Source: Paraphysoderma sedebokerense
Lineage: Eukaryota > Blastocladiomycota > Physodermatomycetes > Physodermatales > Physodermataceae
Length of the DNA: 64,000 nucleotides
Direction of reading: 5' to 3'
Assembly: GCA_025602915.1 (NCBI GenBank)
Contig: JAHLJZ010000004.1
Span: forward strand, 558,001-622,000
Made by a program: the position numbers and the translations under genes. The notes below the pieces were generated by a model that saw nothing but the letters and a program-made list of their open reading frames with translations, searched no databases and had not been told where the DNA came from. This document shows, one piece after another, positions 1 to 64,000 of this stretch. Positions within the stretch are counted from its first letter, which is position 1, and each line of letters opens with the position of its first letter.

Positions 1-36
1 TCAATTGGGTGTAATAAAGACACCGGATAAACATAC

Positions 37-2727
37 TTAGATGATCAGCGACATTGTAACCTCTAGGACAAGGTTTGCCCATTGTCTCGCACCATTTCTC
101 GGCATCTCTGGCGATACCATTGTACACCACTTCACCTTTAGCTAACACAATCAAATCATCGAACATGTTGAAAATATCACTGCGAGGCTGATGTATCGTA
201 CATACAACAGTCTTTTTCTGTTCTTTGGCCAGTTTTGACAGAGTATCAAGAAGAAGGTGAGCGTTGTAACTGTCCAAACCAGATGTCGGCTCATCCAAGA
301 ACAATATCGACGGCGATGTAACCAATTCGATACCAATGGATACTCGACGTTTTTCTCCTCCAGAAATACCTCTCATCGTTCCTGATCCGCCGATACGAGA
401 ATTCCTGATTTCCCAGAGACCTAATTGCTTCAATACATTGTCAACAATAGCTTTCTTGGCGGATAATTTCATAGATTCAGGAAGACGAGTGCGAGCGGAG
501 AAAAGAAGTGATTCATAAACAGTGAGATGGGGAGACAACACATCTTCTTGATCCACATAACCGGCAATCATTTTTAATTTTTTGGAGGGATATCGAGCCG
601 GCTCGCCATCAAGGACGAACGTGCCGGACACTTGTCCGCGTTTCTTTTTCTGGGCGAGAATATCAAGGAACGATGATTTACCAGCACCTGTAAGGCAACA
701 AACGGTAAGCTATACTAGACTGGGCTGAAAAATGAATAGAAACGCGAAACCCACCGGAAGGACCCATAATTGCCATTAGCTTGCCAGGAGAAGCACTTCC
801 GGAAACACGGTCCAAAACAGTCTTTTTCGGAACTGACGAGTTGCTCGATTGGAAAATGCCTTTCTTAGAAGCTGGGGTAACCACATACGTCAGATTGGCG
901 AATGCGAGTGTGACGCCTTGCGGGACTGGAGGCTGCGGAGCGTTTTTCATTCGCTTCTGCTGCTTTACTCCAATCAATAGAGCTAATTTAAAAGTATAAA
1001 TAAATGTATGGGGGGTATTCAGAATTCTGTTATCAACTCCTCACCTCCTAATCCTAAAACACCAGCAACAGAGACAATGCCAATTCCGGCAATCTCACCG
1101 GCGCTCAAAGCCGCCGTCGTAAACATTTCCTCATCCGTGGGTGCATCACCCAAGTAAGCACATTCGCCGAATGTACAGCCATCGATGGTTAAACCATTTT
1201 GGAACAAGATATCAAGATCGGTCACTATGAATGCAACTGAGGTGAGAAAGCGTCCACTATAAATTCACAATACTTCAACTGCTTACATCTAAACGAACAG
1301 GTATTCGCAGCACTCGGTGTTGCAGCGACCGTTCCGTTGGAACCAGTCATATTTTTGAACGAACCCGGAGTATAAGGGCAGGCGAGAATAAAAGAGCCCG
1401 AGAGACTCCTCAGTGGTTCAGTCAACGGGATGGGCCCGCCACCACCGCACATAAATGATTTTGGCATACATTTGCAGCTGACTTTGGGGCATTCCCAGAC
1501 GAGTTTGCCATCTTGCAACTTTTGTACACAATCTGACATTTTGCAGCTGAACTGAATAGCTTTTTCGTACCATACTGAATATTTGGAGTATAAATAATTA
1601 GATTTTCAACCATACAAATATGATTGAGAAAGGGTGTAATCACCTTGAGCTATCAGACTCTTATCCTTGACATTTCTCTGCGCTGTCACTTGTGTTAAGC
1701 CAGGGTAGAACCCTTTCAGCGTCGGTTCTAAAAAATACAGGCAAAATTAGTTTTGTCGCTGACTAAATCTAATCTATCCCGATTTTAAAGACGTACCATT
1801 AATGAGGCAGTACATGTGACCATTCTTGAAAACTCTGGGAGAAGAGTTACATATGCGCTGATCAAACTGTCGAATCTCTGACGGATCAAGATGAGTGGTA
1901 CTCTGACAAGCATCCGATTTTGTACAGACTGCAAAAAATGAAATGGTTTTATGTGAGTCTCACATCGCTGTTCTGCAGTAATGGATACATACTGTTACAG
2001 TTTAATCCTGAAAATCCATCGTCACATTTACAATCTTCTTTATCAGCAATGGGAGATCTTAAATTTGAAACTACGTTTGTCGAGTTACAAGCTTTTTGAG
2101 GATCGCAGAAAAAAAGGTAGGTAAACATCAAACTGTTACAGCAGCGGTGGTCCAGAAAGAACAGTATTCTGGTTCTCCGGAAATTCCTAAATACTCACTT
2201 TTCAGGCCACAATCTTTTCCGCCCAAACCTTCCGGACATTTACACTGTCCGTTTGAACATTCTCCAAAGTTATTACAACCCTATGTATTATGTTTCCCAA
2301 TCATGAATGAGACAAAAACAGTCGATAAATGTAGTTGGCCATGAGATTTGTTTTTTCAAGGCAACGGAGAAATTGCGGTTCAATAGACCGAGACGTGGGA
2401 TTGGAGGGATGAACAACAAGAGAAGAGATGGTATCAATAAAGCAACAAAAGGGGATGCGTGAGTATTAGGGAATCGGGCTGAATGAGGAGATAACAGAAA
2501 AGTGAGAGAGTTTTTACCTCTGAAGCGCAAGTGAAGCAGTTGCAAGCAGGACAATTTGTGGGAGTGGCAGTGGGAAGGCCGGATAGGTTTGAGGAAGTGG
2601 GAGTGGGAGATCTAGACTGAGAGACTGACTGCGACTGAGCGAGGACGGCGGGAGGGAGGAAGGAGGAGGCGAAGAGGAGGAGGAGGAGGAGGAGAGCGGC
2701 GAGGAGTGGGGAGATGGGACGGGACAT
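37..2727 (-). CDS. ADP1: ABC transporter of the ABCG/Adp1 type with N-terminal EGF-like repeats (5' part, runs off left edge)
   Basis: Exons on minus: 2727-2518, 2280-2199, 2091-1993, 1928-1797, 1727-1644, 1559-1287, 1236-1045, 982-755 and 687-37; the last donor (GTATGT) is at 36, so the membrane domain lies outside the window. Seen: a signal peptide (MSRPISPLLAALLLL...), Cys-rich EGF-like modules (CNNFGECSNGQCKCPEG; CKCDDGFSGLNCN), a long Cys-containing lumenal part, a transmembrane segment near residues 360-380, then a complete nucleotide-binding domain. That domain has Walker A GPSGAGKSS split by an intron, signature ISGGEKRR, Walker B ILFLDEPTSGLDS and H-loop IHQP. Signal peptide, EGF repeats and a cytosolic ABCG domain are the arrangement of yeast Adp1, whose substrate is unknown. 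The exon 3 acceptor (CAAAAAG at 2092) was chosen because it keeps frame; an alternative would extend the exon. About 650 residues are visible. Confidence 0.85.
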
Positions 2728-3824
2728 TAGAGAGTGTGTGAGTGTGGGAGTGTATGTGAGAGAGTGTGTGGGAGTGGGAGTGGTGATGGGACACTAGGTG
2801 GACATATGAGTGGGAGTGTGCAGGGATGGAGTGAGTGTGTGCTGTGTAGTGCAAGAGTGTTCCCTCTCGAGTCAAGTGCGCCTGCTGTGTGAGCAAGTGG
2901 TGGATATCAGCAACTGTGTGTTTTTCTGTCCACCTGCTGCAACTGCCAATATACGGACTCATCCACTTGCTGTGCTGTTGTGCGCTCTAATTCCCTCTCT
3001 TCCCTCTGTCCCATTGTCCCGTCCCTCTGCTTAATTCCAAAGCCCCCCTCTCCCATTGGTCCCCCAATCGCATCCCTCTGTTCGACACGCCCTCTCGCCA
3101 GACACAATCCACAAATCCATCACTCTTCCCTGCTCGCGCTTCTCAAGCCTGAATTATTCAGTGCTGCTCACTCGTATCACTCCATCACCTAGACAAGTCA
3201 TCAGCAATCTTCATGATCACCTTATACATCTCTCAAAAATAGTATTACATGTTAATTCTGTTTCGCATTTTTTCGTACACCTATTCTTATCATAATACAA
3301 CAAATGCCTAGTCCAAATTAAAACTGAAATGAAAAATTCAACAACTGAAAAAAAAACAAAATTTGGAAAATTAAAAAATCTTTGCCACAACACGTTTCCA
3401 ATTACAATCCATCCCCACCCATATTCTTTGCCACTTCCCATTTCCCATCTTTCTCTCTCTCTTCAATTGAATTAATAAGAAATCCCAAGAATACCATCAT
3501 GGACTATATCCTAACGCTACAAATGTCGTCGACTAATTTCATTGAGGGGTATCTGACTTGCTTACAAACAAAAATAAACAATAATAAACGGATAGATAAT
3601 ATAATTTAAAATGCCTAAGACTTTGGGTTTTTTTTCAACATTTTTTTTGTGTGTGCTGTCCGCTTGGATCCATTTACCATCTGTAGCAAGACTATCATTC
3701 GGGTATCCGTAAAACTAAAATGAAATAATAGGAAACAAGAAAAAAAGAATGAAAAAGACAAACTAGCAATCAAGTTGATAAAGAAATATGTCCCAATATT
3801 AAAAACAATCATTATCCAGTCTTT
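2728..3824. other. Intergenic region upstream of the ABC transporter
   Basis: About 1.1 kb between the start of the ABC transporter and the stop of the RRM gene, both on minus. The part next to the ATG (about 2729-2830) is a GAGTGTG-type purine/GT-rich low-complexity stretch, CACTC-rich on the coding strand. Around 2990-3130 it turns pyrimidine-rich, then AT-rich near the RRM gene end. Short open frames here are low-complexity translations with no family features. No RNA gene seen. Confidence 0.6.
2729..2830 (-). repeat. Degenerate CACTC/CACACTC low-complexity tract in the leader of the ABC transporter
   Basis: On plus the tract reads as degenerate GAGTGTG / GGGAGTG units directly before the start codon at 2727. 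A cleaner pentamer tract with the same CACTC core lies before the thiolase start at 42,450. It is either a 5' UTR simple repeat or a core-promoter element; sequence alone cannot tell. Confidence 0.5.
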
Positions 3825-6419
3825 TCATTCGCTAACAAGGTTCAAGAGATCTCTGAACATCGGAAAATCACGCTCAGACGGAGTGCTTCTCCCATCCAAG
3901 TTCAATTCTTGAAACTCACGAAGAGGCATCTCATGCTCAGAATGCCCTCGATAGACATGCCCAGAGACAGTAGGCGAAGAACGGGTCAATGGGCTGGAAG
4001 TAACTGGAGTGACTTTCGAGGGACTCGTCAAACCATAACCCGAAAACCCATGGTGTGCAGAAGAACCGTGCGACGTGCTCGCGCCCATTTGACTCTGCAT
4101 TTGCGAATTGCCAAGAGCAACAGAGCTGGCGATATTCAACATCGAATGACTAGACGCATGATAAATATGTGAGGACGGCGGGTACGGGGATGGGGTCGGA
4201 GACGGAGCGGGTGATTGCGACGGACTAGTGATCGGGGAAGGCAATCCCATTCCAGAAGGACCAGGGTGACGATTCATGTTATCACCGCCACGAAGAGGGG
4301 TTTTGTCTGCCATCATCATTTGACGGTTAGTTTTCTGGGGGAGCATAGAAAGTGACAAATCAGGCGGCGCCGGGGAGGTGTAAACATCTTCTTTCCCACT
4401 AAATCGATTATATGCATAACTTGCATAAACTTGACGTCCATCGATGAAAATGGTCGACTGAATAGCCTTCAAAGCAGAAGAGGGATGAAGAAAGTTGACA
4501 AAAGCAATCCGTTTTGATACTCCCTATTAAGCAAAGTATTCGAGATGGTTAAAATGTCGTCAAAGTAAACCAGGAACAAGCAATCAAATCTCACGTTGGT
4601 ATGGCGCATTACTAAAAATATAAATCAAAGTCAGTTTTATGTTTTATTTCCCTACTGTATAAAAAAGCTCAGACAAACCTTTGCAACTAGTTACCACTCC
4701 AAATCGTTCAAACTCACGCTTCAATCGCTCATCGCCAATACTCATTGACAAGTTCCGAATATAAACATTCGTTCTATTTTCGTAATCCTCTTGATTGGGC
4801 ATAAAAGGGTTAAGTGAACGACCGTACATATCAGCCATTTCGTAATGCTCGCCAATACCCATACCGAAACCACTCATCATGCCATGAGAGGCATTGGATA
4901 CTGGTGATAAGGGATCATCGTGGTGAAAATCCCTCTCGGCGATATGATCTTGAGAAAGGGAAGATCGAGATGTTGCAGAATAGCTTGTAACGGTACCCGT
5001 GGAAGAGGTAGTACCAGAACGACTGCGAGTCAAAGGAGCAGAGTCGGCATCATTGTCGAAGACATGTACGTTATAAGGATATTCTTTTTCGGCAAACGAA
5101 ACATGAATACGACGACCGTCGAGATGAGCATTGTGCATCTGTTGAATCGCCCTCAAAGCATCAGAGGAGTTGAGAAAGTTAACCTATTAAATTCATGGTC
5201 AGTTACGACGTAACCCCAAGAAAGAATTATCCGCAAATCAAATTTAGCTTACAAATGCTAATGACTTTGGTTTGCCCTACAAAACAAGGGATAACAATTA
5301 GCACTCGATGATCAACAAAAAGTTACCCATCAAAGGAAGAGTACTCACATGACTATCCCTCATTATTCGGACGCTAGTGACTTCGCCAAAGGACGTAAAC
5401 TCATCTCTCAAACGCTTTTCATCAACAGAATGAGCGATATTTTTGATCATCAGATTCGTCGTATTCATAGGCGCTTGATCATTGGCATTGCGAACGGTCA
5501 AGACATAACGCTTTCCATCTTCCACAATATGTTTCAAGTTGAATTCGCTGATCGCCTTGTCGACACTTTCGGGGAGTTCAAACTGTACGAAACCGCAACG
5601 ATACTTCAAAGGAAGAAGGGATGCATTGGGAGTTGGGAGAAGTTTCACCGAAACTATTTGGCCACATTCACCAAATAACTCAGTGACATCGTCCATAGTA
5701 TAGTGCGGAGGAAGGTACGAAGCAAAGATTTTTGGGGCTTTTGGACATGGTAGAGGTTTGGTACTACCGGAACTAGGTGGAGTTCGAGCACCGTAGGAGG
5801 TAGATTTTTTTGGAGTGCGATTCATTCTTGGAGATAAGGATTGAAGTTCTTGCGGAGACCCACCGTCGAAAGGGTCATTTGAAAGATGTTTCGCGTAGCT
5901 GACAATAGATGTGGAAAATAATAAAATAGATAAAGTAAAATACGTAAGTTATTTTCTAGGGCAATCCGCAAGTAAAATATACCAAAATTGATAATTTGGG
6001 AAGGGTAAAGTGGGTGTGCCGTATACGTAGCAGAAAAGATTTCCGCATCAAGCCACCCACCATCTATCAGATGCCAGCGACGACCGCCGGAACCTCCGAC
6101 AGTGAAAACAAATAAAGAGGCCACACCATAAACAAACATTTTCTTGAACCGAAAGAGAAATATTTGAAGTAAAACCAGTAAATTAGACTTACATGATATG
6201 GCCCTCCAAATTCAGACCATTGAATTTTGCGACCGCCGTATTGGCTTCTTCAAATTTTTCATACTCCGCAAACAGAACGACACCACCATTTTGGAGAACA
6301 AAATTGAAGTTGACTATTTGACCAAAGGCTTCCAAAAGAAACTTGAGAGTAGAAGCTTGATGAATTGCCGGATCGATATTGTACAAAACGATGGTATGTT
6401 TCTTGAATGGCTTTGTCAT
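3825..6419 (-). CDS. RNA-binding protein with four RRM domains
   Basis: Exons: 6419-6193, 5898-5349, 5276-5253 (24 nt), 5183-4679, 4611-4595 (17 nt) and 4523-3825, giving 673 aa. Four RRMs are visible. RRM1 contains TIVLYNIDPAIH. RRM2 starts KIFASYLPPHYTMDD and has an RNP1-like stretch CGFVQFEL. RRM3 runs from TNLMIKNIAHSVDE to SLAFVNF. RRM4 runs from TNVYIRNLSMSIGDE to RIAFVNF. RRM3 and RRM4 resemble poly(A)-binding-protein RRMs and look like internal duplicates. The two microexons fall just before RNP1 in RRM3 and RRM4. The C-terminal third is Ser/Pro-rich and disordered, with no PABC domain visible. It probably binds mRNA, in cytoplasm or nucleus; the exact orthologue is not recognised. 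The start at 6419 is the first in-frame ATG; an acceptor-like TTTTTAG at about 6436-6442 suggests a 5' UTR intron or a further upstream exon. Confidence 0.8.
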
Positions 6420-7589
6420 GATAAGGCGGCAGTTCTAAAAAGTCACCACAAATAACCAAGGGACGGAAAGTTGAAAGAGGATTTACAACGGCTTCAAGTA
6501 TAGACTTGTTTAATGTAACATTATGACATAAACAAAAAAAAAGAGATGGTTACAATTCAGGTTGGGCTCAGCATGGAGTTTCTTAGAAATGACATAAAAA
6601 GAGTGAACCAAGATAATCCTACCGATAGCGGACCTGTTCTCAATGGATAGATAAAACTGGATACGACAATATTCTGAACAGGATTAAATAAGAGGGAGGG
6701 ATGGAGGAGATGGAAGAGGAGGAGGAAGGATGAGGATGGTAGCGAGAGGAAAAACAAGGAACTTCGGCTTTTATATTCTCGAAACTGTTTCTGGTGAACG
6801 GGCATATCTTCCTGCAAAGGGGGCGATTTGCAAGTGGCGTAGCTCTGATGTATTACGCTTTTTAAGTTCACATCTACTGCTCTGAAATCAATTTCTCACA
6901 AACATGCTTTTATTATAATCATTTGCTTTCATCGGCCTCTCTTTGTCAAAAGTACTCAGTAGGTTTTTGTTTCGGCCTTCAGTACGGCCCCTAAGTAGAC
7001 GATCCCAGATGATTAAGCGATAAATTCAAACGAGACCTTACTACGGATGTAAAGAATATGGTATAATGAATCAACGCATGCGAGACCATTGATCATTATT
7101 GTTTAAATACATTGAATCCGCTACCATATCCTTATACACTCTACACCTCACTCAAACAATTGATGGCATGCTTATCTGAAATCCCGAAAATACGACGCGT
7201 CGAACTGCGCGGGGACACGTCACGATTTACGCCTCACGGATATCTGATTTATGAACAATGCACATGTGGATTCAGAATGGTAGGAGCAAGAATACTTACA
7301 GAAAGCAAACAACGAATGCAGGGGAACTTGCACAAAGAACCACTCTCTCCGCTACATCAAAATCGCATAAGTGGCGGTAGCATCTTTGGCCACAATTCAG
7401 GGATGAACCATACAAAACGGCTCTTCAGATGGCGGACATGTCGCACTCTGACAACTTCCAAAACAACGTGAGTAATTCGAATTCAACGCAATCAAATTGA
7501 GAATAAATTTACATAAATCACAGAAACATCAACATTGAGACACTGATATCCTGTATATTGCTGTCGGCCAGTAACTGATTTCCATGCTC
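6420..7589. other. Intergenic region between the RRM gene and the WW gene
   Basis: About 1.17 kb. The left half holds the leader and promoter of the RRM gene (CT-rich leader, TATAAAAG at 6775-6768). The right half is the 3' flank of the WW gene. A 119-codon plus-strand open frame at 7112-7471 has no recognisable domain and no clear splice or promoter context, so it is not called. No tRNA or repeat seen. Confidence 0.55.
6768..6775 (-). promoter_or_regulatory. TATA box (TATAAAAG) of the RRM gene
   Basis: On minus the sequence TATAAAAG is followed by a CT-rich leader (reverse complement of about 6680-6760), typical of fungal core promoters. It lies about 350 nt upstream of the ATG at 6419. With a probable 5' UTR intron ending near 6436, the spliced leader would be shorter. 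Confidence 0.5.
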
Positions 7590-8444
7590 TTATCCATCGC
7601 CTAGTCTTGACAACAATCCTTTCCTCTTCTTCTCCTCTCGTTTCGCTTTAAACTTTTCTATCTCCTTTTTTGTAAGCTTCTTCTTCTTTCGGCTTCCGTC
7701 ACCACCGGAAACTTTATCCATATTCCTCTGCTCTAAGTAACCGTCGTAGTCGAAAAAATGACTCATCTGCCTCATTGCCTTGGCCTGTGCTGTGAAGTGA
7801 TCAACGGATCCAGAGGACGGATCCATGGAGTACGTCTCGGACTGGAATTTCCCACTGCGAGAGTTAAAATTAGCAGACATAACATACGAATCCGCAGTGG
7901 AAGAGGTAGATGTCGTCGGGTACGGATAGGAATAGTTGGAGTAGTCGTAGGTAGTTGAAGGATTTGTGGATGCCGTCTCAGTCGACGCTTCAGTGTTTGC
8001 AGTTGTGTTGTCGGTGGCTACATCGGTCGAACTTGTTGTATCTTTTCCGGATGGTGCCGTCTGATTATAATATGAATTGTAATATTGCTGGTAATATTGA
8101 TAGTAGTCCGAGTATTGGTCGGCGGCCTTCGAGTCAGTTCCTTCTATCTTTGTCGATGAATCATTATCCTCGTTGACGGATGTACTCGATGCGACATCTT
8201 TTTCAGGAGCAGAATCTTCAAGTTTCCTTTTCTTCCCAGTTGTATTGGAGTTGTTGTCTGAAGCAGTAGTTTCGCCCGCAATGTTATGATTTCCATTGGA
8301 TTCTATAACCCCTGTTTCTGGTTTCTTCCAAGTCACATCGTTTGTTATAGTATTCCAATAATAATATGCTTTCAAGTTTTCATCCCAGCAGGCTTTCCAT
8401 ACTCCATCGTCGGATGCATTCGTTGTAGATTTTGTTGAACTCAT
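7590..8444 (-). CDS. WW-domain protein, probably spliceosome-associated
   Basis: A single coding exon gives 284 aa. Near residues 10-42 there is a WW domain, with the first Trp in GVWKACWDENLKAYYYWN and the second in TWKKPETG. The middle is Tyr/Ser/Thr-rich and disordered. The C-terminus has a conserved-looking segment (RQMSHFFDYDGYLEQRN) followed by a basic stretch (KKKKLTKKEIEKFKAKREE). A WW domain with a C-terminal lysine-rich helix is a layout of small splicing-associated WW proteins, which bind proline-rich partners; this role is inferred. The start at 8444 is preferred over an in-frame ATG at 8489 because an acceptor (TTTTTTCTGCAG) lies between them, so the upstream part is a 5' UTR intron (donor GTTTCG about 50 nt earlier). 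Confidence 0.72.
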   Translation of the reverse strand: MSSTKSTTNASDDGVWKACWDENLKAYYYWNTITNDVTWKKPETGVIESNGNHNIAGETTASDNNSNTTGKKRKLEDSAPEKDVASSTSVNEDNDSSTKIEGTDSKAADQYSDYYQYYQQYYNSYYNQTAPSGKDTTSSTDVATDNTTANTEASTETASTNPSTTYDYSNYSYPYPTTSTSSTADSYVMSANFNSRSGKFQSETYSMDPSSGSVDHFTAQAKAMRQMSHFFDYDGYLEQRNMDKVSGGDGSRKKKKLTKKEIEKFKAKREEKKRKGLLSRLGDG

Positions 8445-8759
8445 CGAGGGCGAAACGAAGGATAACTGCAGAAAAAACCGGATAGTCACAGGACTAGCAG
8501 ATATGAAGCGAAACCTTGAGAATAGTCGCTAGAGGTCGAATTCTGTGACCGCTAGCAATATTGGTTCAATTTGATCCAACCAGTGACTATACCAATTATG
8601 CCCTAGTTGTTCTATATTTAAAAATTCATTGAAGAGATTTCATTGAGGGCTTAAAGCCCGGCACGTGACCGCTAGATTAAATAACCTTGTTCGGATGTTC
8701 CTCCTTCAGGCAATACAAAACTACGGCTGTGATAAATACTTGAAATTATGATGTAAATT

Positions 8760-11700
8760 CTATATAATACAATTCTCTAATGTGCGCATTCCATCTGATG
8801 AACCACAGTGTCCAGGGTCTTTCTTCTGTGCAAATTGTTCTGTTTGATTCTTCCCACCATCTCCTCGTACAGGATCCGTTTGAGTACCAATCCCTAATAA
8901 TGACAACATACTGAGATCGTCAAAATCAAATGTTCTATCCAACGATCTCCGAATATCCGCCTTCAATTTGACCTTATGTGTTCGAGATTTCCGCTGTACA
9001 GTCGAAGTACCTTCTAAGAGATTCTTATGTGACTGGATTTCCGTTGTTATGCCATTGCTCTCAGATGCCAGAGAAGGGCTAGAGGAAGGTGCCTTTATCA
9101 ACGAACTTGCGGGCGACCCCATCAATAGAAATGTAGAAGGAGACGCGAAATTTTTGCTTTGCATTTCATTTTGCAATCGCTTGAAGCGAGAGTTTGGACT
9201 CGGTTTTGGAATGAACGATGCCGGTAATTGAGATTGCGTTGAAAGATTAGATGAATTCGACGGGTTATGTGATGTGGCGGAGGACATTGAGACTTTTTGA
9301 GTCTCTATTGTAAATTGTTGCGTATCGTTCGAAGCTTTGACTGTTTTTGCGGGAAGCGGCGATTCAAACGTTAATTTTGGCGAATCTGTGGTGGTCGGAT
9401 CTTGCGAATCTAAACCTGCACTCGGTGACAATAATGTTGATATTCCATTCGTAGACCCTCCATTCAGCGTTTCCTTTCCTTTCAGCTGCGCATTTTCAGG
9501 TACTTTAGCAGACTGGGAGGTGGCCCGTACTTTCGATTTAGGCATATTACCCCTAAAAAATACAGTTCATTATATCGTCGAATGAACTGCGGAGAAAACT
9601 AAGAAACGTACCCAATAGCCACTCCTGATAATTCTAATTTTGTTGATGTTCCTCCGCTGGTGATTTGCCATATCTGTTTGCATTTGCCTTCGAAGACTGG
9701 TCTAAATCGGCACACAACACGCACTTCGTCTCCTGGACGTACCATCCCTGCCATTGTATTCCATTTGAACGTATCGGCAGTCAAATGGTTGCCAAAGCCA
9801 AGTTCTGTATTTTTTCGAGTTTTCTTTTTCCCGGGTGATGTTGTCGGCGATATATCTAAAGATTTTGAAAATACTGGCCGTCCAAGCGAGGTAAGCTTGA
9901 AAGAATGAGCCCTCTTCGAAGTATTGACAATCGAAATCACAGCTGTTTGCTCCCTTTGGATACGAGTCGGCCTAAAGGAAAGCTTGGTCGGCACGCCTTT
10001 CAGATTGGTTTTTGATTTAGCGAATGGAATGGTCAATGTAGTAACGGATGTGTCTTTAAAATCACCAGGAGGATGCGATGATGTCGGTAATTCGCCGTGA
10101 CCTGAATCAACTCGGTCGAAAGTAGTGATAGAATCAACTGCTGGTTCTTTGGGACAATATGCTGGTGAGTTGGCAGAAAATTTCTTTATTCGATCTGATG
10201 CGGAATTGAGCGAGAAATATTCAGCTTCGGTTGTCGCCGATTTGATGGGTGATATGTGAAGAGATGGACGTGATTCGGCGGAAGGATCTCTCACCTGAGT
10301 TGTCGTGTGAATGAGTTTATCTTTCTGATTTGTTTCGGGTAAAACTGGGGTAATCGGGAGAGAGTCGGAAGTTGAATGTAAGAATGAGAATGAACGAATC
10401 CTTTGTGTTTCATGCGGGGTGGATTGAAATCTGGGAACGAAAGGAGACGGGGCTATACTCTTTCTCTTTTTCACGATATCAACATGTATCACCTTCAATA
10501 ACAACCCGTTTGATAAAACCATCATTTGAGTATTTCTGCAAGCATTCGAGTCTGTGATATGATGATCCGGACCTAATGTTATCTCGACTTCACAAGACGA
10601 AAACGGTTTTAAATCTCCGTGAGATGGATTCACCGAAAAGCGGAAGGCTGGCCAAATAAATTCAAAATCGAATTCGATATCTCCAAGGTTTGTCATTGTT
10701 AGCACCGTCTTGAAGGTGTAGTCTTCCTTTGTATTGCTTTCCTCCATCCGGACCATAGTGATTTTTTCTGTGGTAACTGATAATTGATTGGCGATTCTTT
10801 GATTTACAAGCGGAAGAGGGGTGCTACTCCCCGGTGTCGGGGCAATCGGATACATGGGAGGCTTGTCAATCAATATGGGTTTCTTGGAAGACAGTTTTGT
10901 GCCGCTTGAAAAAGTACCCGTGCCGGGTGTAAACACTGATCCGTCCTCTTTCGTTGAGGGAGTATAAAACCGCGGCTATGCAACAGCAGTGAGAGGACAG
11001 TCTTTGTAATGTAGGCCTTTAATGGCAATACTGAAAACGATTTAATTACCCTATGTTTCGATGGAAGCTCCCCTGCAATATCACCTAAGGCACCAGACTT
11101 CATTCCAAAAAACACACCAGGAGATGGAAACACAGGTTCTTTATTCACCGGAGCATTTTGGAGTATAGATGCATCGTCATGCAAGGAAGCACCGCTTAAA
11201 TCGGCAATTTCAATGCCGTCGCCTATAAATCGGAATGTTGGCATCGAACTTTAACCTGTAACAATACAACGCAAATGGTGAAAACATACCATTGTCGAGA
11301 AAAGCGTTATTTCCAGTCCCTGCTGTTGACATCAGGTCATCCAATATCCAATGGTCGTCTTTACTTCCAGGAGTCTCTAGATCTTTTGAACGGGAAACTA
11401 ATAAATGGTAAATAATCAGCCTGAAAGCTGATGCCCCAAAACGTTTAGATGGAATTCGTACCTTGGTCTTCAATTACCACCGACCCTGTCGTACTCATTG
11501 CACCTATATCAAAATAGCTGATTAAAATAGTCAAATAAAACAGACGAATAAGTAGCCATCATTGCGCGAATACCTTTTTCTCTGAGACCTTTAAAATTCT
11601 CAAAAGGCGGGCTCATAATGTCATCTAACAACATCTCGGGGCTGGGACCTCGCTCTATGTCTGCCGACTGAACCGCATTCTGATACAACTCTCCCAAATT

Positions 11701-12054
11701 CAAATCTGCTAATTCAACCATACTATCGTCCAATTGGTCGTTTAGAAACCGTTGATTTATGGCATCAAGTGTATCGTGAATTCCGTTCATATTGCGGTCT
11801 TCAAGGGTTAAATCAAATTGATCATTCTCATTAATAAATCGGGAGTCTTCATCTAGATCTCCTAGCTTTAGACTTGCCGACGTTGCGGAACCTTTGCAAG
11901 ATTGAAGGTTTCCGTTAGCACTTAGTTGGAAGTTATCGCGTTGAAAATTGAAAGCTGGGGATGAAAGGAATTTTGGAGCCGTTTTTTTGGAGAATACACT
12001 GGGACTAGGTTGTGTCAACCCTGAGAGTGGGGTACTCGAGCCAGAAAAGGGCAT
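8760..12054 (-). CDS. ASH-domain protein resembling centriolar Cep192/Spd-2
   Basis: Exons: 12054-11574, 11503-11462 (42 nt), 11397-11290, 11222-11050, 10975-9612 and 9552-8760, giving 986 aa. The N-terminal third is acidic and disordered. Two beta-rich segments look like ASH (ASPM/SPD-2/Hydin) domains. One lies near residues 330-420 (TVLTMTNLGDIEFDFEF, then FSVNPSHGDLKPFSSCEVEI). The second lies near 580-720 (LSFRPTRIQREQTAVISIV ... VVCRFRPVFEGKCKQIWQI). The tail is Ser/Thr-rich. Proteins of this plan and length include Spd-2/Cep192, which recruits pericentriolar material in organisms with centrioles; family assignment is inference and another ASH protein is possible. The first ATG after a possible acceptor (TTATAG) was used, so a non-coding or short upstream exon may exist. 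It shares a tight 178-bp gap with the TTC7 stop. Confidence 0.55.
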
Positions 12055-12232
12055 GAGTTTTCGGCAGTATGTCTATAATAGAAAGTGAGTTCAATTTTGA
12101 GGCCCAAACAGTCGAAAACAGCAACACGTTGGAAGACGGTACGTCCAGGCTTCGACAACAATAAATCCGACAACACTCAAAGCATCATGAATGTGCAAAA
12201 ATTAATATTTTAAAACTGTTTGCAATCATTTA

Positions 12233-15200
12233 TTATACATCAATAACACTAGATACAAATTTGGGTAATGTAGAATATCCAATCAACGGATCAAACTTGT
12301 CCAGTTGTAGTGCATAACTGAAACTCTCCTTCGCCTTATCGAACCGTTTCTTATACTTTTGTACCTGCCCCAACAAGAACCTACATGATACAAAGCAGTA
12401 AAGTGAGCTTCAAGTACAATAAAACATTAGAAATAAAACAGACGTACCACACTTCTAAGTTCAAAGAACCGCGATTCTTCACGGCATCGTCTAGTATGCA
12501 CTCCGAGCTAGTGAGATCTCCATTGCGCATGTAAGCCTTTCCAAGTCCAATTTGAGAATCAAGATGGTTTGGTCGAACTAATAAACATCTCTTCCAAAGC
12601 TGTATAGCTTTTGATATATTACCCGTTTTCAAATAGAAGTTTGCAGACTAGAGACAGGCCAAATCAACAAAAAGACTCCATAATTCAGAACTCATATTGG
12701 TTCAAAGGAATTCATTCTTACCTCTGACCACACATCAACATTTAATGGATCCAAGTTTTCAGCTTCCTGCAGCAACCTCCGAGCATCTTCAACTCGATTC
12801 TGTTTCATCAAAATCTGGGCACTTTTTAACCACAAGTTTAATAATATTTCATTTTTGCGCTTTGGTTTTTCACCAGAGTTCCGTGGCACTAAGGATTGTG
12901 ATTCTTGAACTGATCTACTAATGGACTGGGTCGGTGAGGTCGATGTTTTCAGTCTCACAGAATCGTAAGGATACATTTCCTTCGACAATGCACCTAAAAT
13001 GGAGAAATATAAACTGAGAAGGGAACTAATTACGCTGGTAGATCAGTAAAGAAAGGTACCAATGGCAACCGCATCGCCGTACTCCAAACTCTTCCTGCCA
13101 TCCGAGATTTCAATGCTTGGTCTGCCTTCACCAGACGATGCACCCGCTGGTTCAAACAATTTTTCGCTAATCGGTGGTCTTTTCCGCCGAATTTTTCTCG
13201 GTTTAGAAGACCCCGTTAAAGAAGCTGTACCAGTTGTGTGGGCCGACAAATTCGACTCCATACTGCGAATACTGCTGTTTTCACCTCCTCTCGGTCGAAG
13301 AACAAGAGATGATAATGAATCTTGATCGTCCAATAATAAGTTATGAGTGGAATTGGCGTAGGGAAACTGCAACTCTTCATCAAAGAACTTCTTGTACCAC
13401 CGAAACAAGTCTTGACACATTGATATAGCTTCATCGGTTCCTTTGAGGTGTTCCAAAATTGTAACATGAAGTATTTTAACACTGAATAGTTCTTTGATAA
13501 CATCATTTCGGTTTCGGAACATTTGCGAATCAAGAATTTTAGGCACAATATCGTCCTCGGGAGTGTGGTCAGAAAATATCGACCCGTTGAATGAAGCATT
13601 CTGTGAGGCTCGGCCGGCTAATGACATGTCTGGAAAATGATATAACGAGCATTCGCGTATACACATTTCACATATGCGAGAAGCACTATTTAGATCCTTT
13701 TGCGCTGTCATAAGAAGAGCTAACAGATGCCACGACGGAACGTGGGATCGTCTGTATTTGAGAGATAACTTTATGCAGTTCTTCGCTTGGAGAATCTATC
13801 ATGCCAGAACATCATCGGTTAGGTCAGCAGAATTGTACTTTCCTGGAGCGACATCACAAACCTCTTTTCGCTCTGCGTGAGCCAACGCTAGTTGATAGTA
13901 AATTTCCCAATTCTTGGTATTTAGTTGTAAAGCCTCATTTAGGTATTGTATGCATTTGAGTTGATATCGGTTTCGACGCTCAAGGTCAGACCCTAATATT
14001 TTGGTTAGATAAATAACAAAGGGTTAAAAACACAAGCTCTGGATATTTACCTTCATTCGAAGACATGTAATAAACAATGGCGACGGTTTGATAGGTTTTG
14101 CAGATGATGAATTGCCAATCCTGTTGGAATTTCTTTTGCACTTGACGATTTTCGGTCGGTGGGTGAGTACCATTGGTGTTGGAAGTTTGACTGATAGGCG
14201 ATAAGACATGCGAACTTAACAATTGAAGGGCTTGATCGCACATCTCTCGGGCTTTGGGTATCTTAAAGAACAGTGTTAAGAATTTCCTTCACGCATTACG
14301 TCGTCAATACTACTCACTTGATATAACTCCGTCGCTAAGATTTGACTCCCCATAACCAAAACGTCCAGTAATTCTTTTATCCCATCCTCGTACTCCACGA
14401 AACCAGAAAACTTGACCTTCTTTAATTTTACACTATCTAACGCAAATCTTAGAACTGACCCAAAAGTGGGACACAATACATCTGGGAATATTGCTGATTG
14501 TAGATGTGGGGCGGATTTCAATCGTTCTTCTGCCAGATCAACATACTCGTGCAACACGGCTAGAGCGGAAACATAATCGTAATTTAATGTATGCGCTACA
14601 ACCAGGTGTCTCATTATTCGAAGAGAGTGAAATGTATGTTTGAACGCTCGGTAAATCATCTATCAAAATCCATTTAGTTTGGTCATACTAGTGAAATCAA
14701 GGCGCAAACATACTTCAATAGACTTCCTTTTATGTTTCATGCTACTGTCATTCAATACTAATTCCGCCCACATCAAGGTGTCACATAGCTCCTCCATGAA
14801 CTTATTAGAAGTAAATGGTTCTACAGAATCTTTACCAATAATGTATGATTTGCTTTCGGATTTCGGATCGTGTGCGGCAGGGGCTTTTGGATTTGGAACA
14901 ATCGATATAACTGTGTCAAACCATGTACCAAAAGCTTTATCAAGTTCACGATAGAAGAGGCGGACAACTTTTTGTCCTTTGTAATCGGGTGGAACACTAT
15001 TTGTGTCGTTATTTTGAACCGCTAATGGTTGTTTCGATGATGACGGAGAACGATGTACGTTTTCGGCATTCGAATCGGTGTCGAGCGATACGTCATCGAG
15101 TGGTGGATAAGACGGTATGTCTGTAAGCTCATTCTCCGACAACAGCCTCGCCCAAATTACCAAAAATCGGATGAACCATTGATTCACAACTATCCTACGC

Positions 15201-16171
15201 TTATTTCTTTGTGAATCATCACTTGGTAAATTCGTGTCCACATATTTAAAATATAGACGATAAAATTGTAGAGTTTGGATTGTTAAATGGGAGAAGTCGA
15301 TTGATGCTGTTTCCGGTTCCAGGTTTCCGTTGACGTGATTTGTACCTGATTTGAGTGCCTGCTTGTATTTCAACACTTTCTTTGAAACTTGATCAAACCA
15401 TAATTTGGTCCAGCAGAGGGAACCTCTAAACATTCCTTCGCGCAAGTTATCCAATGTTCCGCGACTGCGTAGCACATCTTCGGTGACTAGAGATGGCGTT
15501 TGAGACAGTTGTTGCTGGTCCTCCGCAGAAGCACTTGTTGCAGGGAATAGCTTCAATAAATACTCGTAGCAGCCAGATGAGGTCGAGTCTAACGCAGCTG
15601 GTGAATTAGATAATTTCTCAAGGGCGAGGATTTTTAATATCACCCCCTTTATGAGATAAACTATGCCCATTCCACGTAAGCTAGGCGGACCGACTGGAGG
15701 CAAATCTACTTCTTCGTTCAAGACTCGCAGGCATTCTTGATATTCCGATTGAAAATACAGAATTAGCGCCTTGGAAACGACGATTTCTACGTATATTTGG
15801 GAATTCCCAATCTTAGTCTTAAAGGCGGCTAATTGGTCCGGTGATGACGGCGGACTTGGGAGAGACCTAGAATCGTTTTCCGGTATCGGTGGTATCTGAT
15901 GATCTGAAAGAAGGGTTGCATATGCTTTTGACAAACAAGATGAAGCTTTTTTTAGTGTGGTATCAATTTCCGTTGTTATTTCCGGCGCGGAATGGATAGA
16001 AGGAAGTGAATGAAGTTGCGATTCTGCCTCGATGAGATACTCGAGAGCAGACGAGGGTATAATTTTCTTCCAGCGTTTGATTATTGAAGGTATACTAGTA
16101 TCGTAAAGTGATTGGAGTCTCGCTGAATCCAGCTCTGCTTCGAGAGAAGCCTTTGTATCTTTGGTGGACAT
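12233..16171 (-). CDS. YPP1: TTC7/Ypp1-type TPR protein, subunit of the plasma-membrane PI4-kinase complex
   Basis: Exons: 16171-14714, 14659-14318, 14261-14051, 13992-13862, 13795-13060, 12993-12722, 12647-12448 and 12380-12233, giving 1165 aa. It is an all-helical protein with TPR-like repeats: an N-terminal helix-rich part, a middle repeat (QYLNEALQLNTKNWEIYYQL then ALAHAERKE), and a C-terminal set (SAQILMKQNRVEDARRLLQE; LWKRCLLVRPNHLDSQIGLG). The C-terminal TPR block resembles the TTC7/Ypp1 family, which bridges Stt4/PI4KA to Efr3 at the plasma membrane. Length is within the range expected of fungal Ypp1. Low-complexity linkers occur near residues 360-390 and 790-880. The orthologue call rests on overall plan, not on a unique motif. 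It is divergent from EMG1 across a 645-bp gap. Confidence 0.7.
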
Positions 16172-16816
16172 GAATCAGATGCTGGAGACGAAAGGTGGCA
16201 CTTGGATGTGGAACAAGGCGAAGCAGTATGAGAGGGGTGATGACGAGACAAGAGGGGTGCACTTATGTGAGGATTAACATTCTTTGGGGATGACAATGGT
16301 GGGGCAGGGCGGCAGAGGTCGTTGAGAGAGGAACGAGATGAGACTGTTTACGACATTCCCTCCCTTCCCTCCACCTCGGAACGAACGAATGAACTGCTCG
16401 CGTGAAATTCAATTCCTCCACTGGAAGCATCTGCAATCTCAGAATAACAATAGTGCACTTCTGTCCACTTGTCATTCGCTCTGTCAATGCTGTATGTGGA
16501 GAGTATCATCCAGTTCCATCTACCAGTAGAGTTTGCCAGATTCTCTACTTACTGTGGTACAGAGGCAAAACGATACAGTTGGCATCCAAGTATGCGTTGG
16601 CCTATGCATTTTTTTAAGTACAAATTATACGCTATCTAATAAATTTCTGATCAAATGGAAATATATAGCGGCACCCTGAATCAATTTACAACGAAATCAA
16701 GGACTTGGTGAGAGACCGTATCTCGTCGTCATGGGGACATTCACGTGTCTAGCTAAACATTGATGTCTTAAAAAAAGCCTTTTGGCCTGTCCTCAATCGA
16801 CAGATCCGACGGCACC
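16172..16816. promoter_or_regulatory. Shared promoter region between TTC7/YPP1 and EMG1
   Basis: These 645 bp separate two divergent starts (16171 minus, 16817 plus) and must contain both promoters. CT-rich runs occur near 16,360-16,380. No clear TATAAA box on either side and no other gene seen. Confidence 0.6.
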
Positions 16817-17895
16817 ATGACTACAAATGCCGCAACTGAAGCTCCGCCCAGGATTCCGAAAACTAAGATCGAGAGAGACAATGCGCAGAGGCTCATTGTT
16901 GTCTTAGAACAAGCAGCGCTTGAGACAGTTAGACTTGGAAAATCAAAGGATGCTAAGTATCAGCTTCTTAACTGCGATGATCATCTGGCTCTTTTGAAAA
17001 AGACAGGCAAAGACCTTTCCGATTATAGACCAGACATTACACATCAGGTAATTGCTCAACTTTTAGTATCTTTAACTTACACAACACTAAATTCTCATTC
17101 ATTTCTTTATTAGTGTCTTTTGACCCTTTTGGACTCTCCGCTCAATAAGGCTGGCAAATTACAGGTGTATATCCACACTTCGAAGAATGTCCTGATAGAA
17201 GTCAATCCTCATGTTCGTATACCGCGAACGTTCAAGCGATTTTGCGGTTTGATGGGTAAGCTCTCAACTGGTGTATGCTCAGAGAAGATGATTGGCCCTA
17301 ACTTGTACCTTTGCACGCTGAATAGTCCAGTTGCTTCATAAATTATCCATCCGGTCAGTAACTGGTTCGGAAAAACTTTTAAAAGTTATCAAAAACCCGA
17401 TTACAGATCATTTGCCCATTAATTGCCACAAAATATGTAAGTGTTGCGTTTTTGCGGTTTTGCTTGAAAATTCTTTCCTGTGATGTGCAGTCCATGTATG
17501 ATGATTACCCATTTAAACCCAGCTCGATGAAGACAAAATGTCTAATGCTATAACTTTTCGCTCACGTTATTTTATCTGACATATGGACTGGCATTCACAT
17601 TTTTCGTCGTCACTTCAATTGATAGTTAAGTGGATGTATTCTAACAGTTTTTTATGTGTTTAAAACGACAGGTTTCTCGTACGATGCACCTACAGTCAAG
17701 CTTCCTCAGTATCTCTCTACATTGTCGTCCGATCAGTCGTTATGCGTTTTCATCGGTGCTATGGCTCATGGTACGGACAACTTTGCTGATCAGTACGTGG
17801 ACGATAAAATCGGTATATCAGAGTATCCATTGTCTGCTTCGGTTGCGTGTGGAAAGTTATGCTGTGCTCTTGAGGACATGTGGAACATCCTGTGA
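16817..17895 (+). CDS. EMG1: 18S rRNA pseudouridine N1-methyltransferase Emg1/Nep1
   Basis: Exons: 16817-17047, 17114-17255, 17326-17436 and 17672-17895, giving 235 aa against about 245-250 in the family. The product is a SPOUT-class methyltransferase that acts on the small-subunit rRNA and helps assemble the pre-40S particle in the nucleolus. Family signatures are strong: [49 protein letters not shown] (across intron 2), [35 protein letters not shown] near the SAM pocket, and a C-terminal [20 protein letters not shown]. Splice phases rebuild the family sequence exactly. Intron 3 is the longest (235 nt). It is a housekeeping gene and nothing is missing. Confidence 0.95.
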
Positions 17896-18024
17896 TTTGT
17901 GAATAAATAGTACCTTTTATCGACATGTTGTAATATAGCTAATATGATAAATTAAATTCTTTTTGTACAAGCTTCTATTATGAATATTTATGATATTTCA
18001 CGTCACTCTGACCCTGGCTCGAAT

Positions 18025-19113
18025 TTATTGAACAATGCAATTCTTGGATATCTCTATCGGTGTGATGTTCCCGTACGGAGGACTCTGAAGACCAGGCGAT
18101 TTCTGCAATTGCTGTTTACGATAGAACTAAGACATCAAATGAGATAGATAAATTTCTGTTGTTACAAATTTTGCGTGAAGATTGACGAGAAAGCGTCGCT
18201 GGACAGTTGGACCTTACCTGGTCTTTTGAATTAGAAGTGCCTATCAAGTCAGCTACCATTCCCGATACTGCGGTGATAACCGAATTTCCAGTCTTCGCGG
18301 ATACCATAAACCCATGCAACCCATTTTCAGCTAAGAAATTGGAGTGAGCATCCATTTTCACTGCCCTTAAATGTGACAAATCAGCTAATTGAAATAATCA
18401 TGAGAATTAGTTATAATGGGATCTGAAATACCGACACACTGCTCCCAATCAAAAAAGCCCATCCAACAAACCTTTATTCGCTAAAACAGCAATGTACGGT
18501 AACGTTCGTTTAACCCTATTCCCCATGTTCTCCGGTAACATTCCAAACATCCCCAAGGAATCTCCGGGCTCAAAGTCTGTTTTAGTATTCTTATAAAAAT
18601 TCTTAATCATCCTATACCAATCTTCCGTGTGTCTAAAACTACCATAATTCGTAGTATCGTAGGTTAACAAGATCATATCTGCGTCGCGTAAGTATGTTTT
18701 GGAAGTGTAATATGATTCCAATGAGGAGCCAGAAACGTCCCAGAGGTTCAGCATTATCGAGAAATCTTCTTATAGGTTTGAGTCAATTGAAGTAAGAGTT
18801 GTTTGCAGTTGGAAATTAGAATCCAATAAGCCAGAATCAATCGGGGCAGGGAATACAAGTTTGAGATGTCAGTTTACAAGATGAACTATTCAAGCGATAT
18901 GTTAAAGAATTCCCTAGAGAGATTTATACCATATAAATTTATCTGTCTTTGATACAGATCTAATCCGATCGTTGGAGTGTATTTAGTAGTGAACCAATCT
19001 TGCGATAATCGTTTGGCGATCGAGGATTTGCCCACTCCTGAATCACCAAGTAGTATCACTTTGAATTGTAACGAAGTTTCAGCAGTGAGTGATTGCAATG
19101 ATTCCAGCGGCAT
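18025..19113 (-). CDS. RAB28: Rab28-type small GTPase with C-terminal CaaX box
   Basis: Exons: 19113-18930, 18768-18472, 18384-18218 and 18111-18025, giving 244 aa. Seen: P-loop GDSGVGKSS, switch I TIGLD, beta3 WDVSG, NKAD rebuilt across intron 2, and SAKTG. The last exon ends in CIVQ, a CaaX box rather than a Rab CC tail; Rab28 is the Rab-like GTPase known for such an ending (CAVQ in human), and segments such as YDTTNYGSFRHTEDWY resemble it. Rab28 works with the BBSome/IFT machinery at cilia in several organisms, so the gene hints at a flagellated stage. Oddities: the usual switch II Gln is absent (WDVSGSS instead of WDxxGQ), and about 30 extra residues precede the NKxD strand. Confidence 0.83.
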
Positions 19114-19345
19114 AAGTTTACTGTATGATTTATGGATCTGTCTAAACTTGAGATTAGTAGTAATATAGAAGTAGGAATCATGGGGTGGCCTAGAGTGATG
19201 CTACACGCGATTTCAACACTTGCTACTAGCGAGATACCAACAACTTGCCACAACTTCATACTAAAGAGCGATTCATTTTGATCTAGAATACTCTATCTTT
19301 ATATTGTAATTGCATTCTCACTCAAAAATGACAATTCTGACAATT

Positions 19346-21491
19346 TTAACATTCATCAACTGCCAAAACCAAGCTTGGACTTAAACATCCGTTCTGCTCC
19401 CATCCATAAATGAACCTTCCTTCGTTTCCCTTTACAACACCACTCAGGAAAATAGAAACTACATTTTCACTATTTATGCTACTTTTTACAATCTTTGCTA
19501 AATCGGGCGATACCCAAACTTCGTGAATTTCCCATTCTTCGTCGTTCATTTCGTGTGTCCAGTAGGTAGGGTGGCTCAATGACTCTTGGATTTGAGCGAG
19601 CGAAGAAGCTGGAAGCTTAGAGACACAGGAATCCCTTGAATCAAAAGTAAATGGCTTATGTTTCGAATGTAAACCATCTTTAAGCTGCTCTGTCCCCCAG
19701 AATGTCACATTTGTGTAACCAAGAGGGGATTCCAACGATTGTGTCGGGTTTGCGCCCATGACTTGAAGCCTAGCAGAACGAATTCGGTATGGGGATACAT
19801 TTTTAGGAAGTTTAAAGACAAGTTTGGTGATCGTTGTTTGGGCATCTGCAGGGTCAGCAATCGCCAGGTAACGAGGAGGACACGAAGTCGATATCGGTGA
19901 TGAAGATAACACTGAAATAGAGTCTGGAGTAATGGGGATATCATAACGCCGTGACCTGCATGTGTGCTTATTCACGAGACTGTGAAGTTGCGAGCGTTTC
20001 ATTAAACTGTTTTGAGTGGAGACTACATAGTTGAATATTAGTTTGAAGGAAAGCTAGATGAGTAAAACATAATGAATTCAATTACCCATCGGAGTTTCAA
20101 TAGTAAAGTTGTCAAAAATCTGCCCAACAATATCTTTGAATGTGCAGTGAGCTCGATTCGGTTTTCCATCAACGTGGAAAGTACACAAAAGTGCCCCGCT
20201 ACGAGCGTCATTGTTGCTGGCAGCAACAGCCGCCATCCATGGGTTGCGTTCAAGGCCAAACATCCAGCTTCTAATGCTTTGACCACCTAAACCAGTAACA
20301 AAAGAACTAATTCAAAAGTGTTAGAGAATTCCGCACGATTTACAGCGACATGCCGCAATACCTACAATGTTTTTCCCTTCTCGAGGCGTAAAGTGTTATC
20401 TTTTGAAGCAATGGTTTGCTTAGCAAATGACGACATCAGGTGAGTTCGACAATATGAGTGTTCTACGCCGATTTGTGGGTAAGTACTGGAAATTTAATGC
20501 AGAAGTTTGGAAGAACTTACCATGAGCAGTAGCAACGATAGCACCGTGCTGCCTACACATGTCATAAACTTCGTATCCAGTTTCATCCGATTTTCCACCT
20601 GTTTGAAATAATCGTTGATTTTTATGCCATCCACACATTTTCCAAGTTGCTGGTGAACGCGAGAACACTTCATTAATGTAGGATGCATGTCCTGTTCCGT
20701 ACGTTCCGATACCAGAAAGAACGAAATGCTGGGGAAATCAATCCACGTTAAACTCAAGCGATTTAGTTGCTGCAGCTTGAAAAGGAAATCTCCACATACT
20801 ACTCCTTTAAATGTACATTCCATATTTACTCCAAAATCACCACTGCAATATTTATCTCCTCCAAAACTTTTCAATTTCGAAATTAGACGATCCCGATAAC
20901 CACCTTGTCCATTCCATTTGGCAAGATCATGGTTCCCAATCGCAACAAAGTACGGATAGGTCGGACCCTTGAAGTGGCTTACTGTTAGTTGCGGGTAATT
21001 CTATAACGCAATCGCCACAACATACCAAAACTTCATCAATCAGAGCAACGAACTGTGACGGGGAATCTATCATTTGAATAGTTCAGTAACTATCGGCAGG
21101 TATATATCGACTACTGCTCTAAATACCTTCATAATCAAAATCGCCCAGATGTACTGTGAAAGTTCGACACAAAAAATATCAGATTAGTATTAGCGATCAA
21201 CTCAAGATAAAGTTAAGAACACATACTAGCAGCTTCTGCTCCCCAATTTCTAATCAGTTCCAGCACTTCTCTTGAACTGTCCGTCACTCCAGTATCCCCC
21301 ACGATTGCAATTTTTGTGTTGGGTGGGACATCAACAGATTCAATGGATCGTTTCGAGAAAGCGGTAGAACGCAGAGCAGAAATTTCGGACTGTTCAGATT
21401 GACATAGTGTTCCAAATCCATGCACCGTATGGACCAGTAGTTGCGCCAATGAAAGGGCAGTCAGTGCCAACAGCGGAAACTGTAGATGCAT
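19346..21491 (-). CDS. Secreted calcineurin-like metallophosphatase (purple acid phosphatase-like)
   Basis: Exons: 21491-21227, 21153-21127 (27 nt), 21066-21026, 20967-20800, 20728-20521, 20462-20366, 20306-20086 and 20022-19346, giving 567 aa. It has an N-terminal signal peptide (MHLQFPLLALTALSLAQLL) and then the metal-ligand motifs of the fold: IAIVGDTGVTD, HLGDFDYE (on the 27-nt exon), AIGNHDLAKWNGQGG, an ATAHGEHSYCRTHLM motif, and GLGGQSIR. After about residue 340 comes a beta-rich C-terminal region with several Cys that I do not recognise, possibly a carbohydrate- or wall-binding module. The expected role is extracellular phosphomonoester hydrolysis, which would fit with the phytases further right; the substrate is not readable from sequence. 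Confidence 0.85.
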
Positions 21492-21839
21492 TTGATTTGT
21501 TTGGATTTACTGAATGCGGATGATTTCAACCCCTATTTATCAGTTATTTGTTGTGTTGCTTTTCCCCTCTGTTTCTGTGTATTGGGGTCACACAAGAGCT
21601 TTCGCTTTCGCGCCGGAGCTGTCGCCTGCTGTGAGCCGACCCGACAATCTGGGGCGCCAATATGAATGATAAACAGGCAAACGTTTGCATGAGGGTAATA
21701 TGCGAATTCAAGTTATAACAGATTTAATATTGTTACATTACTGCTCAGGGATAAATTAAACTACAAATTGGGATCATCATGTACAAAAGGGGTCGTAAAC
21801 GTTTTCGTGACCTTTGTCACCGGTCCTCCATTCAGAATC
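21492..21839. other. Intergenic region upstream of the metallophosphatase
   Basis: These 348 bp lie between the metallophosphatase start and the stop of the next minus gene. No clear TATA box and no gene seen; a poorly conserved ATAAATAG lies about 45 nt upstream of the ATG. Confidence 0.5.
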
Positions 21840-22572
21840 TCAGATGTAAACCTCGCTACACCTAACAGGGATATCACTAGCTTCAAAATGTTTGCTTGGT
21901 TTTCCTGCTACAATGGCAGCCCATTGCGTCCTCGTCCATACCCTCATCCTGCGCCATATCGGACCCTCTGAAGTTTGAACTTTGTGATACCGATATTCCC
22001 CGTTTTCATAATGTTTATCATACCAGGCCTTGGGTCTCCGCCAACTCATTTTTGCCGAAGACGGGCTGGAATGAGTGAACGCCTTTCGCCTTTTCATGTA
22101 CTTTCCTAGAGGAAGTAAATTTTGCAATCAGACGACAATCAGTAAATCAGATAGTGATTTCAACATACTGTACTTGTATTCTGAATACCATGAGGATGAT
22201 TCTATGTACTCTTTAAGTTGTTTCATCTTGATTCGAGTCAGTTTATAGAGAAATGGCGCAGCACTATGATCACAGCAAAAAGTAACGGCACATTCAAGAA
22301 TGCAGCGAAGAAAGTCAACCCACAGAGGTAAGCAATCAGATGTACCCGAAGATTGACTTTTCACCTTTTGATGGTGTGTTGGGGTGTGTTACTTTGCCAA
22401 ATTGCCCCGAGCTTAAAAGTGGAGGGGAAAAAAATGCACAATGCACAGTTGTGCCGCCTGATTGAATTGAAACAGGGATGTGCTGGATAGTAACCGTGAC
22501 CCATCCTCTCACATCGACAATGAGGAATTGAGGATGAGCTGTAAAAGTACAAGTCTGACGACTGATCAACAT
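21840..22572 (-). CDS. Hypothetical small protein, family not recognised
   Basis: Tentative exons: 22572-22513, 22364-22169 and 22105-21840, giving 173 aa. The last intron (donor GTATGT, acceptor CTTCCTCTAG) is good; the first is inferred from phase (148 nt). The product has a Cys-rich hydrophobic middle (LRCILECAVTFCCDHSAAPF) and a basic, Trp/Tyr-rich C-terminus (KMSWRRPKAWYDKHYENGEY). The first ATG directly follows an acceptor-like TTTTAG, so a 5' UTR intron or a missed upstream exon is likely. No known domain is visible. Weak points are the short length and the uncertain first exon; it could be a lineage-specific gene. Confidence 0.35.
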
Positions 22573-22860
22573 CTAAAATGTCAATTAGAAGTTATTCAAT
22601 CTATATATATTCTAATCTATTCGAATCTGCTGACTAGTTGTGCAACAGTTTAGTTACAACTTCGTATCTGGCATGTAGCTATGTTCTTTGAACTTGGATA
22701 TATTTAAAAGATATATACGTTCATATCCGGGTCATATAGCAGTTGCTTTCTTATATCTGAATGGCGTCTTGGCTCACTCTCAGACGTGGGCATTTATGTA
22801 TCCGTGACCTAGCCAATCACGCAGTTTTTACTTTTGTCACCACAACATATCGAATAATGG

Positions 22861-25800
22861 ATGGAAACCATGATGGATGACTACACTTCATACAAAATTC
22901 CCGCTTCTGTGCTGGGATTTTGCATTCTGCTATCATATCCAACGCTATTATTATGTCTGGTTTTCCTCAGTTTTGGTGCATTCGCCTCGTACCTGTATTT
23001 TGCTCCTGACCAGATTGACCTGTTTGGCGACCGCAATGCTTCGGGAATAACAGCAAAATGGGAAGACTTAAGCGATACGAAAAAATCAGGTGGCGATATA
23101 GAAGAAGATGTATGTTAATTGCACTCATCTGTCTCCAGGAAGTTCTAACAGTTTATTAGGTCGCACCAGCGAATGATGTTATTTCATTCCCGGAACCACT
23201 GCAGAAGAATGTACAATCTTTAGTCGACTACATTATAAGAGATTTCATAGATTTCTGGCATCAACCCCTTAACACTACTTCGTCCAACGAGTTCACTCAG
23301 AACCTCACACACTCCCTCCTATCAGTTGCATCTAAGTTCGCCACGAAACTCAAGCGCCATGATGGTCATGTTATTAATTCTTCAATATTGCTAGCTTACG
23401 GACTCTCAAATTCAGTTATTATTCATATTCGGGAATATAAAACATTTGAATCGTCAATATCTCGCCAACTTCGCCGCTATATTATCGAGAATCCTTCGTC
23501 TGAACTATCCTCCTATTTTGACCAAAAGCAACGAAGTAAGCGATTGCGAAAGTTAGCATCATTCGTTTCCGGAAGCCTTCTCCCTGCGAAAGATAAAGAT
23601 AGTAAAGTAGTTACCAGTTTAGTCACCGATATCCTGGTCTCTTGTGTTTTGGAACCTGTGTTAGGACTATTGAGTAACCCGGATTTTATAAATCGCTTAT
23701 TGGTTGAGACATTAGCTGAAGATACCGTAAAATCGGCAGAAACGACAGAGCTAGATGTGTCCTCGTTCTCAATCGCAGGTAAGTTCCTGATACTGTTTCT
23801 CTGAAACATTCTGCGCACTAACCGGGCTTAAAGTCTATGCAATTCGGGACTTTTCCAAGCAGAGTGCGAAAAAAGAATTTTCCTGCTTCATCGTCAATGG
23901 CGATGAAAGGTTTGAATTTCCACTGTCATCGCCGAATAAGCGCAGCGAGACAACAGACTTCGCTGAAGTTAAATGGGAGCGACCGAGATTTTTGACTTTG
24001 TAAGTTGAAATGTATCGTTTTAATGCGGTCTACTTTTCTAACAGGGTTTTCTACTAAGATCTCCATCTAGTTCGGTCGAAGTAGCTATCGAGTTATTCCG
24101 GCGCGGGCAAGAGACTTCAGAAACACCTCTTCGCATAGGTGAAGTAAGAATTCCGATTGATGAATCTACGAAGGGTTGGGTTGACATCCAATTGGCGAAC
24201 GAAAAGTATCGAATACTACTGGAGGTTCGCTTATTTAGTCGATCAAACGACATAAAAATTGGAACGCAGCCGGAGATACAACAGATAGTGGAATTGGAGG
24301 GACAACAAATGGAGACAACGGTGCCTCTTACGCCATCTTCCTCCAACGTCTCAAAAAGCGAAGATGACTCATCAATCCCAGACCTTTTCGAAGACATTAT
24401 GACTGATCATCATCTGTATTCTTCATTGGAACGTTATCTTGAGAGCAATAATCACCCAAATTATCTCAGCCCTTTGACCGCAATTCTTAGTTATGAAAGA
24501 ATCGCTGAAGTGTATTCTGCCAATGCCAATTCTTCTCAGCTTTCGGATAATAAAGCGTCCCTTCAACGTGATGCATTCCAAATCTGCAACGAATTTTTAT
24601 CGTCGGCAAATCCGAGTTTGAAATTTCCGGAAATCCTGTTCAATGAAATTAATGAAAAGATTGTTTGTATCGGTGATGGTAAAAATGCACAGGATGTATT
24701 TCACGTAGCAAAAGTTTGGATGAAAGGCCAGATTGAAACAATCCTGGATATTTGGTGGGCGCAGTACGAATCTGCCAAAAAGATCGATGATCGTAGCCTA
24801 CATGCCGTAGCTGTGGACTGGGAGGAAGGAACGATTTCACCCACGCGATTGGACGCAGAGACGCTTGGACAGTCAACGTTTTCGCTCGATGATGCCGATT
24901 CGACTGCGACAGACGAAATTCAAAATACGGAGACTCTATCGGAATATACGTCGAAACGAAACTCCACCGATGACATAGCACTCGATATAAGCTTAATATC
25001 GTCCTCCATCGTCAAGCTCCGAAACCAAATAGACGAACTCTCGCAGGAACTAGCCAGTTTGCCTGATACCGATTCACAAAAACGAAGCGATATAATTGGA
25101 ACTCAAACTGAATTACAATATCAAATCCAAAAACTCGAAGAATTGGCCTCACAAATGATTGATGGATCAGCTTCGAATACCGAACTGAAAGAATCTTCCC
25201 GCAGATTTGGGTTAGAAGATTTGGACTTGGACATTGATATCACTTCCTCAGATGACGTGTTTATAATACAAGTAATGTCGAGGAATTCCAAGTCTGGTGG
25301 CTGGATTCTCACAAAGTCGCACTCAGATTTTAAAGAAATCCACTCTAATTTATGTAAACTATTCCCTAAAGTGTCGAAAGTACCCTTCCCGAAACCACTA
25401 CGAAGTTCTGAATTGAAATTGTGGCTATCCCTACTGTTATCTGACTCCGAGATTCGAAAGAGCAATGATTTAGTTGCATTTTTAGATCCATCGATCGTTT
25501 CCTCTAATCTTGACAAGTCAAATACGATCAGTTTACCAAATCTGAAGGTGGCGCAGACTATGAAGGGTGTAATGAAGTCAGCCGGCGGAATGTTCAAGGA
25601 TGGCATCAAAGAATTAGGCGGGGTATTGAGTACTTCAACCTCTTCAGGCAGCATCAGTACAACTTATAAGCGGGTTGAAGGTGACAAGCCAGAACATGGG
25701 TTGGCGGATGACAGAGATGTTATTGAAAGCATCGATAAAGCCGAGAACAATGACGTCGAAGAAAAGTCATCTTCTCGTTGCAGCTCTGATCATCCGATTG

Positions 25801-26483
25801 AACTTAATGGCCAGCAATCAACAAAAGCATCGTCTAATATCTCTTTTGACGAACATGTAACTTCAGTCTCAAACTCAAATATTGGTTCCGATCAATCTCC
25901 TGCTAAATCGGATAGCGTACCAATGAAGAGCAGAAGAAAAGTTGAGCAGGATATCACGCAAACAGAAATTGATCTCCTCATCGAGAGTATATTTGCTATT
26001 ATCGCCGAAATATTTTCTCTTGCCCCATCGCCATCCGTTGCTTCTTCCTCCGTCGGTACCCAAACAGCTCCCAACTGGTTGCGGCGAAAACTATTGGCAT
26101 TAACAAAAGATCTTCTAAAACCATCTCTCAGCACCATGATCCAAGATTTATATAAACAGCATCTGCCGTCGTTATCTAATTCTAGCACTTACGCCTCCTT
26201 GATCAATGCCTTGAATGAATCATTATGGCCTGGTGGCGCTCGTTTCGGTACTATTCCTCCACCTAAAGCGTTGTCCGTTGCCGAACAGCGGAAGTTAAGG
26301 GAAGAAGCAGCGCGAAAATTAAAAAAACTTGTTCCTGACGGTGTTAGGACTCTCCTTGGCAAATCAAACACAGAGAAAAGTTTGACGTCTTTGTTCGAAA
26401 TGTGCCAGGTACAAGAATTGAATGAAGGACTGATATTAAGCGCACTTGAAGGTTTGATAAAGGTAGTCTTGGCTGGCGACTAA
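22861..26483 (+). CDS. Membrane-anchored sorting nexin with PXA, RGS, PX and PX-C domains (Mdm1/SNX25 type)
   Basis: Exons: 22861-23109, 23160-23778, 23834-23999 and 24059-26483, giving 1152 aa. An N-terminal hydrophobic hairpin spans about residues 15-50. A PXA domain spans about 95-270 (DYIIRDFIDFWHQPL; LLAYGLSNSVIIHIREY). A region at about 295-405 looks C2-like (VEVAIELFRRG ... IGEVRIPIDES). An RGS-like helical domain starts LFEDIMTDHHLYSSLERYLE near 453. A coiled coil spans about 655-715. PX is at about 740-830 (SDFKEIHSNLCKLFPKVSK; FPKPLRSSELKLWL), and the PX-associated C-terminal domain runs from about 980 to the end. Family members tether ER to endolysosomes or lipid droplets. The C2-like insert between PXA and RGS is not part of the usual layout. 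The exon 4 acceptor could also be 12 nt downstream. Confidence 0.85.
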
Positions 26484-27317
26484 CGATCACTTGGTCCCAC
26501 TGGGGCGGGGTGTAGTTGGCTTGTCATGAATGTATGAGGGATAATAAAATTTATATTAATCCTCATAAAAGCGACTTCAGTCCTACTGGTCAAAAATATG
26601 GTCATATGACGACATTGACAGGTATTTTACTTATTACATATTGTCAATATTCAATGGAGGTTCAATATGCCAGACAGATAAAGTCTTCATGGCCCGAATG
26701 AAATATCTAAAATTGTTCTACCTGTTCGATTTTTTTCAGCATGATAGCAGGAGCACCGCAAGAAGCATGCAAATAATCATTCCAATTGAGGATAACAGAA
26801 ATTTCAGATGATTGGGGGAAAGAATAAGGGAAGAATGAATGTTCTTCCGATATGATGGAGCGGCTGCTTCCATAGTATAGTAATATTTTAGCGATACAAA
26901 TTTTCACAGTCAATCCATTTTAGCTTTCCCCGGTTTCTTTCTTCCGTGTTGAGATATGAAAAGAAAAATGGTTTTAACTGTCGCTTTCAGAGACCGAATC
27001 ACACAAAACTTGCTAAATGTGACGCATTTATCGTTTAATTTACTTCCGTTCAAGTGTGGAAAGAAATTCAAGATGCGCTTGATTTTTCCGCTGGGTGTCT
27101 ATTTGTGATTGTTGCATTAAACTTGGATCAGCCTTGGATCTACAGTGCGCGTCAAAATTTAAATAGCAAGCTTATTTTGGAACAAGCAACATCTGTTTAG
27201 TGCATGTGCGCATGAAATTTATTGCTCCCCAAAATACATAAATACCAATACTGGCCGATAATTTAATCAAGTAATCAACTCTCATCCTTCAACAAATCAG
27301 AAATCAAGTGATTAAAC
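26484..27317. other. Intergenic region with the promoter of the secreted-protein gene
   Basis: About 830 bp between two plus-strand genes. It holds the 3' flank of the sorting nexin and the upstream region of the secreted protein. Open frames at 26,516-26,701 (plus) and 26,707-26,913 (minus) have no domain features and are not called. AT-rich; no RNA gene or repeat seen. Confidence 0.55.
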
Positions 27318-28358
27318 ATGAAATCGAATAACGCCACTCTTTCTCTCTTTCTTTGTTGGGTTTTCATGGTTTCCATGATAAATGCAGCACCCCAACAAAA
27401 TGGGAACACCGCGGCTTTATCTGCTGGATGTAACAGTGCACTCACAAGTTCTGTTCAGACGGTGATCACCTCCTGCGTGAACGAACTTGTAAAATTGCAG
27501 GGAAACACAACTACAGTACCAACACGTCCAGAAGATGTATGTACCTGATTTTATAATTCACTCGTCAATTTTTCTTTCATTGAACAGTGAGCTAACATAT
27601 TATTTCCGCTAAATCTAGCAACTTAAACTATTTTTCTCTGGCACTAAAACCTTGTGTGGGGCAAAATGTTTTGACACCGCAACTAAAGCAGCTCAGAATG
27701 TAGAAAGCAAATGCTCCAAGCCTAATTCAACCGACGAAAACGTCATGTGGTTTTTTAAACATGCGCTCTTCGGGGGGAAAGTATTTTGCCAGAAAGATGG
27801 CAATGATCTATGCGTCAATAAGGCGGTTGAGCGGGCTAGAGGGTTAAATGTACTGACTGATGTGTTACCGTTGGTGATGCCTCTGATAGCTTCTATCAAC
27901 GTCGACACGTTACGTGCTATTCCTCAAAGTAACAATCATCAATTGTTCAACATCGCAGCTACATACATGGAAAATGCGCTGACTAGATTGCCCAAAGAGT
28001 AAGGATCTACGTTTATTAATTTATTTCTAAACTGTCCTTCCCACAATTCACTCGTAACGACCCATGCTAACGTCAATCTTCTTCTTCCGCTTATAGTGTT
28101 GTATGCGGGTCTTGTCAGCAAACTATGGCGATGGAGACTTACAGCTATTTCAAGGATGTCTACCATCCTCATGTTGTCGTTAAATTAAAACAACCTGATC
28201 CTACTGCTACCGTTGATCGTATGCTTCAAAAGGGTATGGAGAAATGTTTTGCTTCTGATCCACCACCAGCTCCAGCTCCAGCTCCAGCTCCAGCTCCAGC
28301 TCCAGCTCCAGCTCCCAAATCCAAACCTGCCCCAGCCAAAGGAGGAAAACAAAAGTAG
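27318..28358 (+). CDS. Secreted Cys-containing protein with a C-terminal (Ala-Pro) repeat
   Basis: Exons: 27318-27536, 27619-27998 and 28097-28358, giving 286 aa. A signal peptide (MKSNNATLSLFLCWVFMVSM...NAA) is followed by a Cys-containing helical region. Conserved-looking Cys occur in AGCNSAL, TSCVNEL, LCGAKCFD, KCSKP and a CGSCQQ motif in the last exon. It ends in a (Pro-Ala)8 tract and a basic tail (KSKPAPAKGGKQK). Six or more Cys and the signal peptide suggest a disulfide-bonded extracellular protein. The Ala-Pro and Lys tail may interact with the cell wall, which is inference. I do not recognise a family. The intron phases are consistent and all junctions are GT...AG. Confidence 0.75.
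28266..28313 (+). repeat. Coding hexanucleotide microsatellite (CCAGCT)8
   Basis: Eight exact CCAGCT units encode the (Pro-Ala)8 tract of the secreted protein. Exact hexamers, with no synonymous drift, suggest recent slippage and likely length variation between strains. Confidence 0.9.
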
Positions 28359-28904
28359 ACAGAATTTGAGTTCCATTTCTTGATTATAAAATAAATTTGT
28401 ATATTATTGAGTATATATCTCTGTCAATATTGTTATGTTGTGGGTAAATAAAATTATCGCTACTATGTTGGAGATTGATTTTGTGCTGAAAATACTAGTA
28501 ACGTTGTATATTTAGTACGTCACATGATATTGCACTTGCAGTCCAAGGTAATCAAACAGACATAACCTAAGAACCATGTTTACATATGCATTTGACTGGA
28601 TTTCCTTATTTTCTTAGATACCTTATGAAATATTGATCGAGTGTTCGGAAGAGGTAATTTCAATATTCGCGTAATTAAAACCGATTGACCATCCAGTCAC
28701 TTTCAGAATCATTAAGCGACCACGATCTAATTGTGTCTTAACTGGGCAATCCCTAATATTCTGCGCGCAGTTCTGAATCTGAAAGCGCTGCCAATCGCAG
28801 ACAATTGTCAATCATTGACGCGATCGGATATCGCTAGCGATAATGCAGTAGCGTAGCGATTCTATTCTACGATTTGGGTATATGATTTGTACAATCTACA
28901 TATT
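28359..28904. other. Convergent intergenic region
   Basis: About 545 bp between the stop of the secreted protein (plus) and the stop of phytase A (minus). It holds both 3' ends; AATAAA-like sequences occur around 28,385-28,395. Nothing else seen. Confidence 0.55.
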
Positions 28905-31900
28905 TTACAATTTCAGATCGACCTTTCCCTTCGTTGCGCTTTTTACAATTTCTCGTATAGTCGCCCAGGATATCACTTTAAAACTGGCGTACTCTTGAGC
29001 TTTTAACACCCTTCCATTCATGTCCAGGCCATTCTCAAACTCGTCAACCGTTTTGTTTTTGAAGTCAACATCTTTGATATTTTGACCAGAATTCACATCG
29101 TCATGCACCACAAAAATCCCTTCCTTGAAGCGGCCGATACTAGCACTGGTAGTGACCAAAGAATCCGTTCTAGTAACTTCATCCAAATACTGTCCAGTTG
29201 CAGGGTCGATAACTCCACCTACGCGGATCGAAGCGAGAAATTTCCAAGGATAATTGCGATCATAAATGTTGTAAGTATTTGAGCCTTGAGATGAAGCAAC
29301 TATAAAGCCCGATGTTTTAGAAACTCTTGAATTATTCCGTTTTATCGGTATGTAAAGCGAGATTCCTTCGACATCACGAGTAAGATGGCCACTAGAATGG
29401 ACATGACTTGTTGCATCAATAAGGGACGGTAGTGCCTTGGAACCAAGCGGAAGAGCGGAAGAAAGCGCTATAGTATCGGTTGGATTGGCACCGTACGACC
29501 AAATCTGATAAAACACTAAGCATTAGAACGGTTCGGAAATATAGAGAAATGGATATCATTTACCCCAACAGATTCTTCACCGATGAATAAGATTTCATTT
29601 TCTGAATCTGCAACGCAGTTTTCTAACTGACTACCCATACCAACGGTAAAGTTTCTGGCGGAATACAGTGTTGAAACAAATCCTTGTCCTGATTTTTGGA
29701 TTGTTAATCGAAATTGGAAGATTCGGCCTTTCTTTGTCGTAATAAAAACGTATTTGTTGGAGGATGAGAGAGGGGAGTAAATACATGATCCGTAGATTTC
29801 TAATATGCTATCGTCAAATTCATGAACTTGGAGAGGAGCTAAAATTGGGATGTATGATGATGTATTTGCTAACGAAGGATTCCTCGAGTTTGTTTCGATT
29901 GCCGAGGGGATGATTTGCCTGGATTCACTATCAGCACAGTAACTGAAAAAATAAATGACTATTCTTAAAAACTCACCAAACACCAATGCCATTGGTTTTA
30001 CCCCTAATTCCACCAATAGCGACGTCCACCTTTTCATTCGTTCCTTCGATGACGATGTCGTAAATCACGTCTACCGAATTTACGCCACTACCATTCCCAA
30101 CAGGTTGAAACCATAGCTCTTTCCCCTCGACATCCCAAACGTGAATGCCCCCGTCCAATTTTGATTTAGTCGTTCCAAGAATTACCGAATAATTCGGATC
30201 GGTAGGATGGACATAAACTTCGGGATCATCGTTGTCTATAGCGGAATTTTTAGACAGCTCAGAAGGGATAAGAGAAACGTTCGAAGGTACGGATATGTGG
30301 GAGCAGCTATCGCCATAGAAGGGCGAATTGCATTTACACTGTATCCGCGTGAAGTTAGACTAATTATTTTCTATGCTAAGAACGGAAAATAGGAACCTTA
30401 TTCGCCCCAACGCAATGCCCTCGGCCTTCTGCTTCTCCACATTTATCAACTGCATTGCAGTTGAACTTATCACATTCTTTTCCACCAAAACCAGAGAAGC
30501 AACTACACTTCCCTCGAATACAATAGCCATTCCATGAACAAAAATCGTCGTCATCTTCTGGATCATCCTCACATACGTATGGGCCAACATTTCGATGTTC
30601 AAGGGAATAGGGAGACATGACAGTATTTCGGAGTGAAGAAAATACAAGTTCGGTAGTTAATGCAGACAGAATGTATCGCAAATCGTACAACTTGTAATCC
30701 CGTGTTTTCAACTCCTTATTTTTGGCAACAAGAGCGAAGATACCGGACGAGAAGGATGAAACCGGTTTAGGAAGGGACAGGATTTGTAATGAGTCAATCT
30801 TGCCCGAAACGCCTGGTAAATTAATAACAGATAAAAATTTCCAGTCCCCAGTCTCAATATCTCGATATATTGCGACAAAATTGCCGTGATTACTGTCGAC
30901 ATTTAGAATTGTAAAGAGGGACTGTGTCTTAGTTTCACGAATCTGCACAAATGACCGCAAGCTATGACCAATTTTGTTCGTTCCAAATATTTTAGAGTGA
31001 GTAAGCGGTGGCGATGTGAGAGATAGGGTGGACGTTGAGAATATATTTCGAACAACGGCATCGGACGTAGGAGATGGGAAACTGAAAAAGTAAAAATGAC
31101 CTAAATCGGTCGAGACGTAAAATGAATTTGAAAGATCCGGATCCACGCTGCATGCTTTGGCTGATTCGTAAGGACTTTGCAAGGGAAATCGAAATGATCG
31201 GAACTATTTGGAAGTAGACTTAGTGCATCAGAATCACCATGAAAAACGTAAGGAGTTGAATTTAAACCTTGACAAATTCGATATGTTCATTGCGTTTATC
31301 ACGGTTCTGTCTGACAATGAATATATGCACCATCCCTCCTTTCATGAACTCAAGGAGGAATCTTTCACCATGGCGATCTACTCCTCCGCACACAGCGCTG
31401 ACATCCCCATCAGCTAATTTGGGACTGCCCGGTGACACCGCGGTGAACCCCTTTGAGGAAGCATCAAACACATGAAACCGGTTCTGTTGGTTTGAATGAG
31501 CCAGTAATATTGTCGAGTTTCCCTGTCCGAATGAGACGGATGCAATATACTTTGTCCTCCCTAGTCGCACGTTCCCAACCTCTTGATTTCCCAGTACATC
31601 AAACAAGCTGACACCTCCAGTGACTTCTCCATTCGTTGTAGCAACTAACAATTTCTCATCATCTAAGATTAATTCCATTCCATAACCTGCAGGTTTCGAA
31701 AATTCGATGACTTGATGTGAATTTGGACGGGGCAGCCGTATTATCGACTGAACGGCACCAATGATTGATTCGAGAGACTGGGGGTTGTGAGTTTCAGGAA
31801 ATCGTCTCAACGATAAAACTATGATTAGAATGACCAGAAATGAAAATATAGCGGGAAACGTCCATTTTATCACTGATTTCCTCCGCCGTACTGATTTAAA

Positions 31901-32020
31901 AGAGGGCTGAATTGGCGTATCATCATTTCGGTTGGGATTATCTTGTAACGGAATGTACACAGAGTCCGAATCCAGATGCTCCTTCCACTTTCTTATTTTC
32001 AACTTTAGCGATGTCATCAA
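28905..32020 (-). CDS. Type II membrane beta-propeller phytase A, propeller-EGF-propeller (full length)
   Basis: Exons: 32020-31268, 31203-30397, 30338-29977, 29918-29564 and 29504-28905, giving 958 aa. A short cytosolic tail with RRRK is followed by one transmembrane helix (about 51-71), so the rest is extracellular. A first, divergent propeller-like part is followed by an EGF-like segment (CSWNGYCIRGKCSCFSGFGG ... CVGANKCKCNSPFYGDSC), then a complete 3-phytase domain. Phytase motifs: DNDDPEVYVHPTDP, GGIHVWDVEGKE, FITTKKGRIFQF, ENCVADSENEILFIGEES, LTRDVEGISLY and VASSQGSNTYNIYDR. Known enzymes of this fold are calcium-dependent and remove phosphates from inositol phosphates. Most catalytic acids and Lys are present, but the NxVDxR motif reads NSVDVIY. 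The gene crosses the left edge of the repeat, so only this copy has the true C-terminus. Confidence 0.88.
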
Positions 32021-32615
32021 TTAAATTAAAAGCAGATATTGGGTATGCGATGCTGTCTGGCGTGAGGGGCTGTGGGTGACAGTGGAAATCTTTGGATGCG
32101 GAAACAGGTACTGAATGCGGTTGTAACCGAGTCCCAAATTTTGAAAGCTGTTTCAGGTACTATAAAATTTGAGGTTTTGAGAAATAAAGTTTGCTGGTAA
32201 TGGTTACTGCGGTCGCTAGGTGCATCCAAGTCTCGTGAATGAGTGCTAAATTTTAATAGAAAAGCGGCTGAATAAATTTAACGACAATCGCTTGATTGTG
32301 ACGACATTTAATTGAATCAAGGCGACTCTGGGCTTGAAACTTCTGGTTGCCTCTGTTAGAACAGCTCCTTTTTTCAGCCGAGGAAGTTTTTGATCCGGGA
32401 AATGTGCTTGAATTGAACAATAAAGTTGTCTCAAGCCTCTGGATTGTTACACCGAAATTTCGGCCCCTCAAAGCACTGCCACTGTGCATCATGTTGGCTT
32501 TTTCTGGAAATAACTGATGTCATTTCCATGCAGCGATATTTTTAAGATTTTGATATATATATTTAGATGTACTTCATAAAAGTCATCAAAACGTCTTATG
32601 GCAGGAGGTTCAATG
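32021..32615. other. Intergenic region between phytase A start and phytase B stop
   Basis: 595 bp containing the promoter of phytase A and the 3' flank of phytase B (both minus). Small open frames on minus have no family features. Nothing else seen. The copy-2 equivalent is 48,519-49,113. Confidence 0.55.
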
Positions 32616-35600
32616 TTACCAACTTTGTAATACGACTCTATTATTCGTGGCATTCTTCACTGCTTCCACAATTGACCGCCAAGAGACAACTTTAAAACTA
32701 TTATACTCTTTAGCTTTTATCACCTCCCCATTATTGTCTACAGCATTTTCAAATGTTTCTGCTGTTTTTGGTTCAAGTTCCACGTCTTTAATGTTTTGCC
32801 CAGTATTACAATCATCATGCAATACCAACGCGCCTTCCTTGTACTTGCCGATTTGACCGGCAAATGCAGCTAATGAATCAGTTGCAGTGACTTCATCTAT
32901 GTATTCACCACTTGTCGTATTGATAAATCCTCCTATTCGTATACTCGCTAAAAATTCCCAAGGATGAACTCGATTGTAAATGTTGATGCTATTTGATCCT
33001 TGGGCTGAAACGATAATGTAACCTAAACGATTGTTATTGGGTGAACTATACATAGCTAAACCTTCCACATCACGGGTAAGGTGGCCGCTTGGTTTTATAT
33101 GTACGGTTGTATCAATCAGAGTTGGAAGGTACTTGGATCGAACAGGTAACGGAGACAAAGTCATTACTGTCGACGGGTCACCCGAGTTCGCCCCATATGC
33201 CCAAACCTACCAATCAAAGATGTTTGTCAAACCAGTCGCCGCAAAGAATAGAGGGAAGAAATTGTCCGGGTATATGTACGCACCCCAACAGATTCTTCTC
33301 CAACGTAGAGAATTTCGTTAACAGAATCTGCTACGCAATTTTCTAATTGACTTTTCAAGCCAATGGTAAAATTCCGGGACTGGTTTAATTCAGGTCTCAG
33401 AATATCATTTTCCTTCCTTATGCGCAACTCAAATTGAAACAATTCCCCCTTTTTAGTTGTAACAATAATGTACTTTTTGGACGAAGAATGGGGGGAGTAT
33501 ATGCAAGAACCGTATATACTAATTGACTTGTCATCGAAATCAATGGGTGAGGCTATCGGTGTAATGATAGGGGCGTAAGAAGATACTGAGCTATTCTTCG
33601 GGAGTGCAGAATTTTGAATGATCGCATTGGGGTGGATTTGCCTATGAATTTTGAAGTTTGCTTTTAATTCAGATATTCAAGTGCGGTAACACTCATCGTC
33701 CTAACTCACCAAACACCTATAGCATTCATATGACCGCGAACTCCTGCTACCACAACGTCAATAGTTTCATTACTGTCTTGAATTGGTACACCATACAAAA
33801 CGTCAACCGAGTTAACACCATTACCGACTCCGCCACTTTCAAACCATATCTCTTCTCCATCTGCATTCCAAATATGAATACCGTTACCACCATCCCTTGC
33901 TTTAGTTGATCCAATGAAAACGGAATAATTTGGGTCACTGGGATGACGGTATACTGCTGCATCATCGTTATCGTTTGCAGAGAAATTTGATAGAAACGAG
34001 GGAACGAGGGCATCGTCGGCTGGTACTAGAATATGTGAACATGATTCACCGGTATAGGGGGGAGTACATCTACACTGAGATATATGGATAATAAATCATC
34101 AATATAGCTTATAACTAAACCAGACATGGTGAAAACAATTTTGAAGTCAACTTACTATATTAGGCCCGACGCATTCGCCTTTTCCATCATTACCGCGACA
34201 ATTCGACATTGCTTTACATTCATAATTCTGACAAGTATCACCATAAAACCCCCCAAAACAATGACAAACACTATCTTTACAATATCCATTCCGTGAACAA
34301 TTTTTCACCTCGTTCGTTTCAGATTGACAATTATACGGATTCAATATATCAGTTCCGGTATTCTCAAAATTGGGCGGGAACGACGGTGCCGAAAGAGTCG
34401 TCAAATTTAAAGAGATCGAGAACGGAAGTATGTGGTTTAAATCGTACAGCCTTATTTCTTGGATATGTCGTGTTTTGGTTTTCGTGACAATGGATAGTAC
34501 TCCACCACCAAACCGCGTCGTGTTTTGATGTGGAAAGAAGACATTTAACGTGTACGTTTTTCCTTTGAGCCCGGGTAAACTAACGCCGGTTAAATATTTC
34601 CAAGAATTTGTACTTCTATCGTGATAAATTGAAGCTAATTCTCCTTTTCCACCAATCTTGAAGAGCACAATGACGCTGCTAGTGGTTTGTTCTAATAACG
34701 CGATAAAACTGGGTATACTTTTGCCTTTAACTGAGCTGCTGTGGACTTTGCTATGAGAAGATAATGTAGTAGAATCAAGTAATGTGGAGGTAGAAAATAT
34801 GCGTGTGATAATTGGGTCTGCAGTTGGTAGTGGAATCGACAATTTATAAAAATGACCATGATGAGTCGTTATGATGAAGGACATGGCCGCCGTAGAATCG
34901 AGTTTACAATCGGTAATTGAATCTGCGACATGATATAACGTTATGTTGGGTGTAGCATACTAATCAACGATATTGAAAAAAAACCGATCAAAGTGTCAGA
35001 CATTTGTACCATTTCTTCCCAAAATGATCTACCCAAAAATAAAATCATTACCTTTACAAACTCAAACGTCGTTCCATTTTCGCTCCCACTAACTTTCTTT
35101 ACTGTTCTAACAATATAAATACTCAATCTCCCATCCTTCATAAAATACCCTACCACATTTTCCCCATTCTTATCCCGTCCTCCACACAACGCTCCTGCAT
35201 CACCTTCATCCAATTTCGGCCGCTCATTCAAAACAGGCACTAACTCCCCACCCGTGACTTTAAACATATGCAATCGATGTTGTAAACTCGAATAAGCAAT
35301 CACCAAATCTACCGATTCAAATTTGTTGTCACCATTCAACACTGAAACTGATAACTGGGTGAACAGTTTCGTTCGACCGATTCGTTTTTTAGATACGTCG
35401 GTTACACTGTTCTTTTCATCCGATAAATCAATATCAATTAATTCTATTCCACCGGTTGACTGACTATCAGTGACCACCATTTTCAACTTTTTTCCATTCA
35501 ATTTCGAATCATGAATAAACTCGATCCCGTAACCGGCTTTACGTTCAAACGAGATCATTTGGGTATCCACCGGTTCGGGTAACTGATGATACGATTTCAA

Positions 35601-35855
35601 ATCATGTAAAGTCAAAGCAAGCGATGAATTTTTCGTACCGACAACGAAAAATGATAAAATAAATAAAATAAAGATAGTCAAGACGAAACTAACAAGACAT
35701 AGTACGATTGATTTTTTGGGTCGGTGTCGTAAAATGTCATTGGGTCGGTCGGTTTCGTTGTCGTGATGGATATCTTCGTCTCGTAGGTTGGATATTTCTT
35801 GTAACTCGACCGTATCGGAAAGAATGGTGTACGCTCTTCGTCGAAATACGTCCAT
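32616..35855 (-). CDS. Type II membrane beta-propeller phytase B, paralogue of A
   Basis: Exons: 35855-35052, 34959-34156, 34074-33710, 33641-33284 and 33206-32616, giving 973 aa. The plan matches phytase A: a cytosolic tail with HRPKK, a transmembrane helix at about 50-72 (VLCLVSFVLTIFILFILSFF), a divergent N-terminal propeller part, an EGF-like segment (CSRNGYCKDSVCHCFGGFYG ... CRCTPPYTGESC), then a full phytase domain. Motifs: DNDDAAVYRHPSDP, GIHIWNADGEEIWF, VTTKKGELFQFEL, ENCVADSVNEILYVGEES, LTRDVEGLAMY and VSAQGSNSINIYNR. All four introns sit at positions equivalent to those in A, so A and B arose by gene duplication, but the proteins are clearly diverged. The NxVDxR Arg is again replaced (NSVDVLY). 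The substrate could be phytate or other cell-surface inositol phosphates; activity is inferred. Confidence 0.88.
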
Positions 35856-36334
35856 GGGGTTTGTGACTGGTGGGTAATCTGTTTAGAGTACAAGTTCCAG
35901 TGGCCCAAGGACTGAATGAGAAAACAATAAAAGAGGCGAAGGATTTACATTAAATGACAAGTATTAACGAAGGAGTGTTCAGTCGAAGGATATCATGACA
36001 TTTTTTTCATAAATGGTAAGCGCAAGATGTAACGTCGGACTTTCTTGCGCACCAACACATGCAGTCATGCACCCAAGGAAACCTCATTTGGACGCGCCAG
36101 AGAACATATTCAACAAAGAATCAATATATGCCTGGTTCTACCTAGAATAACTGTTATATTTTATATTCTTTTAAATGCCATCAATCTTTACAAAATCAAA
36201 AAAGCCATTCTAAACGGTTAAATTAAATACAAATGTCGCTTACAATAACACATAATAATTCTGTCCATTGAACTTTCACTGTTTTATCGTAGCAAATAAA
36301 AAATAACAAAGATTGGCAAGAAAGGCGCATTTTT
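35856..36334. other. Intergenic region upstream of phytase B
   Basis: About 480 bp between the phytase B start and the KEX1-like stop. AT-rich; contains the phytase B promoter. No gene or RNA seen. The copy-2 equivalent is 52,354-52,832. Confidence 0.5.
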
Positions 36335-39300
36335 CTACCTCCTTCTAGATTGATTAGTATTCGGATCAATAGGTTGATAATCTCTTTCAGCATCAAACAC
36401 TACCGCTTCTTCATCGTCGTGTAAAAATTCGTCCCTAACGTCATCCGAAACAGAAAAGTAAATTAACGGCATCTCCATTATTTCTCCGCAAAACAGCAAC
36501 TTTTTTCGTGGAAAAAAAAGTAATCAGATACGACGGAAGCGCAACTTACATTTCATGTTCTCTTCCTTGCCTAACCAATCGGTCTGTAACCTCGGCGTCA
36601 CGATGTTTCATACTCCTTAATTTCATTTTCTTTCTTAAATGAAGTGTCCCGAGCACTGCAACGAATAATACAACCACAACTAACGCCCCGGTACCGCTAC
36701 ATGCATTCCAAACAAGTAAAGCGTGTCAATACCAGTTAACGATGTCCAAATAAACGACGTCACTTACGCTCCGTAATAATAATCTTTCTTCGTCTGTGGA
36801 GTAGTCGGTATCGTTCCGTCCAAAGATACACCGTCGGTAGGGGAAGGAGTTGACGTAAGAGATTGAGCCGCGGTTGTATAGAATGACGTGGTTGAATGAA
36901 TTGTGTTAGTGGATGATGGTGAAGAAAATGTATTGGTAATCTATGAAAGCCAAGTTAGATTACGATGACAATATGGATTTGCAACTTTCAACCAATTTCG
37001 ACAGTTTGGGATAAAGAAAAAAAAAAAAGAATAATAAAAATTGAATACTTACAACAAGACTCCATGAGCTTACCGGCGGCGGGGGAGGCGCAACCTCCTA
37101 TAACGATTGAGCAAAAACAAACAAACATAATGGTGAAAGCCATTAATCACCTCGTCTTTTCCGCTTAACACGAATGAAACAATGAATCAAAGATACAAAC
37201 TTCCCCCATCTGACCATACGCTTCCGATCCTACATATTTTTCTTCCACACCGATCATTCTGTACAGCATAGCTAGAGATCCCGCTGGTTGATCGATCGGT
37301 ACCATGTGAGAAGAATTGTAGAATAACCAGTAAGTTAAATTCCTGGCCGACGTGACATGGGCGATTAGGTTTTTATTCATCGAAAATGCTTGCGATGTGA
37401 CGTTCTAAAGTAACAAAATCAGTTACACCTCGAACTTCAACCAAAAGGTTTCCTCAAGGTTTAACTTACTCCAAATCCCTTGGCACCATTCCACTCCAAA
37501 TTCTCAATCATTCGTTCAGTTCCGATATGGTTACAAATCATGTCCATATCACCACTGAATAAATGAATCGGAACCCCGCTTTTCAATAATTCCGGTAACA
37601 ACTAAACCCAACAGCATTCATTATCAACAAAAGGTTAATCATCGTCGCTGGCTAGTACTTACTATCTAGTAGACAGAATTTACAAACCGTAACGCTAGGA
37701 GGACTACGATCCGCATCCAGTTGCTTAAATACTTCATCATCGCATTCTCTCCATTTCTTAGTTTGATTCGTCGCGTGCAAAAATTTCACAACTTCGGGAT
37801 TCTGAGAAACCAAGTAATCCGTCAATATCGCGCCAGTTTAGCGGCATGAAAAGAGAACAATGAAACCATAAGGTAAGTATAAACCCCTGGTAAATCAAAA
37901 GGCCAACTAGCGCCGCAAACTCCAGAATTATCTGGATCTCTTAATCGGATGTCATAAATATTCATGCAAGCTTGATTTCTACACCCCACAAATAAAAAAT
38001 AAAAAATAAAAACCAGATGAAAATCAATCGTCAGTAACCCCAATTTCGCGTGCAAAAGTGGGCAGAAAACTATAAACTGTACCCAGACTTAGAATAATCA
38101 GTTATTTGATCTACGATTCTCTCGCACGTCAAATCTCTAAGCGAGTTACTGGTCTCATATTTCGATTTGCACGAAGCAGTCAACGTATATGCCGTTTCCT
38201 AACAAGAATCCAGAAGTTGCCCATTAGCTAATGCATAATCTAATCATAATAAGAGCAATGTAATTACATTATGAGTACCGCTAAGTAACTTGTGCTTCGC
38301 CGCATACTCTATGTAGGCAGGATACTATTCATAAAATAGGTATAAGTACCTCAGCCTTATTGTCAAAACTTGAAACTAAGTTTTTAAGAATACTACCTGA
38401 TTTTTAGGATCGATCCAGCCATTTCCGATCGCAATGCCTGATAAATTCCACTAAAGTAATATACATCCAAAATATATAAGTTTAGTCTGTAACAAATAGA
38501 TTTAACAATGAAAAAAATCGTACCTTTAATTTTGTATGACTATCGGTAAACGTTTCATTGATTTCTTTATTCCGTTTCAATATCTCGGTGGCGATATAAG
38601 GAATGTAAATTCCTGCAAACGATTCCCCCGTGAAATAAACCTATATCAATGTTGTCTTGATTAGCAATAGCACACAAGTAACGACAACAGTCCGGCCACT
38701 TCAATATAAGAAGGGACACGAGAAATGAAAAGAAACAAGTACATCGCTATACTGCAAGTCTGGGAATATGTCAAAGAATTTCTCTAGGAAGGCAACAAAT
38801 TGAGTTCCAACTTCTGTTTGAGAGGTTGCCAGCGGTCCGTTCGTATACGAGAATCCGGTACCAACGGGTTGATCCACTACATGAAGTCAAAGAAAAGGAA
38901 CAATAACCACGAAAGAGAGTCAGACATGACATGCTGATACAGTAAAAAGAGAGATGACACGAAACATACCGTATAACATATTCGCATGGTGATGCCAACT
39001 ATGCGGATTGATCCGAGGCTTGCCCGCTTTGTCAAGCAACATTGGTCCATTTTCAAGTAAAAGTCCTTCAATACTTTGTAAATGACCAGAAAAGTTAGGC
39101 TACTCTTTGCTGTCAAATTGGATTCTGAGAAAAGAAACTATGCGCGTTTTCGAAGTTTACCTGGAACTATGAATTTAAAGGAATCAAGACCCAAAGAAGG
39201 AAATTTGTCAATACATAGAAATATGCCACATGTCGATACATTTTGATTAAAGATACTACTAAAATGAAGAATAAAACTCTTACCATCCTGGTCCACCGTT

Positions 39301-39938
39301 TAACCAAATGACCTACAATTCGATTGAACAGGCACCAAGAGAAACGATAAAACGAAAGAGGACAGAGTTAATTCTAACAATCAAACGCCCAATACTTTGA
39401 ACAGAACAAAAATTCTTTAATTTCATATTCCGACACTTCAACGCTTTACATCTTTGTCGTCGCCTTCGCACGGAATAATGAGGGTCCACGAACCCAAAAT
39501 AAAAAGTAAAAGGCCAACCAAGTAGACGGAACGAAAGGAAACAAACCAATTTCTGTCTCTCCGTCACCAACTTATGATTTTTTACTAGCCAGAAAAATAT
39601 GTTGGAATCTGTTGCACTATTGATGTTGATATGGCCGGCATAGTTTCTGAATGGATGCGGGTGGGGTAGGTCAGGCAAGTCGTGGATGAAATAGTTTGTT
39701 GCTACAAAGCGGGAATTTAGAAGCGACGATGATTGTGCGGTAAACAAAGTCAGTTAAGAGAAGGAGAGAGGGGTCGAGAAAATAGTGGAAAAGAAGAGGG
39801 GAAAAGAATGTTACCGCAACCAGCGTCGTTCCGTTTTCTGAGCGTAGCGGCCGAGGAGGAGGGGAATGGATGGAGGAGGGACAGCAGGATGAGGAGATGC
39901 AGCAGGGCGGCCTTGACAAGGGACAGAGGGTGCGGCAT
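36335..39938 (-). CDS. KEX1: Kex1-type serine carboxypeptidase, membrane-anchored (copy 1)
   Basis: Eighteen exons give 640 aa: 39938-39815, 39701-39547, 39312-39284, 39166-39161 (6 nt), 39073-38970, 38876-38743, 38640-38524, 38450-38397, 38324-38268, 38198-38083, 37978-37867, 37801-37688, 37601-37470, 37404-37201, 37097-37053, 36940-36768, 36696-36550 and 36434-36335. A signal peptide is followed by the S10 peptidase domain: NGGPGCSS, GESFAG with the nucleophile Ser, SGDMDMICN with the Asp, and [10 protein letters not shown] with the His. Then come a Pro run, a Ser/Thr-rich stalk, a transmembrane helix ([14 protein letters not shown]) and an acidic cytosolic tail. That is the layout of Kex1, which trims C-terminal Lys/Arg from secreted peptides in the trans-Golgi. 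In-frame ATGs upstream (39968, 39983) are possible starts; 39938 has A at -3 and gives the cleanest signal peptide. Confidence 0.9.
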
Positions 39939-40439
39939 CTTGTGTGGTTCTCCCCTCGCAATGGCCATGAAGATATAGATCAATCGCTGTCGCCGAGTGT
40001 GTTGTCTGTATCAGGTATGTATCTGCTGTCCAACTGCTTGCAATGGGCCGACCGTTCCCTCTCTCGCGGACACGCCGTGCCTTCTGCTGTCCTTGCCTTC
40101 TTCCTCATCTGCCAACTACCATATCATGCACTTACATCATATTCTAATTCCATATCAAGCAAGGAGAATATCAAAACTTGACGGAAGTACGATAGTACGC
40201 TAATCTAATCCAGGGCAAGTTGATCTTGCAGCTTTAACTTGTATCACTGCCAACAATTATAAAAACTCAAGTTCACCGTTTATTATGAACTCGTATCTTT
40301 CACTTTACAAGTGTATTAATGATACTCGATCCCACAACAGAAAATATCACTTATCAACTAATTATAAATTGCTTTTAACATGCTCTTTCTTCTTCCTACA
40401 AAAATACTCTACCTCTGAGCCAACGTAGTCACAAGACGC
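39939..40439. other. Intergenic region upstream of KEX1
   Basis: About 500 bp between the KEX1 start and the thiolase stop (both minus); contains the KEX1 promoter and the thiolase 3' flank. Plus-strand open frames here are GC-rich readings of leader DNA. Nothing else seen. The copy-2 equivalent is 56,437-56,937. Confidence 0.5.
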
Positions 40440-42450
40440 TTACTCGCGGACAATAACAGCTGTAGAAAAAGAATTGAACTTGTTAACTTTCGTCCTCTAA
40501 CTTTACGAATTCTCAATAAACAATACAAACCAGCTGCACCCATACCGGTACCGATACACTATTTACAAATGAATCAAATATTCACAGTTAGAATACCATA
40601 CTCTCAAACCAAGAAGCGACTAAATACGACATACCATACTGCACACACCGATCTTTTTGTTTTGTCTCTTCAATTCAGGCAAGAGTGTGGCAATTTGTCT
40701 AGCGCCAGTACATCCCAAAGGATGACCCAAAGCAATGGCACCACCCTTGGGGTTCACCTTTTCAATTGGAATACCCAACTTTTCAATACTGTACACAGCT
40801 TGGGAAGCGAACGCTTCGTTGATTTCATAGACATCCACATCGTTAACTGAAATACCAGCTTTCTTCAAAGCTTCGGGAATAGCGTAGGCAGGACCGACAC
40901 CTAGACAAAAGATGAACAGAAGGTTAGTTTTCTTGCCGGTCTTCTGTTAGTGATGAAAGAAGCGAGAACGAACCCATAATTTTGGGGGGTACACCGACAA
41001 CCGCGAAGTTGACGAATTTACCGATAATGGGCATGTTGAGTCTTTGGGCAACGCTTCGTCTCATCAACAAGACGGCGGCAGCACCATCCGATACTTGTGA
41101 GGCATTACCAGCGGTAGTGGTACCGGTTTTGCTGAAAGCGGGTTTCAATTTCGATAGACCTTCTAGAGTGGTATTGGCACGGACACCGTCGTCTTTCTTG
41201 ATTGTGACCTTCTTTTCGTTTCCTTCGGCATCAACCCAAATGGTATCTACTGGAACAATCTCAGAATCAAAGAGACCTTGAGCCTGAGCCTTGGCGGCCT
41301 TTTGGTGGGAAATCACGGCAAGTTGATCTTGCTTCTTGCGGTCCACGCTATATTGAGCAGCAACATTCTCTGAAGTGATACTGAAAATGTTTGCAAAGGA
41401 GACACACAAATCATGTCAAACTGTGCACAACAGGGGAATACAAAACCACAATATAAGTGTACATACCCCATGGGTAACAGACAATCGGCGGCGGGTTGGA
41501 AGGCGGTGACTTTGTCGGATGTGCTCTGGGGCATGGCAACAGGGCCATAGTTCATAGTCATGGATTCAACACCAGCACCTACAGGTAGTTTGTTCATTAG
41601 ACAAGTGAACATCAAAAGGCAATCATGAGAGAAAAACGGTTCGAGCCATACCGATACCAACATCGATCATTCCTGCCTGGATTTCGTGTGCGATGGTAGC
41701 GACGGCCTGGAGACCAGAAGAGCACTGACGGTTGACTGTGGAGATGGCTGTGGTATCGGGGAAGCTAATGCAACGCATCTAAGAGTCAGGACTATCGCCA
41801 TATGCTCAAAAGATAAATCATTTCATACTTACCCCGCGTACAAAGCGGACATTCTGGCAACGGTAGCACCGCCACCCGGAGGCAAGACGTTTCCGACTTG
41901 AATATCTTGAACCAGAGCTGGGTTAAGTCCAGTTCTTTCAATGGTGGCCTTAAGAACAGCAGCGAGCATCTCTTCTTGGTGAGTGTCTTTCAATCCACCC
42001 TTGCGCGCACGTGTAATTGGTGTTCGGAGGGCACTGTTTACAGGTGAGAGTAATCAGTCAGATTTCTGGTTGGGGACCATAGATATTGAAGCGCGAATTG
42101 CGGAGTCTTACCTAACGATAACGACATCATCAGCGTTCTTGGCCAAGATGTTACCTGTGACGTGGTGGCCCAGATCAACAAGGAAGGAGGACGTCAGCAA
42201 CACATCCATTGGTTCAAGGTCATATATTGTCAAGGACCCAGAAGGGGCCAAGAAAGGACAACAATTCATATTATTCAAAGAATGAGCATTGTGTTGTATT
42301 GTATTGGAGAAGAGAGGGAATGGATGAATGGACAAGCAGTGCAACAAGAATGCACAAGAAGGAAGGAGGGGGCCACGTACCCTTTGCCGCAGTTGGGTTA
42401 GAGGCCAAGTGAGAGGAGATTTGTTCAATTCTTTTGACTGGAGCGGACAT
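40440..42450 (-). CDS. POT1: Peroxisomal 3-ketoacyl-CoA thiolase with PTS2 (copy 1)
   Basis: Exons: 42450-42381, 42154-42112, 42033-41833, 41764-41652, 41578-41467, 41380-40974, 40900-40635, 40558-40531 (28 nt) and 40459-40440 (20 nt), giving 419 aa, the usual family length. It catalyses the last step of peroxisomal beta-oxidation, cleaving 3-ketoacyl-CoA with CoA. Catalytic motifs: NRQCSSGLQA with the nucleophile Cys, GGAIALGHPLGCTGARQ with the His, and CIGTGMGAA with the second Cys (on the 28-nt exon). The N-terminus contains RIEQISSHL, an exact match to the PTS2 pattern R-I-x5-H-L, so import should be Pex7-dependent; the C-terminus (VIVRE) is not a PTS1. A GTGGA-type simple repeat lies just upstream of the start. 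It is divergent from the spermidine-synthase-like gene. Confidence 0.95.
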
Positions 42451-43167
42451 GATTGTTGTGTGTGAGGGTGAGTGGATGGATATGGTAGTGGAGTGGAGTG
42501 GAGTGGAGTGGAGTGGGAGTGAGGGAATGAGGGTATTTATGAGGGGGAATGGAGTGTCGGCCAATCCCGTGGCAAGTGGAATTCTCTCCTTCTTCTGTCC
42601 CAGCCTGGCACACGTGACTGCTCATTTCGTGCCCTCTCCGCCTGAAAGTCTACCACAGAGGGGAATTGGGTCATATGAAATAATGAATTGATTATTACCG
42701 TCCATTCTGCCGGCACTTCCGCTGTTGCCAATTCCGTCCATTTCCCGCCGCCCCATCCTGCACTCGCGACTCGCCCTTCCTCCCTTCTATTTCCGACAAC
42801 AGGCAATACCCATGCTCTACTATTGTCCGGGTACAATCACATTCGTTTCTCTTGTCTTTGGTTATTGTAACTCTCTGTATATAATAGACCTTTGACTACA
42901 TATATGAATAATATTTGATTACTGGCTATTGTATATGTGAGCAATCGACAAATTAGCTCCACTTTTAGTACCGATACGACTGAACAAAAGGAGAGATCAT
43001 GGCGTGGCTGACGAACACCTCCCATCTTAATTTGTTGAATAGAGTTACCACACAGTTACCACCGCCGCTTTCATCCTCCATCCTTGTGTCGACATCATAC
43101 ACTCTACCGACTACATATCTCACGTTCGAATGCTCTGAGATCTTACCACCACGTCTCCTCATTCAAA
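42451..43167. promoter_or_regulatory. Shared promoter region between thiolase and spermidine-synthase-like gene (copy 1)
   Basis: 717 bp separate two divergent starts (42450 minus, 43168 plus). Contains the GTGGA pentamer tract near the thiolase side. No gene called. The copy-2 equivalent is 58,949-59,665. Confidence 0.6.
42488..42515 (-). repeat. GTGGA/TCCAC pentamer tract upstream of thiolase (copy 1)
   Basis: Just over five exact pentamers end 38 nt upstream of the thiolase ATG; on the coding strand they read CACTC/CTCCA. A related degenerate CACTC tract precedes the ABC transporter ATG at 2727. Confidence 0.8.
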
Positions 43168-45468
43168 ATGGCCGCTTCTCCTCGCAATAGAAAAAGGAAC
43201 CAACAAAACAACTCGAAATCTCAATCATCAAGCTCGACTTCCACTGATCAATCCTCCCCTCAGAAGCAATCTCCTCAAAAATCAGATAGGCCGTCCGAGC
43301 CTTCCTCTACGACTCCGTCAATCCTTCGTCATCCAGTCTTCCTCCTTGTTGTTCCTGTATTCCTTTTAGCAACACACATCACTATCCTTCTCGAAGTTGC
43401 TCCGAAATGTGCTGAACCTTTCTTTGGCAACGTCCTTTCGCATACTTACTTTCCTCTGGTTGCAGTCGGAGCACTGATATTAGGATGGATGGCTGTAAGA
43501 GTCTATTCCACTCGAAAATTCAAAAAAATCACCCCGCAATCCTTGTATGATTTGGCTCAACTCGGTATTTCTTGCTCGTGTCTTATCGCCCTGTTTTTCG
43601 CTGCTTCTCCAAATATATGGGATGTAGCGTTCGATGTCGCGTCCGATGTGGGTAAAAAATACGACGGACAGTTGGGTGCGCTAACCTTTCATGGTTTTGT
43701 GGCTTTTCCCGTCATGTTTTTGAGTGGGTTAACGCTGGGAGTGTTACCATACGCTACCTTGAAATTGAATGCCGATATGGACGATCAAAAGCTTCACTTT
43801 TTGTACGCAAGGGTGACAGTACCTTGCCTATGGTACATTACGTCCTTCATGATTCGTTTCGGTCTTGAAAAGGTGGAAATTCGTGCCTATGAAATCATTG
43901 TGTTGATGTCTCTGTCAATTTCGTTCTTGGCTGTACTTGCTTCCGTCCTTTACGCACCGCCGCCTTCTCGTAAGCGACAATTCCGTCTGGCTATAGTGGT
44001 CGTCATTGTTGCGCTCGCAACAAACAACTTGTTGAATCACCCGCACGTACAAAGAGGTGTGGTTCAGGTTTGTTGTCTCGGCCTCTCTGCTTTCATCGAA
44101 CTTGGATCTTTTTATTAAACCTTCTATTTGTTTTTGTTTTCTACTTGCGTCGATTTTGTGGTTTCGTGGTTCGCAAATTAGAGTCTACACAATCCGCCAA
44201 CCGAGACCGTCTACAAAATTATAGACAGAGCCGAATCCAACACTGGCTTCATCAGCGTCTTTGAAGAATCCACCCGTAAAATTCGCATCCTTCGTGCGGG
44301 ACATAGTGTTATCGGTGGTATGTTCACCAATACCAACGACTCTGTATATGCAGGGTTCTACTTCCACGAAGCTGTTCGCCTAATTAAACGTCCGTCGAGG
44401 TTGCATCTCGCTCCTGGAACAGATGAAAAGGGATTGAATATCGGGTTAGGGATAGGTGTGGCGGCCTCGTCTTTAATACAACATGGCGTTGACATGGATA
44501 TTGTAGAAATTGATCCACAAGTGGTTAATTTCGCAAGAGATTATTTTGGGCTGGATACTGTGAAGGGTCACGTTTTTGTTCAAGATGGTAGAGACTTTGT
44601 GGAAACTTCACAACTTGGAGTTTACGACTATGTGATTCATGATGTGTTTACTGGCGGATCATTGCCTAAGAGTCTTTTCAGTTTTGAAGTGTTGCTCAGA
44701 ATTAGACAAATCTTGAAACGAGACGGCGTGTTGTCCGTGGTGCGTCATCAATTGATATCTCAACTCTTTCATTAATTTACCTCCCATGTTATTCTTACGC
44801 CTAATTTCTTTTTTTTTCAAGAACTTTGTCGGAGAGGGAGGTTCCCGTGCTTTTGACGCTGTCACAAAAACCCTTGCTTACGTATTTCCCTACGTAACAT
44901 GCTACCGCGAAGAGACAGGAGGAAAAGAAGAGCATCTTCATAATTATGTAAGTTTTTCTATACCCACTGTTATAATTGATATGCGCACCTTGCGCCTCTC
45001 TCTCTCTTTCTTTCCTTTACATCCATTCATCCCAGTTATGGAATCCACTAACCGAACTTTCACTTGTTTATATTTAATCTCACCCTCCAGGTTTTCTTTG
45101 CGTCATCTCACCCCATCCAATTCCGTCCCGCCACCGAATCTGATATCCTCGGTTCAGACTGGCGTTGGTTCGCCTTCTCAAACCTTCAAAAATGGGAAGT
45201 CAATCTATCTTCCATTCTCTCTTCCCCTTCCACTATCCGCGCTCCGTCCGTTCAATCGTTATCAGACGAAGAATACAATGTTTTAGCACAAAATAACTTT
45301 GAATTGGTGAAACCCAAGGGTAGAGAAAAGAAATTGAAAGATTGGACAGAGGGATTTGTGATTGTGGATGATGATAATCCGTTGGATGACGCGTTGTACC
45401 CGGTTGCTAAAGATCATTGGAGAATTATGAGGGAAGTGTTTGCCGATAAAGTATGGTATAATTTCTAA
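43168..45468 (+). CDS. Spermidine-synthase-like protein with N-terminal membrane domain (copy 1)
   Basis: Exons: 43168-44067, 44182-44739, 44822-44947 and 45091-45468, giving 653 aa. The N-terminus is a Gln/Ser/Pro-rich cytosolic stretch, then roughly seven hydrophobic helices (for example HPVFLLVVPVFLLATHITIL). From about residue 330 comes an aminopropyltransferase/methyltransferase Rossmann fold with the SAM motif IGLGIGVAASSLI, the acidic motif VEIDPQVVNFARDYF, and a YDYVIHDVFTGGSLP motif as in SpeE-family enzymes. The membrane domain distinguishes it from the soluble spermidine synthase; such fused proteins are known in fungi and bacteria but their substrate is unclear. Plus strand, convergent with phytase A of copy 2 across the repeat junction. 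The start at 43168 was chosen as the first ATG in frame (MAASPRNRKR). Confidence 0.85.
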
Positions 45469-45636
45469 AAGATTGAAGGGGGCTAAAATTGGTTGGACTT
45501 GATTTCATTCGGTTTTGAAAAATAAATGGAAGGAACCAGACAGGCATAATTTCATGTAGTGATTGTTCGTGTTGGTTCAACGATAAAATAGCTTTAAAAT
45601 ATGATGATTAACCACACCGAAACATTTTTTGTATTC

Positions 45637-48518
45637 TTACTTAATCCGTTTGACCAAAGAATCCGTTCTAGTAACTTCATCCAAATACTGTCCAGTTGCA
45701 GGGTCGATAACTCCACCTACGCGGATCGAAGCGAGAAATTTCCAAGGATAATTGCGATCATAAATGTTGTAAGTATTTGAGCCTTGAGATGAAGCAACTA
45801 TAAAGCCCGATGTTTTAGAAACTCTTGAATTATTCCGTTTTATCGGTATGTAAAGCGAGATTCCTTCGACATCACGAGTAAGATGGCCACTAGAATGGAC
45901 ATGACTTGTTGCATCAATAAGGGACGGTAGTGCCTTGGAACCAAGCGGAAGAGCGGAAGAAAGCGCTATAGTATCGGTTGGATTGGCACCGTACGACCAA
46001 ATCTGATAAAACACTAAGCATTAGAACGGTTCGGAAATATAGAGAAATGGATATCATTTACCCCAACAGATTCTTCACCGATGAATAAGATTTCATTTTC
46101 TGAATCTGCAACGCAGTTTTCTAACTGACTACCCATACCAACGGTAAAGTTTCTGGCGGAATACAGTGTTGAAACAAATCCTTGTCCTGATTTTTGGATT
46201 GTTAATCGAAATTGGAAGATTCGGCCTTTCTTTGTCGTAATAAAAACGTATTTGTTGGAGGATGAGAGAGGGGAGTAAATACATGATCCGTAGATTTCTA
46301 ATATGCTATCGTCAAATTCATGAACTTGGAGAGGAGCTAAAATTGGGATGTATGATGATGTATTTGCTAACGAAGGATTCCTCGAGTTTGTTTCGATTGC
46401 CGAGGGGATGATTTGCCTGGATTCACTATCAGCACAGTAACTGAAAAAATAAATGACTATTCTTAAAAACTCACCAAACACCAATGCCATTGGTTTTACC
46501 CCTAATTCCACCAATAGCGACGTCCACCTTTTCATTCGTTCCTTCGATGACGATGTCGTAAATCACGTCTACCGAATTTACGCCACTACCATTCCCAACA
46601 GGTTGAAACCATAGCTCTTTCCCCTCGACATCCCAAACGTGAATGCCCCCGTCCAATTTTGATTTAGTCGTTCCAAGAATTACCGAATAATTCGGATCGG
46701 TAGGATGGACATAAACTTCGGGATCATCGTTGTCTATAGCGGAATTTTTAGACAGCTCAGAAGGGATAAGAGAAACGTTCGAAGGTACGGATATGTGGGA
46801 GCAGCTATCGCCATAGAAGGGCGAATTGCATTTACACTGTATCCGCGTGAAGTTAGACTAATTATTTTCTATGCTAAGAACGGAAAATAGGAACCTTATT
46901 CGCCCCAACGCAATGCCCTCGGCCTTCTGCTTCTCCACATTTATCAACTGCATTGCAGTTGAACTTATCACATTCTTTTCCACCAAAACCAGAGAAGCAA
47001 CTACACTTCCCTCGAATACAATAGCCATTCCATGAACAAAAATCGTCGTCATCTTCTGGATCATCCTCACATACGTATGGGCCAACATTTCGATGTTCAA
47101 GGGAATAGGGAGACATGACAGTATTTCGGAGTGAAGAAAATACAAGTTCGGTAGTTAATGCAGACAGAATGTATCGCAAATCGTACAACTTGTAATCCCG
47201 TGTTTTCAACTCCTTATTTTTGGCAACAAGAGCGAAGATACCGGACGAGAAGGATGAAACCGGTTTAGGAAGGGACAGGATTTGTAATGAGTCAATCTTG
47301 CCCGAAACGCCTGGTAAATTAATAACAGATAAAAATTTCCAGTCCCCAGTCTCAATATCTCGATATATTGCGACAAAATTGCCGTGATTACTGTCGACAT
47401 TTAGAATTGTAAAGAGGGACTGTGTCTTAGTTTCACGAATCTGCACAAATGACCGCAAGCTATGACCAATTTTGTTCGTTCCAAATATTTTAGAGTGAGT
47501 AAGCGGTGGCGATGTGAGAGATAGGGTGGACGTTGAGAATATATTTCGAACAACGGCATCGGACGTAGGAGATGGGAAACTGAAAAAGTAAAAATGACCT
47601 AAATCGGTCGAGACGTAAAATGAATTTGAAAGATCCGGATCCACGCTGCATGCTTTGGCTGATTCGTAAGGACTTTGCAAGGGAAATCGAAATGATCGGA
47701 ACTATTTGGAAGTAGACTTAGTGCATCAGAATCACCATGAAAAACGTAAGGAGTTGAATTTAAACCTTGACAAATTCGATATGTTCATTGCGTTTATCAC
47801 GGTTCTGTCTGACAATGAATATATGCACCATCCCTCCTTTCATGAACTCAAGGAGGAATCTTTCACCATGGCGATCTACTCCTCCGCACACAGCGCTGAC
47901 ATCCCCATCAGCTAATTTGGGACTGCCCGGTGACACCGCGGTGAACCCCTTTGAGGAAGCATCAAACACATGAAACCGGTTCTGTTGGTTTGAATGAGCC
48001 AGTAATATTGTCGAGTTTCCCTGTCCGAATGAGACGGATGCAATATACTTTGTCCTCCCTAGTCGCACGTTCCCAACCTCTTGATTTCCCAGTACATCAA
48101 ACAAGCTGACACCTCCAGTGACTTCTCCATTCGTTGTAGCAACTAACAATTTCTCATCATCTAAGATTAATTCCATTCCATAACCTGCAGGTTTCGAAAA
48201 TTCGATGACTTGATGTGAATTTGGACGGGGCAGCCGTATTATCGACTGAACGGCACCAATGATTGATTCGAGAGACTGGGGGTTGTGAGTTTCAGGAAAT
48301 CGTCTCAACGATAAAACTATGATTAGAATGACCAGAAATGAAAATATAGCGGGAAACGTCCATTTTATCACTGATTTCCTCCGCCGTACTGATTTAAAAG
48401 AGGGCTGAATTGGCGTATCATCATTTCGGTTGGGATTATCTTGTAACGGAATGTACACAGAGTCCGAATCCAGATGCTCCTTCCACTTTCTTATTTTCAA
48501 CTTTAGCGATGTCATCAA
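45637..48518 (-). CDS. Beta-propeller phytase A, copy 2, 3'-truncated by the repeat junction
   Basis: Exons: 48518-47766, 47701-46895, 46836-46475, 46416-46062 and 46002-45637; 880 aa as read. It is identical to phytase A up to VTRTDSLV, after which the reading frame enters the flank of the upstream repeat and stops after four foreign residues (KRIK). About 82 C-terminal residues are missing, including the last propeller strands, so the fold of the catalytic propeller is probably not closed. It also lacks its native 3' UTR and may use a signal in the facing gene's flank. If the tandem repeat is an assembly artefact, this gene does not exist. Confidence 0.8.
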
Positions 48519-49113
48519 TTAAATTAAAAGCAGATATTGGGTATGCGATGCTGTCTGGCGTGAGGGGCTGTGGGTGACAGTGGAAATCTTTGGATGCGGA
48601 AACAGGTACTGAATGCGGTTGTAACCGAGTCCCAAATTTTGAAAGCTGTTTCAGGTACTATAAAATTTGAGGTTTTGAGAAATAAAGTTTGCTGGTAATG
48701 GTTACTGCGGTCGCTAGGTGCATCCAAGTCTCGTGAATGAGTGCTAAATTTTAATAGAAAAGCGGCTGAATAAATTTAACGACAATCGCTTGATTGTGAC
48801 GACATTTAATTGAATCAAGGCGACTCTGGGCTTGAAACTTCTGGTTGCCTCTGTTAGAACAGCTCCTTTTTTCAGCCGAGGAAGTTTTTGATCCGGGAAA
48901 TGTGCTTGAATTGAACAATAAAGTTGTCTCAAGCCTCTGGATTGTTACACCGAAATTTCGGCCCCTCAAAGCACTGCCACTGTGCATCATGTTGGCTTTT
49001 TCTGGAAATAACTGATGTCATTTCCATGCAGCGATATTTTTAAGATTTTGATATATATATTTAGATGTACTTCATAAAAGTCATCAAAACGTCTTATGGC
49101 AGGAGGTTCAATG
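48519..49113. other. Intergenic region, copy 2 (phytase A promoter / phytase B 3' flank)
   Basis: Exact copy of 32,021-32,615; nothing further seen. Confidence 0.5.
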
Positions 49114-52100
49114 TTACCAACTTTGTAATACGACTCTATTATTCGTGGCATTCTTCACTGCTTCCACAATTGACCGCCAAGAGACAACTTTAAAACTATT
49201 ATACTCTTTAGCTTTTATCACCTCCCCATTATTGTCTACAGCATTTTCAAATGTTTCTGCTGTTTTTGGTTCAAGTTCCACGTCTTTAATGTTTTGCCCA
49301 GTATTACAATCATCATGCAATACCAACGCGCCTTCCTTGTACTTGCCGATTTGACCGGCAAATGCAGCTAATGAATCAGTTGCAGTGACTTCATCTATGT
49401 ATTCACCACTTGTCGTATTGATAAATCCTCCTATTCGTATACTCGCTAAAAATTCCCAAGGATGAACTCGATTGTAAATGTTGATGCTATTTGATCCTTG
49501 GGCTGAAACGATAATGTAACCTAAACGATTGTTATTGGGTGAACTATACATAGCTAAACCTTCCACATCACGGGTAAGGTGGCCGCTTGGTTTTATATGT
49601 ACGGTTGTATCAATCAGAGTTGGAAGGTACTTGGATCGAACAGGTAACGGAGACAAAGTCATTACTGTCGACGGGTCACCCGAGTTCGCCCCATATGCCC
49701 AAACCTACCAATCAAAGATGTTTGTCAAACCAGTCGCCGCAAAGAATAGAGGGAAGAAATTGTCCGGGTATATGTACGCACCCCAACAGATTCTTCTCCA
49801 ACGTAGAGAATTTCGTTAACAGAATCTGCTACGCAATTTTCTAATTGACTTTTCAAGCCAATGGTAAAATTCCGGGACTGGTTTAATTCAGGTCTCAGAA
49901 TATCATTTTCCTTCCTTATGCGCAACTCAAATTGAAACAATTCCCCCTTTTTAGTTGTAACAATAATGTACTTTTTGGACGAAGAATGGGGGGAGTATAT
50001 GCAAGAACCGTATATACTAATTGACTTGTCATCGAAATCAATGGGTGAGGCTATCGGTGTAATGATAGGGGCGTAAGAAGATACTGAGCTATTCTTCGGG
50101 AGTGCAGAATTTTGAATGATCGCATTGGGGTGGATTTGCCTATGAATTTTGAAGTTTGCTTTTAATTCAGATATTCAAGTGCGGTAACACTCATCGTCCT
50201 AACTCACCAAACACCTATAGCATTCATATGACCGCGAACTCCTGCTACCACAACGTCAATAGTTTCATTACTGTCTTGAATTGGTACACCATACAAAACG
50301 TCAACCGAGTTAACACCATTACCGACTCCGCCACTTTCAAACCATATCTCTTCTCCATCTGCATTCCAAATATGAATACCGTTACCACCATCCCTTGCTT
50401 TAGTTGATCCAATGAAAACGGAATAATTTGGGTCACTGGGATGACGGTATACTGCTGCATCATCGTTATCGTTTGCAGAGAAATTTGATAGAAACGAGGG
50501 AACGAGGGCATCGTCGGCTGGTACTAGAATATGTGAACATGATTCACCGGTATAGGGGGGAGTACATCTACACTGAGATATATGGATAATAAATCATCAA
50601 TATAGCTTATAACTAAACCAGACATGGTGAAAACAATTTTGAAGTCAACTTACTATATTAGGCCCGACGCATTCGCCTTTTCCATCATTACCGCGACAAT
50701 TCGACATTGCTTTACATTCATAATTCTGACAAGTATCACCATAAAACCCCCCAAAACAATGACAAACACTATCTTTACAATATCCATTCCGTGAACAATT
50801 TTTCACCTCGTTCGTTTCAGATTGACAATTATACGGATTCAATATATCAGTTCCGGTATTCTCAAAATTGGGCGGGAACGACGGTGCCGAAAGAGTCGTC
50901 AAATTTAAAGAGATCGAGAACGGAAGTATGTGGTTTAAATCGTACAGCCTTATTTCTTGGATATGTCGTGTTTTGGTTTTCGTGACAATGGATAGTACTC
51001 CACCACCAAACCGCGTCGTGTTTTGATGTGGAAAGAAGACATTTAACGTGTACGTTTTTCCTTTGAGCCCGGGTAAACTAACGCCGGTTAAATATTTCCA
51101 AGAATTTGTACTTCTATCGTGATAAATTGAAGCTAATTCTCCTTTTCCACCAATCTTGAAGAGCACAATGACGCTGCTAGTGGTTTGTTCTAATAACGCG
51201 ATAAAACTGGGTATACTTTTGCCTTTAACTGAGCTGCTGTGGACTTTGCTATGAGAAGATAATGTAGTAGAATCAAGTAATGTGGAGGTAGAAAATATGC
51301 GTGTGATAATTGGGTCTGCAGTTGGTAGTGGAATCGACAATTTATAAAAATGACCATGATGAGTCGTTATGATGAAGGACATGGCCGCCGTAGAATCGAG
51401 TTTACAATCGGTAATTGAATCTGCGACATGATATAACGTTATGTTGGGTGTAGCATACTAATCAACGATATTGAAAAAAAACCGATCAAAGTGTCAGACA
51501 TTTGTACCATTTCTTCCCAAAATGATCTACCCAAAAATAAAATCATTACCTTTACAAACTCAAACGTCGTTCCATTTTCGCTCCCACTAACTTTCTTTAC
51601 TGTTCTAACAATATAAATACTCAATCTCCCATCCTTCATAAAATACCCTACCACATTTTCCCCATTCTTATCCCGTCCTCCACACAACGCTCCTGCATCA
51701 CCTTCATCCAATTTCGGCCGCTCATTCAAAACAGGCACTAACTCCCCACCCGTGACTTTAAACATATGCAATCGATGTTGTAAACTCGAATAAGCAATCA
51801 CCAAATCTACCGATTCAAATTTGTTGTCACCATTCAACACTGAAACTGATAACTGGGTGAACAGTTTCGTTCGACCGATTCGTTTTTTAGATACGTCGGT
51901 TACACTGTTCTTTTCATCCGATAAATCAATATCAATTAATTCTATTCCACCGGTTGACTGACTATCAGTGACCACCATTTTCAACTTTTTTCCATTCAAT
52001 TTCGAATCATGAATAAACTCGATCCCGTAACCGGCTTTACGTTCAAACGAGATCATTTGGGTATCCACCGGTTCGGGTAACTGATGATACGATTTCAAAT

Positions 52101-52353
52101 CATGTAAAGTCAAAGCAAGCGATGAATTTTTCGTACCGACAACGAAAAATGATAAAATAAATAAAATAAAGATAGTCAAGACGAAACTAACAAGACATAG
52201 TACGATTGATTTTTTGGGTCGGTGTCGTAAAATGTCATTGGGTCGGTCGGTTTCGTTGTCGTGATGGATATCTTCGTCTCGTAGGTTGGATATTTCTTGT
52301 AACTCGACCGTATCGGAAAGAATGGTGTACGCTCTTCGTCGAAATACGTCCAT
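49114..52353 (-). CDS. Type II membrane beta-propeller phytase B (copy 2)
   Basis: Exons: 52353-51550, 51457-50654, 50572-50208, 50139-49782 and 49704-49114, giving 973 aa. No difference from the copy at 32,616-35,855 was seen, including the introns. Unlike phytase A of this copy, the gene is complete with its own flanks, so the duplication would double its dosage. Confidence 0.88.
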
Positions 52354-52832
52354 GGGGTTTGTGACTGGTGGGTAATCTGTTTAGAGTACAAGTTCCAGTG
52401 GCCCAAGGACTGAATGAGAAAACAATAAAAGAGGCGAAGGATTTACATTAAATGACAAGTATTAACGAAGGAGTGTTCAGTCGAAGGATATCATGACATT
52501 TTTTTCATAAATGGTAAGCGCAAGATGTAACGTCGGACTTTCTTGCGCACCAACACATGCAGTCATGCACCCAAGGAAACCTCATTTGGACGCGCCAGAG
52601 AACATATTCAACAAAGAATCAATATATGCCTGGTTCTACCTAGAATAACTGTTATATTTTATATTCTTTTAAATGCCATCAATCTTTACAAAATCAAAAA
52701 AGCCATTCTAAACGGTTAAATTAAATACAAATGTCGCTTACAATAACACATAATAATTCTGTCCATTGAACTTTCACTGTTTTATCGTAGCAAATAAAAA
52801 ATAACAAAGATTGGCAAGAAAGGCGCATTTTT
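52354..52832. other. Intergenic region, copy 2 (phytase B promoter)
   Basis: Exact copy of 35,856-36,334; nothing further seen. Confidence 0.5.
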
Positions 52833-55800
52833 CTACCTCCTTCTAGATTGATTAGTATTCGGATCAATAGGTTGATAATCTCTTTCAGCATCAAACACTA
52901 CCGCTTCTTCATCGTCGTGTAAAAATTCGTCCCTAACGTCATCCGAAACAGAAAAGTAAATTAACGGCATCTCCATTATTTCTCCGCAAAACAGCAACTT
53001 TTTTCGTGGAAAAAAAAGTAATCAGATACGACGGAAGCGCAACTTACATTTCATGTTCTCTTCCTTGCCTAACCAATCGGTCTGTAACCTCGGCGTCACG
53101 ATGTTTCATACTCCTTAATTTCATTTTCTTTCTTAAATGAAGTGTCCCGAGCACTGCAACGAATAATACAACCACAACTAACGCCCCGGTACCGCTACAT
53201 GCATTCCAAACAAGTAAAGCGTGTCAATACCAGTTAACGATGTCCAAATAAACGACGTCACTTACGCTCCGTAATAATAATCTTTCTTCGTCTGTGGAGT
53301 AGTCGGTATCGTTCCGTCCAAAGATACACCGTCGGTAGGGGAAGGAGTTGACGTAAGAGATTGAGCCGCGGTTGTATAGAATGACGTGGTTGAATGAATT
53401 GTGTTAGTGGATGATGGTGAAGAAAATGTATTGGTAATCTATGAAAGCCAAGTTAGATTACGATGACAATATGGATTTGCAACTTTCAACCAATTTCGAC
53501 AGTTTGGGATAAAGAAAAAAAAAAAAGAATAATAAAAATTGAATACTTACAACAAGACTCCATGAGCTTACCGGCGGCGGGGGAGGCGCAACCTCCTATA
53601 ACGATTGAGCAAAAACAAACAAACATAATGGTGAAAGCCATTAATCACCTCGTCTTTTCCGCTTAACACGAATGAAACAATGAATCAAAGATACAAACTT
53701 CCCCCATCTGACCATACGCTTCCGATCCTACATATTTTTCTTCCACACCGATCATTCTGTACAGCATAGCTAGAGATCCCGCTGGTTGATCGATCGGTAC
53801 CATGTGAGAAGAATTGTAGAATAACCAGTAAGTTAAATTCCTGGCCGACGTGACATGGGCGATTAGGTTTTTATTCATCGAAAATGCTTGCGATGTGACG
53901 TTCTAAAGTAACAAAATCAGTTACACCTCGAACTTCAACCAAAAGGTTTCCTCAAGGTTTAACTTACTCCAAATCCCTTGGCACCATTCCACTCCAAATT
54001 CTCAATCATTCGTTCAGTTCCGATATGGTTACAAATCATGTCCATATCACCACTGAATAAATGAATCGGAACCCCGCTTTTCAATAATTCCGGTAACAAC
54101 TAAACCCAACAGCATTCATTATCAACAAAAGGTTAATCATCGTCGCTGGCTAGTACTTACTATCTAGTAGACAGAATTTACAAACCGTAACGCTAGGAGG
54201 ACTACGATCCGCATCCAGTTGCTTAAATACTTCATCATCGCATTCTCTCCATTTCTTAGTTTGATTCGTCGCGTGCAAAAATTTCACAACTTCGGGATTC
54301 TGAGAAACCAAGTAATCCGTCAATATCGCGCCAGTTTAGCGGCATGAAAAGAGAACAATGAAACCATAAGGTAAGTATAAACCCCTGGTAAATCAAAAGG
54401 CCAACTAGCGCCGCAAACTCCAGAATTATCTGGATCTCTTAATCGGATGTCATAAATATTCATGCAAGCTTGATTTCTACACCCCACAAATAAAAAATAA
54501 AAAATAAAAACCAGATGAAAATCAATCGTCAGTAACCCCAATTTCGCGTGCAAAAGTGGGCAGAAAACTATAAACTGTACCCAGACTTAGAATAATCAGT
54601 TATTTGATCTACGATTCTCTCGCACGTCAAATCTCTAAGCGAGTTACTGGTCTCATATTTCGATTTGCACGAAGCAGTCAACGTATATGCCGTTTCCTAA
54701 CAAGAATCCAGAAGTTGCCCATTAGCTAATGCATAATCTAATCATAATAAGAGCAATGTAATTACATTATGAGTACCGCTAAGTAACTTGTGCTTCGCCG
54801 CATACTCTATGTAGGCAGGATACTATTCATAAAATAGGTATAAGTACCTCAGCCTTATTGTCAAAACTTGAAACTAAGTTTTTAAGAATACTACCTGATT
54901 TTTAGGATCGATCCAGCCATTTCCGATCGCAATGCCTGATAAATTCCACTAAAGTAATATACATCCAAAATATATAAGTTTAGTCTGTAACAAATAGATT
55001 TAACAATGAAAAAAATCGTACCTTTAATTTTGTATGACTATCGGTAAACGTTTCATTGATTTCTTTATTCCGTTTCAATATCTCGGTGGCGATATAAGGA
55101 ATGTAAATTCCTGCAAACGATTCCCCCGTGAAATAAACCTATATCAATGTTGTCTTGATTAGCAATAGCACACAAGTAACGACAACAGTCCGGCCACTTC
55201 AATATAAGAAGGGACACGAGAAATGAAAAGAAACAAGTACATCGCTATACTGCAAGTCTGGGAATATGTCAAAGAATTTCTCTAGGAAGGCAACAAATTG
55301 AGTTCCAACTTCTGTTTGAGAGGTTGCCAGCGGTCCGTTCGTATACGAGAATCCGGTACCAACGGGTTGATCCACTACATGAAGTCAAAGAAAAGGAACA
55401 ATAACCACGAAAGAGAGTCAGACATGACATGCTGATACAGTAAAAAGAGAGATGACACGAAACATACCGTATAACATATTCGCATGGTGATGCCAACTAT
55501 GCGGATTGATCCGAGGCTTGCCCGCTTTGTCAAGCAACATTGGTCCATTTTCAAGTAAAAGTCCTTCAATACTTTGTAAATGACCAGAAAAGTTAGGCTA
55601 CTCTTTGCTGTCAAATTGGATTCTGAGAAAAGAAACTATGCGCGTTTTCGAAGTTTACCTGGAACTATGAATTTAAAGGAATCAAGACCCAAAGAAGGAA
55701 ATTTGTCAATACATAGAAATATGCCACATGTCGATACATTTTGATTAAAGATACTACTAAAATGAAGAATAAAACTCTTACCATCCTGGTCCACCGTTTA

Positions 55801-56436
55801 ACCAAATGACCTACAATTCGATTGAACAGGCACCAAGAGAAACGATAAAACGAAAGAGGACAGAGTTAATTCTAACAATCAAACGCCCAATACTTTGAAC
55901 AGAACAAAAATTCTTTAATTTCATATTCCGACACTTCAACGCTTTACATCTTTGTCGTCGCCTTCGCACGGAATAATGAGGGTCCACGAACCCAAAATAA
56001 AAAGTAAAAGGCCAACCAAGTAGACGGAACGAAAGGAAACAAACCAATTTCTGTCTCTCCGTCACCAACTTATGATTTTTTACTAGCCAGAAAAATATGT
56101 TGGAATCTGTTGCACTATTGATGTTGATATGGCCGGCATAGTTTCTGAATGGATGCGGGTGGGGTAGGTCAGGCAAGTCGTGGATGAAATAGTTTGTTGC
56201 TACAAAGCGGGAATTTAGAAGCGACGATGATTGTGCGGTAAACAAAGTCAGTTAAGAGAAGGAGAGAGGGGTCGAGAAAATAGTGGAAAAGAAGAGGGGA
56301 AAAGAATGTTACCGCAACCAGCGTCGTTCCGTTTTCTGAGCGTAGCGGCCGAGGAGGAGGGGAATGGATGGAGGAGGGACAGCAGGATGAGGAGATGCAG
56401 CAGGGCGGCCTTGACAAGGGACAGAGGGTGCGGCAT
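52833..56436 (-). CDS. KEX1: Kex1-type serine carboxypeptidase, membrane-anchored (copy 2)
   Basis: Same 18-exon structure as copy 1 shifted by 16,498: first exon 56436-56313, 6-nt exon 55664-55659, last exon 52932-52833; 640 aa. The S10 catalytic motifs, stalk, transmembrane helix and tail are identical to copy 1. Both flanks are intact, so it should be as functional as copy 1. Confidence 0.9.
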
Positions 56437-56937
56437 CTTGTGTGGTTCTCCCCTCGCAATGGCCATGAAGATATAGATCAATCGCTGTCGCCGAGTGTGT
56501 TGTCTGTATCAGGTATGTATCTGCTGTCCAACTGCTTGCAATGGGCCGACCGTTCCCTCTCTCGCGGACACGCCGTGCCTTCTGCTGTCCTTGCCTTCTT
56601 CCTCATCTGCCAACTACCATATCATGCACTTACATCATATTCTAATTCCATATCAAGCAAGGAGAATATCAAAACTTGACGGAAGTACGATAGTACGCTA
56701 ATCTAATCCAGGGCAAGTTGATCTTGCAGCTTTAACTTGTATCACTGCCAACAATTATAAAAACTCAAGTTCACCGTTTATTATGAACTCGTATCTTTCA
56801 CTTTACAAGTGTATTAATGATACTCGATCCCACAACAGAAAATATCACTTATCAACTAATTATAAATTGCTTTTAACATGCTCTTTCTTCTTCCTACAAA
56901 AATACTCTACCTCTGAGCCAACGTAGTCACAAGACGC
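56437..56937. other. Intergenic region, copy 2 (KEX1 promoter / thiolase 3' flank)
   Basis: Exact copy of 39,939-40,439; nothing further seen. Confidence 0.5.
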
Positions 56938-58948
56938 TTACTCGCGGACAATAACAGCTGTAGAAAAAGAATTGAACTTGTTAACTTTCGTCCTCTAACT
57001 TTACGAATTCTCAATAAACAATACAAACCAGCTGCACCCATACCGGTACCGATACACTATTTACAAATGAATCAAATATTCACAGTTAGAATACCATACT
57101 CTCAAACCAAGAAGCGACTAAATACGACATACCATACTGCACACACCGATCTTTTTGTTTTGTCTCTTCAATTCAGGCAAGAGTGTGGCAATTTGTCTAG
57201 CGCCAGTACATCCCAAAGGATGACCCAAAGCAATGGCACCACCCTTGGGGTTCACCTTTTCAATTGGAATACCCAACTTTTCAATACTGTACACAGCTTG
57301 GGAAGCGAACGCTTCGTTGATTTCATAGACATCCACATCGTTAACTGAAATACCAGCTTTCTTCAAAGCTTCGGGAATAGCGTAGGCAGGACCGACACCT
57401 AGACAAAAGATGAACAGAAGGTTAGTTTTCTTGCCGGTCTTCTGTTAGTGATGAAAGAAGCGAGAACGAACCCATAATTTTGGGGGGTACACCGACAACC
57501 GCGAAGTTGACGAATTTACCGATAATGGGCATGTTGAGTCTTTGGGCAACGCTTCGTCTCATCAACAAGACGGCGGCAGCACCATCCGATACTTGTGAGG
57601 CATTACCAGCGGTAGTGGTACCGGTTTTGCTGAAAGCGGGTTTCAATTTCGATAGACCTTCTAGAGTGGTATTGGCACGGACACCGTCGTCTTTCTTGAT
57701 TGTGACCTTCTTTTCGTTTCCTTCGGCATCAACCCAAATGGTATCTACTGGAACAATCTCAGAATCAAAGAGACCTTGAGCCTGAGCCTTGGCGGCCTTT
57801 TGGTGGGAAATCACGGCAAGTTGATCTTGCTTCTTGCGGTCCACGCTATATTGAGCAGCAACATTCTCTGAAGTGATACTGAAAATGTTTGCAAAGGAGA
57901 CACACAAATCATGTCAAACTGTGCACAACAGGGGAATACAAAACCACAATATAAGTGTACATACCCCATGGGTAACAGACAATCGGCGGCGGGTTGGAAG
58001 GCGGTGACTTTGTCGGATGTGCTCTGGGGCATGGCAACAGGGCCATAGTTCATAGTCATGGATTCAACACCAGCACCTACAGGTAGTTTGTTCATTAGAC
58101 AAGTGAACATCAAAAGGCAATCATGAGAGAAAAACGGTTCGAGCCATACCGATACCAACATCGATCATTCCTGCCTGGATTTCGTGTGCGATGGTAGCGA
58201 CGGCCTGGAGACCAGAAGAGCACTGACGGTTGACTGTGGAGATGGCTGTGGTATCGGGGAAGCTAATGCAACGCATCTAAGAGTCAGGACTATCGCCATA
58301 TGCTCAAAAGATAAATCATTTCATACTTACCCCGCGTACAAAGCGGACATTCTGGCAACGGTAGCACCGCCACCCGGAGGCAAGACGTTTCCGACTTGAA
58401 TATCTTGAACCAGAGCTGGGTTAAGTCCAGTTCTTTCAATGGTGGCCTTAAGAACAGCAGCGAGCATCTCTTCTTGGTGAGTGTCTTTCAATCCACCCTT
58501 GCGCGCACGTGTAATTGGTGTTCGGAGGGCACTGTTTACAGGTGAGAGTAATCAGTCAGATTTCTGGTTGGGGACCATAGATATTGAAGCGCGAATTGCG
58601 GAGTCTTACCTAACGATAACGACATCATCAGCGTTCTTGGCCAAGATGTTACCTGTGACGTGGTGGCCCAGATCAACAAGGAAGGAGGACGTCAGCAACA
58701 CATCCATTGGTTCAAGGTCATATATTGTCAAGGACCCAGAAGGGGCCAAGAAAGGACAACAATTCATATTATTCAAAGAATGAGCATTGTGTTGTATTGT
58801 ATTGGAGAAGAGAGGGAATGGATGAATGGACAAGCAGTGCAACAAGAATGCACAAGAAGGAAGGAGGGGGCCACGTACCCTTTGCCGCAGTTGGGTTAGA
58901 GGCCAAGTGAGAGGAGATTTGTTCAATTCTTTTGACTGGAGCGGACAT
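56938..58948 (-). CDS. POT1: Peroxisomal 3-ketoacyl-CoA thiolase with PTS2 (copy 2)
   Basis: Exons: 58948-58879, 58652-58610, 58531-58331, 58262-58150, 58076-57965, 57878-57472, 57398-57133, 57056-57029 and 56957-56938, giving 419 aa. Identical to copy 1, including PTS2 and all three catalytic motifs, with the shared divergent promoter also duplicated. Confidence 0.94.
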
Positions 58949-59665
58949 GATTGTTGTGTGTGAGGGTGAGTGGATGGATATGGTAGTGGAGTGGAGTGGA
59001 GTGGAGTGGAGTGGGAGTGAGGGAATGAGGGTATTTATGAGGGGGAATGGAGTGTCGGCCAATCCCGTGGCAAGTGGAATTCTCTCCTTCTTCTGTCCCA
59101 GCCTGGCACACGTGACTGCTCATTTCGTGCCCTCTCCGCCTGAAAGTCTACCACAGAGGGGAATTGGGTCATATGAAATAATGAATTGATTATTACCGTC
59201 CATTCTGCCGGCACTTCCGCTGTTGCCAATTCCGTCCATTTCCCGCCGCCCCATCCTGCACTCGCGACTCGCCCTTCCTCCCTTCTATTTCCGACAACAG
59301 GCAATACCCATGCTCTACTATTGTCCGGGTACAATCACATTCGTTTCTCTTGTCTTTGGTTATTGTAACTCTCTGTATATAATAGACCTTTGACTACATA
59401 TATGAATAATATTTGATTACTGGCTATTGTATATGTGAGCAATCGACAAATTAGCTCCACTTTTAGTACCGATACGACTGAACAAAAGGAGAGATCATGG
59501 CGTGGCTGACGAACACCTCCCATCTTAATTTGTTGAATAGAGTTACCACACAGTTACCACCGCCGCTTTCATCCTCCATCCTTGTGTCGACATCATACAC
59601 TCTACCGACTACATATCTCACGTTCGAATGCTCTGAGATCTTACCACCACGTCTCCTCATTCAAA
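58949..59665. promoter_or_regulatory. Shared promoter region thiolase / spermidine-synthase-like (copy 2)
   Basis: Exact copy of 42,451-43,167, including the pentamer tract. Confidence 0.6.
58986..59013 (-). repeat. GTGGA/TCCAC pentamer tract upstream of thiolase (copy 2)
   Basis: Same number of pentamers as in copy 1. Simple repeats change length quickly, so equal length supports a very recent origin or an artefact. Confidence 0.8.
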
Positions 59666-61966
59666 ATGGCCGCTTCTCCTCGCAATAGAAAAAGGAACCA
59701 ACAAAACAACTCGAAATCTCAATCATCAAGCTCGACTTCCACTGATCAATCCTCCCCTCAGAAGCAATCTCCTCAAAAATCAGATAGGCCGTCCGAGCCT
59801 TCCTCTACGACTCCGTCAATCCTTCGTCATCCAGTCTTCCTCCTTGTTGTTCCTGTATTCCTTTTAGCAACACACATCACTATCCTTCTCGAAGTTGCTC
59901 CGAAATGTGCTGAACCTTTCTTTGGCAACGTCCTTTCGCATACTTACTTTCCTCTGGTTGCAGTCGGAGCACTGATATTAGGATGGATGGCTGTAAGAGT
60001 CTATTCCACTCGAAAATTCAAAAAAATCACCCCGCAATCCTTGTATGATTTGGCTCAACTCGGTATTTCTTGCTCGTGTCTTATCGCCCTGTTTTTCGCT
60101 GCTTCTCCAAATATATGGGATGTAGCGTTCGATGTCGCGTCCGATGTGGGTAAAAAATACGACGGACAGTTGGGTGCGCTAACCTTTCATGGTTTTGTGG
60201 CTTTTCCCGTCATGTTTTTGAGTGGGTTAACGCTGGGAGTGTTACCATACGCTACCTTGAAATTGAATGCCGATATGGACGATCAAAAGCTTCACTTTTT
60301 GTACGCAAGGGTGACAGTACCTTGCCTATGGTACATTACGTCCTTCATGATTCGTTTCGGTCTTGAAAAGGTGGAAATTCGTGCCTATGAAATCATTGTG
60401 TTGATGTCTCTGTCAATTTCGTTCTTGGCTGTACTTGCTTCCGTCCTTTACGCACCGCCGCCTTCTCGTAAGCGACAATTCCGTCTGGCTATAGTGGTCG
60501 TCATTGTTGCGCTCGCAACAAACAACTTGTTGAATCACCCGCACGTACAAAGAGGTGTGGTTCAGGTTTGTTGTCTCGGCCTCTCTGCTTTCATCGAACT
60601 TGGATCTTTTTATTAAACCTTCTATTTGTTTTTGTTTTCTACTTGCGTCGATTTTGTGGTTTCGTGGTTCGCAAATTAGAGTCTACACAATCCGCCAACC
60701 GAGACCGTCTACAAAATTATAGACAGAGCCGAATCCAACACTGGCTTCATCAGCGTCTTTGAAGAATCCACCCGTAAAATTCGCATCCTTCGTGCGGGAC
60801 ATAGTGTTATCGGTGGTATGTTCACCAATACCAACGACTCTGTATATGCAGGGTTCTACTTCCACGAAGCTGTTCGCCTAATTAAACGTCCGTCGAGGTT
60901 GCATCTCGCTCCTGGAACAGATGAAAAGGGATTGAATATCGGGTTAGGGATAGGTGTGGCGGCCTCGTCTTTAATACAACATGGCGTTGACATGGATATT
61001 GTAGAAATTGATCCACAAGTGGTTAATTTCGCAAGAGATTATTTTGGGCTGGATACTGTGAAGGGTCACGTTTTTGTTCAAGATGGTAGAGACTTTGTGG
61101 AAACTTCACAACTTGGAGTTTACGACTATGTGATTCATGATGTGTTTACTGGCGGATCATTGCCTAAGAGTCTTTTCAGTTTTGAAGTGTTGCTCAGAAT
61201 TAGACAAATCTTGAAACGAGACGGCGTGTTGTCCGTGGTGCGTCATCAATTGATATCTCAACTCTTTCATTAATTTACCTCCCATGTTATTCTTACGCCT
61301 AATTTCTTTTTTTTTCAAGAACTTTGTCGGAGAGGGAGGTTCCCGTGCTTTTGACGCTGTCACAAAAACCCTTGCTTACGTATTTCCCTACGTAACATGC
61401 TACCGCGAAGAGACAGGAGGAAAAGAAGAGCATCTTCATAATTATGTAAGTTTTTCTATACCCACTGTTATAATTGATATGCGCACCTTGCGCCTCTCTC
61501 TCTCTTTCTTTCCTTTACATCCATTCATCCCAGTTATGGAATCCACTAACCGAACTTTCACTTGTTTATATTTAATCTCACCCTCCAGGTTTTCTTTGCG
61601 TCATCTCACCCCATCCAATTCCGTCCCGCCACCGAATCTGATATCCTCGGTTCAGACTGGCGTTGGTTCGCCTTCTCAAACCTTCAAAAATGGGAAGTCA
61701 ATCTATCTTCCATTCTCTCTTCCCCTTCCACTATCCGCGCTCCGTCCGTTCAATCGTTATCAGACGAAGAATACAATGTTTTAGCACAAAATAACTTTGA
61801 ATTGGTGAAACCCAAGGGTAGAGAAAAGAAATTGAAAGATTGGACAGAGGGATTTGTGATTGTGGATGATGATAATCCGTTGGATGACGCGTTGTACCCG
61901 GTTGCTAAAGATCATTGGAGAATTATGAGGGAAGTGTTTGCCGATAAAGTATGGTATAATTTCTAA
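59666..61966 (+). CDS. Spermidine-synthase-like protein with N-terminal membrane domain (copy 2)
   Basis: Exons: 59666-60565, 60680-61237, 61320-61445 and 61589-61966, giving 653 aa. Identical to copy 1. Its downstream flank beyond 62,149 is unique sequence and so represents the ancestral 3' environment of this gene. Confidence 0.85.
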
Positions 61967-62348
61967 AAGATTGAAGGGGGCTAAAATTGGTTGGACTTGA
62001 TTTCATTCGGTTTTGAAAAATAAATGGAAGGAACCAGACAGGCATAATTTCATGTAGTGATTGTTCGTGTTGGTTCAACGATAAAATAGCTTTAAAATAT
62101 GATGATTAACCACACCGAAACATTTTTTGTATTCTTACTTAATCCGTTTTGTTTCACGTTGCAGAGATTCGTTAAAACAATTCTATACCAATATTTATTG
62201 TTTCATTATCGCCATCATTATTCAACAACATTTTAATTATTAGAACAAAACTATAAATAAACAAAAATTCAAGAAAAACCGCTCTATCACTCCTACTCCT
62301 AAATACACCTTAGCCCACCCACCCCCATTCTTACTTCATCCAAGTAAT
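61967..62348. other. Convergent intergenic region at the right end of the repeat
   Basis: About 380 bp between the spermidine-synthase-like stop (plus) and the C1-protein stop (minus). The repeat ends at 62,148 within it. AT-rich, probably both 3' UTRs. Nothing else seen. Confidence 0.55.
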
Positions 62349-64000
62349 CTAAACCGCGACATCCCCTTTCCTCCTCCCAAACAACCCACTCGAACTCGAT
62401 GTTCGACTTCGACTCCCACTTCGACTTCTACCGCCACCTCCTCCATTTCCGCCGCTATTATCACCGCCACTGTTCCCTAGTAACCCTGATAAATTTAAAC
62501 TGCTAAAACTACTTTTTAAACTTTCACTTAGAGAGTTGGATTTACTGTAGACTGCGCATTCTATTCGTCCTGGGTTACCTTTTTCGGAGCAGGCGGTGTG
62601 TAGGGTTAAATCGCAATCTGGATGATTAATGGAAATAGTGAAAGACACAAAATCAACGAGAGACCAGAAAAAAAAAGTTAATTGACATTGGAAAAAGGGA
62701 ATCAAGAGGTGGGGAATGGATGGTGGTGATGGTTAATATGAGAGAGAAGAAAGATGGTACCTCTACAAACAACTTTTTTCTCTAGTATCCCAACTTTAAA
62801 ACCGCAGATACCGCAACGTTTTCTAACTACGTCGGGTAATATCCTTGCATTTTCGAATCGATGTTTAGAGTACTTTGATCGACCGATTAACGGGATATCT
62901 TTATACGGGTTGACCAAGTCCGGATGAACTTTGATGTAGGATTGTTTTCTTGTTGAAACGGAAACAGATGAAGACGAGGGTAAAGCTGATTGTGGGATGT
63001 GACGGTTTCGTTCGGGGTCTTCGTATTGTAATCTAGAAGAGGATTTGGATTTGTTGGATTTCGATCGTATCAGAGAGGGGTAATCGATGTAACTGTCTCC
63101 TTGATCACCAATGGATGACACGGATATGTTGTCATCTGAGTAAGCGTGGTGGAGTTGGTGCGGTGTGGAGCGCGATTTAGGGATGTACGAGTAAGGTGAC
63201 AAGTAGGGTGATTGGGATCGCGATGTGGATTGAGGTTGTGGTAAAAGATAAGGGGACGGCACTATGGATACGTTTTGTGAGTCTGGTCGATAAGAATCGC
63301 GTTGGTGGATGAGCGGTTCTGGTGGCGGCGTCCTCGGTGGTGGCGGTTTGTAAAATGAAACCGAAGGACTGAGGGTGACAGAGGGTCTGGAATCTCGAAA
63401 TTGCATACTCTCGACACGTGGGCTAAACATCCTTTTACTGTCAAAAGTGTAGGTGCTGTGCGTGTTATGACCGGTCACCGGAGTCAGAGCGGGCGGATTT
63501 GATATACTCGCATATGGAGCAAATGAATTAAGGTAAACATTCGGAGATGCGATGGCTATGGTAATAATATTATATTTTGATGAGTGAGTAGACTTAACAC
63601 GACTATACATCTGAGTAATTTAAAACAGCGCATACCATTTTGACCAGTTACTGGGTACTCTAATCGATTATCTGCGCTCACGAAACGCGGCCTTTGGGTG
63701 TAGGAAGAGCTGGTTGACTCTGTTTCGACTGAGGTATCGTCCAGAAAACGCGATACTCGATTTCGACTCAAATTAGTGTTGATAGACCTTCCAGATATCC
63801 TCGAATTTCTGTTCATTTGTCGTACGCTTGGAGAATTTTCTAACATCATCGTGGATGGTGTTTTTGGATTCGTACTAGCAGGCGTCAACGTCGGGGAATC
63901 ATCCGATGGTCTTCTCTCTCCGGGCTTTAACGCATACGCAAGGATAGCTTCGTACTCATCAACTGACGATGGTATCAAATCCTCAGTTGGATAAGACGAA
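62349..64000 (-). CDS. C1-domain protein, C-terminal part (runs off right edge)
   Basis: Exons seen: 64000-63636 (open at the window end), 63555-62761 and 62617-62349; about 476 residues. Most of the visible part is Ser/Pro/Arg-rich and disordered. Near the C-terminus a zinc-finger-like module, rebuilt across the last intron, reads KHRFENARILP then RKRCGICGFKVG then CRDCDLTLHTACSEKG and ends at RIEC. The order H, C-x2-C, C-x2-C, H-x2-C, C fits a C1 (diacylglycerol/phorbol-ester type) domain, though spacings at both ends (15 and 10) are longer than usual, so it may be an atypical, non-lipid-binding C1. A Gly/Ser/Arg-rich tail follows. The N-terminal domains, which would tell the function, lie outside. 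Confidence 0.6.

Follow-up and report, generated by a model that had tools for sequence, protein, structure and literature searches.

The assembled genome of Paraphysoderma sedebokerense contains two identical copies of a 16.5-kb block of genes in immediate succession, which raises the question of whether the chromosome carries this block twice or whether the second copy was introduced during assembly. The stretch of DNA analyzed (the window) comprises 64,000 nucleotides, positions 558001–622000 of contig C4 (JAHLJZ010000004.1; 735,244 bp), in an assembly of 27,287,198 bp and 195 contigs; positions given without a contig name are those of the window. P. sedebokerense is a blastocladiomycete and a parasite of algae, including commercial algae, and an 813-aa exon of the window is 100% identical over its full length to a protein of this species. 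The assembly is probably that of JEL821, for which the genome paper is, as mentioned in PMC11888301, that of Amses et al. (2022). An independent strain, AZ_ISR, has been sequenced with Illumina 150-bp pairs (25.43 Mb in 427 contigs; PMC9224648). Titles and abstract openings in the literature on this species or on early fungi, surveyed without a gene-specific search, do not mention the locus.

A perfect direct repeat of 16,498 bp

The initial annotation described a perfect 16,498-bp tandem duplication, and this description was borne out. Copy 1 of the unit (29153–45650, plus strand) and copy 2 (45651–62148, plus strand) are arranged head to tail with no N and are identical at 16,498 of 16,498 positions. 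At an offset of 16,498, the run of identity spans 29153–45651 (16,499 positions), and the base at 62149 also equals that at 45651; owing to this common T, the unit edges can be shifted by 1 bp. The accompanying statement that simple repeats and a 12-A homopolymer show no difference was likewise confirmed, as the GAGTG array (42470–42521 and 58968–59019) and the A-run (37017–37028 and 53515–53526) are the same in both copies. No other direct repeat family reaching 40 bp was found in the window (seed 20). In a 264-kb region of C4 that extends the window by 100 kb in both directions, the exact repeat ranking second in length measures 59 bp, and the next blastn pair 748 bp at 82%. Three genome queries (28000–31500, 43000–45650, and 60800–63800), covering ∼5.0 of the 16.5 kb of the unit, did not find a third copy or haplotig and, beyond the two window copies, met diverged matches at 65–79% only.

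Gene content of the unit and truncation of a phytase-like gene

Two beta-propeller phytase-like genes adjoin each other on the minus strand. The first (gene 1; 28905–32017) is complete in copy 1, with five exons encoding 957 amino acids in our splice model, EGF-like repeats, and an N-terminal membrane anchor as judged by eye. Gene 1 is a putative beta-propeller phytase by its match to Pfam family PF02333, which scored 113.3 bits against a cut-off of 21 using a 965-residue model that includes 8 extra residues from a misplaced intron edge. The deposited protein for this gene, P0002 (549 aa, two member sequences), has its start within the gene and does not include the last exon. Gene 2 (32616–35855, minus strand; repeated at 49114–52353) corresponds to deposited protein P0003 of 973 aa and also matches PF02333. 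The remaining genes encode an S10 serine carboxypeptidase resembling KEX1 (37165–38886, minus strand, the span of two PF00450-matching pieces without the outer exons; repeated at 53663–55384), a 3-ketoacyl-CoA thiolase (40620–42450, minus strand, PF00108; repeated at 57118–58948), and a spermine/spermidine-synthase-like enzyme with a long N-terminal part (43168–45468, plus strand, PF01564; repeated at 59666–61966). The right edge of the unit lies 182 bp past the stop codon of this last gene, and no gene was seen to be cut there.

The left edge, in contrast, falls within the last exon of gene 1. Copy 1 of this gene is whole because its end (28905–29152) sits in the left flank, whereas in copy 2 the gene (45637–48515, minus strand) is truncated by the junction and, as a consequence of the position of the edge, encodes 879 rather than 957 residues, that is, 875 native residues followed by KRIK and a stop codon. 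The last 82 codons, and with them the conserved C terminus, are lost. Eleven alignment columns in the lost portion are invariant among the gene 1 protein, P0003, and three Allomyces proteins, and in a search with the last exon, the first part of the 82 residues aligned with Bacillus-type phytases of solved structure (3amr and 1poo). The earlier designation of a five-gene block therefore holds if the cut gene is counted and not otherwise, since intact doubling would apply to four genes rather than five. The suggestion that dosage of phytase B is doubled fits the second phytase gene but fails for the first, which lacks 82 codons in copy 2. Should the duplication be real, the genes doubled intact would be phytase gene 2 and those for the S10 carboxypeptidase, the thiolase, and the spermine/spermidine-synthase-like enzyme.

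The junction and the edges of the unit

The two copies meet at 45650/45651, where TTAATCCGTT is followed directly by TGACCAAAG, with no N, no inserted bases, and 1 bp in common. The full 301-bp junction query had one match in the genome. N was absent from the window, from the 264 kb around the copies, and from 56 assembly loci examined (299,628 bases). When random positions within the window but outside the unit were paired at the same spacing, 55%, 28%, and 11% of pairs had 0, 1, or 2 bases in common, respectively; an overlap of 1 bp, seen in 28% of random junctions, therefore gives no evidence of microhomology beyond chance. When the 800 bp around the left edge were compared with the 800 bp around the right edge, the best alignment reached 23 on the same strand and 25 in reverse complement; in 200 shuffles (same strand only), the median was 22 and the 95% point 27. 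Homology between the edges was thus not found beyond that of shuffled sequence. A direct-repeat scan of the window and blastn over the 264 kb found no repeat at either edge. Recombination between repeats is accordingly unlikely to have made this structure and, with edge homology and edge repeats both absent, was rejected as an explanation.

Other redundant sequence in the assembly

The genome was searched with 4-kb queries taken from three small contigs, and three pairs of equal-score matches were traced among many short repeat matches; the query from C195 proved to be single copy. The first pair joins contigs C63 and C72. The first 1,200 bp of C72 (C72:1–1200) equal C63:122873–124072 at 1,200 of 1,200 positions, and the 600 bp at the end of C63 (141176–141775) equal C72:18304–18903 (600/600), in exact register; another three 500-bp pairs are also identical (500/500 each). 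Because all five places compared, amounting to 3,300 of 18,903 positions, are identical and in register, C63 and C72 form, as far as compared, an unmerged end-on overlap of 18,903 bp. The first base of C72 matches inside C63 and the last base of C63 inside C72, so that neither contig extends alone there. Placed end to end, the two would give an 18.9-kb tandem duplication, a twin of the structure in the window. The first ∼330 bp of C72 have many partial matches elsewhere, constituting a dispersed repeat, and this may be the reason why the assembly broke at that point.

The second pair, C61:581–2000 and C32:230530–231949, is equal over at least 1,420 bp, and the match does not reach the end of C32 in register. 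In the third, sequence from C1:895667 onward, encoding by eye a VPS4-like AAA ATPase, recurs at C1:950054–954334, which is the end of C1. The parts compared were 1,834 bp, in which six differences all fall within the first 105 bp and the rest aligned without any (from the bit score), and the last 600 bp, which contain no differences. This pattern suggests that the assembly may homogenize repeats away from unique sequence.

Origin of the second copy

Given the C63/C72 overlap in the same assembly and the plain junction, we favor an assembly artefact as the source of the second copy, with a probability of approximately 0.58, rather than a true tandem duplication of very recent origin; this figure and the weights given below to the alternatives, including a very small share for causes not thought of, are a matter of judgement and were not computed. 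Two assembly stretches, one ending in the 16.5-kb unit and the next starting with the same unit, would have overlapped by about one long-read length; the overlap would have gone unrecognized, and the stretches would have been placed end to end without a gap. We infer, by analogy with C63 and C72, that the repeat in C4 may have arisen from such an unrecognized overlap and that a pipeline step may have joined it. The chromosome would then carry the unit once, with five intact genes, and the cut phytase copy would not exist.

Several observations are consistent with this scenario. The same assembly retains unmerged redundant ends, the 18,903 bp of C63/C72, whose size is similar to that of the window unit (18.9 and 16.5 kb), both being on the scale of long reads, and identical or near-identical stretches of at least 1.4 kb are also present at the end of C1 and near the start of C61. 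Complete identity of the copies, including the 12-A run and the pentamer array, is as expected of sequence derived from the same source molecules, and the edges show no homology, with a 1-bp junction overlap within chance. On the other side, no N separates the copies or appears at any of the places searched, and C63 and C72 were left separate, so a step that joins contigs end to end has no example in this assembly. Moreover, the C63/C72 pair might itself reflect a real duplication that the assembler failed to get through, and C72 starts in a dispersed repeat while the edges of the window unit have none. The initial annotation had offered haplotypes placed in tandem as an example of an assembler artefact; the artefact gains from the parallel of C63/C72, but the haplotype (heterotype) form was rejected because the copies show no allelic differences (0 of 16,498).

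The principal alternative, which is possible but holds the weaker position, is a real and very recent tandem duplication that followed a replication accident and was produced through end joining or template switching. It could be fixed, confined to one of two homologues, or present in part of the culture, and would leave four intact genes plus a truncated phytase gene. The copies lie in direct head-to-tail orientation, as expected of such a mechanism, the junction is seamless and without N inside a 735-kb contig, and a new adjacency within a contig would normally need at least one read holding it. The mutation rate is taken as 3 × 10⁻¹⁰ per site, an assumed value; with it, zero differences over 16,498 bp (divergence <1.8 × 10⁻⁴, 95%) would correspond to fewer than ∼3 × 10⁵ generations. 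At an assumed consensus error of 10⁻⁵, two true copies read independently would be identical in 72% of cases, and perfect identity does not separate an artefact from a real recent duplication. Yeast has tandem duplications whose junctions show nothing more than microhomology, as described in the available text of Payen et al. (2008; PMC2518615), but the junctions there involve 5 to 10 bp or microsatellites, as opposed to the single base found here, which 28% of random junctions would share. The resemblance in size between the unit and the unmerged overlap of C63 and C72 also weighs against a real duplication. An event in the laboratory isolate that left one phytase truncated and was possibly under selection in culture for the use of phosphate or lipid is a tentative version of the same explanation.

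Two further explanations are much less probable. A 16.5-kb extrachromosomal circle, existing beside a single chromosomal copy and opened by the assembler into the chromosome, would be expected to give the same end-to-start junction and perfect identity, but nothing specific to it was found: it has no independent sign, and the three genome queries, covering ∼5.0 of the 16.5 kb, did not meet a separate contig of the unit; we regard it as very unlikely. Slightly more improbable still is an old tandem duplication with copies held identical by gene conversion, a process that homogenizes tandem copies. The C1 repeat has all six of its differences clustered within the first 105 bp, a pattern that would fit a conversion edge and, equally, a homogenized consensus, but the window copies are equal even at their outermost bases and in introns, homopolymers, and intergenic DNA. 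With no difference anywhere between the copies, the truncated phytase gene shows no damage beyond the cut itself.

Artefact and real duplication are both of a known kind, and if the former applies, there is no biological feature at this locus. The deposited genome would in that case overcount four genes and contain one nonexistent gene fragment, and overlaps such as C63/C72 would inflate counts as well, in an early fungal lineage that is used for comparative work. A real duplication would be a gene amplification of an ordinary sort, in a parasite of commercial algae, and striking only for how recently it arose.

Comparison with known systems

The closest biological counterparts are the segmental tandem duplications of yeast made by break-induced or microhomology-induced replication, which in the available text of Payen et al. 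(PMC2518615) are, like the window repeat, direct head-to-tail copies of gene blocks. According to that text, duplications of the non-homologous class relied on microsatellites or on 5 to 10 bp, without any contribution from end joining. The window repeat, known from the assembly alone, differs from these cases in having a 1-bp junction in place of LTRs, microsatellites, or 5–10 bp.

False duplications as characterized by Ko et al. (2022; PMC9516828, in the parts available) also resemble the window repeat, in that copies of a genic block are adjacent in one scaffold and, as some of their cases also show, a gene is missing exons in one of the copies. The lack of allelic difference corresponds to their homotype class. 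Unlike most of their false duplications, between which a gap was found, the window copies are contiguous, although the same source states that false duplications were sometimes connected gaplessly by wrongly filled sequence; it also describes a tandem duplication within a single contig that was allele-specific and genuine. The main criterion of Ko et al. was read depth, whereas sequence alone was used here. The PacBio CLR reads of other species in that study had an N50 length of ∼17 kb.

Within the same assembly, C63/C72 differs from the window unit in lying on two contigs rather than in tandem on one and in starting in a dispersed repeat, and resembles it in being in register and equal at 3,300 of 3,300 compared positions, over a length of 18,903 bp as compared to 16,498 bp.

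Repeats and overlaps at contig ends

Two contigs of the P. sedebokerense assembly, C63 and C72, overlap end-on and in register over 18,903 bp (C63:122873-141775, corresponding to C72:1-18903) and were left unmerged. All 3,300 of the positions compared in the overlap are identical; C63 and C72 may form one continuous sequence. Contig C1 carries a direct repeat (C1:895667-899947 and C1:950054-954334), within which a VPS4-like AAA ATPase gene was recognized by eye. Six differences were seen between its copies, all within the first 105 bp, and the second copy is interrupted by the end of the contig; the pattern looks as if the consensus had been homogenized or converted.

An element of ∼80 bp in the window (26487-26569) has matches of 81 to 96% identity on contigs C9, C171, C140, and C67, each of the four lying no more than 2.5 kb from a contig end. 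Dispersed repeats of ∼50 to 250 bp each, located at about C140:4030-5565, gave at least 74 listed matches (40 of 70 candidates scored), and several of the matches listed are near contig starts. These dispersed repeats may be the cause of breaks in the assembly.

Local relatives and the phytase-like gene pair

The window region 27315-28213 has relatives elsewhere on its own contig, C4, at ∼107 to 110 kb, 136 kb, and 543 kb (63-79% DNA identity). The cysteine-containing ORF within it (27619-28002) had no match in Pfam. Two adjoining phytase-like genes (28905-32017 and 32616-35855) share 44% identity over the full alignment and 53% over residues 480 to 965 of the 965-residue model of the first gene, and are probably old tandem paralogues. 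Each gene codes for EGF-like repeats together with a beta-propeller phytase domain at the C terminus, the same EGF and phytase layout as is found in Allomyces.
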